This document shows positions 1-64,000 of a DNA stretch of 64,000 nt, piece after piece; position 1 is the first letter of the stretch, and every line of letters starts with the position of its first letter. The translations under genes and the position numbers were made by a program. This DNA comes from Acidovorax delafieldii (GTDB lineage Bacteria > Pseudomonadota > Gammaproteobacteria > Burkholderiales > Burkholderiaceae_C): positions 368,878 to 432,877 of the forward strand of contig NZ_VJWE01000013.1 of assembly GCF_007993815.1 (NCBI RefSeq), written 5' to 3'. The notes under the pieces were generated by a model. That model did no database searches, was not told the origin of the DNA, and saw only the letters and a program-made list of their open reading frames with translations.

Positions 1-2088
1 CACAGTTCCACCTTCGAGCACGCCTTCTATGTAGTCCGGCTCCCCTTGTTCCTTGAGGTAACTGACGACACGGTGTACTTCTTCGTCCGACACGAAGGCG
101 CCATGCACCCGGATCGGCAGGCCCGTGCCGCTGGCCATGTAGAGCATGTCGCCCATGCCCAGCAACGCCTCGGCACCCATCTGGTCGAGGATGGTGCGGC
201 TGTCGATCTTGGAGCCCACCGAGAACGCGATTCGGGTGGGGATGTTGGCCTTGATCAGGCCGGTGATCACATCCACGCTGGGGCGCTGGGTGGCCAGGAT
301 CAGGTGGATGCCGGCCGCGCGCGCCTTTTGCGCCAGGCGGGCGATCAGTTCTTCGATCTTCTTGCCCACGACCATCATCAGGTCGGCCAGCTCGTCGATG
401 ATGACCACGATGTGCGGCAGGCGCTGCAGCGGCTCGGGCTCCTCGGGTGTGAGGCTGAAGGGGTTGTAGATGAACTCTTCCTTGGCCTTGGCCTCGTCGA
501 TCTTGGTGTTGTAGCCCGCCAGGTTGCGAACGCCCAGCTTGGACATGAGCTTGTAGCGGCGTTCCATCTCGGCCACGCACCAGTTCAGGCCATGGGCCGC
601 CTGCTTCATGTCGGTGACCACGGGCGCCAGCAGGTGCGGAATGCCTTCGTAGACCGACATTTCCAGCATCTTGGGGTCGATCATCAACAGACGCACATCG
701 CGCGCCTCGGCCTTGTACAGCAGCGAGAGGATCATCGCGTTGATCCCCACCGACTTGCCCGAGCCCGTGGTACCGGCCACCAGCACGTGCGGCATCTTGG
801 CGAGGTCTGCCACTACCGGGTTGCCCACGATGTCCTTGCCCAGGCCCATGGTGAGCATGCTCTTGGCCTCGTGGTAGACCTGCGATCCCAGGATTTCGGA
901 CAGGCGGATGGACTGCCGCTTGGCGTTGGGCAGTTCCAGCGCCATGTAGTTCTTGCCGGGGATGGTCTCCACCACGCGGATCGACACGAGGCTGAGCGAG
1001 CGCGCCAGGTCCTTGGCCAGTCCCACGATCTGCGAACCCTTCACGCCCGTGGCGGGTTCGATCTCGTAGCGTGTGATCACCGGGCCGGGCATGGCCGCGA
1101 CCACGCGCACTTCCACGCCAAAGTCCTTGAGTTTTTTCTCAATGAGTCGGCTGGTCATCTCCAGCGTCTCGGGGGCTACGGTTTCCTGGCGCTGCAGAGG
1201 GCCGTCCAGCAGGTCCACCAGCGGCAGCTTGCTGTCGGGCATCTCGGTGAACAGGGGCTTCTGGCGCTCTTTCACCACACGGGTGCTCTGTGGCACATCC
1301 ACCAGAATCGGCTCGATGATTTGCACGGGCTCTGGGTGGTGCACCTCGCTTTCGGTGCGCTCCTCCAACACCACCACTTCGCGCTCGCGAGCCGCCTTGC
1401 GGCCCACGGCGACGTCCTTGGCCACCTCGCGTTTTGCCAGGCGCGCCTGTACCAGCGCATCAAGGCGCCCTCCGAGAAACTCCGCCACATGGCCCCACGA
1501 GAAGCGGAACACCAGCGCCGCCCCCGCCACAGCCAGAACGATCGCCAACAAGCCGGAGCCCGTAAATCCCAGCCACTTCACGCCAGCTGGCCCCACCAGG
1601 TACCCCAGCACGCCACCCGCATGTCCAGGCAGGAACGATTCAAACCGGTACAAACGCGACCATTCCAGCGCCGTGCTGGAACACATCAGCACCACCAGTC
1701 CACCCCAGAACGTGGCCCGGCGCACAAGAGGGCTGGCGGCGCCCGCCACCACTTCGCCCCCGCGCATCCAGCGCGCCAGCGACGACAGCCAGGCCCGCAC
1801 GCCAGCCGCCACACACCACCACACTGAAAACCCCAGCGCAAAGTAGCTGCCATCGGCCAGCCAGGCGCCGAAGCGCCCCGCCCAGTTGGCAACGGAGCGC
1901 GCGTCGCGGGCGCCCGAGGTGGACCAGGCCGCATCCTGGGCCGAATAGCTGACCAGCGCCAGCAGCCAGAAAACCAGGGCCAGCAAGCCCACCACCAGGG
2001 CGATTTCGTGGCCAAAACGGGCGGCGCCCGTGCGGGGCGGCGACTTGGCCGCCGCCGATGCATTCAGGGTATTGAGGGAATAGGTCAT
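1..2088 (-). CDS. ftsK: DNA translocase FtsK (3' part off window)
   Basis: FtsK is the septal motor that pumps terminus DNA clear of the closing septum and helps resolve chromosome dimers. The frame is open from ATG at 2088 ([10 protein letters not shown]) down to base 1, giving 696 residues; the rest of the motor and the DNA-reading gamma domain lie beyond the left edge. About four membrane helices are visible in residues 25-200, then a short charged linker, then the motor with Walker A GTTGSGKS near residue 438 and a Walker B-like LLMIDPKM. The linker is short compared with E. coli FtsK, as is usual for betaproteobacterial homologues. The Crp-like gene lies 73 bp upstream on the same strand, so co-transcription is possible. 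Confidence 0.96.
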
Positions 2089-2161
2089 AAACGTGCAGGG
2101 TGAGCTTACCCCATGCGTTGCGCTGGGCGCACCTCCCGGCGCAGGGTCCGCCCCCCGGATT

Positions 2162-4005
<1,844 letters not shown>

Positions 4006-4102
4006 CTGCGGCTTTGCTGAATTCGGCCCGTTTTTGCGGTCCTCCGAAACCGGCAAATCGGGTTACCGCCACCCTTTCTGGCGAGGTGAGGCCGCAAGCC
4101 AA

Positions 4103-4121
4103 CCTGGGCACACAGCCCAGG
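4103..4121 (+). promoter_or_regulatory. Stem-loop in rpmB leader
   Basis: CCTGGGC-acaca-GCCCAGG is a perfect seven-base-pair hairpin within the ~150-nt untranslated leader of rpmB. It could be a site for autogenous control by a ribosomal protein, but that is only inference. Confidence 0.3.
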
Positions 4122-4160
4122 GCTCAGCGAACGGCCGTTAATCAGTATCGGAGTGTCCTC

Positions 4161-4394
4161 ATGGCACGCGTCTGCGACGTAACGGGCAAGAAGCCCATGA
4201 CGGGGAACAATGTTTCCCACGCCAACAACAAAACCAAGCGCCGGTTCCTGCCGAACCTGCAATACCGCCGTTTCTGGGTCGAGACCGAAAACCGTTGGGT
4301 GCGCCTGCGTGTTTCGAGCGCTGCCCTGCGTTTGATCGACAAGAACGGTATCGACTCGGTGCTCGCAGACCTGCGTGCCCGTGGCCAGGCTTAA
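4161..4394 (+). CDS. rpmB: 50S ribosomal protein L28
   Basis: A 77-residue basic protein of the large ribosomal subunit. It starts [12 protein letters not shown] and contains the family [19 protein letters not shown] core. A GGAG site lies 8 bases before the ATG. It carries a single Cys (C5) rather than a zinc-binding CxxC set. rpmG follows after 11 bp with its own AAGGAG site, so the pair forms the standard rpmBG operon, driven by the promoter at 3976-4005 and closed by the terminator at 4600-4634. Confidence 0.97.
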
Positions 4395-4405
4395 GGAGTA
4401 GCACC

Positions 4406-4576
4406 ATGGCAAGCAAAGGCGGACGCGACAAGATCAAGCTGGAATCCACTGCGGGTACCGGTCACTTCTACACCACGACCAAGAACAAGAAGACCATGCC
4501 CGAGAAGATGCTGATCATGAAATTTGATCCCAAGGCTCGCAAGCATGTGGAATACAAGGAAATGAAGCTGAAGTAA
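4406..4576 (+). CDS. rpmG: 50S ribosomal protein L33
   Basis: A 56-residue large-subunit protein, the usual length. The start [15 protein letters not shown] follows an AAGGAG site. It has no cysteines, so it is the zinc-independent (C-minus) form of L33. It is the second gene of the rpmBG operon. Confidence 0.97.
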
Positions 4577-4599
4577 TTCAGTCTCTTTCTTGTCATCCC

Positions 4600-4634
4600 A
4601 AAAGCCGCCCGGCATTCAGCCTGGCGGCTTTTTT
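4600..4634 (+). terminator. Terminator of rpmBG
   Basis: AAAAGCCGCC (4600-4609) pairs with GGCGGCTTTT (4623-4632), with further T residues to 4634: a ten-base-pair stem and T-tract 24 bp after rpmG. Confidence 0.85.
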
Positions 4635-4732
4635 CATGGCTGCAATCCATGCAGCCCGATGACTACAGCACCGCCTCCCGCCATCGACGACTTGTTCACC
4701 ACCAACTTCGAGCGCCAGCAGGTCCACAGCCA

Positions 4733-4771
4733 ACAAAAAACCGCTGAGGGCACAAAGCCCTGCAGCGGTTT
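4733..4771 (-). terminator. Terminator of the desaturase gene
   Basis: AAACCGCTG (4738-4746) pairs with CAGCGGTTT (4763-4771), extended inside by AGGG/CCCT. Read on the minus strand it ends in a run of six T. It lies 57 bp beyond the desaturase stop. The rest of the 4635-4827 gap shows no gene I can support. Confidence 0.8.
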
Positions 4772-4827
4772 ATGGGGAGGTGCGCCATGGTCAGGGGTCC
4801 GACCGACAGCGCCACCAAGGCACTACA

Positions 4828-6042
4828 TCAGGCCCGTGCAGCGCGCAGACTGATGGAGAACTCGCGCAGAGTGGCAATACCGCTCTCCTCGGCACGACGG
4901 CACCAGGCCTGCAAGTCGGCAGTGAGTTGCTCACGGGATTGCGAGGTATTGAGCCACAGCTGACGCAGTTCTTCGCGCATGGTCACCATCTTGTCCAGGG
5001 CCGGATGCGCAGCGCGGGCCTGAGCCAACTGGGGCAAGGCCCCCGCCGGCACCTTCTCGGCATCGCGATGCAGCCAGCGCTTGGCGGCCTTGAGCACCGA
5101 TACATCGGCCTGACGGGCCTGCAGCGCGGCAATCTCATCCTTGCACGCCTTGCGCACACCGCGCGCATAGCCCGCCATCACTTCATAGCGGTTGGCGATC
5201 AAGGCCTCCAGCGTCTTTTCATCAGCCACCGGCTTGACATCGCCCAGTTGCAACTTGGGTGGCACCTTCTTCACGGTAGCCCAGCCGATTTTCTTCATGA
5301 GGCTGATGTACACCCAGCCAATGTCAAATTCATACGGCTTGACCGAGAACTTGGCCGACGTGGGGTAGGTGTGGTGGTTGTTGTGCAGCTCTTCGCCGCC
5401 AATGATGATGCCCCAGGGCGACAGGTTGGTGCTGGCGTCCTGCGCCTCAAAGTTGCGGTAGCCCCAGTAGTGGCCCACACCATTGACCACCCCTGCTGCC
5501 CAGAACGGAATCCAGAGCATCTGCACCGCCCACACCGCGGCGCCGAGGGCGCCGAAGAGGGCCAGGTTCAGGATGAGCATGAGGCCCACGCCTTGCCAGC
5601 CGTAGCGGGTGTACACATTGCGCTCCATCCAGTCATCGGGCGTGCCGTGGCCGAACTTCTTGATGGTTTCCATGTTCTTGGACTCGGCGCGGTACAGCTC
5701 GGCGCCGCGCCACATCACGGTGTCCAGCCCGCGGGTCTGGGGGCTGTGGGGGTCATCCACGGTTTCACACTTGGCGTGGTGCTTGCGGTGGATGGCCACC
5801 CATTCCTTGGTCACCATGCCGGTACCAATCCACAGCCAGAAGCGGAAGAAATGCGAGGGGATGGCATGCAGGTCCAGCGCGCGGTGTGCCTGCGCGCGGT
5901 GCAGGAAGATCGTGACCGCAGCGATGGTGATGTGGGTCGTGGCAAGGGTGTACAACACGATCTGCCACCAGGACAGGTTCCACAACCCATTTCCCAGCCA
6001 GTCAATGGCGGCGTTCAGTACAGCCCAGTCGGGTAACAGCAT
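4828..6042 (-). CDS. Membrane fatty acid desaturase (acyl-CoA desaturase type)
   Basis: A di-iron membrane enzyme that inserts a cis double bond into acyl chains. The three histidine boxes are intact: HRAQAH (48-53), HRKHH (85-89) and HNNHH (220-224), with an extra conserved-looking GHYWGYRNFE near 190. Hydrophobic segments flank the boxes. About 150 hydrophilic residues follow the catalytic core as a C-terminal tail, so at 404 residues it is longer than minimal bacterial delta-9 desaturases. The start MLLPDWAVL is chosen because the 17 upstream codons look non-coding; its ribosome site (AAGG) is weak. The 140-bp gap before it, after the methyltransferase gene, probably holds its promoter. 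Confidence 0.9.
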   Translation of the reverse strand: MLLPDWAVLNAAIDWLGNGLWNLSWWQIVLYTLATTHITIAAVTIFLHRAQAHRALDLHAIPSHFFRFWLWIGTGMVTKEWVAIHRKHHAKCETVDDPHSPQTRGLDTVMWRGAELYRAESKNMETIKKFGHGTPDDWMERNVYTRYGWQGVGLMLILNLALFGALGAAVWAVQMLWIPFWAAGVVNGVGHYWGYRNFEAQDASTNLSPWGIIIGGEELHNNHHTYPTSAKFSVKPYEFDIGWVYISLMKKIGWATVKKVPPKLQLGDVKPVADEKTLEALIANRYEVMAGYARGVRKACKDEIAALQARQADVSVLKAAKRWLHRDAEKVPAGALPQLAQARAAHPALDKMVTMREELRQLWLNTSQSREQLTADLQAWCRRAEESGIATLREFSISLRAARA

Positions 6043-6182
6043 ATTCACAAAAACCTTACTACAGAGAACCCGCTCACCAACGAAACAGGTCATTAATTTT
6101 AGAGGGCCCGTTTCTGAACGGATCAGGGGAATCCACAGTATTTACGCTGGTTTAGGGTGTTTAGAGCCCTACCTCCAGCGTT

Positions 6183-7457
6183 TCAGTCCTTTTTGGCCCA
6201 GATGGCGGCAAAAAACCCGTCGGTCTGATGCAGATGGGGCCATAAGCGCAAATAACCACTGCCCGATGCACCCCCGCTGCGCAAACCCTTGGCCCCCTCG
6301 ACCTTGAGCTGCTCCAGCAGTTCACCAGCATCCAGCAGCTGGAAGTCGGGGTGTGTTGCGCTGAAGGCCTCGGCAATGGCCTCGTTTTCTTGCGGCAGGA
6401 TGCTGCAGGTGGCATACACCAGACGGCCGCCCGGCTTGAGCAGGCGGGCTGCGCTGTCCAGGATGGCCGTCTGCTTGGCCACCAGCTCCTCGATGGCCTT
6501 GGGCGACTGGCGCCATTTGAGGTCGGGGTTGCGCCGCAGGGTGCCCAGGCCCGAGCAAGGCGCGTCCACGAGGACGCGGTCGATCTTGCCCGCCAGGCGC
6601 TTGACGCGGTCGTCGCGCTCGTGGGCGATGGCGGCGGGGTGCACGTTCGACAGGCCGCTGCGGGCCAGGCGGGGCTTGAGCGCATCCAGGCGGTGAGCTG
6701 ACACGTCGAACGCGTACAGGCGCCCGGTACTGCGCATGCTCGCACCAATGGCCAGTGTCTTACCCCCTGCACCAGCGCAGAAGTCCACCACCATCTCGCC
6801 ACGCTTGGCGTCGAGCAGCAGGGCAAGCAGCTGTGAGCCCTCGTCCTGCACCTCGATGGCGCCCCGCGTGAAGGCATCGAGCTTGGTCAGCGCGGGCTTG
6901 TCGTCAATGCGCAGGCCCCAGGGTGAATACGGTGTGGGATGCGCCTTGATGCCAGCTTTGGCCAACTCCTTTTGCACATCGGCGCGCTTGTCCTTGAGGG
7001 CATTGACGCGCAAATCCAGGGGGGCGCTCTGGGCCAGACTTTCCACCAGCGGCCAGAAGCCATCGCCCAGCTGGTCCTTCAGGGGCTTGACCATCCATTC
7101 GGGCAGGTTGTGGCGATGGCGCTCCATCAGGTCATCGACCGTGACCGCATCGCACTGGTCCAGCCAGTTTTTCTCCTGGTCGGTCAACGCACTCTTGAGG
7201 AAATCGCGCGGGCCATAGAAACCCAGGATGGCCAGGCGGCGCTCCTTGGGACCCGAGCCTGACGGGGCCATGTGGTCAAACAGGAGCTTCTTGCGCAGAA
7301 CGGTGTAAACCGTTTCAGCCAGCGTGGCGCGCTCGCGCGGCCCCAGGCCCCGGTTGTCGCGGAAGAAACGCGACACCACCGCGTCGGCGGGGTGTTCAAA
7401 CGTGAGGGTGAGCCTGACCAGTTCGGCGCAGGCGTCGAGAAGAACTTTGGGATGCAT
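6183..7457 (-). CDS. RsmB/NOP-family rRNA (cytosine-C5) methyltransferase
   Basis: SAM-dependent methyltransferase that makes 5-methylcytosine in RNA, most likely 16S rRNA. It has 424 residues. The SAM-binding loop DFCAGAGGKT, the motif IV catalytic-site DAPCSGLGT with its cysteine, and the motif VI ATCSILPQEN with the second cysteine are all present. The N-terminal ~150 residues are only weakly like the NusB-type RNA-binding domain, and the gene is not beside fmt or def, so it may not be the RsmB that methylates C967. The start MHPKVLLDA is supported by the family N-terminus. It is on the same strand as the desaturase, 140 bp apart. Confidence 0.88.
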   Translation of the reverse strand: MHPKVLLDACAELVRLTLTFEHPADAVVSRFFRDNRGLGPRERATLAETVYTVLRKKLLFDHMAPSGSGPKERRLAILGFYGPRDFLKSALTDQEKNWLDQCDAVTVDDLMERHRHNLPEWMVKPLKDQLGDGFWPLVESLAQSAPLDLRVNALKDKRADVQKELAKAGIKAHPTPYSPWGLRIDDKPALTKLDAFTRGAIEVQDEGSQLLALLLDAKRGEMVVDFCAGAGGKTLAIGASMRSTGRLYAFDVSAHRLDALKPRLARSGLSNVHPAAIAHERDDRVKRLAGKIDRVLVDAPCSGLGTLRRNPDLKWRQSPKAIEELVAKQTAILDSAARLLKPGGRLVYATCSILPQENEAIAEAFSATHPDFQLLDAGELLEQLKVEGAKGLRSGGASGSGYLRLWPHLHQTDGFFAAIWAKKD

Positions 7458-7561
7458 CCTGCGATTGTCCCATTCCCTGCCAACCTGGCGACATCGCCCC
7501 CACCCGCCCAGTGCGGGAGCCAAACCTCAACGGCCAAGTCGCTCCATGCACGGCCTGGGCG

Positions 7562-9415
7562 TCAACGGGTATAGATCGGCTCGAACGCCGAGCGCTCGAT
7601 CTGCTGCAGCGTCGGTGACTCGCCCGCCCACAGCACCAGCGCCGGCCCCGGCAGACTCAGGTTGCGCTCCAGCGCGCGGCACAGGTGATAGCGGCTTTCA
7701 TCGTCCATGCCCGGCAGCTCGACAAACACCAGGTAGGCCCTGCGCTGGGGGTACTCGCGCAGGTTCTTGCGCACCAGCCAGCAGCGGGCCAGAGGAGCGC
7801 AGCGGGCCAGTTCGGACTGCAGTTCGGCCAGCTCGAAGGAGCTGAGGTCGTGCCGCACGATCTGGCTGAAGAACGAGGTGCCCGACAGCTCTTCCCAGGC
7901 CCGCTCTTCGGATTCTTGCGCGCGTTCCAGCCGCTTGCGCCACTGCTTGAAGGCGGCTGCATCGTGGTCCAGCCCCAGGCGTGGGGTCTCCAGCTCGGCC
8001 AATGCCATGCGCGCGGCCCAGTAGCGGTCGCTGCTGCCTGTTTCCCACAACCGGTGCAGCAGCTGGAGCTTGCCCTCCCGATCATCGTCCGCCAAGCAAG
8101 GCACCAGTCCACGCAGCGCAGCGGGGTATTCGGGGCTGCGCTGCAGTGCCAGCTCGTACAGGGCGCGCACATCGGCATGCGGATCCAGGTGGCGCTTGAG
8201 GCGGGCCAGTTCCACCAGGTCGGCCGCACTGCTCTGTGCCGTCGATGCCCCCAGGGCCTCGGCGCGTGCGCGCACGCGCCCCAGCCAGGCGTGGTGCTGC
8301 TTCCATTCGCTGGCATTGTCGCGGCACCATTGCTTGTCGAAATGTGCCACCCAGCGCTTGGCATCCGGCCCCAACAGGGCCAAAGCGTTGCCGCACGACC
8401 AGTCGGGCAACGTGGGCGTGGCATCCAGTGCCTCGATGCGGTCGCGCAGGCCGGGGTGGGTGTCGTCCAGATTGCTCAGGCGCTTGAGCGCCTGGCGCAA
8501 GGCGTCGTTGGCAAAGGCTGCATCGGGGGCCTTGGCCAGGGCACGGCGCATGCTGCGGTAAGGGCCCACCGGCAATGGATTGCCCGCCGCTGCGCACCAG
8601 TGGCTGCCCCAGAACTCTGCCTGCAGCCACGCGCCCCGGATCTCGATCTCGGCGAGGGCCGCAGCGGTCACGTCGCGACCCAGCAGCTTGCCAGCGATCC
8701 GGTCGGCTTCGTATTCATCCTGGCGGGCCAGCGCAAAGGTCTTGGCAGAGAAACGCGGAAAGTACCAGCGCATGAACAGCTGGGTGGCGGCAGCGACCGG
8801 GCCTTCATCGTCGGCCAGGCTGTGGTTCAAGCGCATCCACGACAGGCGCGTGCGGTAGATCCAAGCCGCAAAGCGGCCATGGTCGCCCCGCAGGTGGCCA
8901 TACTCGTGCGCCAGCACCGCCAGGAACCGCGGCCGGTCAAGTGCCATCAACAGGGGCAGGCCAATGCTCAGGTGATTGACGGCGCCGCCCAGCAGCCCAA
9001 AACGCGGCAGTTGCTGGATGCTGGCATTGAACTCGTCGGTCAGCGTGACCTTGTGGATGGGGGGGCCCTTGATCTTGCGGCGGATGCGCGCCAGCGCTTC
9101 AAACAGGTCGGGGGCATCCAGCGCTGTGATCTCCACGCCCGGGGGCTCATCAAACCGCACCCACAGCGCACGCAGGCTCACCCACAGCAGCCCCCCTGCA
9201 CCCAGCAGGGCCCACAGCATCGCGAAACGAAAGCGCCCCTGCAGCAACTGGGGCACCACCCACAGCAAAATACCCACGGCCAGTGCCATACACCCCAGCA
9301 CCCATGCATAACCCAGGGCGGCAAACGCAGCCACACTGCGGCGGTATGCGCGACTGTTCTCGGCGCTGGCATGCTCGCTCATGCGCACCATGTGCACAAA
9401 ATCTGCCTGATCCAC
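7562..9415 (-). CDS. Membrane-bound M48-family zinc metallopeptidase
   Basis: A 617-residue protein with two membrane helices (about residues 32-55 and 65-82) followed by an M48 catalytic domain: HEYGH at 170-174 gives two zinc ligands and the catalytic glutamate, and DEYEAD (233-238) supplies the third ligand. The next ~350 residues are soluble, rich in Trp, Arg and Leu, and may include TPR-like helices (for example RALYELALQRSPEYPAAL). I recognise no named domain there. The start is GTG at 9415 (MDQADFVHMV), seven bases after GAGGG; a later ATG would lose little. The substrate is unknown; membrane protein quality control is a guess from the family (HtpX-like). Confidence 0.85.
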   Translation of the reverse strand: MDQADFVHMVRMSEHASAENSRAYRRSVAAFAALGYAWVLGCMALAVGILLWVVPQLLQGRFRFAMLWALLGAGGLLWVSLRALWVRFDEPPGVEITALDAPDLFEALARIRRKIKGPPIHKVTLTDEFNASIQQLPRFGLLGGAVNHLSIGLPLLMALDRPRFLAVLAHEYGHLRGDHGRFAAWIYRTRLSWMRLNHSLADDEGPVAAATQLFMRWYFPRFSAKTFALARQDEYEADRIAGKLLGRDVTAAALAEIEIRGAWLQAEFWGSHWCAAAGNPLPVGPYRSMRRALAKAPDAAFANDALRQALKRLSNLDDTHPGLRDRIEALDATPTLPDWSCGNALALLGPDAKRWVAHFDKQWCRDNASEWKQHHAWLGRVRARAEALGASTAQSSAADLVELARLKRHLDPHADVRALYELALQRSPEYPAALRGLVPCLADDDREGKLQLLHRLWETGSSDRYWAARMALAELETPRLGLDHDAAAFKQWRKRLERAQESEERAWEELSGTSFFSQIVRHDLSSFELAELQSELARCAPLARCWLVRKNLREYPQRRAYLVFVELPGMDDESRYHLCRALERNLSLPGPALVLWAGESPTLQQIERSAFEPIYTR

Positions 9416-9481
9416 GGGCGTCCCTCACTCTGGTTGATTTTTTTCAGCCGCCATCCTAACCATTCACGCCACCGCAACACC

Positions 9482-9736
9482 ATGACCGACGACGACCTGC
9501 CAGAGCTCATCCGCACGCCACCCGGCCTGTACCGCCACTACAAGGGCATGCTCTATGAAGTGATCGACACCGTGCGCCACAGCGAGACGCTGGAGCCCAT
9601 GACGCTGTACCGCGCACTGTATGGCCAGCGCGGCTTGTGGGTGCGGCCGGCCGCCATGTTTGAGGAGCAAGTGCTCATCGATGGCGTGCTGCGCCTCCGG
9701 TTTGAAAAATGGGAGGGCGAAGCTCCCACCGCCTGA
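9482..9736 (+). CDS. DUF1653 family small protein
   Basis: An 84-residue protein with the DUF1653 pattern: PGLYRHYKGMLYEV near the start, then ETLEPMTLYRALYG and WVRPAAMFEEQV. The function of the family is unknown; the fold is small and mostly beta. It starts at ATG 9482, divergent from the M48 peptidase with 66 bp between. It ends three bases before the convergent histidine kinase. Confidence 0.85.
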   Translation: MTDDDLPELIRTPPGLYRHYKGMLYEVIDTVRHSETLEPMTLYRALYGQRGLWVRPAAMFEEQVLIDGVLRLRFEKWEGEAPTA

Positions 9737-9739
9737 GCC

Positions 9740-10864
9740 CTACTGATATCCGGCGACAGCGCGCGGAAACACCGCTGCCACCACCAGCCCACCGCCCGGT
9801 GCATTGCGCAGCGCCAGTCGGCCACCGTGGCGCCGCACGATGTCGCTGGCGATGGTGAGCCCCAGCCCCACCCCGCCGCTCTGGCGATTGCGCGAGGCCT
9901 CCACGCGGTAGAAGGGCTCCAAGACCCGGTCCAGCTCCTCGGGCGGCAAGCCCGGGCCGTGGTCGCGCACCTCGATGGTCAGGGCGTCTGCCACATCGTG
10001 CAGCGTGACCTCGGCGCTGCCGCCGTAGCGCACGGCATTGCCCACCAGGTTGTCCAGGCAACGCCGCAGTGCCACGGCCTGCACGCGCAAGGGGGCAGCC
10101 TGCCCCGCCACGGTGACGGCGTGGCCCATCGCCACCTGGTCGTCCGCCATGCTGTCCACCAGGGCCTGCACATCCAGATGCACCCAAGCCTCCGCACCCG
10201 CCACGCCGCGCAGGTAATCCATCGTGGAGGCAATCATGGCGTCCATTTCGGCAATGTCGCGCCGAAACAGCTGCTGCGCCTGGGCGTCGCCCAGGCTTTC
10301 GGTGCGCAGCCGCAGCCGCGTCAGGGGCGTGCGCAAGTCGTGCGACACCGCCGCCACAAAGCGGTCCCGCTCGGCCAGTTGCTGGCGGATGCGCGCCTGC
10401 ATCTGGTTGAACACACGGCTGGCGTCGCGGCATTCCAGCGTGCCGTCCTCGGGCAACGGGGTGCGGTGGATGTCACGCCCCAGCTCCTGTGCGGCCGTGG
10501 CCAGCCGGCGCATGGGGCGTGACAGCCAGCGCGCAGCCCACCAAGCTGCAGCCACCAATGCGGCCAGGCGCACACTGATGTCCAGCAACAGGCCCAGCTG
10601 CAGCGACGGTGGTGCGTTCCACAAGCCTGGTGCGGGTCCCGGCGGCGGCAATGGGCGCCCATCGGCCGCCAATGCGTGCGGCGGCGGGCCGGGCGGGTGG
10701 CCTGGATGGGCAGGGCGCAGCTCGAACATCAGCGTCAGCGCCAGCACATGGCTCACGATGACGGCGGCGATGAGGAGCAGGGCGAGCCGGCCAAACAGGG
10801 TGTCAGGCATGCAGCGCTGGACTGCAGCGCGCAGCCGCGATTGCGTTGGCGTCAGTGGGGCCAC
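9740..10864 (-). CDS. Sensor histidine kinase (OmpR-system partner)
   Basis: A membrane sensor kinase of about 374 residues. One helix near the N-terminus (LALLLIAAVIVSHVLAL) and a second around residues 90-108 bracket a short proline- and histidine-rich periplasmic loop (HPGHPPGPPPH). Then come a HAMP-like segment, the phospho-acceptor VSHDLRTPLTRLRL (His about 175), the N box DNLVGNAVRYGG, G1 DHGPGLPP and G2 GGVGLGLTI. The GTG start at 10864 overlaps the response regulator stop by 13 bp and has AAGGG upstream; ATG at 10810 is the alternative. It would autophosphorylate and donate to the regulator encoded just upstream. The loop is too small for a folded ligand domain; metal or envelope sensing is inference. 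Confidence 0.88.
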   Translation of the reverse strand: MAPLTPTQSRLRAAVQRCMPDTLFGRLALLLIAAVIVSHVLALTLMFELRPAHPGHPPGPPPHALAADGRPLPPPGPAPGLWNAPPSLQLGLLLDISVRLAALVAAAWWAARWLSRPMRRLATAAQELGRDIHRTPLPEDGTLECRDASRVFNQMQARIRQQLAERDRFVAAVSHDLRTPLTRLRLRTESLGDAQAQQLFRRDIAEMDAMIASTMDYLRGVAGAEAWVHLDVQALVDSMADDQVAMGHAVTVAGQAAPLRVQAVALRRCLDNLVGNAVRYGGSAEVTLHDVADALTIEVRDHGPGLPPEELDRVLEPFYRVEASRNRQSGGVGLGLTIASDIVRRHGGRLALRNAPGGGLVVAAVFPRAVAGYQ

Positions 10865-11580
10865 CCTATCTGCCCTTGCAGCGACTGCACGTTGAACAGA
10901 TACCCGGCACCGCGCACGGTGCGGATCATGGAGGGCGACCGCGGATCGTCCGCAAGCTTGCTGCGCAGGCGTGACACCAGCAGGTCGATGCTTCGCTCGA
11001 ATGCATCCATGGCCCGGCCGCGGGCCTGCTCCATGAGCTGGTCGCGGCTGAAAACGCGGCGCGGCATGCGCAAAAAGGTGCACAGCAAACGGAACTCGGC
11101 ATTCGACAAGGGCACCACCATGCCCCCGGGCGACACCAGATGCCGCTCCAGGCTGTGCAGCGTCCAGCCATCAAACCGCACCACTTCATCAGGCCCTTGC
11201 CGCACAGGTGCCTCGGCGCCGCGCGTGCGGCGCAGCACGGTCTGGATGCGGGCTACCAGCTCACGCGGCTCGAAGGGTTTGCCCATGTAATCGTCCGCGC
11301 CCATCTCCAGCCCCAGCACGCAGTCATACGGGTTGGCGCGCGCAGTGAGCATGATGATGGGCACCCGCGAGCGCTCACGCAGCTCCCTTGCCAGCGTGAT
11401 CCCGTCGGTGCCGGGCAGCATCACATCCAGCACCACCAGGCCGATGGGCTGGGCGGCCATCTGGGCGCGCATCGTCTGCGCGTCACAGGCCGCGTGGGCG
11501 ACATAGCCAAAGCGGGTCAGGTAGTCGGTGAGGAGTGTGGTGATCTCGACATCGTCGTCCACCACCAGGATGTGTTGCAT
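10852..11580 (-). CDS. OmpR-family response regulator
   Basis: A 242-residue DNA-binding regulator. The receiver domain has the acidic pocket DDD (8-10), phospho-acceptor Asp52 (LVVLDVMLP) and Lys101 (MGKPFEP). The C-terminal winged helix carries the OmpR-type SNAEFRLLCTFL and FERSIDLLVSRLRSKL patterns and ends with RTVRGAGYLF. The start MQHILVVDDD is chosen over an ATG six codons earlier because the family begins this way. It forms an operon with the kinase (overlapping genes) and is divergent from a calcium-binding EF-hand gene 240 bp away. Confidence 0.93.
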   Translation of the reverse strand: MQHILVVDDDVEITTLLTDYLTRFGYVAHAACDAQTMRAQMAAQPIGLVVLDVMLPGTDGITLARELRERSRVPIIMLTARANPYDCVLGLEMGADDYMGKPFEPRELVARIQTVLRRTRGAEAPVRQGPDEVVRFDGWTLHSLERHLVSPGGMVVPLSNAEFRLLCTFLRMPRRVFSRDQLMEQARGRAMDAFERSIDLLVSRLRSKLADDPRSPSMIRTVRGAGYLFNVQSLQGQIGWPH

Positions 11581-11686
11581 GGGCAGGCACAGGCACAAAA
11601 GAACGCACCAAGTTTAGGGAGGCTGCGCACCCTGCGCGGGGCAATCTGGCGGGCCTTTGCCCCCCTGTTCATGCCTTGCATCTGCT

Positions 11687-11718
11687 CTTTGTATCGGCCT
11701 TGGTACAAAGCGGACAAA
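11687..11718. promoter_or_regulatory. Inverted and direct repeats in the regulator/EF-hand gap
   Basis: CTTTGTA (11687-11693) and TACAAAG (11704-11710) form a perfect inverted repeat with a ten-base spacer. ACAAA recurs at 11705 and 11714, a nine-base direct repeat. It lies in the divergent gap and is a candidate binding site for the OmpR-type regulator. The remainder of 11581-11820 shows nothing else clear. Confidence 0.4.
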
Positions 11719-11820
11719 CCCTGGAGACACGCGCACCCAAGAATGGGATCGGGCCATGGCTGAGGGCTTCCGCAGTGGAGGGCCCGGCACCGGTCCACCT
11801 TTGGAACGAAAGGAACAACG

Positions 11821-12825
11821 ATGACGACCATCAGTAGCGTCAGCAGTGCCTGGTCCAGTGCGAGCGTGCAGCGGGCATCGCGCCCGGGGCCTTCGCCGGA
11901 GCGGCTGCTGTCCAAGATCGATACCGACGGTAGCGGCGGCGTGAGCGACACCGAATTGCAGGGCCTGCTGGACGACGTGGCGAAGAAAACCGGCGCCAGC
12001 AGCCAGACCAGCGCGGCCGACCTGGTGAAGCAATACGACGCCAACGGCGACGGCAGCCTGAACGCCGACGAGCTGGGCAAGACTCTGCAAAGCGTGCTGC
12101 CACCGCCTCCTTCCACCATGGCGTTTGCCCAATCGCGCGGTGGCGAAGGCAGCAGTTCGGCCACCAGCGCCACCGGCCAGGCGGGTGACGACCTGTTTGG
12201 CAAAGTGGACAGCGACGGCGATGGCGCCGTGAGCAAGACCGAGCTGCAGGCCCTGCTGAAGGCCATGTCCGGCGGCACCGCCAGCCAGACCGGCGTGAGC
12301 AGCGACGACGTGTTCAGCCAGCTGGATACCGATGGTGATGGCAGCCTGACGCAGGCCGAGTTCGATGCGGGTCGCCCCTCGGGCCCCGGCGCGGGTGCCG
12401 ATGGCATGCAGGCCATGGGCGGCATGCCGCCGCCTCCGGGTGGTCCGAGGGGTGCAGGTGGCGCTGGCGCCGCATCCGACAGCAGCTCGGCGACCAGCTA
12501 CGACCCCCTGGACACCAACGAGGATGGCGTGGTCTCGGCCGCCGAGCGCGTGGCGGGCGGAACCAGTACAGCCGAGCAGGACGCCATCACCTCGCTGTTC
12601 AACGCCATCGACACCGACGGCGATGCCAGCATCAGCGCCAGCGAGTCGCAGGCGTTCATCGACCAGCTGACCAGTCAGGTGCAGTCCACCACCAGCACCA
12701 GCACCGAGTCCACCGGCCGCAACGACCTGGCGCGGCTGGCCGACTTTGCGCGGCAGCAGTACGAACGCACCGCCAGCGACTGGCGCACGGCGTCGAACAC
12801 CAGCAGTCTGAGCGCCGTGGCCTGA
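11821..12825 (+). CDS. Six-EF-hand calcium-binding protein
   Basis: A 334-residue acidic protein with six EF-hand loops at residues 34-45, 73-84, 130-141, 169-180, 231-242 and 264-275. Loops such as DTDGDGSLTQAE are textbook Ca2+ ligand sets. Loop five has a glutamate in place of glycine or aspartate (DTNEDGVVSAAE) and loop six has alanine at the usual glycine (DTDGDASISASE). Linkers are rich in Ser, Thr, Gly and Pro. No signal peptide is visible, so it is either cytoplasmic or exported by an unrecognised route. It starts at ATG 11821 after AAAGGA. It is divergent from a two-component system, suggesting a regulated Ca2+ buffer or sensor, which is inference. Confidence 0.88.
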   Translation: MTTISSVSSAWSSASVQRASRPGPSPERLLSKIDTDGSGGVSDTELQGLLDDVAKKTGASSQTSAADLVKQYDANGDGSLNADELGKTLQSVLPPPPSTMAFAQSRGGEGSSSATSATGQAGDDLFGKVDSDGDGAVSKTELQALLKAMSGGTASQTGVSSDDVFSQLDTDGDGSLTQAEFDAGRPSGPGAGADGMQAMGGMPPPPGGPRGAGGAGAASDSSSATSYDPLDTNEDGVVSAAERVAGGTSTAEQDAITSLFNAIDTDGDASISASESQAFIDQLTSQVQSTTSTSTESTGRNDLARLADFARQQYERTASDWRTASNTSSLSAVA

Positions 12826-12867
12826 CAAGGTGTGAACGATCCGGCGGCGCCCTCCGGGCACCCCTGA

Positions 12868-12924
12868 TTTCTGGCCGCACAGTGCGATTCGCCCGTCAGT
12901 TGACGAGCTGTGCGAGCCAGAAAC
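12868..12924. repeat. 57-bp nested stem-loop after the EF-hand gene
   Basis: The 12868-12882 arm (TTTCTGGCCGCACAG) pairs with 12909-12924 apart from one inserted base. Inside, CGTCA-gt-TGACG makes a second small hairpin. There is no T-tract, so it is not a classical terminator. Together with the dispersed repeat at 12972 it fills the gap between the converging EF-hand and purN genes. Confidence 0.5.
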
Positions 12925-12971
12925 CGGCCCCGGGGCTGGTGGGTGGGTCCTGGGACACGAAATCTGATCCA

Positions 12972-13025
12972 AATCGGCCAGATGCGCTAGTGCATCATGC
13001 CTTGATAGCTATAAATTTAGTAGCG
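12972..13025 (-). repeat. Dispersed two-module repeat, copy 1
   Basis: Contains the hairpin GATGC-gctagt-GCATC and the AT module GCTATAAATTTAGTAGC. Same family as the copies listed at 29771, 34668, 56783 and elsewhere. It lies between convergent genes. Confidence 0.7.
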
Positions 13026-13094
13026 CCAACCCTGTCAACGTGGGAGCGGTGGGCACCCCACGCGCCCGGCCTGCCTCGCCCCGACCTCACCCCC

Positions 13095-13676
13095 CTACAG
13101 GGAGCGCACCAGCGCCCGCACGGCGCGGGGGTAGATCACATGCTCCTGGGTCAGCACCCGGGCGGCCAGCGTCTCGGCGGTGTCGCCCGGCAGCACCGGC
13201 ACCACGGCCTGGTCCAGGATGGGGCCCACATCCAGCTCGGCCGTCACCTGGTGCACCGTCACGCCCGCAAACTTGCAGCCCGCGTCGATGGCGCGCTGGT
13301 GCGTGTGCAGCCCGGTAAAGGCCGGCAACAGCGAAGGGTGGATATTGATGAGCCGCCCGGCGTAGTGCGCCACAAACCCTGGCGTCAGGATGCGCATGAA
13401 CCCCGCCAGCACCACCAGGGCAGGCTGGTGGCGGTCGATGGTGGCCGCCAGCTCGGCATCAAAAGCCTCGCGGCTGGCAAAGGCCTTGTGGTCCAGCGCC
13501 TCGGCGGCGATGCCCTGCTCGCGCGCAAACACCAGCCCGGCGGCCTCCGGTTTGTTGCTGATGACAGCCGCCACGCGGGCGCCGTAGCGCTGCTCCCAGC
13601 GCTCCTGCTGTGCCGTGCGGACGATGGTGGCCATGTTGGAGCCGCCGCCAGAGATCAGAATGACGATGTTCTTCAT
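13095..13676 (-). CDS. purN: Phosphoribosylglycinamide formyltransferase 1
   Basis: Third step of purine synthesis: transfers formyl from 10-formyl-tetrahydrofolate to GAR. It has 193 residues, close to E. coli PurN. The phosphate-binding GGGSNM is at 10-15. The catalytic triad corresponds to N111 and H113 (INIHPSLLP) and D149 (ELDVGPI). The start MKNIVILISG matches the family; an upstream in-frame ATG at 13712 lies inside the flanking repeat element. The only 5' sequence before the outer arm of that element is 20 bp, so promoter placement is unusual. Confidence 0.96.
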   Translation of the reverse strand: MKNIVILISGGGSNMATIVRTAQQERWEQRYGARVAAVISNKPEAAGLVFAREQGIAAEALDHKAFASREAFDAELAATIDRHQPALVVLAGFMRILTPGFVAHYAGRLINIHPSLLPAFTGLHTHQRAIDAGCKFAGVTVHQVTAELDVGPILDQAVVPVLPGDTAETLAARVLTQEHVIYPRAVRALVRSL

Positions 13677-13696
13677 AAATTGCCACGGATTATCTA

Positions 13697-13957
13697 GGAG
13701 GCTGTCGAGCATGGGGTTGGCTCTGCGCCACCGCCTGGGGGTGCCAGGCAAGGCGCGGGTGAGGCCGTGTGGCCCAGCCACACAACGAACCCGCAACGCA
13801 GCATGGCGGCCCCAGGCGGCGGCCCGAAGGGTTGTGCGACATAGCACGCAGGCGGCGTTGCCCATGCTCGCTGCACAGCCAGTGCAGCTTGCGCTGGGCG
13901 CCTAGCCTGCATACTCTGTCGCACAACGCAGCGCCAACCCCAAGCCCGACAGCCTCC
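13697..13957. repeat. 261-bp three-way-junction palindromic element E1
   Basis: Outer stem: 13697-13727 and 13927-13957 match as inverted repeats in 28 of 31 positions. Arm A: 13727-13740 pairs with 13810-13823 (13 of 14), capped by GTGTGGC-cca-GCCACAC (13767-13783). Arm B: 13831-13853 pairs with 13905-13927 (20 of 23), capped by CTGCAC-agcca-GTGCAG (13871-13887). The seven-base link between the arms is part of CCCGAAGGGTTG. It occupies nearly the whole gap between the divergent purN and YceH genes, ending two bases before the YceH ATG. Open frames across it are by-products of the palindrome. Confidence 0.8.
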
Positions 13958-13959
13958 TC

Positions 13960-14661
13960 ATGCCCTTCGACCCCACCACCCGTCCCCTGACACCCAACGA
14001 AGCCCGCGTGCTCGCCACCCTGATGGAAAAGGCGCGCACCGTGCCCGACAGCTACCCCATGTCGCTCAACGGCCTGGTCACCGGCTGCAACCAGAAAACC
14101 AGCCGCGACCCGGTGATGAACCTGAGTGACGCCGAGGCGCAGGAGGCGCTGGATTCGCTCAAACTGCTGACGCTGGCGTTTGAGAGCAGCGGCAACCGCA
14201 CCACACGCTGGGAGCACAACTTTCAGCGTGGCGTGGGCGTGCCCGAGCAGTCGGCCGTGCTGCTGGGCTTGCTGATGTTGCGCGGCCCGCAGACGGCGGG
14301 TGAGCTGCGCATCAACGCTGAGCGCTGGTACCGGTTTGCGGACATTTCGTCGGTCGAAGCCTTTCTGGACGAGTTGCAGGAGCGCAGTGCCGAAAAGGGT
14401 GGCCCGCTGGTCGTGCAGCTACCCCGCGCTCCCGGCGCGCGCGAGCAACGCTGGGCGCATTTGATGTGCGGACCGGTGGACACCACCGCCAGCCATGCGC
14501 ACGCAGGCAGTGCGGGCGCCAGCCCATCGCCCGCACTGCAGGCCCGTGTGGACGCCCTGGAGGCCGAAGTGGCAAACCTGCGCAACACCGTGCAGCGCCT
14601 GTGCGCCGAGCTGGGCATTTCCCCTGAGTTCAGTCCAATGTCGCCACCCGGACAGGAATAA
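13960..14661 (+). CDS. YceH family protein (DUF480)
   Basis: A 233-residue protein of the YceH/DUF480 family, which has tandem winged-helix folds and no established role. The family core is recognisable: [20 protein letters not shown] at the start, then [18 protein letters not shown] and [17 protein letters not shown]. The C-terminal 50 residues form an Ala-rich linker and a short coiled coil ([19 protein letters not shown]). It starts at ATG 13960; no good ribosome site is visible because the repeat element E1 ends two bases earlier. It is divergent from purN. Confidence 0.85.
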
Positions 14662-14708
14662 AACGAACGACCGTGCTACAAATGCAGCATCACTAGGAGA
14701 CGCACCGC

Positions 14709-15890
14709 ATGGATCTCGCATTCACCCCCGAAGAGCAGGCCTTTCGCGAAGAGATTCGCGCTTGGGTTCACGCCAATCTGCCCAAAGAAATCTCTCACAA
14801 GGTCCACAACGCCTTGCGCCTGACCCGCGAAGACATGCAGGGCTGGGCCAAGATTCTGGGCAAAAAAGGCTGGCTGGGCTTTGGCTGGCCCAAAGAGTTT
14901 GGCGGCCCGGGCTGGACCGCCGTGCAAAAGCACCTTTTTGAAGAAGAGTGTGCGCTGGCCGGTGCGCCCCGCATCATCCCCTTCGGCCCCGTGATGGTGG
15001 CCCCGGTGATCATGGCGTTCGGCAACGCCGAGCAGCAAAAGCGCTTTTTGCCCGGGATCGCCAGCGGCGAAGTCTGGTGGAGCCAGGGCTATAGCGAACC
15101 TGGTTCGGGCTCGGACCTGGCCAGCGTCAAGACGCGCGCAGAGCGCGTGGGCGACAAGTACATCGTCAACGGCCAAAAGACCTGGACCACCCTGGGCCAG
15201 CATGGCGACTGGATGTTCAACCTGGTGCGCACCAGCACCGAGGGCAAGCCCCAGACCGGCATCTCCTTCCTGCTGCTGGACATGAAGTCCAAAGGCGTGA
15301 CCGTGCGCCCCATCAAGCTGCTGGACGGCGAGTGCGAGGTGAACGAAGTGTTCTTCGACAACGTCGAAGTGCCTGCCGAGAACCTGATCGGCGAAGAGAA
15401 CAAGGGCTGGACCTACGCCAAGCACCTGCTGAGCCACGAGCGCACCAACATAGCCGACGTGAACCGCAGCAAGCGCGAACTGGAACGCCTGAAGCGCATC
15501 GCCAAGACCGAAGGCGTATGGGACGACCTGCGCTTCCGGGACCAGATCGCCCTGCTCGAAGTGGACATCGTCGCCCTGGAAATGCTGGTGCTGCGCGTGC
15601 TGTCCGCCGAGAAGTCGGGCAAGAACTCGCTCGACATCGCGGGCCTGCTCAAGATCAAGGGCAGCGAGATCCAGCAACGCTACGCCGAGCTGATGATGCT
15701 GGCCGCCGGCCCCTTTGCCATGCCCTTCATCGAAGAAGCTATGGAAGCTGGCTGGCAAGGCAATTTCCCCGGCGGCGTCACCGCCAACGCGCCGCTGGCA
15801 TCCACCTACTTCAACCTGCGCAAGACAACCATCTACGGTGGCTCCAACGAAGTGCAGCGCAACATCGTGGCGCAGACCGTTCTGGGCTGA
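14709..15890 (+). CDS. Acyl-CoA dehydrogenase, large subunit-like
   Basis: FAD enzyme that oxidises acyl-CoA to enoyl-CoA. It has 393 residues with the three-domain family pattern: N-terminal helical FTPEEQAFREEIRAWV, the FAD-contact loop WWSQGYSEPGSGSDLAS, a beta domain with VNGQKTWTT, and C-terminal TTIYGGSNEVQRNIVAQTVLG. The length and ending resemble PimC-type large subunits, which work with a smaller partner such as the next gene. It starts at ATG 14709 after AGGAGA. Co-directional with the partner, 129 bp upstream of it. The substrate cannot be told from sequence alone. Confidence 0.9.
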   Translation: MDLAFTPEEQAFREEIRAWVHANLPKEISHKVHNALRLTREDMQGWAKILGKKGWLGFGWPKEFGGPGWTAVQKHLFEEECALAGAPRIIPFGPVMVAPVIMAFGNAEQQKRFLPGIASGEVWWSQGYSEPGSGSDLASVKTRAERVGDKYIVNGQKTWTTLGQHGDWMFNLVRTSTEGKPQTGISFLLLDMKSKGVTVRPIKLLDGECEVNEVFFDNVEVPAENLIGEENKGWTYAKHLLSHERTNIADVNRSKRELERLKRIAKTEGVWDDLRFRDQIALLEVDIVALEMLVLRVLSAEKSGKNSLDIAGLLKIKGSEIQQRYAELMMLAAGPFAMPFIEEAMEAGWQGNFPGGVTANAPLASTYFNLRKTTIYGGSNEVQRNIVAQTVLG

Positions 15891-15936
15891 CGCCCAGTAC
15901 GGTCCGCGCCTTGCGCGACAGGACTGCTCCCCCGTG

Positions 15937-16002
15937 CCCCCTCCGGGAGGGGGTTCCCGATAGAGCTTCGCTGGTTGTTGAGGGCGCCACGGCGCCACAA
16001 CC
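15937..16002 (+). other. Two stem-loops between the acyl-CoA dehydrogenase genes
   Basis: CCCCCTC-cgg-GAGGGGG (15937-15953), then a stem of GGTTGT/ACAACC enclosing GGCGCC-ac-GGCGCC (15973-16002). No T-tract follows, and AAGGAG for the next gene lies directly after. They could set relative expression of the two subunits by mRNA processing; this is inference. Confidence 0.5.
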
Positions 16003-16019
16003 GGCACAAGGAGAGACAA

Positions 16020-17135
16020 ATGGATTTCGATTTTTCTGACGACCAGGAACAACTGCGCGACGCCGTGCGCAAGTGGGTGGACAAGGGCTACACGTTTGAG
16101 CGCCGCCGCGCTGCCGTGGCCGCGGGCGGTTTTGACCGCGCCGCCTGGGGCGAATTGGCCGAGCTGGGCCTGACCGCCCTCACCGTGCCCGAAGCGCATG
16201 ACGGCATGGGCCAGGGCGCCATTGATGCGATGGTCGTGGCCGAAGAACTGGGCCGCGGCATTGTGCTGGAGCCGATTGCCCAAGCCTTCATTGCCAGCAG
16301 CGTGCTGTCGCACTACGCACCGGCCGACGTACAAGGCGCCTGGCTGCCCCGCGTGGCCAGCGGCGAAGCCCTGGTGGTGCTGGCCCAGCAGGAGCGCAAG
16401 GCGCGCTACCGCCTGGACGTTTGCGATGCAAAAGCGGTCAAAGCGCAATCAGGATATGCGGTAACAGCTATCAAAAGCGTAGTGCCCGCTGGCGACAAGG
16501 CCGACGCCTTCATCGTGCCTGCGCAACTCGACGGCAAGATCGCCCTCTTCCTGGTCGAGCGCACGGCCAGCGGCGTGACCACGCAGGGCTACGTCACGCA
16601 AGACGGCAGCCGCGCCGCCGAGGTGCTGCTGGCCAACGCGCCTGCCACGCTCATCACCACCGACGGCCTGGCCGCGCGGGAACTGGCCGTGGACACCGGC
16701 ATTGCCGCCGCCTGCGCCGAAGCCGTGGGCGTGATGGACAAGACCGTGGCCATCACGGTCGAATACATGAACCAGCGCAAGCAGTTTGGCGTGTTCATTG
16801 CCAGCTTCCAGGCGCTGCGCCACCGCGTGGCCGACATGAAGATGCAGCTGGAGCTGGCCCGCTCGATGAGCTACTACGCCAGCCTGAAGCTGGGCGCCCC
16901 CGCCGCCGAACGCCGTGCCGCCATGGCCCGCGCCAAGGTGCAGCTGGGCCAGTCGATGCGCTTTGTCGGACAGCAAGCGGTGCAACTGCACGGTGGCATT
17001 GGCGTGACGGACGAATACATCGTGAGCCACTACTTCAAGAAGCTCACGCAGCTGGAAGTGACTTTTGGCGACACGCTGCACCATCTGGGCGAAGTGTCCG
17101 CCCGCATGCAAGACACGGCGGGCGTGTTTGCCTGA
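16020..17135 (+). CDS. Acyl-CoA dehydrogenase, small subunit-like
   Basis: A 371-residue acyl-CoA dehydrogenase paralogue. N-terminal MDFDFSDDQEQLRDAV and the C-terminal QRKQFGVFIASFQALRHRVA and QLHGGIGVTDEY signatures are clear. The central FAD loop is degenerate: LAQQERKARYRLDV sits where the partner has the GSGSD-type loop. This fits the PimD-like role of a second subunit in a heteromeric enzyme with the upstream gene. The start has an excellent AAGGAGAGACAA site. Residues about 142-155 are encoded by a degenerate copy of the dispersed repeat. Transcription ends at a strong hairpin (17173-17211). Confidence 0.88.
   Translation: MDFDFSDDQEQLRDAVRKWVDKGYTFERRRAAVAAGGFDRAAWGELAELGLTALTVPEAHDGMGQGAIDAMVVAEELGRGIVLEPIAQAFIASSVLSHYAPADVQGAWLPRVASGEALVVLAQQERKARYRLDVCDAKAVKAQSGYAVTAIKSVVPAGDKADAFIVPAQLDGKIALFLVERTASGVTTQGYVTQDGSRAAEVLLANAPATLITTDGLAARELAVDTGIAAACAEAVGVMDKTVAITVEYMNQRKQFGVFIASFQALRHRVADMKMQLELARSMSYYASLKLGAPAAERRAAMARAKVQLGQSMRFVGQQAVQLHGGIGVTDEYIVSHYFKKLTQLEVTFGDTLHHLGEVSARMQDTAGVFA
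16444..16483 (-). repeat. Dispersed repeat, degenerate copy inside a coding gene
   Basis: Contains GCTATCAAAAGCGTAGT preceded by a decayed hairpin module. It is read in frame as AQSGYAVTAIKSVV in the second acyl-CoA dehydrogenase, at a poorly conserved surface region. Confidence 0.45.
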
Positions 17136-17172
17136 TGTGAACTGACGCAGGCGCGTAACACCCGCAAACGAT

Positions 17173-17211
17173 GCTCGTGGATTCCCCAGTCCACGGGCAT
17201 TTTTTCTTTTT
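17173..17211 (+). terminator. Terminator after the acyl-CoA dehydrogenase pair
   Basis: GCTCGTGGA (17173-17181) pairs with TCCACGGGC (17190-17198), one position being a G-U pair, followed by ATTTTTTCTTTTT. The next gene's GGAG site begins immediately after the T-tract. Confidence 0.85.
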
Positions 17212-17223
17212 GGAGACTCCCCC

Positions 17224-18618
17224 ATGAATCACGCATTCCTGTTGCCACGCCGATCCCTCTTGCTGGCAGCCGCTGCGGCCGCCGGTCTGGCGCTGGCAGG
17301 CTGCGCCACCCAGAGCCCCAGCCTGGCAGAAGCACCGCCCATCGTCTTTGTGCATGGCAACGGCGACACCGCCGCGCTGTGGCAGACCACCGTCTGGCGG
17401 TTTGAGTCCAACGGCTGGCCCCGCGAGCGACTGCACGCCATCGACGTGCCTTACCCCCTGTCGCGCGATGAGGACGCCAAGCCCCAGCCGGGCCGCACCT
17501 CGGCAGCAGAGCACATGGCCTACCTCAAGGCCGAAGTGGACAAGGTGCTCAAAGCCACGGGCGCCCGCCAGGTCGTGCTGGTCGGCAACTCGCGCGGCGG
17601 CAATGCCATCCGCAACTACATCTACAACGGGGGCGGCGACAAGACGGTGAGCCACGCGATCCTCGGCGGCACACCCAACCACGGCGTGTGGGCGATACCG
17701 GGGTTCCGAGAAGGCAACGAGTTCTCTGGCACAGGCCCCTTCCTCAAAGCGCTGAATGCCCCCAAGAACGCGGCGGGCGACGAGGTGAGCGGCCCCGTGA
17801 AATGGATGACCATCCGCTCGGACAACAACGACAAGTTCGCCCAGCCCGACGGCCTGTGGATCGGCCAGAAAGGCACGCCCACCAACGTGACCGCCACCGG
17901 CCCCGAACTCAAGGGTGCCACCAACGTGGTGATTCCGCGCATCGACCACCGCGAGACTTCGTACTCCCCCGTTGCGTTTGAAGCCACCTACCGCTTCATC
18001 ACCGGCAAGGCCCCCGCACGCACCGAGATCGCTGCGGAGAAATCCGTAGTGATCAACGGCAAAGTCACGGGCCTGGGGGTGGACTCTGCCGACCCCAAGA
18101 CCGGCAACTTCAGCAACAACCTGCCCCTGGCGGGTGCCCAGCTGGAGGTGTACGCCACTGACTCCGCCACTGGTACTCGCACGGGCCATCCGCTGCTGCG
18201 AAAGACAGTGGGTGCAGATGGCCAATGGGGTCCACTGACGGTTTCACCCGGCGCACCCATCGAGTTCGTGATCACCGCGCCTGGATATGCCACCACCCAC
18301 ATCTACCGCAGCGGCTTTCCGCGCAGTAGTGGCCTCATCCATCTGCGCGCAGAACGCATGGCCGATGCCGACAAGGGCGCCGAGAGCGTCGTGACCTTGA
18401 CCCGCCCGCGCGGCTACCTGGACCCGGCGCGCGACAAGATGCTGCTGGATGGTGCAGTGCCTGCGGGCGTGCCCGCTGGCGCCGGCGTGGCATCTGCCAA
18501 GGTCAAGCCCGCAGGGGGCGTGCGCAGCATTGCGGGCGAATTCAACGGGGAACGGGTGGTGGGGCAGACTTGGCCTGCTGCGCAAGGCCACGTCGTCATG
18601 CTGGAAGTCAGCCAATAA
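17224..18618 (+). CDS. Lipoprotein alpha/beta hydrolase (lipase-like)
   Basis: A 464-residue secreted or membrane-anchored hydrolase. The N-terminus has PRRSLLL then a hydrophobic stretch and the lipobox LALAGC with Cys27, so it is probably a lipoprotein; the twin arginine could also make it a Tat substrate. The oxyanion-side motif IVFVHGNGD is at 40-48 and the nucleophile elbow GNSRGG has Ser123. The histidine is probably in IPRIDHRETSYS. After about residue 270 a second, beta-rich half follows (VVINGKVTGLGV, PLAGAQLEVYAT), like a carbohydrate- or surface-binding module. Esterase activity is likely and the substrate is unknown. GGAG precedes the ATG. Confidence 0.82.
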   Translation: MNHAFLLPRRSLLLAAAAAAGLALAGCATQSPSLAEAPPIVFVHGNGDTAALWQTTVWRFESNGWPRERLHAIDVPYPLSRDEDAKPQPGRTSAAEHMAYLKAEVDKVLKATGARQVVLVGNSRGGNAIRNYIYNGGGDKTVSHAILGGTPNHGVWAIPGFREGNEFSGTGPFLKALNAPKNAAGDEVSGPVKWMTIRSDNNDKFAQPDGLWIGQKGTPTNVTATGPELKGATNVVIPRIDHRETSYSPVAFEATYRFITGKAPARTEIAAEKSVVINGKVTGLGVDSADPKTGNFSNNLPLAGAQLEVYATDSATGTRTGHPLLRKTVGADGQWGPLTVSPGAPIEFVITAPGYATTHIYRSGFPRSSGLIHLRAERMADADKGAESVVTLTRPRGYLDPARDKMLLDGAVPAGVPAGAGVASAKVKPAGGVRSIAGEFNGERVVGQTWPAAQGHVVMLEVSQ

Positions 18619-18645
18619 AAGCAAAAAGCAGCCCGCAGGGGCTGC
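18617..18645 (-). terminator. Terminator for the DUF3617 gene, possibly bidirectional
   Basis: GCAGCCC (18628-18634) pairs with GGGCTGC (18639-18645). On the minus strand it is followed by TTTTTGCTTTT, so it fits the leftward DUF3617 gene. It starts ten bases after the rightward hydrolase stop and may also slow that transcript. Confidence 0.65.
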
Positions 18646-18748
18646 CTCCAAAAGACTGAATGGGCAACACACCCATTGCCCACCGCCTGGCTGCCGACAG
18701 GCCCTTCATTCAAGCAACCAAGTGTGTGGCAAGGGGAGCCAGGCACAT

Positions 18749-19288
18749 TCAGTGTTTGTGTCCCTTGTGGTCGTGATGGTCCTGACGCTCCTCTGCGCGC
18801 CTGCGATCATCGACCACGTTCACCGTGACACCGTTGGGCAAGAGCATGTCGCCGGGCCGCATCGCTGCGCGGCACTCACCCAGCCACCGCCCTTCAAACA
18901 CCTTGGGCGGTGGTGTTTGGGAGGCCATGCTGGGGTATCGAGTTTCCAGACGCCCTTCATAGCGTGACGTCAGGTCACCCTTCAACTCCATGACGGTATC
19001 CACGCGCTGTTCGTGCACATGGCAGGCGGTGCGAATGCGATGTCCTTTTTCCTTGAGCCGCGCAACACCAGGCTTGCCGCAGTTTTCTTGCCCCGGCGCA
19101 ATCGACATCAACGTCAGCGCATCGCTTGCGCGGTCCGTGCACTGCAATACTTTAAGCACCGCAGTATCTGCAGCACCCTCGGGGCGGATAGATACCTCCC
19201 AGAGTCCTGCCTTGCGTGTGGGCAGAGTCTGCGCCCACGCGGCCTGATTCACAACAACAGCCAGGGCCAAGATGGCGAAAGTTTTCAT
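18749..19288 (-). CDS. DUF3617 periplasmic protein
   Basis: A 179-residue protein with a cleavable signal peptide (MKTFAILALAVVVNQAAWA, cut before QTLP). The mature part starts with the DUF3617 hallmark RKAGLWEVSIRPEG and holds four cysteines (LQCTDRAS, GQENCGKP, RTACHVHE, GECRAAM) that probably pair. The C-terminal tail is rich in Asp, His and Lys (RQDHHDHKGHKH), a possible metal-binding end. The family function is unknown. It lies downstream of the IPTL-CTERM gene on the same strand but is separated by a terminator, so is likely expressed independently. Confidence 0.82.
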   Translation of the reverse strand: MKTFAILALAVVVNQAAWAQTLPTRKAGLWEVSIRPEGAADTAVLKVLQCTDRASDALTLMSIAPGQENCGKPGVARLKEKGHRIRTACHVHEQRVDTVMELKGDLTSRYEGRLETRYPSMASQTPPPKVFEGRWLGECRAAMRPGDMLLPNGVTVNVVDDRRRAEERQDHHDHKGHKH

Positions 19289-19316
19289 ACTTGCATCCGA
19301 GTGCGCTGCGGACAGA

Positions 19317-19354
19317 CCAAAAACCAAATGCCCACCTGCGATCGAGGTGGGCAT
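19317..19354 (-). terminator. Terminator of the IPTL-CTERM gene
   Basis: ATGCCCACCT (19328-19337) pairs perfectly with AGGTGGGCAT (19345-19354), and the minus strand continues TTTGGTTTTTGG. It lies 33 bp beyond the stop of the leftward surface protein. Confidence 0.8.
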
Positions 19355-19386
19355 CGGGCATGCCGCAGCAATGAAGAATAGACGGA

Positions 19387-21804
19387 TCAGTGCGTGAGTC
19401 TGCGACCTGCAGGCAGTCGCTGCAACCCCAGAGCAGCAAGCGCCAGGGCCATCACGATGAGCGCCCACTCCGACAAGGTGGGAATGCTGGAGGCGGACAC
19501 GAACGAAGCAACCACTGTGCAACTGCCTGCAATCGCATTCGTGGTGAAGGTATTCCCCACCAGACTTCCCGGGCAAGAGGTTCCACTTGTGGAAATACGC
19601 GCCACGTAGCCCGCATTGGGCGTCAGGGTGAACGTGTGTTGCGAACCCAGTGCCACCGTCTGTGCACCAGCCGCCAATATGCCACCGTTACCACCATTGA
19701 CGGATGAGGTCACGGTGGCCGTCGCGTTGGTGAATGCCACGTTGAAAGTGCAATCAGCATTCACGGGGGATATGGTGTACTGGTTGCCAGAAAGCACACC
19801 AGGGCAGTTCCCGGTGATCAGCGGAGCATAGGTCGGATCGGGGTTGATGGTGTATGTCACCGTGGAGCCAGATACCACCGTTGTAGGTGTACCCGGCGTG
19901 ATGGTGCCGTTAGCGCCCACCACTGGTGTGACCGTACGAACCAGCGCAAAAGTAGCAATGACGTTGGCACTAGCGCCCGACACGTTGACAGTGCAAGTCC
20001 CCGTTCCCGAGCATCCCGCCCCCGACCAACCGGTGAAAACAGAGCCCGGTGCAGCGACTGCAGACAGAATCGTCGTGGTTCCATTTGCCACGCTCATGGA
20101 TGCAGATGTGCACGCAGCTGCACAGCTGAGCCCTGTTGGAACGCTGGTCACGGTGCCAGTACCCGTGCCACTTTTCGAAAGGCCTACTGCGTACAGGGTG
20201 CCTACGGCATTGGTATCCGCTGCGGCGTTGTTGGCTGCATTGCTGTCCGTGACACCCGCGGGAGCCGCGACATTCACCGTGGTGGATGTCGTGGTTCCTG
20301 CGGCACCTGCAGTACCTGTGACCGTGTATGTGACGGAGGCGCCGACCGGCAATGAGGGGGCGTCCGTGATGGAGTTCGCCCCGCTAGCGGCACCACAAGC
20401 TGCGCCAGAGTTGGCCACACAGGTCCATGCGACCGCGCCCAATCCGGACACAGTTTGCGAGACGGGCGCAGCCACCACAGCGGTAGGTCCGTTGTTGGTC
20501 ACAACCACGGTGTAGGTGACTGTGCTGCCCGCCGCCACAGCTGAGACGCCTCCATCAGAAATGGTGATACCCAGATCGGTCAAAGAACTTGCCAACGGCA
20601 CCACCTGGGTCTGGAACAGAGGCCCCAGGAACGCACTGGTGCCGTCAGATGCGATCTTGTAGTTGCCGTTGTTGACCACGTTGGTCGGGCTGGAGGTACT
20701 CGCACCCGACGGAATCGTGACTGTCACCGTGAACGAACCACTGGCCCCGTTGTTGAGGGTACCGAAATTGCAAACCACCGGCGCATCTGCCGTCCCCACG
20801 GTCGGCAGCGAGCAAGTACCGCCATTCGGCTGGATGGACACAAAGGTGGTATCCAGGTTGTTGCCCGATTTGGGCATCACTGCTGTCACCGTCGTGTTGT
20901 TGGATATCACCCCACTGTTATTGGTGTAGATGTAGGTGTAAGTAATCTGGTCACCCGGCTTGGCCGTGGTGGGCCCCACTGCGGTAACAGCCAGACCTTG
21001 AATGAACGCGCCGACGGAATCGAGGTACAAATGACCTTCGTGCCCGCTGGGCTGGCACCCGGCGACAATCACTTCTATCTTGACGGAGTCCCCTACGTCC
21101 AGGAAACCATTGCCGGGCGCGATATCAAAACCCTGCCAATCGGTGAACTTGTAGTCGCCCACGCCACTTTGCCAGGGAATGCCGGGCTGATTCGAGAAAT
21201 TAAAAGTGGTGAACAGCGTAGTTCCCTTGGTGACATTGGTCACCTGAATGAAGAAGTACGGCTGCAAGTTGTCAGCGTGGGCGGGTGCACGCAAAACGGG
21301 TGCGGCGGCAAAACGCAAGTGGATTTTGCCGTCAGAAGGATCCACATCCGCCAGCGTCATCGTGGCTGTCTGCTCGATCGAACTGGCCTTGTCCTGGTTA
21401 GAGCCGGGATCAGCCCCGAACTGGTTGTGAACGCGCGCGACAGCATTGCCCCAACGAGGAAATTTCAACAACCCATTGGTGTTGGTGTCGTTCAGACTCT
21501 CCGAGGAGCCGCGCAGAACCGCAGACAGATCAAACGTGGATACGGGCGCCGACAAGTTCAGATGCGACTTTTGCGTCGGTGGAAATGTGGTGATCCCCCC
21601 CGTCTGCAAGTTGTAGGACTGTTTGGTCCATCCCGCAAAATCAGTGGAGTCTTCAAACCCCCCGTTGACCACACCAGCCATAGCAGCCTGGGTCATCATC
21701 ACACCGCCAAGCAACGCAACTGCGGCGCTCCGCAATACGTTAGAAAAATCGCGCAGCAGCCCGCGACCGCGTGCAACCTGCACCGGCATCCAGTCGTCCT
21801 TCAT
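19387..21804 (-). CDS. IPTL-CTERM surface protein with DUF11-like domains
   Basis: An 805-residue exported protein. A signal peptide lies near residues 24-43 (SAAVALLGGVMMTQAAMA). The next ~240 residues resemble a PEP-CTERM-type ligand domain (GVVNGGFEDSTDFAGWT). Two DUF11/CARDB-like beta domains follow (KPGDQITYTYIYTNNSG; AAGSTVTYTVVVTNNGP), then cysteine-bearing InlB-type beta repeats (GSVFTGWSGAGCSGTGTC). It ends with the sorting signal IPTLSEW, a hydrophobic helix and basic tail GRR, the tripartite mark of exosortase-processed proteins. The start could be 21804 or the ATG at 21789, which has the better AAGGA site. AT-richer and Thr/Ser/Gly-rich compared with neighbours. A probable envelope or biofilm protein. 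Confidence 0.88.
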   Translation of the reverse strand: MKDDWMPVQVARGRGLLRDFSNVLRSAAVALLGGVMMTQAAMAGVVNGGFEDSTDFAGWTKQSYNLQTGGITTFPPTQKSHLNLSAPVSTFDLSAVLRGSSESLNDTNTNGLLKFPRWGNAVARVHNQFGADPGSNQDKASSIEQTATMTLADVDPSDGKIHLRFAAAPVLRAPAHADNLQPYFFIQVTNVTKGTTLFTTFNFSNQPGIPWQSGVGDYKFTDWQGFDIAPGNGFLDVGDSVKIEVIVAGCQPSGHEGHLYLDSVGAFIQGLAVTAVGPTTAKPGDQITYTYIYTNNSGVISNNTTVTAVMPKSGNNLDTTFVSIQPNGGTCSLPTVGTADAPVVCNFGTLNNGASGSFTVTVTIPSGASTSSPTNVVNNGNYKIASDGTSAFLGPLFQTQVVPLASSLTDLGITISDGGVSAVAAGSTVTYTVVVTNNGPTAVVAAPVSQTVSGLGAVAWTCVANSGAACGAASGANSITDAPSLPVGASVTYTVTGTAGAAGTTTSTTVNVAAPAGVTDSNAANNAAADTNAVGTLYAVGLSKSGTGTGTVTSVPTGLSCAAACTSASMSVANGTTTILSAVAAPGSVFTGWSGAGCSGTGTCTVNVSGASANVIATFALVRTVTPVVGANGTITPGTPTTVVSGSTVTYTINPDPTYAPLITGNCPGVLSGNQYTISPVNADCTFNVAFTNATATVTSSVNGGNGGILAAGAQTVALGSQHTFTLTPNAGYVARISTSGTSCPGSLVGNTFTTNAIAGSCTVVASFVSASSIPTLSEWALIVMALALAALGLQRLPAGRRLTH

Positions 21805-21954
21805 GGAATTCGCTCTTTCGTTTCTTGTTTTCGATCAGGCCACCCAGTTGCAGGCGCCCCTCCCAATTGCCCCCGACGGCTAACGCTGAGCTAGCCCATT
21901 CCCGGAGCCACGGCCTCTAAAAAGGGGCCGCCACGGGAGCATAGCGAGATTCAA

Positions 21955-21986
21955 TTAACTATTGATACATGTTTGACAATAGTTAA
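21955..21986. promoter_or_regulatory. 32-bp operator-like inverted repeat upstream of the IPTL-CTERM gene
   Basis: TTAACTATTG and CAATAGTTAA are perfect ten-base arms separated by 12 bases. It lies about 150 bp upstream of the surface protein start in an AT-rich tract, and the right arm overlaps TTGTCA on the minus strand, a possible -35 box. It would suit a dimeric regulator. Confidence 0.5.
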
Positions 21987-22495
21987 CATTCAATCCCGCA
22001 GATAACAACACCCTGACCGGTGCACACACACAGAGCAGGCGGACAAGCGCTGGTGGACAGGGTGAAACCCCTTCACGCACGGCGCTCGATACTTCCAGGC
22101 CGGAAGCCATCCGAACGCCTTAGCAGGGCAGACGCGAAACCTGGCAAGCGCCTGCCATCCGCCGCGCTCCTTTTGAGATGGAAGCCATAGCGCCCCCTAC
22201 AACCTCAAGCCCCGACCGAGGCGTCGCGAACGCGTCGGATGTACAGGTATCAGCGTGCTGCATTGACGCGCGACCGGGTCCGCATATCGATGTCTCGGAA
22301 TCCGCATGCAGCCTTTTCAGGAGGGTGCACTGTCATAAAACGCAGACAACACGATGCAGGCATTGGTTCGACTGGGTGAGCTCCTGCCGGTTGCGCCCGA
22401 CCAGGCCCCAGGTTTGCTCGATTGACTCGAAAAATGGGCTGGTACCGATTGGGGGTGGCAAGTGAAATCACCCAGAGCACAGGTTATGACGACCC

Positions 22496-22513
22496 TTCTA
22501 CGGTCCCGTAGAA
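22496..22513. promoter_or_regulatory. 18-bp perfect palindrome in the gap
   Basis: TTCTACGG-tc-CCGTAGAA. It lies 93 bp beyond the 3' end of the HNH gene and is followed by no T-tract, so it looks more like a protein-binding site than a terminator. Confidence 0.35.
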
Positions 22514-22605
22514 ATGGCAAGCAAATCTCTCTGAAACGAAACACTTACAAGAACAGCTACCCACGGCAGCCACGTCAGCGGCTGCAAGGACGCGCGAAAG
22601 GAGCC

Positions 22606-23163
22606 CTAAGCCAGCAGGCGCGATGACTTCGGCACGTGCGCCATCAAAAACTCCATCTGATCGGCCAGGATGCGCCGGTTGCGCAAGATGAAGTCTTCCC
22701 ACAGACTGGGCACATAGGGCGCATACAGCAGCGGCATGTGCGCCTGCTCTGGCGTGCGGGGGCCCTTGCGGTGGTTGCAGGGGCGGCAGGCCGTGACCAC
22801 GTTCATCCAGTGGTCCTGGCCGTTGCGGGCGAAGGGCACGATGTGTTCGCGCGTCAGGTCTTCTTCGTGAAAGTGCCCGCCGCAGTAGGCACACACATTG
22901 CGGTCGCGGGCAAAGAGCTTGCTGTTGGTCAGGCTGGGCTTGAGCTCGAACGGATTGATGCTGGGCACGCCCTTGGTGCCGATGATGCTGTTGATGGCGA
23001 TCACCGATTACTCACCCGAGATGGCGTTGTGCCCGCCCCGGAACCGGGCAATCTGGGCACCAGACTCCCAGCGCACTTCCCCGGCGGCGTAATGAATGAC
23101 CGCCTGCTCCAGCGAAATCCACGATTGGGGCAGCCCTTGGGCTGACAGCTTCAAGACCTTCAA
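22606..23163 (-). pseudogene. HNH endonuclease gene interrupted by an in-frame stop
   Basis: The full frame from TTG at 23163 (six bases after a perfect AGGAGG) would give about 185 residues. A single TAA at 23008-23010 is codon 52, between GGHNAISGE and SVIAINSIIG, with the same frame on both sides. The second part, 132 residues if begun at GTG 23004, holds the complete HNH core: CAYCGGHF, REHIVPFARNG, NVVTACRPCNHRKG. Family members that I recall continue through this point, often with Gln. It may be a pseudogene, or the nuclease part may be made by reinitiation at the GTG six bases downstream of the stop (GGTGAG lies just before it). The target is unknown. Confidence 0.72.
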
Positions 23164-23283
23164 AACACGCCTCCTGGAACACAAAGTACACAAGGATCGG
23201 AACGCAGATGTCTCGCGGGCAGCCCTGCGCGGGGCCAGCCGTGGGTCACAATATACTCCGTTTTCATGAAAAATTGGCGTCCT

Positions 23284-23324
23284 GCGCTTATTGCGCTTGC
23301 ACAGACCGCTATCAAAAAGATAAC
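23284..23324 (-). repeat. Dispersed repeat in the ribF leader
   Basis: GCGCTTATTGCGC (23284-23296) followed by GCTATCAAAAAGATAAC (23308-23324). It forms the last part of the ribF leader, ending seven bases before the ATG. Confidence 0.6.
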
Positions 23325-23330
23325 AAACCG

Positions 23331-24383
23331 ATGAAGATCTTTCGCGGATTCCACCACCCTGGCATCGCTGACGCCTGCGCGCTGACCATCGGTAATTTCG
23401 ATGGCGTACACCGAGGTCACCAGGCCATGTTGGCCCTGTTGAACAGCGAGGCCGCACACCGGGGGGTGGAGAGCTGTGTGCTCACTTTCGAGCCCCACCC
23501 ACGCGACTACTTTGCCGGTGCACACCACAAGCCGGAACTCGCACCAGCCCGGATCGGCACCCTGCGAGACAAGCTCACCGAGCTGGCACGCTGCGGTGTG
23601 CAGCAGACTGTGGTGCTACCGTTTGACGCGCGACTGGCCGCACAGTCGCCCGAGGCCTTCATCGACGAGGTGTTGGTGCGCGGCCTGGGCGCCCGCTACG
23701 TCCTGGTGGGCGACGATTTCCGCTTTGGCCGCCAGCGAGCGGGCCACTACGCCATGCTGGACTCGGCCGGGCAAACCAAGGGCTTCGACGTAGCGCGCAT
23801 GAACAGCTACGAGGTGCACGGCCTGCGCGTGTCCAGTTCCGCCGTGCGCCAAGCCCTCGCGGCGGGCGACATGGAGGCGGCGGCACGCCTGCTGGGGAGG
23901 CCCTACACCATCAGCGGCCATGTGGTGCATGGCCGCAAGCTGGGGCGCGAACTGGGCGCTACGGCGGAAGGCGCGGGCGACGGTTTTCGCACCCTCAACC
24001 TGCGGTTTGCGCACTGGAAACCCGCCGCCAGCGGCATCTTTGCCGTACTGGTCCATGGTCTCGGTGGCGAGCCCTTGCCGGGTGTGGCCAACCTGGGCGT
24101 GCGCCCCTCCCTGGACCCCAATGACGTGAACGGCGGCCGCGTGCTGCTGGAAACCCATTGCCTGCACTGGCCTGCCGAACTGGGTGCCGAAGGGGCGTAC
24201 GGTAAAATCGTGCGTGTGGAACTACTGCACAAACTGCACGACGAACTGAAGTACGACAGTCTGGACGCCCTGACGACGGGTATCGCGAACGACTGTGCGG
24301 ATGCGCGCGCCTACTTTGCATCGGCCCACGCCGCTCCCAACCACACCGAGACCCGGCGCCAAACCACGCGCGACCGAATTTAG
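23331..24383 (+). CDS. ribF: Bifunctional riboflavin kinase / FAD synthetase
   Basis: Makes FMN from riboflavin and then FAD. It has 350 residues. The N-terminal nucleotidyltransferase domain shows TIGNFDGVHRGHQAML (19-34) and the C-terminal kinase domain shows GRPYTISGHVVHGRKLGR and the metal-binding-loop region NLGVRPSLDPN (the family is PT-N-like). The start MKIFRGFHHP fits the family; upstream codons run through the dispersed repeat. It has no obvious FMN riboswitch upstream. It is followed by ileS and lspA, the conserved ribF-ileS-lspA order of proteobacteria. Confidence 0.95.
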   Translation: MKIFRGFHHPGIADACALTIGNFDGVHRGHQAMLALLNSEAAHRGVESCVLTFEPHPRDYFAGAHHKPELAPARIGTLRDKLTELARCGVQQTVVLPFDARLAAQSPEAFIDEVLVRGLGARYVLVGDDFRFGRQRAGHYAMLDSAGQTKGFDVARMNSYEVHGLRVSSSAVRQALAAGDMEAAARLLGRPYTISGHVVHGRKLGRELGATAEGAGDGFRTLNLRFAHWKPAASGIFAVLVHGLGGEPLPGVANLGVRPSLDPNDVNGGRVLLETHCLHWPAELGAEGAYGKIVRVELLHKLHDELKYDSLDALTTGIANDCADARAYFASAHAAPNHTETRRQTTRDRI

Positions 24384-24496
24384 GGGGCTGCCTGCGCAGC
24401 GCCTGCCCTGCAGGCACTACACCTCCCGCGTTTCGCCCCCTGTTCCCCCGCATTGCTCCGGGCCTGCCCCGGAATGCCCCGTTTTAAGGCTCCTTC

Positions 24497-27382
24497 ATGT
24501 CCGACAACGCCAGTACCCCCGCATCCACCGCCACGGACTACCGCAGCACGCTGAACCTGCCCGACACCCCCTTCCCCATGCGCGGCGACCTGCCCAAGCG
24601 CGAGCCGGGCTGGGTGAAGGACTGGGAAGACCAGGGCGTCTACAAGCGCCTGCGCGACGCCCGCCGGGGAGCCCCCAAGTTCATCCTGCACGACGGCCCG
24701 CCCTACGCCAACGGCCAGATCCACATGGGCCACGCGGTCAACAAGATCCTCAAGGACATGATCACCAAAGCGCGCCAGCTCGAAGGCTTTGACGCGCTGT
24801 ACGTGCCTGGCTGGGACTGCCACGGTCTGCCGATCGAGAACGCCATCGAGAAGAAACACGGCCGCAACCTGAGCCGCGATGACATGCAGGCCAAGAGCCG
24901 CGCGTTTGCCACCGAGCAGATCGCGCAGCAGATGGTGGACTTCAAGCGCCTGGGCGTGCTGGGCGAATGGGACAACCCCTACAAGACCATGAACCCCGCG
25001 AACGAAGCGGGCGAGATCCGCGCCTTCAAGCGCGTGATGGAGCGCGGCTTTGTGTACCGGGGCCTCAAGCCCGTGTACTGGTGTTTTGACTGCGGCTCTT
25101 CGCTGGCCGAGTTCGAGATCGAATACCAGGACAAGAAGAGCACCACGCTGGACGTGGCCTTCAAGTCGCACGACCCCGCCAAGCTGGCAGCCGCCTTTGG
25201 CCTGCCCGCATTGGTCAAGGATGCGTTTGTGGTCATCTGGACCACCACTGCCTGGACCATCCCTGCCAACCAGGCGCTGAACCTCAACCCCGAGATCAGC
25301 TACGCGCTGGTGGACACGGGCGAGCGCATCCTGCTCGTGGCCGAGCCGCTGGTGGCCTCGTGCCTGGAGCGCTATGGCCTCACCGGCAGCGTGCTGGCCT
25401 CCACCCTGGGCAAGAACCTGGGCGGCCTGGAATTCGAACACCCGCTGTACGACGTGGCCAGCGAGGACGGCAGCTTTGGCTACCGCCGCCTGTCGCCCGT
25501 GTACCTGGCAGACTACGCCACGGCCGACGACGGCACGGGTATCGTGCACTCCTCGCCCGCCTACGGTCTGGAAGACTTTAACTCCTGCCGCGCGCATGGC
25601 ATGGCGCTCGACGACATCCTGAACCCCGTGCAGGGCAACGGCACCTACGCGGCCGACTTCCCGCTGTTCGGCGGCCAGCACATCTGGAAGGCCGTGCCTG
25701 TGATCATCGAAGCCATGCGCAACGCAGGCCGCCTGATGACCACCAAGGACATCACACACAGCTACCCGCACTGCTGGCGCCACAAGACGCCGGTGATCTA
25801 CCGCGCGGCCGCCCAGTGGTTCGTGCGCATGGACGAGGGCGAAGGCGTGTTCACGAAGCCCGGCATGAAGCCCGCCAAGACGCTGCGCCAGATCGCGCTG
25901 GATGCCATCGAGCACACCAGTTTCTACCCCGAGAACGGCAAGGCCCGCCTGCACGACATGATCGCCGGGCGACCCGACTGGTGCATCTCGCGCCAGCGCA
26001 GCTGGGGCGTTCCCATCCCGTTCTTCCTGCACAAGGATTCGGGCGAGCTGCACCCGCGCACCATGGAAATCATGGACCAGGCGGCTGACATCGTTGAAAA
26101 GGGCGGCATCGAGGCCTGGAGCCGCGTGACGACCGAGGAAATCCTGGGCGCCGAAGACGCGCCGCACTACACCAAGAGCACCGACATCCTGGAGGTGTGG
26201 TTTGACTCCGGCTCCACCTTCAGCCATGTGCTGCGCGGCACGCACCCCGAGGTGCACCACGACACCGGCCCTGAGGCCGACCTGTACCTCGAAGGCCATG
26301 ACCAGCACCGCGGCTGGTTCCATAGCTCGCTGCTGCTGGCCTCCGCGCTGGAAGGCCGCGCGCCCTATCGCGGCCTGCTGACCCATGGCTTCACCGTGGA
26401 CAGCCAGGGCCGCAAGATGAGCAAGTCGCTGGGCAACGGCATCGACCCGCAGGAAATCAACAAGAAGCTGGGCGCCGAGATCATCCGTCTGTGGGTGGCC
26501 GCCAGCGACTACTCCGGCGACATCGCGGGCGACGAGAAGATCCTGGCCCGCGTGGTGGACGCCTACCGCCGCATCCGCAACACACTGCGCTTCCTGCTGG
26601 CCAACGTGAGCGATTTCGACCCGGCCAAGGACGCCGTGCCGTTCGACCAGATGCTGGAGATCGACCGTTACGCCCTCACCCGCGCATCCGAGTTCCAGGC
26701 CGAGGTGCTGGCGCACTACAAGGTCTACGAATTCCACCCCGTGGTGGCCAAGCTGCAGCTGTACTGCTCGGAAGACCTGGGCGGCTTTTACCTCGACGTG
26801 CTCAAGGACCGCCTGTACACCACGGCGCCCAAGAGCCTGGCCCGCCGCAGTGCCCAGACCGCGCTCTACAACATCACGCACGCCATGCTGCGCTGGATGG
26901 CGCCGTTCCTGTCGTTCACGGCCGAAGAGGCGTGGAAGGTGTTTGGCAACTCCGACTCCATCTTCCTGGAGACCTATGGCAACGTGGCGGGCGTGGGTGC
27001 CGGTGCCGACGAAGGCCTGTTGGCCAAGTGGGCGCGCATCCGCGAGATCCGCGATGCGGTGAACAAGGAGATCGAAGCGCTGCGCGCCGCCGGCCAGGTG
27101 GGCTCGTCGCTGCAGGCCACCGTCACCCTCACGGCTGCGCCGGAGGACCACGCACTGCTGGCCAGCCTGGGCGATGACCTCAAGTTCGTCTTCATCACCT
27201 CCGCTATTGAATTGGTAGCTGGTAGCGCTTTGCAGATCAGTGTCAAGCCCAGCTCCGACGCGAAGTGCGAGCGCTGCTGGCACTACCGCAGTGATGTGGG
27301 CAGCGATGCCGCCCATCCCACCATCTGCGGCCGCTGCACCAGCAACCTCCACGGCGACGGCGAAAGCCGGGCGCACGCGTGA
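24497..27382 (+). CDS. ileS: Isoleucyl-tRNA synthetase
   Basis: Class I synthetase charging tRNA-Ile, with an editing domain. It has 961 residues. The HIGH signature is HMGH at 76-79, KMSKS is at about 640-644 ([10 protein letters not shown]), the editing-domain entrance is [14 protein letters not shown], and the C-terminal zinc finger has CERC near 924 and CGRC near 944. It starts at ATG 24497. It overlaps lspA by one base (TGATG). A copy of the dispersed repeat is embedded in frame near residues 903-917 ([14 protein letters not shown]), just before the zinc finger, without breaking the frame. Confidence 0.97.
27203..27245 (+). repeat. Dispersed repeat inside ileS
   Basis: GCTATTGAATTGGTAGC (27203-27219) followed by the start of the hairpin module GGTAGCGCTTTGC. 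It is read in frame in the poorly conserved linker before the IleRS zinc finger. Confidence 0.6.
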
Positions 27383-27885
27383 TGGCGCGCACAGCACAGG
27401 CCGGACGCACCGGCGCGGGCATGTGGCCATGGCTGGCATGGGCGGTGTTGCTGATGGGCGCCGACCAGATCACCAAGACGCTGATCCTCAACCACTACCA
27501 GCTGGGCGACTCCACGTTCATCACCAGCTTCTTCAACATCGTGCGCGCGCACAACACAGGCGCAGCGTTCTCGTTCTTGTCGGACGCTGGCGGCTGGCAG
27601 CGCTGGCTGTTCACCGGCATCGGCGTGGCGGCCACGATCTTCATCGTGTGGCAGCTGCGCGCGCACCCGGGCCAGAAGCTGTTCAGCTTTGCGCTGTCCA
27701 GCATTCTGGGTGGCGCAGTGGGCAACGTGGTGGACCGGCTCATGCACGGCTATGTGGTGGACTTCTTGCAGTTCCACTACGCGGGCTGGTACTTCCCGTC
27801 GTTCAACCTGGCGGACTCGGCCATCACGGTGGGTGCGGCCTGCCTGATCCTGGACGAGCTGCTGCGGGTGCGGCGCGAGCGTTGA
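27382..27885 (+). CDS. lspA: Lipoprotein signal peptidase II
   Basis: Inner-membrane aspartic protease that cuts prolipoprotein signal peptides after diacylglycerol transfer. It has 167 residues and four membrane helices. Both catalytic aspartates are present: D118 in [16 protein letters not shown] and D145 in FNLADSAIT. The conserved NTGAAFSFL is at 58-66. The start is the ATG overlapping the ileS stop (TGATG); the GTG one codon earlier is possible. Its substrates would include the lipoproteins of this window, such as the hydrolase at 17224. Confidence 0.96.
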
Positions 27886-27911
27886 GGCCACGCTGGCTTT
27901 GTTCCCCCTGA

Positions 27912-27934
27912 ACGGCCCGCTGCATGCGGGCCGT
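27912..27934 (+). terminator. Hairpin after lspA
   Basis: ACGGCCCGC-tgcat-GCGGGCCGT, a perfect nine-base-pair stem 27 bp after lspA. No T-tract follows apart from TTT, so it is a weak or Rho-assisted terminator. Confidence 0.55.
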
Positions 27935-28011
27935 GCTGTTTGTGCGCAGCAACGCACCCAGCGCCGACATGGGCATCTGCTCCAGCGCTATGGAATCAGG
28001 AGTATGCTTAT

Positions 28012-28029
28012 GTGTCAGTTTTATGACAG
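28012..28029 (-). promoter_or_regulatory. Pho box upstream of the Na/Pi cotransporter gene
   Basis: The minus strand reads CTGTCATAAAACTGACAC. Against the E. coli Pho box CTGTCATAWAWCTGTCAY this is 17 of 18 matches. It lies 88 bp before the ATG of a phosphate cotransporter, which fits PhoB control. Its orientation is opposite to the gene. Confidence 0.65.
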
Positions 28030-28116
28030 CCCGGTGTGCGCGGTTCTTGCATTGGCCCCTGGGTCTGGTCATCGCAGGGTTTGCGCCCATCACAAGAAGA
28101 AGAAACAACGGTTTTC

Positions 28117-29772
28117 ATGAAGCATCTCCTCAATCTCCTGGCAGCCGTGGCGCTGCTGATCTGGGGCACCCACCTGGTGCGCACCGGCATCCTGCGCGTA
28201 TTCGGCGCCAACCTGCGCCAGCTGATTGCGCACAGTGTCAGCAGCCGCTTCACCGCTGTGCTCTCCGGCATTGGCGTGACGGCGGTGGTGCAGTCCAGCA
28301 CGGCCACCGCGCTCATCGTGTCGTCCTTTGTGGGCCAGGGCCTGGTGGGCCTGCCTGCGGCGCTGGCCGTGATGCTGGGCGCCGACGTGGGCACCAGCGT
28401 GATGGCCGTGGTGTTCTCCATGGATCTGTCGTGGCTGTCGCCCCTGTTCATCTTTGTGGGCGTGGTGCTGTTCATCTCGCGCAAGGACACCGCCGTGGGC
28501 CGCGTGGGTCGGGTGCTGATCGGCCTGGGGCTGATGCTGCTGGCGTTGCGCCTCATCACCGAATCGACCACGGTGCTCACCCAGTCGCCCACCGTGCGCA
28601 CGCTGCTGGGCGCGCTCACGAGCGATCTGCTGCTGGAGATTTTTACCGGCGCCATTCTGGCCATCGTGGCGTACTCCAGCCTCGCCACCGTGCTGCTCAC
28701 AGCGGCGCTGGCGGGATCGGGCGGTATTCCGGCGGACGTGGCGCTGGGTCTGGTGCTGGGCGCCAACCTGGGCAGCGGTGTGCTGGCGGTGTTGACCACC
28801 ATGAAGTCCAATGTGCAGACACGCCAGGTGCCACTGGGCAATCTGTTCTTCAAGATCATTGGTGTGCTCATCATGACGCCGCTCACCGGCCTGTGGCTGC
28901 AACATGTGCGGCCCTACGTGCCCGAAACCGCCGCCCTGGTGGTGCTGTTCCACCTGGCCTTCAATATCGTGGTGGGCATCGTCTGCATTGGCCTGACAGG
29001 TACGGTGGCGCGGGCCGTGCAGCGCCTGCTGCCGGTTGAAAAGGCGCAGGCGGCCGCAGGCACCCGTCCCCAGCATCTGGACCCCTCCGCCCTGGCCACG
29101 CCATCGCTCGCCATCTCATGCGCGGCGCGCGAAGCCCTGCACCAGGCCGACGTGGTCGAGTCAATGCTGCTGGGCCTGCACAAGGTGATCCGCACGGACG
29201 ACCTGCAATTGGCGGAAGACCTGCGCAAGCTCGACGACGAGGTAGACGGCCTGTATTCGGCCATCAAGTACTACATGACCAAGATCTCGCGCGAGGCCCT
29301 GGACGAACGCGAGGGCCGCCGCTGGGCCGACATCATCAGCTTCACCATCAACATGGAGCAGATCGGCGACATCATCGAACGGGTGCTGATCGACATCGAG
29401 GACAAGAAGATCAAGAAGGGCCGCCAGTTCTCCGAGGCAGGCATGGAAGAGATCAACGAACTGCACGCCCGCCTGATCGACAACCTGCGGCTGGCGATGA
29501 GCGTGTTCTTGAACGGCAGCGTGCGCGACGCACAAAAGCTGCTCGAAGAAAAAGCGCGCTTTCGCGACCTGGAACACGCCTATTCGGCCACTCACCTGGC
29601 ACGCCTGTCAGACAACACGGTGCAGAGCATCGAGACCAGCTCACTGCACATCGACCTGATCAGCGAGCTCAAGCGCATCAACTCGCTGCTGTGCTCGGTG
29701 GCCTACCCCATTCTGGAATCGGCCGGCGCCCTGGCGCCCAGTCGCCTGCGCACGCTCAACGAACAAAGTTGA
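28117..29772 (+). CDS. Na/Pi cotransporter with C-terminal PhoU-like domain
   Basis: A 551-residue inner-membrane protein. Two inverted Na/Pi-cotransporter repeats carry the substrate motifs VVQSSTATALIVSSF (first) and AYSSLATVLLTAAL (second). About eight membrane helices run to residue 310. The last 200 residues are helical and PhoU-like (ALHQADVVESMLLGL, MEQIGDIIERVLIDI), typical of the bacterial NptA/YjbB group, which moves phosphate, possibly outward. The start MKHLLNLLAAV is chosen because the first helix begins there. A Pho box sits 88 bp upstream. It converges on an SBF-type transporter with a dispersed repeat between. Confidence 0.9.
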   Translation: MKHLLNLLAAVALLIWGTHLVRTGILRVFGANLRQLIAHSVSSRFTAVLSGIGVTAVVQSSTATALIVSSFVGQGLVGLPAALAVMLGADVGTSVMAVVFSMDLSWLSPLFIFVGVVLFISRKDTAVGRVGRVLIGLGLMLLALRLITESTTVLTQSPTVRTLLGALTSDLLLEIFTGAILAIVAYSSLATVLLTAALAGSGGIPADVALGLVLGANLGSGVLAVLTTMKSNVQTRQVPLGNLFFKIIGVLIMTPLTGLWLQHVRPYVPETAALVVLFHLAFNIVVGIVCIGLTGTVARAVQRLLPVEKAQAAAGTRPQHLDPSALATPSLAISCAAREALHQADVVESMLLGLHKVIRTDDLQLAEDLRKLDDEVDGLYSAIKYYMTKISREALDEREGRRWADIISFTINMEQIGDIIERVLIDIEDKKIKKGRQFSEAGMEEINELHARLIDNLRLAMSVFLNGSVRDAQKLLEEKARFRDLEHAYSATHLARLSDNTVQSIETSSLHIDLISELKRINSLLCSVAYPILESAGALAPSRLRTLNEQS

Positions 29773-29833
29773 AGCCTTTTGGGCTGCAGGCGCATATTCC
29801 CTATGCGCTTTCAGCTACATAAAATATAGCAAA
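29771..29833 (-). repeat. Dispersed repeat between convergent transporter genes
   Basis: Hairpin GCGCATA-ttccc-TATGCGC (29790-29808) plus AT module GCTACATAAAATATAGC. It fills the gap between the two stop codons and overlaps the Na/Pi stop by two bases. It could act as a shared transcription stop. Confidence 0.75.
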
Positions 29834-29840
29834 CTAGCGT

Positions 29841-30821
29841 CTACGCACTGCGCCGCGCATAGCGTTGCGCCAGCACCGCACACACCATCAGCTGCATCTG
29901 GTGGAACACCATGATGGGCAGCACGATGGCGCCCACCGCGTGCGACGCAAACAGCACCTTGGCCATGGGCACACCACTGGCCAGGCTCTTCTTGGAGCCG
30001 CAGAACACCAGGGTGATTTCGTCCTCTTTGGAGAACCCCATGCGCCGCGCAACCCAGGTGGTGGTCACCAGCGCCAGGGTCAGCAGCACGGCGCACACCA
30101 CCACCAGGCCCAGCAGCGCAGACGCTGGCAGCTGCCGCCACAGCCCCTCAACCACCGCAGCGCTGAAGGCGGTGAACACCACCAGCAGGATGGAGCCCTG
30201 GTCCACCAGCTTGAGCGCGGCCGCCCGGCGCTGCACAAAACCGCCAATCCACGGACGCAGCAGGTGGCCCGCCACAAAGGGCACCAGCAGCTGCAAGGTG
30301 ATGCGGCCGATGTTGGCCAGCGTGTCATGTTGCGCAGCGCCCGCCTGCTGTTGTGCCTCGGGCAGCAGCAGCCCCACCAGCAGCGGCGTGATCACAATGC
30401 CCAGCAGGGTCGATGCCGACGCGCTGCAGATGGCCGCCGGCATGTTGCCGCGCGCCATGGCCGTGAACGCAATGGCCGACTGCACCGTGGCTGGCAGCAC
30501 GCACAGGTACAGGATGCCGGTGTAAAGCCCGGGCGTGACCAGCGGCAGCAGCATCGGCCGCAGCGCCCAGCCCAGCAGCGGGAACAGCACAAACGTGGTG
30601 CCCACGACCACCAGGTGCAGCCGCCAGTGCGAGAGCCCCGCCACGATGGCATCCCGCGAGAGCTTGGCCCCGTGCAAGAAGAACAGCAGCGCCACCGCAG
30701 CCACGGTGATCCCCTCCAGCGCCTGGGCCGCCACGCCCGATGCGGGCAACACGCTGGCGAGGGTGACGGTGCCCAGCAAGGCCAGGGTGAAGTTGTCGGG
30801 GAGAAAACGGGAACGGGCCAT
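29841..30821 (-). CDS. SBF-like (bile acid:sodium symporter family) transporter
   Basis: A 326-residue membrane protein with about ten helices, resembling the YfeH/SLC10A7-like SBF subfamily. Recognisable parts are the N-terminal FLPDNFTLALLGTVTLAS, LYLCVLPATVQSAIAFT and the late FCGSKKSLASGVPMA, which is the family's crossover region. The start MARSRFLPDN is chosen over two upstream candidates from family length. It is divergent from a LysR gene with 131 bp between, so it is probably that regulator's target. The substrate is unknown. Confidence 0.85.
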   Translation of the reverse strand: MARSRFLPDNFTLALLGTVTLASVLPASGVAAQALEGITVAAVALLFFLHGAKLSRDAIVAGLSHWRLHLVVVGTTFVLFPLLGWALRPMLLPLVTPGLYTGILYLCVLPATVQSAIAFTAMARGNMPAAICSASASTLLGIVITPLLVGLLLPEAQQQAGAAQHDTLANIGRITLQLLVPFVAGHLLRPWIGGFVQRRAAALKLVDQGSILLVVFTAFSAAVVEGLWRQLPASALLGLVVVCAVLLTLALVTTTWVARRMGFSKEDEITLVFCGSKKSLASGVPMAKVLFASHAVGAIVLPIMVFHQMQLMVCAVLAQRYARRSA

Positions 30822-30912
30822 AGGTGACAGCGCAGCGGCAGCGCAAAAAATGCAAAGGGACATGGGGCACACAAACCCCAAAGACACGCATTGGACCGCA
30901 GCCTGATTCCAA

Positions 30913-30930
30913 AGAGAAATGGATTTCTCT
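30913..30930. promoter_or_regulatory. 18-bp palindrome between the SBF transporter and LysR gene
   Basis: AGAGAAAT-gg-ATTTCTCT is a perfect inverted repeat placed 22 bp before the LysR start and 91 bp before the transporter start, as expected for an autoregulatory LysR site. Confidence 0.55.
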
Positions 30931-30952
30931 GATGGATTTATGATTCGAGCGC

Positions 30953-31876
30953 ATGAATATCACCCTGCGCCAGCTGCACGTGTTTCAGTCGGTGGCCGCC
31001 ACCCGCAACTTCAGCCGCACCGGCGATGCGGTGGGACTGACCCAACCGGCCGTGAGCCGCTGCATCACCGAGCTGGAAGCCCAGCTGGGCCTGAAGCTGC
31101 TCAACCGCACCACGCGCGAAGTGACGCTGACCGATGCGGGCCAGCGCCTGTCGGCTCGCCTGCCGCGTGTGCTGGAGGAGCTGGAGAACACGCTGCTGGA
31201 CGTGCGGGAACTGGCCACCGAGCGGCGCGGCCGCGTGCGTGTGGCCAGCAGCCCCACGCTGTCGGCCAACCTCATGCCCGACTGCATCGCCGAATGCCAA
31301 CGCACCCTGCCGGGGCTGGAGCTGGTGCTGCTGGACCGCATCCAGAGCGCGGTGCTGGCCAGCGTGCTGTCGGGCGAGGTGGACTTTGGCGTGGTCATCG
31401 ACCCCAGCGAGCGCGAGGCGCTGCACTGCGAGACCATCCTCACCGAACCCTTTTGCCTGGCCTGCCCGCCCGACCACCGGCTGGCGGGCAAACGCCAGGT
31501 GCGCTGGACCGACCTGCAGGGCGAAGCGCTGGTGCTGCTGGATCACGAATCCGGCAGCCGCCGCCTGATCGACCGCGCCCTGGCCGAGCACGGCGTGACG
31601 TGCACAGTGGCTCAGGAGGTGGGCCACCCCACCACCATCTTCCGCATGCTGGACGCAGGCCTGGGCATCTCGGTGATCCCCACCCTGGCGCTTCCGCCCG
31701 AAGGCCTGGCACGGCTGGCGGTGCGCCCCCTGGTGCCGCGCGTGGACCGCGAGATCATGCTGGTACACCGGAGGCACCGCGCGCTCTCGCCCATGGCGCA
31801 GGCGGCCTGGGATCTGGTGAAGGCGGTGGCGGTGCAGCGCCATAGCACGCAGGTTCTTAGCAACAAAGGCCGTTGA
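30953..31876 (+). CDS. LysR-family transcriptional regulator
   Basis: A 307-residue regulator. The N-terminal helix-turn-helix reads LRQLHVFQSVAATRNFSR then VGLTQPAVSRCITELE, followed by the linker helix and a type 2 periplasmic-binding-like effector domain (VRVASSPTLSANLMP, GLGISVIPTLALP). The ATG at 30953 matches the family start. It is divergent from the SBF transporter with a palindrome between. It probably controls that transporter; the effector is unknown. The 80-bp gap to the next, convergent LysR gene shows only a possible decayed repeat. Confidence 0.93.
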   Translation: MNITLRQLHVFQSVAATRNFSRTGDAVGLTQPAVSRCITELEAQLGLKLLNRTTREVTLTDAGQRLSARLPRVLEELENTLLDVRELATERRGRVRVASSPTLSANLMPDCIAECQRTLPGLELVLLDRIQSAVLASVLSGEVDFGVVIDPSEREALHCETILTEPFCLACPPDHRLAGKRQVRWTDLQGEALVLLDHESGSRRLIDRALAEHGVTCTVAQEVGHPTTIFRMLDAGLGISVIPTLALPPEGLARLAVRPLVPRVDREIMLVHRRHRALSPMAQAAWDLVKAVAVQRHSTQVLSNKGR

Positions 31877-31956
31877 AAAAACTTCCAACGTATCTGCATG
31901 GGCATCTTCAGCTGCTTGATAAATCGCAGCCTTCCATGCCCATCCGATTCAGCGGA

Positions 31957-32889
31957 CTAGTCGCCCGATTCGTCGCTGCCTGGTCCCTCGACAAGGTACT
32001 GCTCCAGCCCCACCACCAGCGCATCAAACGTGCGCCTGCAGCGCGGACTGGCGCGCAGGTCCTCGTGCATCACCACCCAGGTCTCCAGCCCGTATTGAAG
32101 CTGCTGCGGCAGCACCCGCACGAGTGCGGGGGCACTGCGCCGGGCCAGTGCTTCCTGACAAATGCCGATGCCGGCGCCTGCGCGGATAAAGGCCAGCTGC
32201 GCCACATCGCTGTCGCTGCGCACGGCAAACCGATCTCGCCGCCACACAGGCAGGGCCTTTTGGGCCGCACGCAAAAAAGGGGTTTCTGCATCAAAACCGA
32301 TCAGGCGGTGCTGCGCCAGTTCGGCCAGGGTGGCGGGCATGCCCTGGGCGGCGATGTAGCGCGGATGGGCATACAGGCCCAACGGGATGGTGCCCACGCG
32401 GCGGGCGATGAGCGCGTCCTGCCGGGGTTCGGTCATGCGGATGGCGATGTCGGCCTCGCGCTGCAGCAGGTCGTGCACGCGGTTGCTCAGCACCAGCTCC
32501 ACCGTCAACGCGGGATGCTCGGCCTGCAACTGCGCGAGGAGGGGCGGCAACACCTCGACCCCCATCACCTCGCTGGCGCTCACACGCACCGTGCCGCGCA
32601 CGCCGTCGCCCTGGCTGTCAGCCGCGCGCACCAGCGCCGCCGCAGAGTGGCCCATGGCTTCGGCGTAGCTGCGCAGGGCCAACGCGGCCTCGGTCGGCAG
32701 CAGGCCCTGCTGAGAGCGCGTGAAGAGCACCAGCCCCAGGGCCTGCTCCAGCGCGGCAATGTGGCGGCCCACGGTGGGCTGTGTCACCCCCAGCGCACGC
32801 GCGGCGCCTGACAAGGAGCCCTCTCGCAGCACGCCGAGATACGAACGGTACAGCTCCCAGCCAATGTCATGGCGATCCGGTTGGTCCAT
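31957..32889 (-). CDS. LysR-family transcriptional regulator
   Basis: A 310-residue regulator. The DNA-binding part reads YRSYLGVLREGSLSGAARAL then GVTQPTVGRHIAALEQ; the effector domain includes VRVSASEVMGVEVLPPLL. This GVTQPTVGRHI pattern is seen in LysR proteins that govern redox or epimerase-like partners; only the family assignment is firm. The start MDQPDRHDIGW is taken at 32889, where a 14-bp palindrome overlaps the start codon. It is divergent from the epimerase-like gene by 97 bp and likely regulates it. Confidence 0.9.
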   Translation of the reverse strand: MDQPDRHDIGWELYRSYLGVLREGSLSGAARALGVTQPTVGRHIAALEQALGLVLFTRSQQGLLPTEAALALRSYAEAMGHSAAALVRAADSQGDGVRGTVRVSASEVMGVEVLPPLLAQLQAEHPALTVELVLSNRVHDLLQREADIAIRMTEPRQDALIARRVGTIPLGLYAHPRYIAAQGMPATLAELAQHRLIGFDAETPFLRAAQKALPVWRRDRFAVRSDSDVAQLAFIRAGAGIGICQEALARRSAPALVRVLPQQLQYGLETWVVMHEDLRASPRCRRTFDALVVGLEQYLVEGPGSDESGD

Positions 32890-32901
32890 ACATAAATGTA
32901 T
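32888..32901. promoter_or_regulatory. Palindrome overlapping the LysR start
   Basis: ATACAT-aa-ATGTAT overlaps the start codon of the leftward LysR gene and fits the T-N11-A type expected for its own operator. It is in the gap shared with the epimerase-like gene. Confidence 0.4.
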
Positions 32902-32986
32902 AGCCAAGCACTCATTTTCAGCAATTCCATTGGATCGCCCTGGCGCAGACACTGCCTCCATCTACAGGTTTTGAAGGAGTATCGAG

Positions 32987-34072
32987 ATGAGCAACAACCC
33001 CACGGGCAGCCGCCCCAAGGTACTGGTTCTGGGCGCCACCGGCGGCATTGGCGGCGAGGTGGCGCGCCAGCTGCGTGACCGGGGGTGGGAGGTGGTGGCA
33101 CTGCATCGCAACGCTGCGCAGGCCAGAGAACAGCGCGACGGGTTCACCTGGATGCGGGGCGACGCGATGACCCTCGCCGACGTGATGGCCGCCGCCACAG
33201 GCTGCCAGGTGATCGTGCACGCGGTCAACCCGCCCGGCTACCGGCGCTGGAGCGAGCTGGTGCTGCCGATGATCGACAACACGATTGCAGCGGCCCGGGC
33301 GCACGGGGCCACGGTGGTGCTGCCGGGCACCGTCTACAACTACGGGCCGGACGCCTTCCCGGTGCTGCACGAAGACGCCCCTCAACACCCCCGCACACGC
33401 AAAGGCGCCCTGCGGGTGGAGCTGGAGCGTCGCCTGCAGCAAGCCACCGTGCCGCACCCGCTGGAGGAGACATGCCGCGTGATCATCGTGCGCGCGGGCG
33501 ATTTCTTCGGACCTCAAGCGGGCAACAGCTGGTTTGCGCAGGGCTTGGTCCGGCCGGGCCGACCCGTGACCACGGTGAAGCAGCCAGGCGCACCGGGCAT
33601 CGGGCACCAGTGGTCGTACTTGCCCGACGTGGCGCACGCCATGGTGCTGCTGCTGGAGCGGCGCGCCGAGCTGCCCGCATTTGCCCGCTTTCACATGGCT
33701 GGGCATTGGGATGCCGACGGCACGCAGATGGCGGCCGCCATTGGCCGTGTGGTGGTGGCGCGGGGCAGCCAGGCGCCGCGCGTGCAGGCTTTTCCGTGGT
33801 GGCTGGTCACGCTGGCCTCGCCGTTCGTGACCACCTTGCGTGAAATGCGCGAGATGCGCTACCTGTGGCAGCAGCCCGTGCGCATGGCCAACGACCGGCT
33901 GCGGGCGGTGCTGGGCGAAGAGCCCCACACCCCGCTGGACGAGGCGGTGCAGGCCACCTTGCAGGGCCTGGGCTGCCTGCCCTCCAGCGCCGGCCACAGC
34001 GGCAGCCCTCACGCTGCACGGGCAACTACACCCCCAGAAACCCCGCAATCACCAGCCCGGCTTCCAGCGTGA
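32987..34072 (+). CDS. NAD(P)-dependent epimerase/dehydratase-like protein
   Basis: A 361-residue extended-SDR protein. The dinucleotide fold is LVLGATGGIGGEVARQL (13-29). The usual YxxxK catalytic pair is not obvious: the region around PGTVYNYGPDAFP has the tyrosines but no lysine in register. It continues with VIIVRAGDFFGPQ, as in sugar-nucleotide epimerases. The last 35 residues are Pro/Ala-rich and overlap the convergent Nudix gene by 47 bp. It starts at ATG 32987 after AAGGAG. Divergent from and probably controlled by the LysR gene. Function may be NAD(P)-binding regulation rather than epimerisation. Confidence 0.82.
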   Translation: MSNNPTGSRPKVLVLGATGGIGGEVARQLRDRGWEVVALHRNAAQAREQRDGFTWMRGDAMTLADVMAAATGCQVIVHAVNPPGYRRWSELVLPMIDNTIAAARAHGATVVLPGTVYNYGPDAFPVLHEDAPQHPRTRKGALRVELERRLQQATVPHPLEETCRVIIVRAGDFFGPQAGNSWFAQGLVRPGRPVTTVKQPGAPGIGHQWSYLPDVAHAMVLLLERRAELPAFARFHMAGHWDADGTQMAAAIGRVVVARGSQAPRVQAFPWWLVTLASPFVTTLREMREMRYLWQQPVRMANDRLRAVLGEEPHTPLDEAVQATLQGLGCLPSSAGHSGSPHAARATTPPETPQSPARLPA

Positions 34073-34859
34073 ACGCCCCTTGGGCGACCCGCTCGCGCAC
34101 CACCTCGAGAGGCAGCAGGTCAAAACGCTCGACCTCACCGTCCTGGTTGTCTGGCTCCATGCCCTGGGGCACCTGCGCGCGGAACCAATCGATGCGTTCG
34201 ACCATGAAGCCCGCGCCCCCGCCCTCGCGACTGGGGCGGCTGAACAGCACCTGGCCTCCGTGCGCCACGTCGGCCAATGCCTCGACCCGCAAACCAGCCT
34301 CTTCCCAGGTTTCGCGGGCCAGGGCCTGCGGCAGCGAGTCGGCCGCCGACACCATGCCGCCCATCAGCGTGTCCCACAGCCCGGGGTTGTTGGGTTTGGT
34401 CAGGGAGCGCTTTTGCACCCACATGCGTCCGTCGGGCGCCAGGCCCACCAGATGCACGGCACGGGTGGCCACGCCCAGCACGCGCACCGCCCCGCGCTCC
34501 ACGGTGCCGATGACCTCGCCCGCCGGGTTGGTCACCGCCAGCTGCTCGTCGCGCCACGGGCCACACAAGCCCTCATCGCGCAGCGCGGCGGCCAGGGTGT
34601 TGAGGGCATCGGTGGCGTCGGTGGGCGATGCCTGCAAATGCCAAGCAAGGCTTTGAGAATGCTCCGCTTCTAATAGCTGGTAGCGCTTATCCATCAAGCG
34701 CTGGAGGCTGATTTGGTTAAAAAACCCCTGCGCTACCGAGCCCACCACCTGCCCCGCCACCACCAACGGTTGGCGCGGCAGGGCCGGGGGCTGCTGCGCC
34801 GCCTGGCGTGCCCCTGCCAACCACTGGTCGAACGTGGGCGCCTGTGCAGCCGCGTTCAC
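34026..34859 (-). CDS. Nudix hydrolase with N-terminal DUF4743-like domain
   Basis: A 277-residue protein. The Nudix box spans residues 168-190 with R182, E183, E186, E187 and G189 in place, but the first acidic residue of the consensus (G-x5-E) is an aspartate, D174. The N-terminal 130 residues resemble the domain found in thiamine-pyrophosphate-associated Nudix proteins. Residues 46-64 (FFNQISLQRLMDKRYQLLE) are encoded by a nearly intact dispersed repeat. It starts at GTG 34859, overlapping the stop of the quinone oxidoreductase gene (GTGA), so the two are translationally coupled. The substrate is unknown. Confidence 0.85.
   Translation of the reverse strand: MNAAAQAPTFDQWLAGARQAAQQPPALPRQPLVVAGQVVGSVAQGFFNQISLQRLMDKRYQLLEAEHSQSLAWHLQASPTDATDALNTLAAALRDEGLCGPWRDEQLAVTNPAGEVIGTVERGAVRVLGVATRAVHLVGLAPDGRMWVQKRSLTKPNNPGLWDTLMGGMVSAADSLPQALARETWEEAGLRVEALADVAHGGQVLFSRPSREGGGAGFMVERIDWFRAQVPQGMEPDNQDGEVERFDLLPLEVVRERVAQGAFTLEAGLVIAGFLGV
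34668..34730 (+). repeat. Dispersed repeat inside the Nudix gene
   Basis: The best-preserved coding copy. TAATAGCTGGTAGC is followed by AGCGCTT-atccatc-AAGCGCT and the tail GGCTGATTTGGTTAAAA. It lies antisense to the gene and is read through in frame. Confidence 0.8.
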
Positions 34860-35839
34860 AGCGTGAGGATGGTGCAGCCGGTGGTCTTGCGTGCTTCCAG
34901 GTCGCGGTGCGCCTGCTGCACCTCAGCCAGCGGGTAGCGCTGGTCGATGTGGATCTTGACCTGCCCGCTGGCAACCACGGCAAACAGGTCGTCCGCCATG
35001 GCTTGCGTGGCCTCGCGCGTGGCGATGTGGGTGAACAGGGTCTGGCGCGTGACGTACAGCGAGCCTTTGGCGCCCAGGCTGCCCGGCGCAAACGGTGCCA
35101 CCGGGCCGGACGCGTTGCCGAAGCTGGCCATCAAGCCGAAGGGGCGCAGGCATTCGAGCGACTTGTCCCAGGTGTCTTTGCCCACCGAGTCATACACCAC
35201 CTTCACGCCCTTGCCGCCGGTGATCTCCTTCACACGGGCTGCAAAATCTTCGGTGCTGTAGTTGATGGCGTGCGCCGCGCCGCTGGCCAACGCCAGCTGG
35301 CACTTGGCATCAGACCCCGCCGTGCCGATGAGCTGCAGGCCGAGTGCCTTGGCCCACTGGCAGGCGATCAGGCCCACACCACCCGCAGCGGCATGGAACA
35401 GCACATGGTCGCCTGGCTGCAGGCCTTCCACAGGCCGGGTTTTCTTGAGCAGGTATTGCGCCGTCAGGCCCTTGAGCATCATGGCCGCGCCGGTCTCAAA
35501 GCTGATGGCGTCGGGCAGCTTGCACACGCATTTGGCGGGCATCACGCGCACTTCGCAGTAGGCACCGGGAGGGTTGCTGGCATAGGCGGCGCGGTCGCCC
35601 ACCTTCAGGTGCGTGACGCCCTCACCCACCGCCTCGATCACGCCCGCGCCTTCCATGCCGATGGTGGCGGGCATGCTCAAAGGGTACAGGCCCGTGCGGT
35701 GGTACACGTCAATGAAGTTCAGGCCAATGGCGTGGTGGCGGATGCGGACCTCACCGGGGCCAGGCTCGCCCACAGGGACGTCAACGATGTGGAGTTCTTC
35801 GGGACCACCGTGCTGGCGGATCTGGACGGCAAGGCTCAT
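34856..35839 (-). CDS. Quinone oxidoreductase (zeta-crystallin-like)
   Basis: NADPH-dependent quinone reductase of the MDR superfamily, 327 residues. The family signatures are RIRHHAIGLNFIDVYHRTGLY at the active-site region (read as consecutive segments), GMEGAGVIEAVG, and the NADPH loop HAAAGGVGLIACQWAK. There are no zinc-binding cysteines, as expected for the quinone reductase branch. The start MSLAVQIRQHGG follows AGACGTTAGCC with a weak site. It forms a two-gene unit with the Nudix gene and is divergent from an EamA exporter 163 bp away. Confidence 0.93.
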   Translation of the reverse strand: MSLAVQIRQHGGPEELHIVDVPVGEPGPGEVRIRHHAIGLNFIDVYHRTGLYPLSMPATIGMEGAGVIEAVGEGVTHLKVGDRAAYASNPPGAYCEVRVMPAKCVCKLPDAISFETGAAMMLKGLTAQYLLKKTRPVEGLQPGDHVLFHAAAGGVGLIACQWAKALGLQLIGTAGSDAKCQLALASGAAHAINYSTEDFAARVKEITGGKGVKVVYDSVGKDTWDKSLECLRPFGLMASFGNASGPVAPFAPGSLGAKGSLYVTRQTLFTHIATREATQAMADDLFAVVASGQVKIHIDQRYPLAEVQQAHRDLEARKTTGCTILTL

Positions 35840-36002
35840 GGCTAACGTCTCCTCAAACAAAAAAAGGGGGGGATGTCTCAACGGCGGCCATCCTGCCACG
35901 AATCGCACGCGGTTGCCGACGGCCCTTGCAGCACCGGTGCGTACTGGGGCCTTGTGCCCCGGGGGCAGCAGGGCCCGGGCTGCACCGTTACAGTGCAGCC
36001 CC

Positions 36003-36902
36003 ATGACTCAAAAAATCACACCCGGCACGGCCGTGCTGCTGGTGATTCCGCCCCTGCTGTGGGCCGGCAACGCTGTGGTGGGGCGGCTGGTCCATGACCT
36101 GATTCCCCCCATCACCCTGAATTTCATCCGCTGGGTGCTGGCCTTTGCCATCTTGGTGCCCCTGGCCCATGGCGTGCTGCGCACAAACAGCCCGCTGTGG
36201 CCGCACTGGCGCCGCTATGCGCTGCTGGGCCTGCTGGGCATCGGGGCCTACAACGCGCTGCAGTACATGGCGCTGCAGACCTCCACCCCCATCAACGTGA
36301 CGCTGGTCGGCTCCAGCATGCCGGTGTGGATGCTGGCCGTGGGCGCGCTGTTCTTCGGGGCCACCGTCACGCGGCGGCAGGTGCTGGGGGCATTGCTGTC
36401 GGTGTGTGGTGTGCTGCTGGTGCTGAGCCGGGGCGAGTGGTCGCAGCTGCTGGCCTTCCGCCTGGTGCTGGGCGATTTGTTCATGTTGCTGGCCACCATC
36501 TCGTGGGCTTTCTACAGCTGGCTGCTGTCGCGCACTGGCGAGCCCACCAGCATCCGGGGCGACTGGGCTGCGTTTTTGATGGCACAGATGGTGTTTGGAC
36601 TGGCCTGGTCGGGCAGCTTTGCGGGGGCCGAATGGGCCAGCGGGCGCACGCACATCACATGGGGATGGCCGCTGATAGCCGCCCTGGCCTTCATTGCCGT
36701 GGGGCCTGCGGTGCTGGCCTACCGCTGCTGGGGGGTGGGCGTGCAACGCGCCGGGCCCGCAGCTGCCGGATTTTTCATCAACCTCACGCCGCTGTTTGCC
36801 GGGGTGCTCTCGGCGGCCTTTCTGGGCGACACGCCCAAGGCGTTCCACGCCGTGGCGTTCGCGCTGATCGTGGGTGGCATTGTGGTGTCGTCACGGCGTT
36901 GA
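36003..36902 (+). CDS. EamA/DMT-family transporter
   Basis: A 299-residue inner-membrane protein with ten predicted helices in two EamA repeats: PPLLWAGNAVVGRLV at the start of the first and LGDLFMLLATISWAFYSWLLS at the start of the second (given as adjacent segments). Members export metabolites such as amino acids. It starts at ATG 36003. Divergent from the quinone oxidoreductase. It is followed by a dispersed repeat and a convergent GGDEF/EAL gene. The substrate cannot be inferred. Confidence 0.9.
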   Translation: MTQKITPGTAVLLVIPPLLWAGNAVVGRLVHDLIPPITLNFIRWVLAFAILVPLAHGVLRTNSPLWPHWRRYALLGLLGIGAYNALQYMALQTSTPINVTLVGSSMPVWMLAVGALFFGATVTRRQVLGALLSVCGVLLVLSRGEWSQLLAFRLVLGDLFMLLATISWAFYSWLLSRTGEPTSIRGDWAAFLMAQMVFGLAWSGSFAGAEWASGRTHITWGWPLIAALAFIAVGPAVLAYRCWGVGVQRAGPAAAGFFINLTPLFAGVLSAAFLGDTPKAFHAVAFALIVGGIVVSSRR

Positions 36903-36904
36903 CG

Positions 36905-36983
36905 GATTTAAGTTTTGGCAAAAACCGGCGTTAGCGCAGGTATTTATTACCCCAATTGCTACACAAAGAGTAGCAAACGGCGC
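36905..36983 (-). repeat. Dispersed repeat between convergent EamA and GGDEF/EAL genes
   Basis: Tail TTTTGGCAAAAACCGG, a decayed hairpin GCGTTAGCGC, and AT module GCTACACAAAGAGTAGC. It fills the 97-bp gap between the two stop codons. Confidence 0.65.
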
Positions 36984-36999
36984 GACCTTTCCGGGCCCA

Positions 37000-39669
37000 T
37001 CAACCCTGGGCAGTGACCGTGGTGGCCGACTCCATCAACGCCTCCAGGTCCATCACCGGGGTGGGCCGCCCCAGCAGATAGCCCTGGAAGTACACACAGC
37101 CGTGCCGGGCCAGGAAGTCCTTCTGTGCCTCGGTTTCCACCCCTTCGGCAATCACATCCAGCTCCAGGTTGCGTGCCATGCCCAGAATGGTCTGGACGAT
37201 CACATCGTCGGTGTGCCGCACCCCCAGGTTGCGCACAAAGGACTGGTCGATCTTGAGCTGGTCCAGCGGCAGCCGCGTGAGATACGCCAGCGATGAATAG
37301 CCGGTGCCAAAGTCATCCACCGAAAAGCGCACGCCCTTGGTCTTGAGCATGCCGATCTTGGCGATGGTGTCGTCCACGTTGTCCAGCACCAGCGATTCGG
37401 TGAGTTCGAGCTTGAGCAGGTGTGGCTTGGCGCCCGTCTCGCGTAGCACCTCCACCACCCGGGCCACAAAGTCGCGCTGTCGGAACTGCCGCGCGCTCAC
37501 GTTGACCGACACCTGCAGGTGCCGGTACCGCTCGTCCCCCTGCCAAGCCGCCAGCTGCTCGCAGGCCGTGCGCAGCACCCAGTGGCCCATGGGCACGATG
37601 AGTTCGCTTTCTTCGGCCACGCCTATGAACTCGCCGGGCGCAACCAGCCCGCGCTCGGGGTGCTGCCACCGGATCAGGGCCTCGGCGCCCACCATGCGGC
37701 CATCCAGGTGGAACTGCGGCTGGTAGTGCAGCACAAACTGCCGCGCCGTGAGCGCCATCTGCAGGTCGGTCTCCAGCTGCGCGCGCATGCTGATGACGAT
37801 CTGCATCTGTGGGTCAAAAAAGCACAGCGCGTTGCGCCCTTGCGATTTGACCTGGTACATGGCGATGTCCGCCTCTTTCAGCAGGTCCACCGACGACTGC
37901 AGGCTGCCGCCCATCAGCGTGGCGCCAATGCTGGGCGTGCTGTGGTGCGCGTTGCCCCCCAGCGTGTAGGGCACATTCAGTTTGCGCAGGATCTTCTCGC
38001 CCACCCGGCGCGCCTGGGCGGCGGCTTCATCACGGTGCACCGACAGGTCACTGAGCATGACCACGAATTCGTCGCCCCCCAGGCGCGCCACCGTGTCCTC
38101 GCGCCGCACGCAGGTCTTCAGGCGCTGGGCCACCTGGCGCAACAGCATGTCGCCAACCTCGTGGCCCCGCGTGTCGTTCAGGGTCTTGAAGTGGTCCAGG
38201 TCCAGGAACAACAAGGCGCCGTACTGCCCGCTGCGCACGCTGGCGGCAATGGCTTGCTGCATGCGGTCCATCAACAGACGGCGGTTGGGCAGATTGGTCA
38301 GCGGATCGTAAAAGGCCAGGCTCTCGATCTCCGTGCTGGCCTTGCGCAGCGCAGTCACGTCGTGGTAGCTGATGACGAGGCCGCCATCGGGCGTGGCGCG
38401 TTCGGTGATCTGGATGGTGCTGCCGTTGGCGTACGACTGTTCACGCGGCTCCGGCTGGTGCTTTTGCCGCTCCAGGCGCTGGCTCACCCACCGCTTGCGC
38501 TCATCGTCGGACAGGCGGGGCACATGGTGCTCCACCGTGGCCTCCAGCACCGTTCGGAACGGAATGAGTGGTGTGATCACGCCCTGCAGCCACGGGAGAA
38601 TCGTCTCCAGCTGGCGGTTCCATTGCACCACCCGATGCTGGCTGTCCAATAGCAAGAAGCCGCTCACCATGGACTCCAGCGCCTGGTCCAGCGTGGCCTT
38701 GGACTGCGCAATGGCCAGGCGGGCCTGGGACATCCGGTCCACATAGCGCAGCGCCAGCACTCCCGCCGCAAAGATCATGGCGATGAACAGCGCGGTGGTC
38801 AGCGCAATGGCATCGCGCTGGTCGCGCCAGCCGGCGAGCGCCGCATCCAGCGGAATGCTGGCCGCGATGCGCAAGTCCTGGTACAAGATGGGCCGGAACA
38901 CCACCAGCGATGGCTCGCCGGTCAATCGCGCAGGGGCCTGCCAGGCCATTCCCCGGTCGACCAAATCTCCGATGGGCGGCGTGAGGGTGGGCGCGGTCAC
39001 GTCTTCGCGGTTGGGCACGCTCAGCAGCAGTTGCCCGGTGGCGCGCTCCAGCGTGACCTGCAGGCCGCTGATGTCCACGCCCTGTACCAGCACCGAGCTG
39101 AGGGCCGACACCGGCAGCTCGGCCACGGCCACCACCCGCGAGCTGTCGGCCATGCGCAGGTGGCGAGCGAAGTACAACACTTTCTCGGAACTGGCAAAGC
39201 TCACCACCGGCGCGCTGACCATCAGGGTGGATACAGGTTGCTCCAGCACGCTCTCCAGAAAACCGGCCGGCAGTTGCACCAACAGGCTGGCGCCTGCGGG
39301 GTCGGACGACGCCAACGCCTTGCCCGTGCTGTCGAGCACCGCCACGTAGCGCACCATGAGGTTCTGCCGCGCCGACCCCCGCAGCCGCTGGCTGGCCGTA
39401 TCGGCATCCAGCCACTTGGGCATGGCATTGGACAGTCCCAGCAGCTCGTCCATGCTGGCCAGCAGCACGTCCACGGCCAGCAGCGAGCGGTTGAGTGCCG
39501 CCTCTGCGCCCGCCACGAAGCGGGTGGCCTGGGCCTCGCTATCGGCCAGCGCGGCCTGGCGGGCATTCCACGCCAGGGTGCCGGCCACCGCCACCACGGC
39601 CGCCACAAACACTGCAGCGCCCGCCCAGACATAGGCCTTGATGCGCGAAGGTGCGGCGGACTCTGTCAT
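37000..39669 (-). CDS. Membrane GGDEF/EAL protein with periplasmic sensor and PAS
   Basis: An 889-residue cyclic-di-GMP enzyme. A membrane helix at about 12-33, a periplasmic Cache-like domain to about 285, and a second helix at 287-308 come first, then a PAS domain (about 320-440). In GGDEF, RLGGDEFVVML (531-535) is intact and the RxxD inhibition site RRED lies five residues before it. In EAL, GAEALIRW (663-665), KLELTES, DDFGTGYSS, KIDQSFV and EGVETEAQ are all present. Both activities are therefore possible. Its ATG overlaps the stop of the TRAP-type binding protein gene (ATGA), suggesting that the binding protein feeds a signal to the periplasmic domain. Confidence 0.92.
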   Translation of the reverse strand: MTESAAPSRIKAYVWAGAAVFVAAVVAVAGTLAWNARQAALADSEAQATRFVAGAEAALNRSLLAVDVLLASMDELLGLSNAMPKWLDADTASQRLRGSARQNLMVRYVAVLDSTGKALASSDPAGASLLVQLPAGFLESVLEQPVSTLMVSAPVVSFASSEKVLYFARHLRMADSSRVVAVAELPVSALSSVLVQGVDISGLQVTLERATGQLLLSVPNREDVTAPTLTPPIGDLVDRGMAWQAPARLTGEPSLVVFRPILYQDLRIAASIPLDAALAGWRDQRDAIALTTALFIAMIFAAGVLALRYVDRMSQARLAIAQSKATLDQALESMVSGFLLLDSQHRVVQWNRQLETILPWLQGVITPLIPFRTVLEATVEHHVPRLSDDERKRWVSQRLERQKHQPEPREQSYANGSTIQITERATPDGGLVISYHDVTALRKASTEIESLAFYDPLTNLPNRRLLMDRMQQAIAASVRSGQYGALLFLDLDHFKTLNDTRGHEVGDMLLRQVAQRLKTCVRREDTVARLGGDEFVVMLSDLSVHRDEAAAQARRVGEKILRKLNVPYTLGGNAHHSTPSIGATLMGGSLQSSVDLLKEADIAMYQVKSQGRNALCFFDPQMQIVISMRAQLETDLQMALTARQFVLHYQPQFHLDGRMVGAEALIRWQHPERGLVAPGEFIGVAEESELIVPMGHWVLRTACEQLAAWQGDERYRHLQVSVNVSARQFRQRDFVARVVEVLRETGAKPHLLKLELTESLVLDNVDDTIAKIGMLKTKGVRFSVDDFGTGYSSLAYLTRLPLDQLKIDQSFVRNLGVRHTDDVIVQTILGMARNLELDVIAEGVETEAQKDFLARHGCVYFQGYLLGRPTPVMDLEALMESATTVTAQG

Positions 39670-40781
39670 TTCGCAGGCGCTGCCTGCAGCCCACGCGCTG
39701 GCCCGATGGTCTGGTTCCAGACCTGCGCGCAGCGAGCGCCGCAACGCTGCACCCAGCGCGGCAACACGGTGGATTCAAGGATCTCCTGGCGGCTGCGCTC
39801 ATCCTGGGGCGACACGGGCACCACCACCATGCTGCCCTTGGTGCCAGCGCTGCAGGTGGGGGCACCCCGGTTGCAAGCCAGCCCGTCGGCAGTTTCACGC
39901 TCGGACTCGGCCCAGATGGCGGCTTCCAGGCGGGGCAGTTCGCGCTTGAGCAGCGTGCGCAGGTCGGGCGGCAGCGCCGCCCAGGCGGCCTGGTTGGCAC
40001 CAAACACCGCAAGCCCCCAGGTCACCGGCAGGGTGTGCACGTGGGTGGTGAGCGCCGGCAGGCCAAGCATGTTGCCCGACATGGTGCCGGTAATGGCGCA
40101 TTCGGTATTGCCCGCGGTCAAGCTCGGCACGATCTGCGAAAAACTGGTCAGCACGGGCACCCCGGCCAAGGCGCCCACAAAGTCGGCCTGGCTGGCCGAC
40201 GACACACGCACGCGGCGGCCGGTCAGCTCGGCCAGCGTACGCAGTGGCTTCTTGCAGAACACCACCTGCGCCGGGTACACGTAGATGGCGAGTGCCTCGA
40301 CACCATGCTGCTCACGCAACGCCTTTTCGAGGTAGGGGCGAAACGCCGCCAGCGTGGTCTTGAGCGTGGCAAGGTCGGGGTTCAGTCCGGCCAGGTCAGG
40401 CGCTGTGTATTCGGGGTATTGCGCGGTGAACGAACTCATCAGGGTGGTGCCAAAAGGAACCACGCCCAGCTGCAACAAACGCAGCATCTCGGCCCCGGGC
40501 ACGCCGGCCCGGTCAAAGGGCACGATCTCTGCCTGGAAGCGCCCGGCGCTCAGGCGAGAAAGCTCCTTGGTCCAGAAGGGCTCTTCCTGCCGGACGTACT
40601 GGCTGATACCGGCCAGACCGCCCACGATGCGCAACCGGTACGGAGCTGCCGCTGCAGTGCCCGCACCCGCCGCGCTGGCCGCATCGGCGGCCTGCACAGC
40701 TGCCCCAACGCACAGCGCCAGACACAGCAGGGTGCAGTGGCGTTTCAGGCGCAGCAGAAAGGGAATGTGGACAGATTGCAT
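39666..40781 (-). CDS. TRAP-type (DctP-like) periplasmic binding protein
   Basis: A 371-residue secreted solute-binding protein. The signal peptide is LLRLKRHCTLLCLALCVGAA, ending near VQAADAAS. The mature part resembles DctP: QEEPFWTKELSRLSAGRFQA, GTTLMSSFTAQYPEY and the arginine-bearing LTGRRVRVSSASQADF. No TRAP membrane subunits (DctQ or DctM) are nearby; instead the gene is translationally coupled to a GGDEF/EAL protein. Cysteines near the C-terminus (LACNRGAPTC, QRCGARCAQV) are unusual. The start MQSVHIPFLLRLKRH is the best signal-peptide start. Likely a sensor rather than a transport component; the ligand is unknown. Confidence 0.83.
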   Translation of the reverse strand: MQSVHIPFLLRLKRHCTLLCLALCVGAAVQAADAASAAGAGTAAAAPYRLRIVGGLAGISQYVRQEEPFWTKELSRLSAGRFQAEIVPFDRAGVPGAEMLRLLQLGVVPFGTTLMSSFTAQYPEYTAPDLAGLNPDLATLKTTLAAFRPYLEKALREQHGVEALAIYVYPAQVVFCKKPLRTLAELTGRRVRVSSASQADFVGALAGVPVLTSFSQIVPSLTAGNTECAITGTMSGNMLGLPALTTHVHTLPVTWGLAVFGANQAAWAALPPDLRTLLKRELPRLEAAIWAESERETADGLACNRGAPTCSAGTKGSMVVVPVSPQDERSRQEILESTVLPRWVQRCGARCAQVWNQTIGPARGLQAAPAK

Positions 40782-40934
40782 GGCGGCGGACAGTGGCAGG
40801 CGCTGGTCCGCAGTATTCCACCAATTATTCAGCGCTCCGGTAAAGCTGTCGGCAAAACACCACGCCAGCTTCCGTTCTGCGCAAGCACTGCGCCACACAG
40901 CCCACCAGCCGTGCCTCGTCGGGCCCGGCCTGCG

Positions 40935-41765
40935 TCAGAACGTACCTGGGTAGGCACCACCGTCGGCCAGCACGTTCTGTCCCGTCATGTAGCCCGCGTG
41001 CACGCTGCACAGGAAGGCGCAGATGGCACCAAACTCTTCGGCAGTGCCATACCGCCCTGCCGGAATCTGCGACTGCTGCGCGGAGCGCACATCCTGGACG
41101 CTCTTGCCCGCCTTGCTGGCGGCTGCCGTGACGGTGGCTGCGAGCCGGTCGGTGTCGAACTTGCCAGGCAGCAGGTTGTTGATGGTCACCCCGCTCGCTG
41201 CAATCTTGCTGCGCGACACACCCGCCACAAACCCCGTGAGACCACTGCGCGCGCCGTTGGACAGGCCCAGGATGTCGATGGGCGCCTTCACGGCGCTGGA
41301 AGTGATGTTGACGATGCGGCCAAACCCGCGTGCAGCCATGCCATCCACGGTGGCCTGGATCAGTTCGATGGGGGTGAGCATGTTGGCGTCCACGGCCTTG
41401 ATCCAGGCGTCGCGGTTCCAGTCGCGGAAGTCGCCGGTGGGCGGGCCGCCTGCGTTGGTGACCACGATGTCGAAGTCACGGCCCGGTCCTCCGGCCACCG
41501 CGAACACCGCCGCACGCCCTTCGGGCGTGGTGATGTCGGCCGCCACAGCCAGCACCTGCGGCGATGCACCCTTTTGTCCGCTGGCGCCTGTCTTGTTTGC
41601 ACTTTCAGCTATCAAACGAGTAGCAGCCTGTTCGAGCGCCTCGGCACTGCGGGCGTTGATGACCACATTGACACCCTCGCGCACCAAAGCCTGCGCGCAG
41701 CCATAGCCCAGCCCCTTGCTCGCGCCACACACCAGCGCCCATTTGCCTGCAATACCCAAATCCAT
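40935..41765 (-). CDS. Atypical short-chain dehydrogenase lacking the YxxxK motif
   Basis: A 276-residue SDR-fold protein. The nucleotide loop GASKGLG (14-20), NAGG (104-107) and the catalytic-region serines S156-S157 (NITSSAVKAPI) are present. Where YxxxK should follow, the sequence is LSNGARSGL, giving S169 and R173 instead of Tyr and Lys. This matches a known subgroup of FabG-like SDRs with an imperfect tetrad. Catalysis may be lost or altered. CGGAG precedes the ATG at 41765. About residues 45-56 derive from a dispersed repeat. On the same strand as the TRAP-type gene, 153 bp upstream of it. Confidence 0.87.
   Translation of the reverse strand: MDLGIAGKWALVCGASKGLGYGCAQALVREGVNVVINARSAEALEQAATRLIAESANKTGASGQKGASPQVLAVAADITTPEGRAAVFAVAGGPGRDFDIVVTNAGGPPTGDFRDWNRDAWIKAVDANMLTPIELIQATVDGMAARGFGRIVNITSSAVKAPIDILGLSNGARSGLTGFVAGVSRSKIAASGVTINNLLPGKFDTDRLAATVTAAASKAGKSVQDVRSAQQSQIPAGRYGTAEEFGAICAFLCSVHAGYMTGQNVLADGGAYPGTF
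41597..41632 (-). repeat. Dispersed repeat inside the SDR gene
   Basis: The AT module GCTATCAAACGAGTAGC is preceded by TTGCACTTTCA, similar to the copy at 29771 (GCGCTTTCA). It is read in frame as LIAESANKTG, a surface insertion between two strands. Confidence 0.55.
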
Positions 41766-41828
41766 AACAATCTCCGGTTTCACGCTGCATGCCGCAGCCA
41801 CAACAAATCATAAGTGGAGAGTTACAAA

Positions 41829-42455
41829 ATGATCCGGCTGCACTGCAGAGCCCTGACTCCCTGGCTGGCATCGGGCGTGATGGCTCTCGCGCCTTTTCTG
41901 ACAGGCACAGCACATGCCCAGGAGGCAGCCGTCGTCAAACGCGCCACCCAGCTGCGCGACAGCCCCACAGAAAACGGCGCCAGTGTGGCGCCCCTGGAAG
42001 CCAACGCGGTGGTCACGCGCACCAGTGAGCGCAAGGGCCCCTGGACCAAGGTCAGTACGCCACAAGGCGCCACGGGCTGGGTGCACATGTTTGACCTGGG
42101 CCCGCAGTCTGGCGCTGCTCCTACCAGTGGAAATGCAGCCACCAGCGGCATGCGCGGCCTGGGCGGCCTGTTTGGCAGCAACAGCGGCAGCACGACGACC
42201 GCCACCTCCACCGTGGGCATCCGGGGTCTGGGAGCCGAAGACATCGCCAAGGCGCAACCCAACCCGGCTGCCGTGACCCAGGCCGAGGGGCTGCGGGTCA
42301 ACGCCGACCAAGCCCGCCAGTTCGCCAGCAATGCGTCGCTGCAGCCACGCAACGTGGCGCCCCTGGCGGAGCCGCCCCGGCCCTCCTCCAGCAGCGGATC
42401 GGGGGCGACAGGCTCGTCCAACAATCCGTCCGACCCCAATTTCAGCCCCAACTGA
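41829..42455 (+). CDS. Secreted SH3-domain protein
   Basis: A 208-residue periplasmic protein. The signal peptide ends at GTAHA before QEA. A bacterial SH3-type domain covers about residues 25-85 (ATQLRDSPTENGASVAPL, GPWTKVSTPQGATGWVHM). The remaining half is low-complexity, rich in Ser, Gly, Asn and Thr, with repeated GIRGLG/GMRGLG. It begins at ATG 41829 after GGAGAG. The next gene, 12 bp on, is a periplasmic M48 protease, and the pair looks like an operon for envelope maintenance. Divergent from the SDR. Confidence 0.85.
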   Translation: MIRLHCRALTPWLASGVMALAPFLTGTAHAQEAAVVKRATQLRDSPTENGASVAPLEANAVVTRTSERKGPWTKVSTPQGATGWVHMFDLGPQSGAAPTSGNAATSGMRGLGGLFGSNSGSTTTATSTVGIRGLGAEDIAKAQPNPAAVTQAEGLRVNADQARQFASNASLQPRNVAPLAEPPRPSSSSGSGATGSSNNPSDPNFSPN

Positions 42456-42467
42456 GCGAGAGCTGCC

Positions 42468-43508
42468 ATGCGTCTGCCCCCATCCCTCTCCCGCACCCGG
42501 CTGCTCGCTGCGGCGTGCACCGCCCTGGCCCTGACCGTGCTCCCCAGCCAGGGACAGAGCCAGGGGGTCATGAATCTGCTCAACGCCCTGGGTGGTGGCA
42601 GCTCCACCAGCAACACCGGCGGAGGCCTGCTGGGCGCCATCACCGGTGGAGGCAGCCCCGCAGGCCAGGGGGATGACCTCATCAGCATGCTCACCCGTTC
42701 GGTCGAGAGCATCGACGAGCCCCGCGAGATCGAAATCGGCCGCCAACTCTCGGCCGTGCTGCTGGGCAGCAAACCCCTGCACCCGGACATGGCACTGCAG
42801 CGGTATGTGAATCAGCTGGGGCGCTGGATCAGCCTGCAATCGCCCCGCCCCAACCTGCCGTGGACCTTTGTGGTGCTGGACGACTCGGGGTACAACGCCT
42901 TTGCGGCCCCGGGGGGGTATGTGTTCGTGACCAAGGGCCTGATCGACCGCTGCGCCGACGAGGCCGAGCTGGCTGGCATCCTCGCCCACGAAATCACCCA
43001 CGTCACCGCCAAACACCACCTGCTGGCCATTCGCAAGACGGCACAGTCGGGCATGCTGACCCAGTTGGTGGCTTCGCAGATCAAGACCAACGCCGTGGGC
43101 AACGTGGTGGCCTCGCAATTTTTGGCACTGGGGCGCAACCTATACGCACGCGGCCTGGACCAGACCGATGAGTACGATGCCGACCGCACTGGCGTGGCCC
43201 TGGCCACCCGCGCGGGGTTTGATCCCTATGGACTGGTGTCGGTGCTCCAGCACCTGCGCACCGCCACGCCTGACAACCCGGCCTTCACGCTGGCACTGGC
43301 CACGCACCCGCCGGCACAGGCGCGCCTGGAGCAACTGGAGCTGGCCATGGGCAAGAACCTCGATGGATTCACCGGCACGGCCCCCGTGACGGTGGCCCAG
43401 CGTATGAATCCCAAAACTGCGCCCGCAGCAGCAGCGGTGCCGTCGCCTGCAGCACCGGCCGAGGCACCAGCCCGCAGCAAGGCAGCTCCCAAAAAGAAGA
43501 CGTCATAA
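42468..43508 (+). CDS. Periplasmic M48 metalloprotease (LoiP/BepA-like)
   Basis: A 346-residue exported zinc protease. An N-terminal signal sequence (LLAAACTALALTVLPSQG) is followed by a glycine-rich stretch and then the M48 domain: HEITH at 174-178, and DEYDADRTGV with the third zinc ligand. The segment YNAFAAPGGYVFVTKGLI before HExxH is the typical M48 strand. The C-terminal 40 residues are Pro/Ala/Lys-rich. It follows the SH3 protein gene by 12 bp and probably acts with it in outer-membrane protein quality control, which is inference from family. Confidence 0.9.
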   Translation: MRLPPSLSRTRLLAAACTALALTVLPSQGQSQGVMNLLNALGGGSSTSNTGGGLLGAITGGGSPAGQGDDLISMLTRSVESIDEPREIEIGRQLSAVLLGSKPLHPDMALQRYVNQLGRWISLQSPRPNLPWTFVVLDDSGYNAFAAPGGYVFVTKGLIDRCADEAELAGILAHEITHVTAKHHLLAIRKTAQSGMLTQLVASQIKTNAVGNVVASQFLALGRNLYARGLDQTDEYDADRTGVALATRAGFDPYGLVSVLQHLRTATPDNPAFTLALATHPPAQARLEQLELAMGKNLDGFTGTAPVTVAQRMNPKTAPAAAAVPSPAAPAEAPARSKAAPKKKTS

Positions 43509-43564
43509 AAGCAAGCAGGGCGGCCCTTGTCACGGCGCCCCAAAGGGCTGCGGGATGTGGGCTG

Positions 43565-44464
43565 TCAGACCCTGCGCGCCATGCGGGTAAAAATGAAGAT
43601 ACCCGCGACCACGAGCACCGTCCCGGCAGCGACCCACACCGTGAACGGTTCGCCCAGAATCCACACGCCCATGAGGATGGTGGACAACGGGCCCACCATG
43701 CCCGTCTGCGCGGCCATGCCTGCGCCGATGCGCTCAATGGCCATCATCACCATCAGCACGGGCGCGGCCGTGCACAAGGTGGCGTTGAGCACCGACAGCC
43801 AGATCACCTCAGGCGCAACGACTGCCGCACTCAGCGGCCGCAGCACCACAAACTGCAACAGGCAGCACAGGCAAGCCACGGTGGTGGCAAGCCCCACCAG
43901 CCGCAGCGCGCCCAGGCGCTGCACCATCTCGCCGCTGTAAACCAGGTAGATGGCATAGCTGACTGCGCTCAGGAACACCAGCAAGGTGCCCCAGGCAGCA
44001 TTGGCACCCTGCAGGTTGGCCTCGTGGCCAAACACCAGAACCACGCCGCTGTAGCTCACCAGCATGCCTGCCGCCTGGGCCCAGCGGATACCGCGCCCGT
44101 ATAACACCCAGCCCAGCAACACGACCAGCGTGGGGTTGAGGTACAGGATGAGGCGCTCCAGGCTGGCACTGATGTAGGCAAGCCCTGCAAAGTCGAGAAA
44201 ACTTGCCAGATAGTAGCCGGTGACACCCAGGCCCAGCACGCCCAGCCAGTCCTTGCGGGTGAGCGGCGGTTTGCCCCGGCTGGCCCACCAGGCCATCACG
44301 GCAAAGATGGGCAGCGCAAACAGCATGCGGTACATGATGAGCGTGACCGCATCCACCCCATGGCGGTAGGCCAGCTTGACGATGATGGCCTTGCCGCTGA
44401 AGGCGATGGAGCCCAGGAATGCCAGCACAAGGCCGGAGGCAATGCTCTTCTTTTCAGTGGTCAC
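43565..44464 (-). CDS. EamA/DMT-family transporter
   Basis: A 299-residue membrane protein with ten predicted helices in two EamA repeats (SGLVLAFLGSIAFSGKAIIV; TLLVFLSAVSYAIYLVYSGE). The start is taken as GTG 44464 (VTTEKKSIASG) because the 33 codons from the upstream ATG at 44563 have poor third-position GC and no family similarity that I can see; that ATG has an AGAGG site and remains possible. Convergent with the M48 protease. The 190-bp region upstream, before DUF3422, shows no further feature. Confidence 0.88.
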   Translation of the reverse strand: MTTEKKSIASGLVLAFLGSIAFSGKAIIVKLAYRHGVDAVTLIMYRMLFALPIFAVMAWWASRGKPPLTRKDWLGVLGLGVTGYYLASFLDFAGLAYISASLERLILYLNPTLVVLLGWVLYGRGIRWAQAAGMLVSYSGVVLVFGHEANLQGANAAWGTLLVFLSAVSYAIYLVYSGEMVQRLGALRLVGLATTVACLCCLLQFVVLRPLSAAVVAPEVIWLSVLNATLCTAAPVLMVMMAIERIGAGMAAQTGMVGPLSTILMGVWILGEPFTVWVAAGTVLVVAGIFIFTRMARRV

Positions 44465-44654
44465 GGGTACGAAGGGACGCAAAGCGCCTGCTGAAGTATC
44501 TGCCGGACAGTGGTCGCCGGAGCGTTGCGCCCAGTGTGACACGGCAAGGCTGGTGCAGGCCATCGAACCTCTGCGCGGGCGCCCCCTTCATCAACGATGG
44601 CTGACAAGCCAAAGTGCACCCCGTGCCGCTCGACAGATCGGTGGGCCAACCGCC

Positions 44655-45953
44655 TTAGCGGTGTTTGTGGAACACCCGCTGGTGCAGCCGCCGCAGTGAC
44701 CACCACACCCCTGCCGCCACCACCGGAATCGCGAGGGCTGCCGTAGTCTCCGGCGACAACGGCCAGCCCAGTTTTTGCGCGCCCTTGGCCAGATAGCTGA
44801 CGAGCCCGACGATGTAATAGGTAATGGCCGCTACAGACAACCCCTCCACGGTGGACTGCATCTGCAACTGCAGATCCTGCCGGTGGTTCATGGTGGTCAG
44901 CAGCGCCTGGCTGCTTTGCTGCTGTTCGATCTCTACCCGGGTGCGCAGCAGGTTGCTCATGCGCGATACGCGCTGCGACAGCGCATCCTGCCGACGGGTT
45001 GCCCACTCACAGGTACTGCGAGCAGGGGTCAGGCGCCGGTCCATGAACTCCCGGATGGTCTGCATGCCCGCCAGGCGGGACTCGGCAATGTCCTGGATAC
45101 GGCGGTCCAGCAATTCAAAGTAGGCACTGCTGGCCGAGAAGCGCGAGTGCGTGGCTGCGTACTGACTTTCCACCTGCCCGGCCAGGCGCGTCAGCCGGTC
45201 GAGCAAGGCGGGCTCGTCATCACGGTTGGCCGTGCGGATGGCTTCAGCCAGCGCCGCCAGTTCGCGCTCAGCAAAGGCCAGCACACTGGCAGCCTCGCGA
45301 GCGGCAGGCAGACCGAGCAAGGCCGCCATGCGGTAGGTCTCGATTTCCAGCAGGCGCTGCACCAAACGCCCCAGGCGCCGTGGTGTCATACCCCCTGCGA
45401 GCAGCACCATGCGCGAAAAGCCGTCGGCGTGGATCGCAAAGTCGGTGTACACCTCACCATGCCCGTCGGCCACGGTAGAAGCTACCAATGTGTCTTCGTG
45501 CAGAACGTGCTTGACCAGAGAGCCCGATCCAAAGGTGTGTGTGGGCAGCACCCACAGGTTCAGGCTGCACAGGCACTGGCCGGGCAAAGCTGCAAGCCAG
45601 TCGTGCGGAACGGAATCCACGGCACTGACCGGCTCCCGCTCTCCAAAAGCCTCCACCGGAGCCGGGACCATGAAGGTCCAGGTGACGAATTCGGTGTGCA
45701 TCTCCCAGCGCATCCGAAAAGCGCCCAAGTCCATCCGCAAGTGGGTGGTCTGGGCGTCGGGCAGCGCCATGTGGTGGTCCCGCAGGAGCGCGGCCACATG
45801 GGCCCGGCTGGCCTCGCGCCCTGCCGCATCGGCCAGCATCACGATGTGCGCGATGGCCAGCGGGGCATTCATCGCCTCGGGCGGGCGGGCGTGGATTTCG
45901 TTGTGCAGCATCGCCCGGTGCGGGTGCTGCGTGGGATGAAACGGTGTAGACAT
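44655..45953 (-). CDS. DUF3422 membrane protein
   Basis: A 432-residue protein of the DUF3422 family. The N-terminal hallmark is MLHNEIHARPPEAM. A long helical middle part probably forms a coiled coil (residues about 230-370), and two C-terminal membrane helices follow (VAAITYYIVGLVSYLA; AALAIPVVAAGVWWSL). The function is unknown. The start MSTPFHPTQHPHR follows AGAGG. It is on the same strand as tctA, but a terminator lies between them. Confidence 0.88.
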   Translation of the reverse strand: MSTPFHPTQHPHRAMLHNEIHARPPEAMNAPLAIAHIVMLADAAGREASRAHVAALLRDHHMALPDAQTTHLRMDLGAFRMRWEMHTEFVTWTFMVPAPVEAFGEREPVSAVDSVPHDWLAALPGQCLCSLNLWVLPTHTFGSGSLVKHVLHEDTLVASTVADGHGEVYTDFAIHADGFSRMVLLAGGMTPRRLGRLVQRLLEIETYRMAALLGLPAAREAASVLAFAERELAALAEAIRTANRDDEPALLDRLTRLAGQVESQYAATHSRFSASSAYFELLDRRIQDIAESRLAGMQTIREFMDRRLTPARSTCEWATRRQDALSQRVSRMSNLLRTRVEIEQQQSSQALLTTMNHRQDLQLQMQSTVEGLSVAAITYYIVGLVSYLAKGAQKLGWPLSPETTAALAIPVVAAGVWWSLRRLHQRVFHKHR

Positions 45954-46012
45954 GCGGACCTCTGCCCGCAATTGTGTACTGGCGACAGCCGTACCACGTG
46001 GACGCCACTGCC

Positions 46013-46042
46013 CAAAAAACAACGGCACCCGAAGGTGCCGTT
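46013..46042 (-). terminator. Terminator after tctA
   Basis: AACGGCACC (46021-46029) and GGTGCCGTT (46034-46042) pair perfectly around a UUCG tetraloop (minus-strand reading), followed by GTTTTTT. A strong intrinsic terminator 30 bp after the tctA stop. Confidence 0.92.
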
Positions 46043-46071
46043 GATCAGGGTGAGAAAAGAATCGGACCCGA

Positions 46072-47583
46072 TCAGTCTTCCACAAACGCTTCTTCGCGCT
46101 TGTTCTTGACTGAAGGCAGCAGCACGATGATGAGCAGCAGTGCCGCAGCCGCCAACAGGCCAGCCGACAGCGGACGCGTCACAAACACGCTCCAGTCACC
46201 ACGCGACAGCAGCAGCGCACGGCGCAGGTTCTCTTCCATCATGGGGCCCAGAATGAAACCGAGCAGCAGCGGTGCCGGTTCGGTCCCCAGCTTGTAGAAG
46301 ATGTAGCCAATCAGACCGAACGCACCCACCATCCAGATGTCGAAGGTGTTGTTGTTGGTGGAGTACACACCCACCGCGCAGAACAGCACGATGGACGGAT
46401 ACAGCCAGCGGTAAGGCACGGTCAGCAGCTTGATCCAGATGCCGATCAGCGGCAGGTTCAAGATGATCAGCATCGCATTGCCGATCCACATCGAAGCGAT
46501 CAGGCCCCAGAACAGTTCGGGGTTGCTGGTCATCACCTGGGGACCAGGCTGGATGTTGTGGATGGTCATGGCACCCACCATCAGCGCCATCACGGCGTTG
46601 GGAGGAATGCCGAGCGTCAGCAGCGGGATGAACGAGGTTTGTGCACCGGCGTTGTTGGCAGCTTCCGGAGAAGCCACGCCACGGATATTGCCCTGGCCGA
46701 AAGGCACTTCGCCGGGTTGCAGCTTGGTCTTCTTTTCCAGCGTGTAGGCAGCAAAAGCAGCCAGCAGCGCACCGCCACCAGGCAGGATACCCAGTGCAGA
46801 GCCCAGCGCGGTACCACGCAGCACGGCGGGAATCATGCGCTTGAAATCGTCCTTGGTCGGGAACAGACCCTCGACCTTGGCAGTGAACACTTCGCGTTCG
46901 TCATCAGGACGCGAAAGGTTGGCAATGATTTCGCCGTAACCGAACACGCCCATGGCGATGGTCACAAAACCGATGCCGTCGGTCAGCTCAGGGATATCGA
47001 AGCTGAAGCGGGCCACGCCCGAGTTCACGTCGGTACCCACCAGACCCATCAGCAGGCCCAGCACGATCATGGCCACCGCCTTGAGCAACGAGCCTGAGGC
47101 CAGCACCACAGCACCGATGAGACCCAGCACCATCAGCGAGAAGTACTCGGCAGGACCGAACTTGAACGCGACTTCGGTCAGCGGAGGCGCAAAGGCTGCC
47201 AGGATCAGCGTACCCACGCAGCCCGCGAAGAACGAACCCAGACCTGCAGCCGCCAGCGCCGGCCCCGCTCGACCCTTGCGCGCCATCTGGTAACCGTCAA
47301 TCACGGTCACCACCGACGAAGACTCGCCTGGCAGGTTCACCAGAATGGCGGTGGTGGAACCACCATACTGGGCACCGTAGTAAATACCAGCCAACATGAT
47401 CAGCGCCGCCACCGGGGGCAGCGCATAGGTGGCGGGCAGCAGCATGGCGATGGTCGCCACCGGGCCAATGCCTGGCAGCACGCCAATGAGCGTGCCGAGC
47501 AAACAGCCCACGAAGCAGTAAATCAGGTTCTGGAACGTGAAAGCAACGCCAAAACCCAGCGCGAGGTTATTGAATAATTCCAT
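46072..47583 (-). CDS. tctA: Tripartite tricarboxylate transporter, large membrane subunit TctA
   Basis: A 503-residue permease with about 12 helices. The family signatures are present: GVLPGIGPVATIAMLLPATY, YYGAQYGGSTTAILVNLPGE, and the second-half repeat GILPGGGALLAAFAAYTLE. With TctB and a periplasmic TctC it would import tricarboxylates or related acids using an ion gradient. tctB lies 15 bp upstream. No TctC gene is in this window, so the unit must borrow a binding protein encoded elsewhere. The start MELFNNLALGF is well supported by AGGAGCACCGACC upstream. Confidence 0.95.
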   Translation of the reverse strand: MELFNNLALGFGVAFTFQNLIYCFVGCLLGTLIGVLPGIGPVATIAMLLPATYALPPVAALIMLAGIYYGAQYGGSTTAILVNLPGESSSVVTVIDGYQMARKGRAGPALAAAGLGSFFAGCVGTLILAAFAPPLTEVAFKFGPAEYFSLMVLGLIGAVVLASGSLLKAVAMIVLGLLMGLVGTDVNSGVARFSFDIPELTDGIGFVTIAMGVFGYGEIIANLSRPDDEREVFTAKVEGLFPTKDDFKRMIPAVLRGTALGSALGILPGGGALLAAFAAYTLEKKTKLQPGEVPFGQGNIRGVASPEAANNAGAQTSFIPLLTLGIPPNAVMALMVGAMTIHNIQPGPQVMTSNPELFWGLIASMWIGNAMLIILNLPLIGIWIKLLTVPYRWLYPSIVLFCAVGVYSTNNNTFDIWMVGAFGLIGYIFYKLGTEPAPLLLGFILGPMMEENLRRALLLSRGDWSVFVTRPLSAGLLAAAALLLIIVLLPSVKNKREEAFVED

Positions 47584-47598
47584 GGTCGGTGCTCCTGC

Positions 47599-48087
47599 TT
47601 AACCTGCGATGAAACTCGGCCACACAGGAAACTGCAGCTTGAGCGCCCACACAAAAGCCACGTAGCTGCCGATGGCAAGCACGGTGGCCAGAACAAACAC
47701 ACCCTTGGCATTGAACTCATTGCCAGCCAGGCTGGAGATGAAGGTCAGTGCATAGATGCCCACGATGAGGCCCATGGCCGGGATGCCCATGCTGGGCAGG
47801 CCACCCAGCAGAATGCCGAAGGCAAAGTTGGCAGCCAGAATGAAGAACAGCGGCTTCCAGGCCCATTTGCCGATCTTGTCGCCGTCGGCGGTTTCCACGG
47901 TCAGCGCCTTGAAGGTGATCACGCTGCCGATGAGGGCCAGCAAAATCCCCAGCAACAACGGGAAGTAGCCAGGGCCCATGCGCGCGCCCGTGCCCACGTT
48001 GTAAGTGGTGGCACCCCACGCAAATGCGATCCCTACGCCCATGAACATGAGCCCGGACGCAAAGTCTTTATTACTCTTGATTTTCAC
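47599..48087 (-). CDS. tctB: Tripartite tricarboxylate transporter, small subunit TctB
   Basis: A 162-residue membrane protein with four helices (FMGVGIAFAWGATTYNVG; YFPLLLGILLALIGSVITF). The start is GTG 48087 (VKIKSNKDFASG), eight bases after AAGGAGA; the longer frame to 48162 is non-coding in character. Pairs with tctA downstream. The 196-bp gap upstream contains GTGGATTCCAC, a small palindrome at 48152-48162 that may be an operator. TctC is not adjacent. Confidence 0.92.
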   Translation of the reverse strand: MKIKSNKDFASGLMFMGVGIAFAWGATTYNVGTGARMGPGYFPLLLGILLALIGSVITFKALTVETADGDKIGKWAWKPLFFILAANFAFGILLGGLPSMGIPAMGLIVGIYALTFISSLAGNEFNAKGVFVLATVLAIGSYVAFVWALKLQFPVWPSFIAG

Positions 48088-48283
48088 GAATTGTCTCCTT
48101 GACGGAATTCTCGACTGCGCGATTGTGCTGGCAAGGAGGGGGCGGCGCGATGTGGATTCCACCTACATCCGGTAACGCCTGGCAGGCATGCACCACCGGG
48201 CGAGTCGCCCAGGAGACTGTCTCGAAAACCACTCTGGAAGACGGCTGGCCAACCGCAGAGGAATGACCGCCCCTCCCCTTCGC

Positions 48284-50077
48284 TCACTCCAGAGGCGGCG
48301 TGGCAGCAATCACCTCTTCCATGGTGGTTAGCCCCTCCGCCACGCGCAGCGCGCCCGCCAGGCGCAAGGGACGCATGCCGTCTTGCACGGCCTGGCGGCG
48401 CAGTACGTCAATGGAAGGCGCCTGGGTGATTTTGTCCTTGAGAGCCTCACTGACGGTGAGCAATTCATAGAGCCCCATGCGGCCCCTGAAACCGCCCATG
48501 CGGCAATCCACGCAGCCGACCGGCTTGTACGGGTGGTAGCTACCACTGATCTTCCAGGGCTTGACCACCTCGGTCAGGGCTTCGCGGCTCGCGGCCTCAT
48601 CCTTTTGTTTGCACTGCTTGCACAGCGTGCGCACCAGCCGTTGGGCCAGCACGCCCAGCAAGGTGGCATTGAGGAGGTACGACGGCACACCCAGCTCCAT
48701 CATGCGGGTGATGGCGCTGGGGGCATCGTTGGTGTGCAGGGTAGAGAACACCAGGTGGCCCGTCAGCGCCGCCTGGATGGCCATCTCGGCGGTCTCCAGG
48801 TCACGGATTTCGCCCACCATGATGATGTCAGGGTCCTGCCGCATCAGGGCGCGCAGGCCTTCGGCAAAGTTGAAGTCGAGCTGCGGCTGCACCTGGGTTT
48901 GGTTAAAGCTGGGCTCGATCATTTCGATCGGGTCTTCCACCGTGCTCACGTTGACCTCTTCGGTGGCCACGCGCTTCAGGGTGGAGTACAGCGTGGTGGT
49001 CTTGCCCGAGCCCGTGGGGCCAGTCACCAGGATGATGCCGTGCGGCCGCTTGACCAACGCCTCCCAGCGCTGCGCATCGTGCTGCGCAAAGCCCAGGGCA
49101 TCAAGGTCCTTGACCGCGTTGTCCGGGTCAAAAATGCGCATGACCATCTTTTCGCCAAACGCAGTGGGCAAGGTGGACAGGCGCATTTCCACCTCTTCGC
49201 CCCGCTGGTTGCGGGTCTTGATGCGGCCGTCCTGTGGGCGGCGTTTTTCCACCACATCGATGCGACCCAGCAACTTGATGCGCGCTACCATCGCGTTGTG
49301 TACGCCCATGGGCATCTGGTAGACCGGGTGCAGCACACCGTCGATGCGAAAACGGATCACGCCCTGGTCGCGGCGCGGCTCCAGGTGAATGTCGCTCGCG
49401 CGCTGGTCAAACGCGTACTGCCAGAGCCAGTCCACCACCTTGACCACGCCCTGGTCGTTGGCATCGAGCTGCTTGTTGCTCTTGCCCAGCTCCACCAACT
49501 GCTCAAAGCTGCTGCCACCCGAGTTGCCGCCAGCCTTCTGCGCGGCGCGCACCGACTTGGCCAGCGCAAAAAATTCAGCCGTGAAGCGGTGGATGTCTTG
49601 GGGGTTCGCCACCACCCGGCGCACCGAGCGGCGCGACTGGCGCTCCACCTCGGCCACCCAGTCATCAATGAAAGGCTCGGCCGTGGCCACCACCACTTCT
49701 TTGCTGGTCACCTGCACAGGCAGCACCTTGTGGCGTTCCGCATAAGTGGCGCTCATGGTGTCTGCTACGCGCCCCACATCCACCTTGAGGGGGTCGATGC
49801 GCAGGTAGGCGAGGCCCGCACGTTGCGCCAGATACTCGGACAGCGCCTCGATGTCGAGCGGCTTGCTGTCGCTGACCCGCTCCATGGCCACACTGGCCAG
49901 GCGTACCAGGGCATGCTGGGAGCTCTCGGCCTGCGAACAGCGGGCGATGGTGCGTTGCGCTTCCTCGCGCGAGATCACCTTGTCATCGCTGAGCCACTGC
50001 ACCATGCGGCGCCAGTCCACCGGGCCAATGTATGAAGCCGACTTCAGCCGGTCAGGGGTCACGACAGGAGCATTCAT
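48284..50077 (-). CDS. GspE/PilB-type secretion ATPase
   Basis: A 597-residue hexameric ATPase of the type II secretion/type IV pilus class. The N-terminal MshEN-like domain (about 1-160) is followed by the motor: Walker A GPTGSGKTTT near 353, the Asp box, Walker B DPDIIMVGEIRD near 414, the His box STLHTNDA, and the tetracysteine zinc module CKQCK (about 486) with CVDC (about 521). This fits GspE best. It stands alone here, 14 bp after the spermidine-synthase fold gene, without other secretion genes, so its machine is encoded elsewhere. The start is MNAPVVTPDR. Confidence 0.9.
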   Translation of the reverse strand: MNAPVVTPDRLKSASYIGPVDWRRMVQWLSDDKVISREEAQRTIARCSQAESSQHALVRLASVAMERVSDSKPLDIEALSEYLAQRAGLAYLRIDPLKVDVGRVADTMSATYAERHKVLPVQVTSKEVVVATAEPFIDDWVAEVERQSRRSVRRVVANPQDIHRFTAEFFALAKSVRAAQKAGGNSGGSSFEQLVELGKSNKQLDANDQGVVKVVDWLWQYAFDQRASDIHLEPRRDQGVIRFRIDGVLHPVYQMPMGVHNAMVARIKLLGRIDVVEKRRPQDGRIKTRNQRGEEVEMRLSTLPTAFGEKMVMRIFDPDNAVKDLDALGFAQHDAQRWEALVKRPHGIILVTGPTGSGKTTTLYSTLKRVATEEVNVSTVEDPIEMIEPSFNQTQVQPQLDFNFAEGLRALMRQDPDIIMVGEIRDLETAEMAIQAALTGHLVFSTLHTNDAPSAITRMMELGVPSYLLNATLLGVLAQRLVRTLCKQCKQKDEAASREALTEVVKPWKISGSYHPYKPVGCVDCRMGGFRGRMGLYELLTVSEALKDKITQAPSIDVLRRQAVQDGMRPLRLAGALRVAEGLTTMEEVIAATPPLE

Positions 50078-50090
50078 TGCAAGATTCCTC

Positions 50091-50855
50091 TCAGGGGTTC
50101 ACAGGCTTGAACACCCGCAGCCATTTGGTGGTGGGCAGGTCCCACCGCGCCTGAATCGCCTCGGCCCGCTCGGCCAGTTCCGCGCGCTTGGGCCGCGTGG
50201 GGGTGCGCTGGGCCAGCACCACCGTGTTGCCTTCACGCGTGGGCTTGAACGCCCACAGCGCATCGCTGCCAAACGCCTGGGACATGCTCTGCAGGCTGCG
50301 GTCAAAGCTCGACGCGCGGCCGAACAGGTTCACGGTCATGCAGCCCGTCTCCGCGAGCAGTGCGCGGCAGTCGGCATAAAAATCGGGGCTATCGAGCACG
50401 GGGGCCGCAGCCTCGTGGTCATACAGGTCCACAGCCAGCGCATCCACCGTGCCCAGCCACATGGGGTTCTGGATCTCCTTGGACGCGTCGGCCAGCACCA
50501 CGCGCAGCTTGGCGCCGTCGGGCGGCAGCTTGAACCACTGGCGGCACACGGCCAGCACCTGCGGGTTCAGCTCGATGGCGGTGGTGCAGATGCGCAGCTT
50601 TTTGTGGCAGAACTTGGTGATGGCACCCGCCCCCAGCCCCAACTGCATAGCATGGCCCTTGGACACCTGCGCCAGGTCGGCAAACAGCAGCCAAGCCATC
50701 ATGCGCTGCACGTACTCCAGCTCCAGGGCAAAGGGCTCGTCGATGCGCATGGAGCCTTGGATCCAGGGTGTGCCCAGATGCAGGTGGCGCACTTCGCCGT
50801 CGTCAGACACGCTGACTTCGGGCAGTTCTTGCAAGGTTTCTTTTTTACGGGCCAT
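50091..50855 (-). CDS. Spermidine-synthase-fold protein
   Basis: A 254-residue protein with a Rossmann-like methyltransferase fold of the spermine/spermidine synthase family. AMQLGLGAGAITKFCHKKL forms the nucleotide-type loop, TTAIELNPQVLAVCRQWF the acidic ribose-binding strand, and VDALAVDLYDHEAAAP replaces the polyamine-site DxxDP motif by DLYD. Because of this change true spermidine synthesis is doubtful. ATG 50855 abuts the stop of the glycosylase gene (TGAATG), and GspE follows after 14 bp, so the three genes are probably one operon. Confidence 0.83.
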   Translation of the reverse strand: MARKKETLQELPEVSVSDDGEVRHLHLGTPWIQGSMRIDEPFALELEYVQRMMAWLLFADLAQVSKGHAMQLGLGAGAITKFCHKKLRICTTAIELNPQVLAVCRQWFKLPPDGAKLRVVLADASKEIQNPMWLGTVDALAVDLYDHEAAAPVLDSPDFYADCRALLAETGCMTVNLFGRASSFDRSLQSMSQAFGSDALWAFKPTREGNTVVLAQRTPTRPKRAELAERAEAIQARWDLPTTKWLRVFKPVNP

Positions 50856-51485
50856 TCACAGCAATCCGTGCCGGGCCATCACATCGGCCCAGGCGGTCAA
50901 TTTACGTTCAAAACTCCAGGAGGCGTTGGCCGGGCTGGTCGATGGCAGCCGCAAGGCCTCGATGGCACGTGCGCCTGACGTGCCCACATCATGCGGCAAG
51001 AGCGTCGGCTGCCCGGCAGCTCCCAGCGCGGCAAGCGCCGCCGGCGCGTGCCGAAAACTCTCCGCACCGTTGTGCGCCAGCGCGGCCAGCCGGGGGCACA
51101 CACTGCGCAGCGCCGCAAAGTCGTTGAGCCGGGCGTTACGGATGCTGGTGTCCAGGCTGCCCTCGCGCTCGCAGCTCTGGTACACGTCCCACAGGCCCAG
51201 GCCGCGATCCAGCAGCCAGGCACAGCGGTCTGCATAGCCATCCGGCCCCGCCGGGGGCAAGGGATGCTGGGGCCACAAGGCCTGCAGGATCTTCCAGAAG
51301 TGGTTCTGGGGGTGCGCGTAGTACTGGCGGGCTTGCAATGACGCAGCCCCCGGAAAACTGCCCAGCACCAGCACCACGGTGCGCACACCTGCCACCGGCG
51401 GCAGGCCCAGCCAGCGCGCGGACGGGCCGGAGGCGTCAGGCGTGGAGGCCGGCGACGGGTCGGCTGCAACAGGGGCTGGAAGCAT
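50856..51485 (-). CDS. DNA-deoxyinosine glycosylase (uracil-DNA glycosylase superfamily)
   Basis: Repair enzyme that removes hypoxanthine from DNA. It has 209 residues. The family motifs are LGSFPGAASLQARQYYAHP and NHFWKIL near the active site, GLWDVYQSCEREGSLDTSIR, and the late LPSTSPANASW. The start MLPAPVAADPS is chosen because the motifs begin near residue 40; the upstream frame runs into repeat-like sequence. It is the first gene of the unit with the spermidine-synthase fold and GspE genes. Confidence 0.9.
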   Translation of the reverse strand: MLPAPVAADPSPASTPDASGPSARWLGLPPVAGVRTVVLVLGSFPGAASLQARQYYAHPQNHFWKILQALWPQHPLPPAGPDGYADRCAWLLDRGLGLWDVYQSCEREGSLDTSIRNARLNDFAALRSVCPRLAALAHNGAESFRHAPAALAALGAAGQPTLLPHDVGTSGARAIEALRLPSTSPANASWSFERKLTAWADVMARHGLL

Positions 51486-51619
51486 GGGGCAATTTTGGCC
51501 CCAAAGGGCCGTCAGCCACGTCTGGCAGCACAAAAAAGATAGCTGTCGGCCCTTTGCCACAGGGCGTCAAACTCCCCAATTTCTCCCATTTGATCGTCCT
51601 TGCCGGTCTCTCTATCCCC

Positions 51620-52459
51620 CTACGACGGCCGCCCGTCTGCCAGCAGCCTTTCCAGCCGGGGCAACGCGGCCAAAGCATTGGCCCAGGTGCTGCCGGCCAG
51701 CGCCTGCACAGGCTGGCCGCGCAGCTGGGCCACCGCCGCCGCAATGCCAGGCAGCTCTGCCGGGCTGTTGCGGCCCTGGGCTTGTCCTGCGGCGCGCTCT
51801 GCGGCGGTGGTGTACAGCCAGTGGGGCGGAATGTCAGGCGCGTCGGTCTCCAGCACCAGGGCATCGCCGGGCAGCTCGGTGGCCAGACGGCGCAGCTGCA
51901 GGGCGCGGTCATAGGTCACCGCACCGCCAAATCCCAGCTTGAAGCCCAGGCCGATGAACGCCTGCGCCTGCTGCAGGCTGCCGTTGAAGGCATGCGCAAT
52001 GCCGCCGCGCACCGGCAAATCCCGCAGGCCCTTGAGCAGCTTGTCGGCAGAACGGCGCACATGCAGGATCACCGGCAGGTCAAACCGCCGGGCCAGCTGC
52101 AGCTGTGCGCGGTAGAACCGCTCCTGGCGCGCCGGGTCGAGGCCCGGCACAAAATAATCGAGGCCGATCTCGCCAATCGCCACCAGGCGCGGGTCGGCGT
52201 GGTGCTGCTCCAGATACCCGGCCAGATGCTGCAGGTCCTCCTCCTCGGCGCGCCCTGTGTAGAGGGGATGAATGCCCAGCGCGTAGCTATCCCCATGCTG
52301 GTGCGCCAGTGCCCGCACGGTGTCCCAGTTGCTGCGCTCCACGGCCGGAATCACGCAATGGCAAACGCCTTGCGCCGCAGCCTGTGCGCGGACCGCACTG
52401 CGGTCGGCATCAAACTCGGGGGCGTCGAGGTGGCAGTGGGTATCGATCCAGGCGGTCAT
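51620..52459 (-). CDS. TatD-family metal-dependent hydrolase
   Basis: A 279-residue amidohydrolase-fold enzyme, usually a 3'-5' exonuclease acting on DNA ends. Metal ligands are visible in DTHCHLD (6-12), GEIGLDYF, ILHVRRSAD, HAFNGS and LETDAPD. The start MTAWIDTHCH is chosen from the family N-terminus; the longer open frame upstream is antisense to the protease. The 134-bp gap to the glycosylase contains a degenerate dispersed repeat. Divergent from the S1 protease by 147 bp. Confidence 0.92.
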   Translation of the reverse strand: MTAWIDTHCHLDAPEFDADRSAVRAQAAAQGVCHCVIPAVERSNWDTVRALAHQHGDSYALGIHPLYTGRAEEEDLQHLAGYLEQHHADPRLVAIGEIGLDYFVPGLDPARQERFYRAQLQLARRFDLPVILHVRRSADKLLKGLRDLPVRGGIAHAFNGSLQQAQAFIGLGFKLGFGGAVTYDRALQLRRLATELPGDALVLETDAPDIPPHWLYTTAAERAAGQAQGRNSPAELPGIAAAVAQLRGQPVQALAGSTWANALAALPRLERLLADGRPS

Positions 52460-52606
52460 GCGCCGATGATGCCCGATGCAGCCTGCAAAGGCTGCGGTCG
52501 CAGGGGACGGTGGGCCCGTGTAGCCCTGCATGTGCATTTGCCCGCAAACCGTGCTACTGTCATTTGCGTGCGCCAGGCCCTGGCGTGTACGAGCAAAGGT
52601 GACAGG

Positions 52607-53554
52607 ATGCCCCGGCCCGCCCTCTACAGCAGCTCCCGCCCCGCCCGCAGCCGCACGCCTGCGGCGGTGGATGCCACCGAAGCCGTGGCCTCCACAGCGC
52701 CGCCCGCAGATGATTCGCCAGCGACGAACGCCGCCACCGCAGCCGCCACGCCCCCGAATTCCCGGGCATTCAAACGCCAGCTGGTTGCCCTGTGGACCAT
52801 CGTGGTGCTGTTGGCCGCCTTGCTGGTAGCCAGCGTCTGGCACAACACCCGCAGCCCCGCCCGCAAGATCACCCAGGACGACATCGACGCCGCGGTGCTG
52901 CGCACGCTGGAGACCACCACTCCGCCCTCCGCCGCAGCGCGTGCCGTGGAGAGCATCGGCCCCTCGGTGGTGCGCGTGGTGGGCTACGGGCGCAGCAAGA
53001 ACGGCAAGGAAGAGGTCGAGCGCGGCATCGGCACGGGCGTGGTCATCGTGGACAAAGGCGTCATCCTGACCAACCTGCATGTGGTGGCTGGCTCAGACCG
53101 CATCGGCATCACCTTCCACGACGGACTGGAAACCACGGCCAGCATCACCGGCGTGCAACCCGAAAACGACCTGGCCGTGCTGCAGGCCCACAAGGTGCCC
53201 GACGACCTGGAGGCCGCCACCCTGCGGTCCACCCAGAACCTGCGCCCGGGCGACCATGTGGTGGCTGTCGGCTTTCCTTTTGGTATCGGCCCCTCGGCCT
53301 CGGCGGGCGTGGTGTCGGGCCTGCAGCGCGAATTCACTTCGCCCGAGGGCAAGCGCCAGCTCAGCAACCTGATCCAGTTTGACGCGGCCGCCAACCCTGG
53401 CAACTCGGGTGGCCCGCTGGTGACGATGGACGGCGAGGTGGTGGGCATCGTCACCGCCATCCTCAACCCCACGCAGGCGCGCACCTTCATCGGCATCGGC
53501 TTCGCAGTGCCCATCGAAAACGCGGCGTCCGCCGTGGGCACGCCGCCGTTCTGA
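52607..53554 (+). CDS. Membrane-anchored S1 (trypsin-like/DegP-type) protease without PDZ
   Basis: A 315-residue serine protease. The N-terminal 60 residues are cytoplasmic and Ala/Pro/Thr-rich, then one membrane helix (WTIVVLLAALLVASVW) anchors a periplasmic protease domain. The catalytic triad is His158 (LTNLHVVAG), Asp188 (ENDLAVLQ) and Ser267 (NPGNSGGPL). No PDZ domain follows, so it is shorter than DegP/DegS. AAAGGTG precedes the ATG. moxR starts 44 bp downstream on the same strand, which ties the protease to the MoxR-VWA system. Confidence 0.88.
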   Translation: MPRPALYSSSRPARSRTPAAVDATEAVASTAPPADDSPATNAATAAATPPNSRAFKRQLVALWTIVVLLAALLVASVWHNTRSPARKITQDDIDAAVLRTLETTTPPSAAARAVESIGPSVVRVVGYGRSKNGKEEVERGIGTGVVIVDKGVILTNLHVVAGSDRIGITFHDGLETTASITGVQPENDLAVLQAHKVPDDLEAATLRSTQNLRPGDHVVAVGFPFGIGPSASAGVVSGLQREFTSPEGKRQLSNLIQFDAAANPGNSGGPLVTMDGEVVGIVTAILNPTQARTFIGIGFAVPIENAASAVGTPPF

Positions 53555-53598
53555 CCGCACACCGCCCCACCACTCCACTCGTCATCGCAAGGAGCCCC

Positions 53599-54615
53599 AT
53601 GTCATCCAGCACGTCGCCCAATGCATCGAACGCCACCACCGCCACGCTGATGGAACAGGTGCTCTACGAGGTCAAACGCGTAGTGGTCGGGCAGGACCGC
53701 TTTCTGGAGCGCGTCATGGTCGCCATACTGGCCCAGGGCCACCTGCTGGTCGAGGGCGTGCCGGGCCTGGCCAAGACGCTGACGGTGAAAACACTCGCCA
53801 GCACCATCCAGGGCAGCTTCAAGCGCATCCAGTTCACGCCCGACCTGGTGCCCGCCGACCTGGTGGGCACGCGCATGTACAACCAAAAAGCCGGCGAGTT
53901 CAGCACCACGCTGGGCCCGGTCTTTACCCACCTGCTGCTGGCCGACGAAATCAACCGCGCGCCCGCCAAGGTGCAGAGCGCGCTGCTGGAGGTGATGCAG
54001 GAGCGCCAGGTGACCATTGCAGGCGAAACCCACAAGGTGCCTGAGCCCTTCCTGGTGATGGCCACCCAGAACCCCATCGAGACCGAAGGCACCTACGCGC
54101 TGCCCGAGGCGCAGGTGGACCGTTTCATGATGAAGGTGCTGCTGGGCTACCCCACCGAGGAAGAAGAATTCGTGATCGCCCAGCGCGCGCTCGATGTGCC
54201 CGTGCAGGTGCTACCCGTGGCCACCACGGCGCAGCTGGCGGCATTGCAGGCCGAATGCCGCACCGTGTATGTGGACCCGTCGATGCTGCAATACGCCGTG
54301 AAGCTGGTGGCAGCCACCCGCGAGCCCGCACGACATGGCCTGAAGGACCTGGCCGGCTACATCAGCTGCGGCGCCAGCCCGCGCGCCACCATTGCCCTGG
54401 CCGAGGGGGCTCAGGCCCTGGCCATGCTGCGCGGGCGCAACTACGTGCTGCCCGAAGACATGACCGATCTGGCCGCCGATGTGCTGCGCCATCGCGTGGC
54501 GCTGTCGTACGAAGCGCTGTCCGACGGGCTGGATGCCGACGCACTCATCCAGCGCATCATGGCCAAGATCCCGGCACCAGCACGTCCCTTGCATCACGAG
54601 CAAAAAGCTGCTTGA
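53599..54615 (+). CDS. MoxR-family AAA+ ATPase
   Basis: A 338-residue AAA+ chaperone-type ATPase. Walker A GVPGLAKT and Walker B LLLADEINRAP are intact, and the family sensor MATQNPIETEGTYALPEAQ follows. AAGGAG precedes the ATG at 53599. It is the first of the classic moxR-DUF58-VWA trio, which is thought to insert metal ions or fold partner complexes through MIDAS-bearing VWA proteins. The nearby protease may be part of the same envelope system. Confidence 0.95.
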   Translation: MSSSTSPNASNATTATLMEQVLYEVKRVVVGQDRFLERVMVAILAQGHLLVEGVPGLAKTLTVKTLASTIQGSFKRIQFTPDLVPADLVGTRMYNQKAGEFSTTLGPVFTHLLLADEINRAPAKVQSALLEVMQERQVTIAGETHKVPEPFLVMATQNPIETEGTYALPEAQVDRFMMKVLLGYPTEEEEFVIAQRALDVPVQVLPVATTAQLAALQAECRTVYVDPSMLQYAVKLVAATREPARHGLKDLAGYISCGASPRATIALAEGAQALAMLRGRNYVLPEDMTDLAADVLRHRVALSYEALSDGLDADALIQRIMAKIPAPARPLHHEQKAA

Positions 54616-54627
54616 GGTGTCATCGCC

Positions 54628-55665
54628 ATGAACAGCAAGCCGCCTGCAACCTCCGCCACGGTGCACACCCTGCCCACATTGCCCGGGCAGGCCGACCGGC
54701 TGCTGCGCGAGCTGGAGTGGAAGGTGATCCGCCGCCTGGACGGCCTGCTGCAGGGCGACTACCGCACGCTGATGCGCGGCAGCGGCCTGGACCTGACCGA
54801 CCTGCGCGAATACCAGCCGCACGACGACGTACGCCACATCGACTGGAACGTGACCGCGCGGCTGAACACCCCCCATGTGCGCGTGTTCACCGAAGACCGC
54901 GAAATGTCGGCCTGGTTCCTGCTGGACCTGAGCCCGTCCATCAGCTTCGGCCCCACAGGCCACGCCAAGCGCGACATCCTGACCGGCTTTGTGGCCGTGC
55001 TTTCGCGCCTGCTTACCCGCCACGGCAACCGAGTGGGCGCCGTGCTCTACGGCGGTGCCAGTCCGAAGGCCGAACGCGCAGTGGATGCCGTACTGCCCCC
55101 GCGCAGCAGCCGCGCCCATGTGCTGCACCTGGTGCACAAACTGCTGCCGTCCAAAACCCCGGTGCCACCGCACAAGACGGGTGGCGGCGCCACCGAACTG
55201 CACCGGCTGCTGCAGACCGGCCTGGCCACGCTCAAGCGCCGGTCCACCGTATTTGTGGTGTCCGACTTCATCAGCGCGCCCGGCTGGGAAAAGCCCCTGG
55301 CCCAACTGGCCCAGCGGCATGACGTGGTGGCCGTGCGCCTGCTCGACCCGCTGGAGCTGGAGCTGCCCGAAGTGGGCCTGGTCACGCTGCGCGATGCCGA
55401 AAGCGGCGAGCAACTGCAGGTGGACACGCACGACGCAGGCTTTCGCCGCCGCTTTGCCCAGTTGGCCGCCGACCGCGAGGCGGCGCTGCGCGAGGGCCTG
55501 ACCCGCGCGGGCGCCGACACGCTGGAGCTGTGCACCGACGACGATCTGGTCGACGCCCTGCTGCGCTTCATGGACCTGCGCCAGCGCCGGGTGCGGGCGC
55601 ACAGCAACCCCCTCGTCCCCGCATCGGCATCCGCAGGCCCTGCCGCAACGGCTGCCGCCGCCTGA
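54628..55665 (+). CDS. DUF58 protein
   Basis: A 345-residue protein with the DUF58 hallmark LREYQPHDDVRHIDWNVTAR (residues about 67-86), after a short N-terminal extension. The second half is VWA-like (FLLDLSPSISFG) but lacks a full DxSxS MIDAS. It starts at ATG 54628, 12 bp after moxR, with GAGGTG upstream. The partner of MoxR in this operon; the molecular role of DUF58 is not established. Confidence 0.92.
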   Translation: MNSKPPATSATVHTLPTLPGQADRLLRELEWKVIRRLDGLLQGDYRTLMRGSGLDLTDLREYQPHDDVRHIDWNVTARLNTPHVRVFTEDREMSAWFLLDLSPSISFGPTGHAKRDILTGFVAVLSRLLTRHGNRVGAVLYGGASPKAERAVDAVLPPRSSRAHVLHLVHKLLPSKTPVPPHKTGGGATELHRLLQTGLATLKRRSTVFVVSDFISAPGWEKPLAQLAQRHDVVAVRLLDPLELELPEVGLVTLRDAESGEQLQVDTHDAGFRRRFAQLAADREAALREGLTRAGADTLELCTDDDLVDALLRFMDLRQRRVRAHSNPLVPASASAGPAATAAAA

Positions 55666-55732
55666 CCGATCAATGGATTGATTCATTAATCACCCGCCGC
55701 ACACGCTGTACTCGCCACCAAGGACACACACC

Positions 55733-56779
55733 ATGGTTTTTCTCTGGCCCACCCTGCTCTGGCTGCTGCTGGCTGTGCCCCTCTTGGTACTGCTGTACTG
55801 GTGGCTGCTGCACCGGCGCAAGAAAACAGCGCTGACCTACTCCAGCCTGTCCCTGGTGCGCGAGGCCATGGGCCCGGGCCAGCACCTGCGCCGCCACATC
55901 CCACCCGCGCTGTTCCTGCTGGCCCTGGTGGCACTGCTGCTGGCCGCCGCGCGCCCGCTGGCCGTCATCACCCTGCCCTCGCAGGACCAGACCATCATGC
56001 TGGCCATGGACGTGTCGGGCAGCATGCGCGCCGCCGACGTGGAGCCCGACCGCATCACCGCCGCCCAGAACGCCGCCAAGGCCTTCATTGCCGACCTGCC
56101 GCGCCATGTGCGCGTGGGCATCGTGGCCTTTGCGGGCAGCGCCCAGCTGGCCCAGCTGCCCACCCAGAGCCGCGAAGACCTGGTGAAAGCCATCGACAGC
56201 TTCCAGCTGCAGCGCGGCACGGCCACGGGCAACGGCATCATGCTGTCGCTGGCCACGATCTTTCCCGATGCGGGTATCGACATCGCCGCTCTGGGCGGCC
56301 GCCAGGCCATGCGCCCGAAGCCCATCGAAGAGCTGGGCAAGCAGCAGGACCCCGCCAAGACGTTCACGCCCGTAGCCCCAGGCTCGTACAACTCGGCCGC
56401 CATCATCATGCTGACGGACGGTCAGCGCACCACAGGCGTGGACCCACTGGAAGCCGCCAAGTGGGCGGCCGACCGGGGGGTGCGGGTGTACACGGTGGGG
56501 GTGGGCACGGTGCAGGGCGAGACCATTGGCTTTGAGGGCTGGTCGATGCGGGTACGGCTGGACGAAGAAACCCTGAAGGCCGTGGCTGCGCGGACCAATG
56601 CCGAATACTTTCATGCGGCGACGGCGGCAGACTTGAAGAAGGTGTACGAGACGCTGAGCTCGCGGCTGACGGTGGAGAAGAAGGAGACGGAGATTTCTTC
56701 TTTACTGGCGTTGTTGGGAGCGGTGCTGGCGTTGGTGGCGGCGGGGTTGTCGGTGTGGTGGTATGGGCGGGTGATGTGA
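55733..56779 (+). CDS. VWA-domain (BatA-like) membrane protein
   Basis: A 348-residue inner-membrane protein. Two N-terminal helices (LWLLLAVPLLVLLYWWLL; LFLLALVALLLAAARPLAV) precede a von Willebrand A domain with the metal site DVSGSMRA at 93-100, and a final C-terminal helix (ALLGAVLALVAAGLSVWW) closes it. AAGGA precedes the ATG. It ends the moxR operon; BatB or BatD relatives are absent. The 880-bp structured element begins four bases after its stop codon. Confidence 0.92.
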   Translation: MVFLWPTLLWLLLAVPLLVLLYWWLLHRRKKTALTYSSLSLVREAMGPGQHLRRHIPPALFLLALVALLLAAARPLAVITLPSQDQTIMLAMDVSGSMRAADVEPDRITAAQNAAKAFIADLPRHVRVGIVAFAGSAQLAQLPTQSREDLVKAIDSFQLQRGTATGNGIMLSLATIFPDAGIDIAALGGRQAMRPKPIEELGKQQDPAKTFTPVAPGSYNSAAIIMLTDGQRTTGVDPLEAAKWAADRGVRVYTVGVGTVQGETIGFEGWSMRVRLDEETLKAVAARTNAEYFHAATAADLKKVYETLSSRLTVEKKETEISSLLALLGAVLALVAAGLSVWWYGRVM

Positions 56780-56782
56780 TTT

Positions 56783-56846
56783 TTTTGGGGTGATTTTGGC
56801 TGGATGCGCTAGTGGGATATGCGCTGGCAGCTATGCTTTTTGAAGC
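56783..56846 (-). repeat. Dispersed repeat, left outer arm of E3
   Basis: Tail TTTTGGGGTGATTTTGGCTG, hairpin module GCGCTAGTGGGATATGCGC and AT module GCTATGCTTTTTGAAGC. It starts four bases after the VWA gene. Confidence 0.75.
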
Positions 56847-57598
56847 ACTCTCCCTCCGTGCAAAGGGCTGTTTGCCTGATTAACGGCATGCCTTGATGAA
56901 GGGCGGAGGCCGGGAGTCGCCCGGCAGGCGAGGTACTTTTCTTTGCTTCGCCAAAGAAAAGTACCCAAAAGAAAGACGACCCCACTGTCTGCGTCCCCTG
57001 CGCTTCGCTACGGGGAAACCTGCGGTGCTCGGGTTTGGCGGGGTCTCGCTCAACTCGCGCCGCTGCGCGTCGCTCAGACACACGCGAGCCCTGATCCGCC
57101 AAACCCTGCGCTCCTCGGCGCATCCACAGGGGCACGGGGAGCTGAACATACACACGGGCCATCGCTGCGCTCGGCCCCGAATCGCGGGCGCAAGCGCCTC
57201 GCGCTGCGCAGCCTGGGCCGAGCGCAGCAATGGCCCGAATGGATGTCCGGCTGTTCGGTTGTTTGGATGTTCGGCTGTCCACCCCCCTGCTGGCTGCGCC
57301 TGCGGCGGGGCGGTTGCGGGGTGAGCATGGGCGTCGGAGCGCCCATGCCTCGTGCACTGACTCGCCGTGGATGTCTGAACGAAGCTGCAACGCAGCGCAG
57401 TGAGTTCCACGGCGCACCCCACGACCGCGCCGCCGCAGGTTTGCCCCCACGCACCGCGTGGGGGTCGCAGGCTGGGGGTCGCCTTTTCTTTGGTGACTTT
57501 CTTTTGGCGAAGCAAAAGAAAGTTACTCGCTCGCCGGGCGACTCCCGGCCTCCGCCTTCAACCCAGGCATGCGATCCAATCAGCAACCACAAGAAAAC

Positions 57599-57662
57599 GC
57601 TACGAAATCAATAGCTACCACCACATATTCCACTAGCGCATCCAGCCAAAATCACCCCAAAA
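57599..57662 (+). repeat. Dispersed repeat, right outer arm of E3
   Basis: AT module GCTACGAAATCAATAGC, then the hairpin module and tail in the opposite orientation to the left arm. The last 11 bases overlap the lolD 3' end and supply its final codons and stop. Confidence 0.75.
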
Positions 57663-58353
57663 CCCCAGACACCAGCCTCATCACCCGGTCACACCGGGCC
57701 GCCAGCGACTCATCGTGCGTCACCATCACAAATGCGGTGCCCTGATCCCGCGCCAACTGCAGCATCAAGTCAAACACCCCGTCAGCCGTACTCCGGTCCA
57801 GATTGCCCGTAGGTTCATCCGCCAGCACGCAAGCAGGCCGCGTCACCAACGCCCGCGCAATCGCCACCCGCTGACGCTCACCGCCCGACAGCTCGGCCGG
57901 CCGGTGCATCAGCCGCTCCTTCAAACCGACTGACGCCAGCACCCGCTCCGCCTCCGCATGGCACTGGGCCAACGGCAGGCGGCGGATGCGCAGCGGCATG
58001 GCCACGTTGTCCAGCGCACTGAACTCCGGCAGCAGGTGATGGAACTGGTAGATAAACCCCAGGTGCTGGTTGCGCAGCTGCCCCTGGCGCTCCGCCGACA
58101 GCGACGACATCTCCTCGCCCTTCAGGCGCACCGTGCCCGCCGTGGGTGCATCCAGCCCGCCCAGCAGGTGCAGCAAGGTGCTCTTGCCCGAGCCCGAGGC
58201 GCCTACGATCGCCAGCGTTTCGCCTGCATGGATCTGCAGGTCCACGCCCTTGAGCACGGTCACATCCAGGCGGCCTTCGGTAAAGCGTTTGGTCAGGCCC
58301 TTGGCTTCCAGCACCACCGGGTGGCTGTTGGTATAGGGGGTGGGGTTACTCAT
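57652..58353 (-). CDS. lolD: Lipoprotein-releasing ABC transporter ATPase
   Basis: ATPase of the LolCDE complex, which extracts lipoproteins from the inner membrane. It has 233 residues. Walker [10 protein letters not shown], signature LSGGERQR, and Walker [13 protein letters not shown] are intact, and the LolD pattern [14 protein letters not shown] is present. Its ATG overlaps the lolC stop by eight bases. The last four residues, GVLG, are encoded by the outer arm of the E3 repeat. Confidence 0.95.
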
Positions 58354-59599
58354 AACGCAGCGCCTCGGCAGGGTTCACACGGCTGGCGCGCCAGCTGGGG
58401 TACAGGGTGGCCACAAAGGCCAGCACCAGCGAGATGACCGCAATGGGCACGATGTCGCTGCTCTGCGGCTCGCTGGGCATCTTGCTGATGAGGTAGATGT
58501 CCTTGGGCAAAAAGCTCGCGTTCAGCGCGCGCTCGATGGCCGGCACGATCACATCGATGTTGAACGCGATGCCAAGGCCCAGCAGCAGGCCGACCAGCGT
58601 ACCGATCACGCCCACCATCGCGCCCTGCACCACAAAGATGCCCATGATGCTTTTGGGGCTGGCGCCCAGCGTGCGCAGGATGGCGATGTCCGCGCGCTTG
58701 TCGGTCACCGTCATCACCAGCGTGGAGACCAGGTTGAACGCAGCCACGGCCACGATGAGCGTGAGGATGATGAACATCATGCGTTTTTCCAGCTGCACGG
58801 CGGCGAACCAGGTGCGGTTCTGCTGCGTCCAGTCGCGGATCAGTAGCTGGCCGCTCAGGGACTGCGCCAGTTGCTGCGCCACCTCGCGGGCCTGGTGCAG
58901 GTCCTTGAGCTTGAGGCGTACACCCGTGGGGCCTTCCAGGCGGAAGATGCGCTGCGCGTCCTCATGGTGCAGCAGCACCAGGGCCGAGTCGTATTCGTAG
59001 TGGCCGGAGTCAAACGTGCCCGCCACCGTCATCTGCTTGAGGCGCGGCACCACGCCTGCCGGCGTCACCTGGCCGGCGGGCGCTATCAGCGTCACCGGGT
59101 CGCCCACCCGCACGCCCAGGGCACGGGCCAGCTCGCCCCCCAGCACCACGCGGAATTCGCCAGGCACCAGCAGGTTCAGCGTTTTCTCATTGGTGGCAGC
59201 CAGGTCGGTCACCGCCCCTTCCAGGGCCGGGTCGATGCCGCGCACCAGTGCGCCCTTCATGTCTTCGCCACGCGCCAGCAGGGCCTGGGCCGCTACAAAA
59301 GGTGCAGCCCCGATCACATTCGGGTTTTTCTTGGCCTCGGCCAGGGTGAGCGCCGGGTCGGGCAGTGCGGCCCCCAGGGGCGCAAAGATCTCGATGTGCG
59401 AGACCACGCTGAGCATGCGGTCGCGCACGTCCTTTTGAAAGCCGTTCATCACCGACAGCACGATGATCAGCGCCGCCACCCCCAGCGCAATGCCCAGCAT
59501 GGACACGCCCGAGATGAACGAGATGAAGCCATTGCGCCGCGTGGCGCGGCCCGCGCGCGTGTAGCGCCAGCCCAGGGCCAGTTCGTAGGGAATTTGCAT
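58346..59599 (-). CDS. lolC: Lipoprotein-releasing ABC transporter membrane subunit
   Basis: A 417-residue MacB/FtsX-fold permease. The N-terminal [14 protein letters not shown] and the following [20 protein letters not shown] start the first helix; a periplasmic domain of about 220 residues comes next; three further helices end with [18 protein letters not shown], the LolC/E signature. Only one membrane subunit is present, so it may serve as LolF-like homodimer or pair with a LolE elsewhere. It forms an operon with lolD. The gap upstream is filled by repeat element E2; the ATG at 59599 has only a weak ribosome site. Confidence 0.93.
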
Positions 59600-59672
59600 G
59601 GATTAGGAAAGAAGGGCCTGTACGGTGCGGAATGCACGCTACGGGACGGGCCGATTGTGGCATCCCGGACAA

Positions 59673-59942
59673 TAGAGCGAGTGAAACACTTTTACATACC
59701 CACGTTGGGCCTCCAGGCCAGTGATCGCAAGGCGCGGGCCGCCGCCAAGGCTGGACGCCTTGGCAAGGTCCGCAACGCCGCGAGCGCTGGCCTGGAGGCC
59801 CAACCCTTCGGGAAAGCCGGGGAAAGGCCCGGCCACTGCGTTGCAGCCCGCTTGCGGTATCCCAACCGCTGCGCGTCCTGCGCCTTGTTGCCGGGCCTTT
59901 CCCCGGTTTTCGTGGGCACGTAAAAGTGTTTCACTCGCTCTA
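59673..59942. repeat. 270-bp three-way-junction palindromic element E2
   Basis: Outer stem: 59673-59704 and 59911-59942 are inverted repeats in 30 of 32 positions. Arm A: GTTGGGCCTCCAGGCCAG (59704-59721) pairs perfectly with 59787-59804, capped by CCAAGGC-tggac-GCCTTGG (59745-59763). Arm B: 59817-59833 pairs perfectly with 59890-59906. The link between arms includes CAACCCTTCGGG (59801-59812). It fills the divergent gap of lolC and the RpfE-like gene, ending three bases before the latter's ATG. Gap bases 59600-59672 show nothing else. Confidence 0.85.
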
Positions 59943-59945
59943 GCC

Positions 59946-60899
59946 ATGTCGGACACCACCCATTTGCTCATTCCCTACGCCGCCAGCGCCTCACCGGGAT
60001 GCCAGCAAGCCCAACAGGGCCTGGCCCTGCCCCACCTGGACCGGCTGCTGGCCCGGCTCAGCCCCCATCCCGCCCAGAGCGACAGCGGCGAAGAAACCAG
60101 CTTCTCTGTCCCCCATGAACGCGCCCTGGCCCGCGCCCTGGGCCTGCCCGCGCAGGACGGCCGCATCCCTTGGGCCGCCTGGCACCGCCAACAGCAAGGC
60201 CTGACGACCCACGGCGAGGCCTGGGCCTTCGTCACGCCCTGCCAGTGGCAGGTCAGCACCGACCACGTCACCCTGCGCGACCCCGAACAGCTGGGGCTGG
60301 ACGAAGCCGCGTCCCGCGCGCTGCTGGCCATCGTGGCGCCCTGGTTTGCCGAGGACGGCATCACCCTGCACTACGACCAGCCCACGCGCTGGCTGGCCAG
60401 CGGGCCGCTGTTTGCCGACCTGGCCACCGCGTCGCTGGAGCGTGTGCTGCTGCGCGACGTGCGCGCCTGGATGCCCGATGCGAAACAAGCCCGCACCCTG
60501 CACCGCCTGCACAGCGAGATGCAGATGCTGCTGTACACCCACGCCTTCAACGACGAGCGCTCAGCGCGCGGGCTGCCCATCGTCAACTCGTTCTGGGTGC
60601 ATGGCACGGGCGCACTGGCCGGCCCACCGCGTGGCACAGTGCCACCCCATATGCCCACCACCCTGCGGGACGCCGCCTTGCACGACGACTGGCGCACCTG
60701 GGCCAGCGCCTGGGCCGCGCTGGACGCAGGCCCCGTGGCCGACCTGCTGCGCCGGGCCGAAAGCGGCACGCCCGTGCAGCTGACCCTGTGCGGCGAACGC
60801 AATGCGCTGGGCTTCCACACCGCTCCACGCAGCCTTGCACAGCGGTTTCAAGGTCTTTTTCGCCCCATGCGCTGGTCGAATATGCTGGTGCAGCTATGA
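59946..60899 (+). CDS. RpfE-like protein
   Basis: A 317-residue protein related, by recognition, to the RpfE-type regulatory proteins found beside recJ in Xanthomonas and betaproteobacteria, sometimes annotated as phosphoglycerate-mutase-like. It has no clear enzyme motif that I can name; notable stretches are THGEAWAFVTPCQWQVSTDH, LHRLHSEMQMLLYTHAFN and LPIVNSFWVHGTG. The function is unknown. The ATG at 59946 has no good ribosome site because E2 ends three bases earlier. The stop overlaps the recJ start (ATGA). Its last ten residues are encoded by a dispersed repeat. Confidence 0.75.
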   Translation: MSDTTHLLIPYAASASPGCQQAQQGLALPHLDRLLARLSPHPAQSDSGEETSFSVPHERALARALGLPAQDGRIPWAAWHRQQQGLTTHGEAWAFVTPCQWQVSTDHVTLRDPEQLGLDEAASRALLAIVAPWFAEDGITLHYDQPTRWLASGPLFADLATASLERVLLRDVRAWMPDAKQARTLHRLHSEMQMLLYTHAFNDERSARGLPIVNSFWVHGTGALAGPPRGTVPPHMPTTLRDAALHDDWRTWASAWAALDAGPVADLLRRAESGTPVQLTLCGERNALGFHTAPRSLAQRFQGLFRPMRWSNMLVQL

Positions 60900-60909
60900 A
60901 AATAATAGC
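60868..60909 (-). repeat. Dispersed repeat at the RpfE-like/recJ junction
   Basis: GCGCTGGTCGAATATGC (decayed hairpin) followed by AT module GCTATGAAAATAATAGC. The ATG inside the AT module is the recJ start codon, and the repeat encodes the C-terminus of the upstream gene. Confidence 0.65.
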
Positions 60910-62620
60910 AAGAGACATTCCGCCCCGCGCCGCCTGGGCGCTGGAGCAGGCCGGCGTGCACCCGCTGCTGGCGCGCCTGTACGCCGCGCGTGGCGTGCGG
61001 GCCAAGGACGAGCTGGACGATGGCCTGGGCCGCCTGCTGCCGCCCAGTGGCGACCATGGCTTGAAGGGCATTGACGCCGCAGCCCGCCTGCTGGCCGATG
61101 CCATGGCGCAGAACCAACGGCTCATCATCGTGGCCGACTACGACTGCGACGGCGCCACCGCCTGCGCCGTGGGTGTGCGCGGCCTGCGGCTGCTGGGCGC
61201 CCAGAGCGTGGACTACCTGGTGCCCGACCGCGTGACCGACGGCTACGGCCTCACCGCCTCGATCGCCCGCCGCGTGGCCGAGCGGGGCGCTGACATGCTC
61301 ATCACCGTGGACAACGGCATCGCCAGCGTGGACGGCGTGGCCGAGGCCAAGGCGCTGGGCCTGCAGGTGCTGGTGACCGACCACCACCTGCCTGGCCCCG
61401 AGCTGCCTGCGGCGGACGCCATCGTCAACCCCAACCAGCCCGGCTGCCCGTTCGAAAGCAAGTCCATGGCCGGGGTGGGCGTGATGTTTTATGTGCTGCT
61501 GGCGCTGCGCGCCGAGCTGCGTGCGCGTGGCGTGTTTGACGCCGCCACGCAACCCAAGCTCGACCCCTTGCTCACCCTGGTGGCGCTGGGCACCGTGGCT
61601 GACGTGGTCAAGCTGGATGCCAACAACCGCCGCCTGGTCGCCCAGGGCTTGAAGCGCATCCGCGCGGGGCAGATGCCCGCAGGCATCGCCGCCCTGTTCC
61701 ACGCCGCCGGCCGCAAGGCACCCGTGGCCACCACCTTCGACTTTGGCTTTGCTTTAGGCCCACGCATCAACGCTGCCGGCCGCTTGGCGGACATGACGCT
61801 GGGCATCGAATGCCTGCTGACGGACGACGCAGGCCGCGCTGCCGAACTGGCCGCCACGCTGGACGGCATCAACCGCGAGCGCCGCGAGATCGAAGGAGGC
61901 ATGCGCGAGCAGGCCATGCTGATGGCCGAGAGCCTGTTCGACGAGAGCGAAGAGCCGCCCCCCGCCATCAGCGTGTTCGACCCCGACTTCCACGAAGGCG
62001 TGGTGGGTATCGTGGCCAGCCGCATCAAGGACAAGCTGCACCGCCCGACCTTCGTGTTTGCGGCCAGCAGCGCGCCGGGCAAGGAGCATGAGCTCAAAGG
62101 CTCGGGCCGCTCCATCCCCGGCTTTCACCTGCGCGACGCGCTGGATCTGGTGGCCAAACGCCACCCGGGCGTGATCCTCAAGTTCGGCGGCCACGCCATG
62201 GCGGCGGGCTGCACGGTGGCGGAGGAATCGTTCGACGTGTTCGAGCAGGCCTTTGCCCAGGTGGCGCAGGAATGGCTGGACGCCGCCACCCTCACCCGCC
62301 GCATCGAGACCGACGGCCCGCTGGCCCCCGAATACTGCCGCGCCGACATCGTGGACACGCTGCACCGCGAGGTCTGGGGCCAGGGCTTTGCGCCCCCCAC
62401 CTTCAGCGAAGAGGTGCAGATCGTGAGCCAGCGCCTGGTGGGCGAGGCCAAGAACCACCTGTCGCTCAAGCTCATCCACCAGGGCAACCCCGTGGATGCC
62501 ATCTGGTTCGGCCACACCGAGCAGTTGCCTGCTCGGGTGCTGCTGGCCTTCCGCCTGGATGTGAACGAGTGGAAGGGCGAGCGCAAGGTGCAGTTCCTAG
62601 TCGAAGGCGCGCAGGTGTAG
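60896..62620 (+). CDS. recJ: Single-stranded-DNA-specific exonuclease RecJ
   Basis: 5'-3' exonuclease on single-stranded DNA, used in RecF-pathway recombination and mismatch repair. It has 574 residues. DHH motifs: ADYDCDGATA (motif I; Cys replaces the usual Ala), VTDHHLPG (motif III), and the DHHA1 domain GGHAMAAG. The C-terminal OB-like region follows (AKNHLSLKLIHQGNPVDAIWF, cited as family context). The start codon overlaps the upstream stop (ATGA), giving translational coupling. Convergent with the tautomerase gene, 11 bp apart. Confidence 0.95.
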   Translation: MKIIARDIPPRAAWALEQAGVHPLLARLYAARGVRAKDELDDGLGRLLPPSGDHGLKGIDAAARLLADAMAQNQRLIIVADYDCDGATACAVGVRGLRLLGAQSVDYLVPDRVTDGYGLTASIARRVAERGADMLITVDNGIASVDGVAEAKALGLQVLVTDHHLPGPELPAADAIVNPNQPGCPFESKSMAGVGVMFYVLLALRAELRARGVFDAATQPKLDPLLTLVALGTVADVVKLDANNRRLVAQGLKRIRAGQMPAGIAALFHAAGRKAPVATTFDFGFALGPRINAAGRLADMTLGIECLLTDDAGRAAELAATLDGINRERREIEGGMREQAMLMAESLFDESEEPPPAISVFDPDFHEGVVGIVASRIKDKLHRPTFVFAASSAPGKEHELKGSGRSIPGFHLRDALDLVAKRHPGVILKFGGHAMAAGCTVAEESFDVFEQAFAQVAQEWLDAATLTRRIETDGPLAPEYCRADIVDTLHREVWGQGFAPPTFSEEVQIVSQRLVGEAKNHLSLKLIHQGNPVDAIWFGHTEQLPARVLLAFRLDVNEWKGERKVQFLVEGAQV

Positions 62621-62631
62621 TGCGCCACCGC

Positions 62632-62856
62632 TCAAGCCTGCGTCGGCCCCTTGCTTCGCTGGCGGATCACGGTCACCGGCTCTCCGCCTTGCCCCCAGTT
62701 CTCGGGGTCCACCTCGTCGATGATGACGGTGACACTTTCCGGCCGCTTGTCCAGCACCTGCTGCATGAGCTGGGTCACGCCCGCAATCAGGGCGGCTTTC
62801 TGGGCTGCGGTAGTCGGCAGGTCGCGGCGCGCAAGGCGGATGTTGACCAAGGGCAT
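62632..62856 (-). CDS. 4-oxalocrotonate tautomerase family protein
   Basis: A 74-residue tautomerase with the catalytic N-terminal proline (MPLVNIRLARR, Pro1 after Met removal). AAQKAALIAGVTQLMQQVL and KRPESVTVIIDEVDPENWG complete the family pattern. It keeps the arginine near position 39 that often helps catalysis. AAAGGA precedes the ATG at 62856. The physiological substrate is not known and the gene is isolated from any aromatic catabolism genes. Confidence 0.9.
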   Translation of the reverse strand: MPLVNIRLARRDLPTTAAQKAALIAGVTQLMQQVLDKRPESVTVIIDEVDPENWGQGGEPVTVIRQRSKGPTQA

Positions 62857-62878
62857 CGGAGAATCCTTTCAAGGTGCA

Positions 62879-62907
62879 CCAAAACAAAAGGCAGCTCACG
62901 CTGCCTT
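62879..62907 (-). terminator. Terminator of the chemotaxis receptor gene
   Basis: AAGGCAGC (62888-62895) pairs with GCTGCCTT (62900-62907); the minus strand continues TTTTGTTTTG. It separates the receptor gene from the tautomerase gene on the same strand. Confidence 0.8.
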
Positions 62908-62930
62908 GCTGTCAATTCGGACGGAATACC

Positions 62931-62992
62931 GACCACAAAAAATAGCCGCTAGCGCTTGATGGTCATGCGCTGGCCGCTATCGATTTAGAAGC
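62931..62992 (-). repeat. Dispersed repeat at the 3' end of the chemotaxis receptor gene
   Basis: Hairpin module GCGCTTGATGGTCATGCGC and AT module GCTATCGATTTAGAAGC (62976-62992). The AT module overlaps the receptor stop codon (62985-62987). Confidence 0.65.
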
Positions 62993-64000
62993 TCTCCCAA
63001 TCGTCATCGCCACCCTGCGCCGCTGCCTTGGCTGCTGGGGCGGGGGCCTTGGCCGCAGGCAGGCGCGCCGGGGCGGGCGCAGGGGCCTTCGGCGCGGCGG
63101 CCGACGCCACACGGGGCGCGCTGGCCGTTGCCTTGGCCACGGCGGGCCGTGGTGCGGGGGCAGATGCTGCGGCGCGGGGCGCCGCTGCCGGCGCCCGGGT
63201 GGCCACCGCTCCCACGTTGAACACCGACACCACCTGCGCCAGGTGCTGTGCCTGGTCACGCATCGAGGCAGCTGCCGCCGTGGACTCTTCCACCAGCGCC
63301 GCGTTCTGTTGCGTCATCTGATCGAGGTGTGTGACGGCCTGGTTGACCTGCGCGATGCCATCGCGCTGTTCTGTCGAGGAGGCCGTGATCTCGCCGATGA
63401 GGTCGCTCACCCGCTGTACGCTGGCAACGATCTCTTGCATGCTTTGCCCTGCCTGCGCCACCTGGGCCGAGCCCGATTCCACGTTCTCCACGCTGGCGCT
63501 GATCAGGGTCTTGATCTCTTTGGCCGCCTCGGCGCTGCGCTGCGCCAGGCTGCGCACTTCGCTGGCCACCACCGCAAACCCACGGCCTTGCTCGCCGGCC
63601 CGGGCGGCTTCCACCGCTGCGTTCAGCGCCAGGATGTTGGTCTGGAAGGCGATGCCGTCGATGGTGCCGATGATGTCGCTGATCTTGCGGCTGCTGTCGG
63701 TGATCTGCTGCATGCTGGTGACCACCTGGCCCACCACTTCGCCACCCCGCGCTGCGGCCTGGGCTGCCGTGCCGGCGAGCTGGTTGGCCTGGCGGGCCGT
63801 GTCGGCCGACTGGCTCACGGTGGCCGTGAGCTGTTCCATGCTCGCTGCCGTCTCTTCCAGGTTGGAGGCCGTCTGCTCGGTGCGCGCCGACAGGTCGTGG
63901 TTGCCGTTGGCAATCTCCACCGACGCCGACGAGACCGAATCCACCCCCTGGCGCACTTCGCTCACCACACCACGCAGCCGTGACGACATGGCCGACAGCG
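62985..64000 (-). CDS. Methyl-accepting chemotaxis protein, C-terminal part
   Basis: The last 338 codons of a chemoreceptor; the sensor domain, membrane helices and HAMP lie beyond the right edge. The cytoplasmic signalling tip is clear: [20 protein letters not shown] and [20 protein letters not shown]. Methylation helices flank it ([19 protein letters not shown]). After a ~90-residue Ala/Pro-rich flexible linker the protein ends in DDDWESF, close to the NWETF pentapeptide that tethers CheR and CheB. No in-frame stop interrupts the frame up to base 64000. Confidence 0.93.

Follow-up and report, generated by a model that had tools for sequence, protein, structure and literature searches.

Two inserted hairpin elements of Acidovorax delafieldii belong to a multi-phylum repeat family that probably includes the Correia element

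Introduction

Correia elements (Correia repeat enclosed elements, CREE, or NEMIS) were first described in the 1980s and have been treated as a peculiarity of Neisseria. An IHF site and promoters at the ends are among their traits. In the excerpts available from the literature, they are described as unique to that genus (PMC5039591), they carry inverted terminal repeats and a target duplication without any coding capacity (PMC2649163), and RNase III acts on their hairpin in Neisseria (PMC2649163, PMC10969869). Another group of repeats, the beta-proteobacterial repeat element (BRE), was found through small RNAs in Bordetella and the Comamonadaceae, and Polaromonas sp. JS666 has as many as 29 of them (PMC3110155). 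BRE units resemble the arms described below in being about 90 bp long, GC-rich, and mostly intergenic, but they differ by their description (one of text rather than of compared sequences), as the excerpt available from the same paper presents them as tandem and reports no inverted ends or core. The pneumococcal RUP element (107 bp) has TA at its ends and a proposed movement in trans by an insertion sequence (IS), IS630-Spn1, which is similar to the family discussed here, but its ends resemble those of the resident IS according to the text available from PMC2229807, and no such resemblance was found for our family. MITEs of Polaromonas and the Chunjie MITEs of Geobacter (178-235 bp) are likewise multi-copy inverted-repeat elements, a likeness drawn from the partial description in PMC10969869. 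Our literature search found no statement that repeats of the type reported here, Correia, and BRE form one bacteria-wide family, nothing relevant on the core sequence or on MITEs in Comamonadaceae or Acidovorax, and only one review on MITEs in Polaromonas.

Here we describe two elements, E1 and E2, in a stretch of 64,000 nucleotides of A. delafieldii DNA (the window). The initial annotation had suggested that they represent an undescribed structured element class; the structure and its covariation hold, but "undescribed" is too strong, as the insertions are of the MITE type and both core and layout match Correia. The elements belong to a Correia-type MITE superfamily rather than to an unknown kind. 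We consider it probable that E1 and E2 are inserted copies, moved in trans, of a non-coding repeat that occurs in multiple phyla and probably includes Correia, and that its core hairpin would act as a folded single strand. Correia/NEMIS and probably BRE are relatives already described.

Results and Discussion

Architecture of E1 and E2

E1 and E2 are real inverted-repeat hairpin elements, each composed of an outer stem and two inverted arms that meet at a CCC-TTC-GGG joint (Table 1). Folded alone as DNA, E1 reached -104.5 kcal/mol (z -8.2) and E2 -117.4 kcal/mol (z -14.9), with 0 of 200 shuffles matching either. The top tile in a fold scan of the window (473 tiles of 270 nt, in 135-nt steps) lay over E2 at -116.3, while the next outside E2 was at -90.8; E1 was not framed whole by any tile and is therefore absent from the twelve best. 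We also searched the window with model R2, which comprises 74 arms of 57 loci and excludes Neisseria titles, Correia ends, Correia 17-mers, and the window sequence itself. At E≤10 it recovered exactly the four arms of E1 and E2, with E-values (rough, owing to short calibration) from 5e-12 to 1.5e-16, and no other match. None of 4227 Rfam families matched the window at its gathering score, and the sub-threshold matches, which were weak and mostly to microRNA families, were disregarded.

Table 1. Positions of E1, E2, and adjoining motifs in the window
Feature	Position	Strand	Details
E1, two-arm hairpin element	13696..13958	none	outer inverted repeat 13696-13727 / 13927-13958, 32 nt, 91% complementary
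E1 arm A	13727..13823	+	core AAGGCGC...GCAACGC 13750-13799; model R2 E 1.6e-13
E1 linker mini-hairpin CCC-GAA-GGG	13823..13831	none	
E1 arm B	about 13832-13928 (alternatively 13835..13924)	-	core on minus strand, TAGGCGC variant; model R2 E 2.2e-14
E2, two-arm hairpin element	59673..59942	none	outer inverted repeat 59673-59704 / 59911-59942, 94% complementary
E2 arm A	59704..59804	+	101 bp; core 59729-59778; model R2 E 1.5e-16
E2 linker mini-hairpin CCC-TTC-GGG	59804..59812	none	
E2 arm B	59812..59911	-	100 bp; core on minus strand, 59838-59886; model R2 E 5.2e-12
Conserved CGGATTATC motif directly left of E1	13686..13694	+	most relatives with an empty site retain GATTATC or AATTATC
Conserved GATTGTGGCATCCCGGACAATAG motif, E2 at its TA/TAG end	59653..59675	+	GTGGCATCCCGGACAATAG in 26/27 gaps

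The arm lengths proposed initially agree with ours for both A arms (97 bp in E1 and 101 bp in E2), but arm B of E2, given as 90 bp, is ten bases longer. A 12-mer said to be common to both elements in inverted orientation is indeed exact, on the minus strand at 13823-13834 in E1 and on the plus strand at 59801-59812 in E2. It consists of the stem end CAAC and the CCCTTCGGG mini-hairpin, and its inversion reflects only the opposite orientation of the two copies. Taken alone the 12-mer is weak evidence; at one mismatch or fewer, at least two matches occurred in 4 of 100 shuffles.

Insertion and mobilization

Both elements are insertions, because most of the relatives measured have a short empty gap in their place: 25 of 28 at the E1 site, where gap lengths are approximate, and 25 of 26 at the E2 site. 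Given these mostly empty sites, the two likely inserted independently of each other. Independent origins had been named beforehand as grounds for rejecting a common structure, but the common structure stands alongside them.

Across the family, 26 of 58 flanks were equal over 3 bp, compared to a shuffled mean of 9.5 and a maximum of 19 in 2000 shuffles. TNA accounted for 25 of these 26 and is duplicated by the commonest end type of the family. Windows of 2 bp gave no excess of equal flanks (4 vs 6.6 shuffled), no clear duplication was seen at E1, and there was at most TA or TAG at E2. A symmetric TA at the ends was dropped as a general rule, having been found in only 4/26, 1/25, and 10/23 elements, and the TNA test took its place. 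At least six end types can be distinguished by eye in the A. delafieldii genome. Within the family, ends differ in their sites: GARCCTGTTCA occurs with TNA, GGCAACGCTGAATAAG with CTAA, and GTG.. in CTAG sites. The family has the traits of prokaryotic MITEs in that its members are short, non-coding, and multi-copy, have inverted-repeat ends, correspond to empty sites in relatives, and show target duplication at the family level. TNA and CTAA duplications together with inverted ends are marks of DDE transposition. The elements were also considered as ends of an autonomous IS, but the pair in question (L159), 1 kb apart, consists of two separate one-arm copies.

A search of the A. delafieldii genome for two transposase families, PF01609 and PF13358, returned no matches, and the ends of IS630 elements from this genus do not resemble the GARC type seen locally. 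Mobilization by IS5 alone, our first guess from the ends, was rejected since PF01609 is absent from this genome and CTAG sites in distant members suggest IS630-like ends as well. The family is likely moved in trans by the transposases of resident insertion sequences, and the different end types may be recognized by different transposase families, which we take to be of the IS5 and IS630 types. If the ends are read by different transposases, the core would be a module retained for some purpose other than marking the element for a transposase.

A constant core within covarying stems

The family has a fixed core, AAGGCGC-(hairpin)-GCAACGC, within stems that vary freely but remain paired. Both sides of a pair had changed in 736 cells of a 98-row arm alignment, compared to 182 when shuffled, and the score was 0.711 vs 0.155, with slid partners at 0.130 or less; this alignment was fitted to the structure, and three of its rows (L098, L103, and L113) are the opposite strand of arms already counted. 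A 9-arm alignment had both-side changes in 19 of 29 pairs (46 cells vs 14.3 shuffled), and the three pairs adjoining the core were 84-98% paired among 51 representatives of <70% identity in an alignment that was not structure-fitted. The early claims that E1 and E2 have a common architecture with differing stems, and that these stems covary, are thus strongly borne out. The core helix GCG:CGC had no both-side changes in the 98 rows, and it is therefore kept by sequence. Compensation at fixed sites is thin: E1 and its counterpart in one relative (G015) differ by four double-changed pairs, of which three were kept (0.39 expected, P 5e-5) and three lie in one cluster, and comparison of E1 with G007 and of E2 with G033 gave no double-changed pairs.

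On the core strand of the outer repeats of one-arm copies, G.T mismatches exceeded A.C mismatches by 83 to 12 (51 elements), and by 48 to 9 among 32 representatives (20 vs 3 by sign). Arms outside the one-arm class showed little or no such excess (60 vs 51, or 24 vs 9 among representatives), and apical stems had none (7 vs 8). This asymmetry in one-arm copies hints at selection on a single strand. Host mRNA as the source of the bias is unsupported by the two-arm stems and by gene orientation, as the core strand was not co-oriented with neighboring genes (11 sense tandem, 16 antisense tandem, 10 convergent, and 4 divergent; n=41, crude gene calls). The most likely step is that the transcribed core strand would fold and be bound or cut, as by RNase III in Neisseria. 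Such binding or cutting would let the element occupy promoters and leaders, and E1 and E2 would each come to serve as a structured 5' leader for the gene that follows on the right (the DUF480 gene and the pre-recJ gene).

A broader version of this idea, which we put forward only tentatively, is that there is one ancient, structure-first superfamily including Correia, in which a conserved cellular partner reads the folded core strand and the ends have been swapped to use the TA- and TNA-targeting transposases of the host. It is rather unlikely, but deserves serious weight, that the elements are ordinary MITEs whose fold has no function, in which the stems stay matched through template switching in replication (quasi-palindrome correction, each arm serving to rewrite its partner) while the core hitch-hikes by common descent. 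The clustered double changes at the E1 site speak for this reading, as do the lack of orientation bias relative to genes and two copies on Streptomycetaceae plasmids (L419 and L420) that form a near-perfect hairpin without the core. However, the core is kept across phyla while the stems differ (a conservation partly set by the search pattern used to collect the loci), the stems compensate while the core helix never does, and the rewriting of arms does not predict the core-strand excess of G.T in one-arm copies. We regard as quite improbable a structure-guided transposon, the mobilizing enzyme of which would recognize the hairpin core in single-stranded DNA and not the terminal sequence. The transposases of IS200/IS605 and REP elements bind hairpins (REP/BIME repeats being short GTAG-type palindromes with a Y1 transposase, RAYT), and by this analogy such an enzyme could account for a constant core with exchangeable ends and for strand-specific tolerance of G.T, but the inverted ends and the TNA and CTAA duplications fit DDE transposition.

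Relationship to Correia elements

The reading that we prefer, a repeat moved in trans whose core would work as a single strand in folded form, also bears on Correia, probably a single branch within a much larger family. Model R2 matched 14 of the 15 loci that were found by Correia ends alone, all from presumed Neisseria genomes, at full length and with rough E-values of 1.7e-6 to 1.1e-3. By this model, the Correia core hairpin, CAAGGCG..GCAACGCC with a CGCAG..CAAG loop, is present in these 14 loci and in all four arms of the window, as one hairpin with the identical order CAAGGCG..CGCAG..CAAG..GCAACGCC. Correia differs in that its 105-bp form has ends TATAGTGGATTAA and one short arm, while E1 and E2 are 263-270 bp long with two arms and other ends. 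The notion of Correia as a two-arm element was dropped, as it aligns to the model as a single arm, and the Correia end repeat (ATAGTGGATTAA..) gave no paired-end pattern match in the A. delafieldii genome. ERIC/IRU is also a long hairpin repeat, in which AAGGCG and GCGAACGCAG follow in the same order, but by the model test it was rejected as a member, reaching only E 8.9 with filters off. Convergence, whereby any GC-rich hairpin with AAGGCG..AACGC would score, is very unlikely: although the match comes from about 20 core bases plus pairing, and a 71-bp form (L270) and a longer form (L289) were unmatched, the 14 loci keep the motif order including the internal loop, and false matches were found neither in the window (E≤10) nor in 14 IS630 loci (48 kb, E≤1).

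Gene neighbors and distribution

The elements were initially thought to abut start codons, and this is accurate for E1, which on the right leaves 1 nt to the start codon of DUF480 (13960) and on the left lies 19 nt away from that of the formyltransferase (13676), as well as for the right end of E2, which stops 3 nt short of the following start codon (59946), but not for the left side of E2, which is 73 nt from a lolC-like start. By eye, the CGGATTATC motif beside E1 and the GATTGTGGCATCCCGGACAATAG motif at E2 may be -10-like; a consensus promoter scan found none at either. A terminator or sigma-70 promoter within E1 or E2 was dismissed, as the consensus scan of these stretches was empty.

All 36 Acidovorax genomes searched carry the family, with 8 to at least 71 arms each, and 103 of 299 Pseudomonadota genomes had matches. 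Of the 120 loci listed, a lower bound on the total, 27 are from eight other phyla, mostly in metagenome bins, and the isolates outside Pseudomonadota are Streptomycetaceae records only. If the core is common to about a third of the sampled Pseudomonadota genomes and to other phyla, its function and its mover become testable in harmless laboratory species, and many unannotated hairpins near genes would share one explanation. For a transposon that lacks its own enzyme, keeping the core constant while exchanging the ends would, moreover, be an unusual route of persistence. Phage records had no family match and plasmid records had none to E2; the few plasmid records with the family comprise one from Comamonas and, with a Streptomyces query, eight from Streptomycetaceae, and three matches were found in viral contigs.

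Structure and covariation of E1 and E2

E1 and E2 are built as the initial annotation had described them, as two inverted hairpin arms within an outer stem, apart from small corrections of length: the whole repeats measure 263 and 270 bp, respectively, and arm B of E2 is about 100 bp rather than the shorter length first given. The 12-mer reported in both is exact and inverted between them, and it consists of a stem end and a CCC-TTC-GGG mini-hairpin; the arms of other two-arm copies are linked by this mini-hairpin as well. Two layouts recur among the copies: a single arm enclosed by inverted ends, and a pair of inverted arms with the mini-hairpin between them. Both E1 and E2 fold far better than shuffles, and the best-folding of 473 window tiles covers E2.

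Coordinates of features in the window and in fetched loci
Feature	Sequence	Positions
E1	window	13696-13958
E2	window	59673-59942
Conserved stretch GTGGCATCCCGGACAATAG	window	59653-59675
Gene right of E2, upstream of recJ	window	59946-60896
One-arm copy, Omnitrophota bin	L159	3290-3400
ORF enclosing that copy	L159	2331-3938
ERIC, E. coli	L416	160-280

The covariation claimed for the stems was strong by three routes: the nine arms of our first covariance model (R1), 98 structure-fitted rows (three of which are opposite strands of arms already counted), and pattern-anchored arms, for which no alignment was fitted (116 arms, with 51 representatives at <70% identity). The core of the family is AAGGCGC-[hairpin]-GCAACGC. 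In the 98-row alignment none of the three core pairs is changed on both sides, against 736 such cells in the stems; thus, it is the sequence that is maintained in the core and the pairing that is maintained in the stems. Evidence for compensation at fixed sites is limited to one comparison, E1 in the window's genome against E1 in genome G015, where three of four double-changed pairs were kept (P 5e-5); three clustered changes there could be one template switch.

Copies in the genome and in other bacteria

AAGGCGC-N(15-45)-GCAACGC occurs 30 times in the window's genome, against 6 for a reversed control, and R1 finds 32 places at E<=1, some being second arms of one element. An enclosing repeat was found for 26 of the 30 loci: 10 span 162-169 bp, 12 span 263-289 bp (with E1 counted twice) and the remaining 4 differ in size from both groups. 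Across named genomes, TGCAAGGCGC-N(25-45)-GCAACGCNGCAGA found at least 120 loci. Leaving aside 16 core places closer than 150 nt to a locus end, an inverted repeat encloses 116 of the remaining 120 in these loci. Counted once each, these repeats number at least 106: 42 measuring 160-178 bp, 47 in the range 257-293 bp and 17 of other sizes. By title, the 120 loci among the matches listed comprise 90 from Pseudomonadota, 27 from eight other phyla and 3 unassigned; the non-Pseudomonadota records among them are metagenome bins, except for four Streptomyces loci. Contamination is possible in one Desulfovibrionaceae bin (L146, L224), whose copies have Comamonadaceae-type ends. In Streptantibioticus, a complete plasmid carries a copy (L418) that matches R2, a later structure model without window sequence, at E 7e-8.

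R1 matched 46 of 60 genomes (36/36 genus members and 10/24 others). At E<=1e-4, R2 matched 103 of 299 Pseudomonadota genomes in 48 of 154 genera, the mostly small genomes of one family (f76) being heavily represented; copy numbers per genome are floors, as only 14 candidates were scored in each.

Copies on Streptomycetaceae plasmids (L419, L420) keep a near-perfect long hairpin in which the AAGGCGC core is absent; folded as RNA, stretches of 230 nt from them reach -177 and -178 kcal/mol. In an Omnitrophota bin, a long ORF runs uninterrupted through a one-arm copy, possibly a protein insertion like the Rickettsia palindromic elements.

Insertion sites

For E2 we compared 30 loci from 39 matching genomes (three without one gene), and the gap is 346 bp in the window's genome and 345 bp in genome G033; of the 26 relatives measured, the other 25 have gaps of 75-89 bp. 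At the E1 locus (30 loci, one without the left gene), the gap is 15-38 bp in 25 of 28 relatives; the element is present in G007 and G015, and G029 has a remnant-like 177 bp. Past insertion of both elements is shown by these empty sites. E2 in G033 (L308) occupies the same site with 4 substitutions, the neighbouring protein is only 83% identical, and nearer measured relatives are without E2; the stretch may have been transferred, or one site may have been used repeatedly.

The insertions lie directly after the conserved motifs CGGATTATC and GATTGTGGCATCCCGGACAATA, which by eye resemble -10 regions a few bases upstream of the start codon; no promoter was called at either by a consensus scan. In a GC-rich genome, TA-containing targets would favour such places. 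The stretch GTGGCATCCCGGACAATAG, upstream of the gene that precedes recJ and identical in 26 of 27 compared gaps, is conserved far above the rest of the E2 gap. The gene right of E2 has a match in 39 of 40 genus genomes and no Pfam family at E<=0.001.

Ends and mobilization

A three-base duplication is seen for elements with GARC-type ends: equal 3-base flanks occur in 26 of 58, against 9.5 in shuffles (highest of 2000, 19), and 25 of the 26 are TNA. One copy (L033) has CTAA on either side, and distant members are located in CTAG. We take TNA and YTAR to be consistent with groups of the IS5 family, and CTAG plus a TA duplication with IS630. Neither PF01609 nor PF13358 had a match in the window's genome; PF13358 is found in 16 of 40 genus genomes. 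The genus's IS630-type elements have ends such as TA-GTGTCCTGAG, close to those of a Planctomycetota copy (L199) but unlike the local ends.

We propose that E1 and E2 are copies of a MITE superfamily, probably moved in trans, in which the ends are exchangeable and the core hairpin stays constant and is predicted to act as a folded single strand; the mover and any partner of the core are putative. At both sites, the gene to the right would have the element as its leader.

Strand asymmetry

In one-arm elements, with G.T and A.C both treated as mismatches, the strand reading the core as written has 83 G.T against 12 A.C (48 against 9 in representatives). Pairs anchored at the core give 79 against 14, mostly from one T.G-rich position, and structure-fitted alignments give 98 against 46 and 101 against 23. 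These sequence counts point to a single-stranded form of the core strand, RNA or DNA. Against this, arms not classed as one-arm have 60 G.T and 51 A.C, apical stems have 7 and 8, and core strands show no co-orientation with neighbouring genes; strand-biased mutation could also produce the excess.

Comparison with Correia elements

The Neisseria Correia element contains CAAGGCGAGGCAACGCC. Among 300 genomes of the order, this 17-mer was present in 2, which belong to one genus. A search by the Correia ends alone gives 7 elements in one of these two, 85 in the other and none in seven further genomes. R2 was built from 74 arms of 57 loci among those listed in the TGCAAGGCGC/GCAACGCNGCAGA scan. These 57 loci are free of Neisseria titles, Correia ends and the 17-mer, and one of them is from an Acidovorax, perhaps of the window's genus. 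R2 matched 14 of 15 ends-found Correia loci at full length (E 1.7e-6 to 1.1e-3), the sample being the 15 of 92 ends-found elements with loci plus three core-found ones, of which it matches one. It did not match a 71-bp form (L270) or a longer form (L289), and L357, also unmatched, has a short deletion. With R1 the alignment was already weakly visible, in six matches at E 0.04-0.42.

PMC2649163 calls the Correia mobilising mechanism undetermined and describes the hairpin as bound or cut by RNase III, and PMC5039591 calls the elements unique to Neisseria. No statement of a wider family appeared in the literature searched, most subscription papers being outside its reach. In an ERIC of E. coli, AAGGCG and GCGAACGCAG follow one another as they do in the core; its membership is not supported (R2 E 8.9). 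Two loci of genome G297 (L353, L355) represent a second Correia subtype, which shares the common ends and CAAGGCG..GCAACGCC and has different yet paired inner stems.
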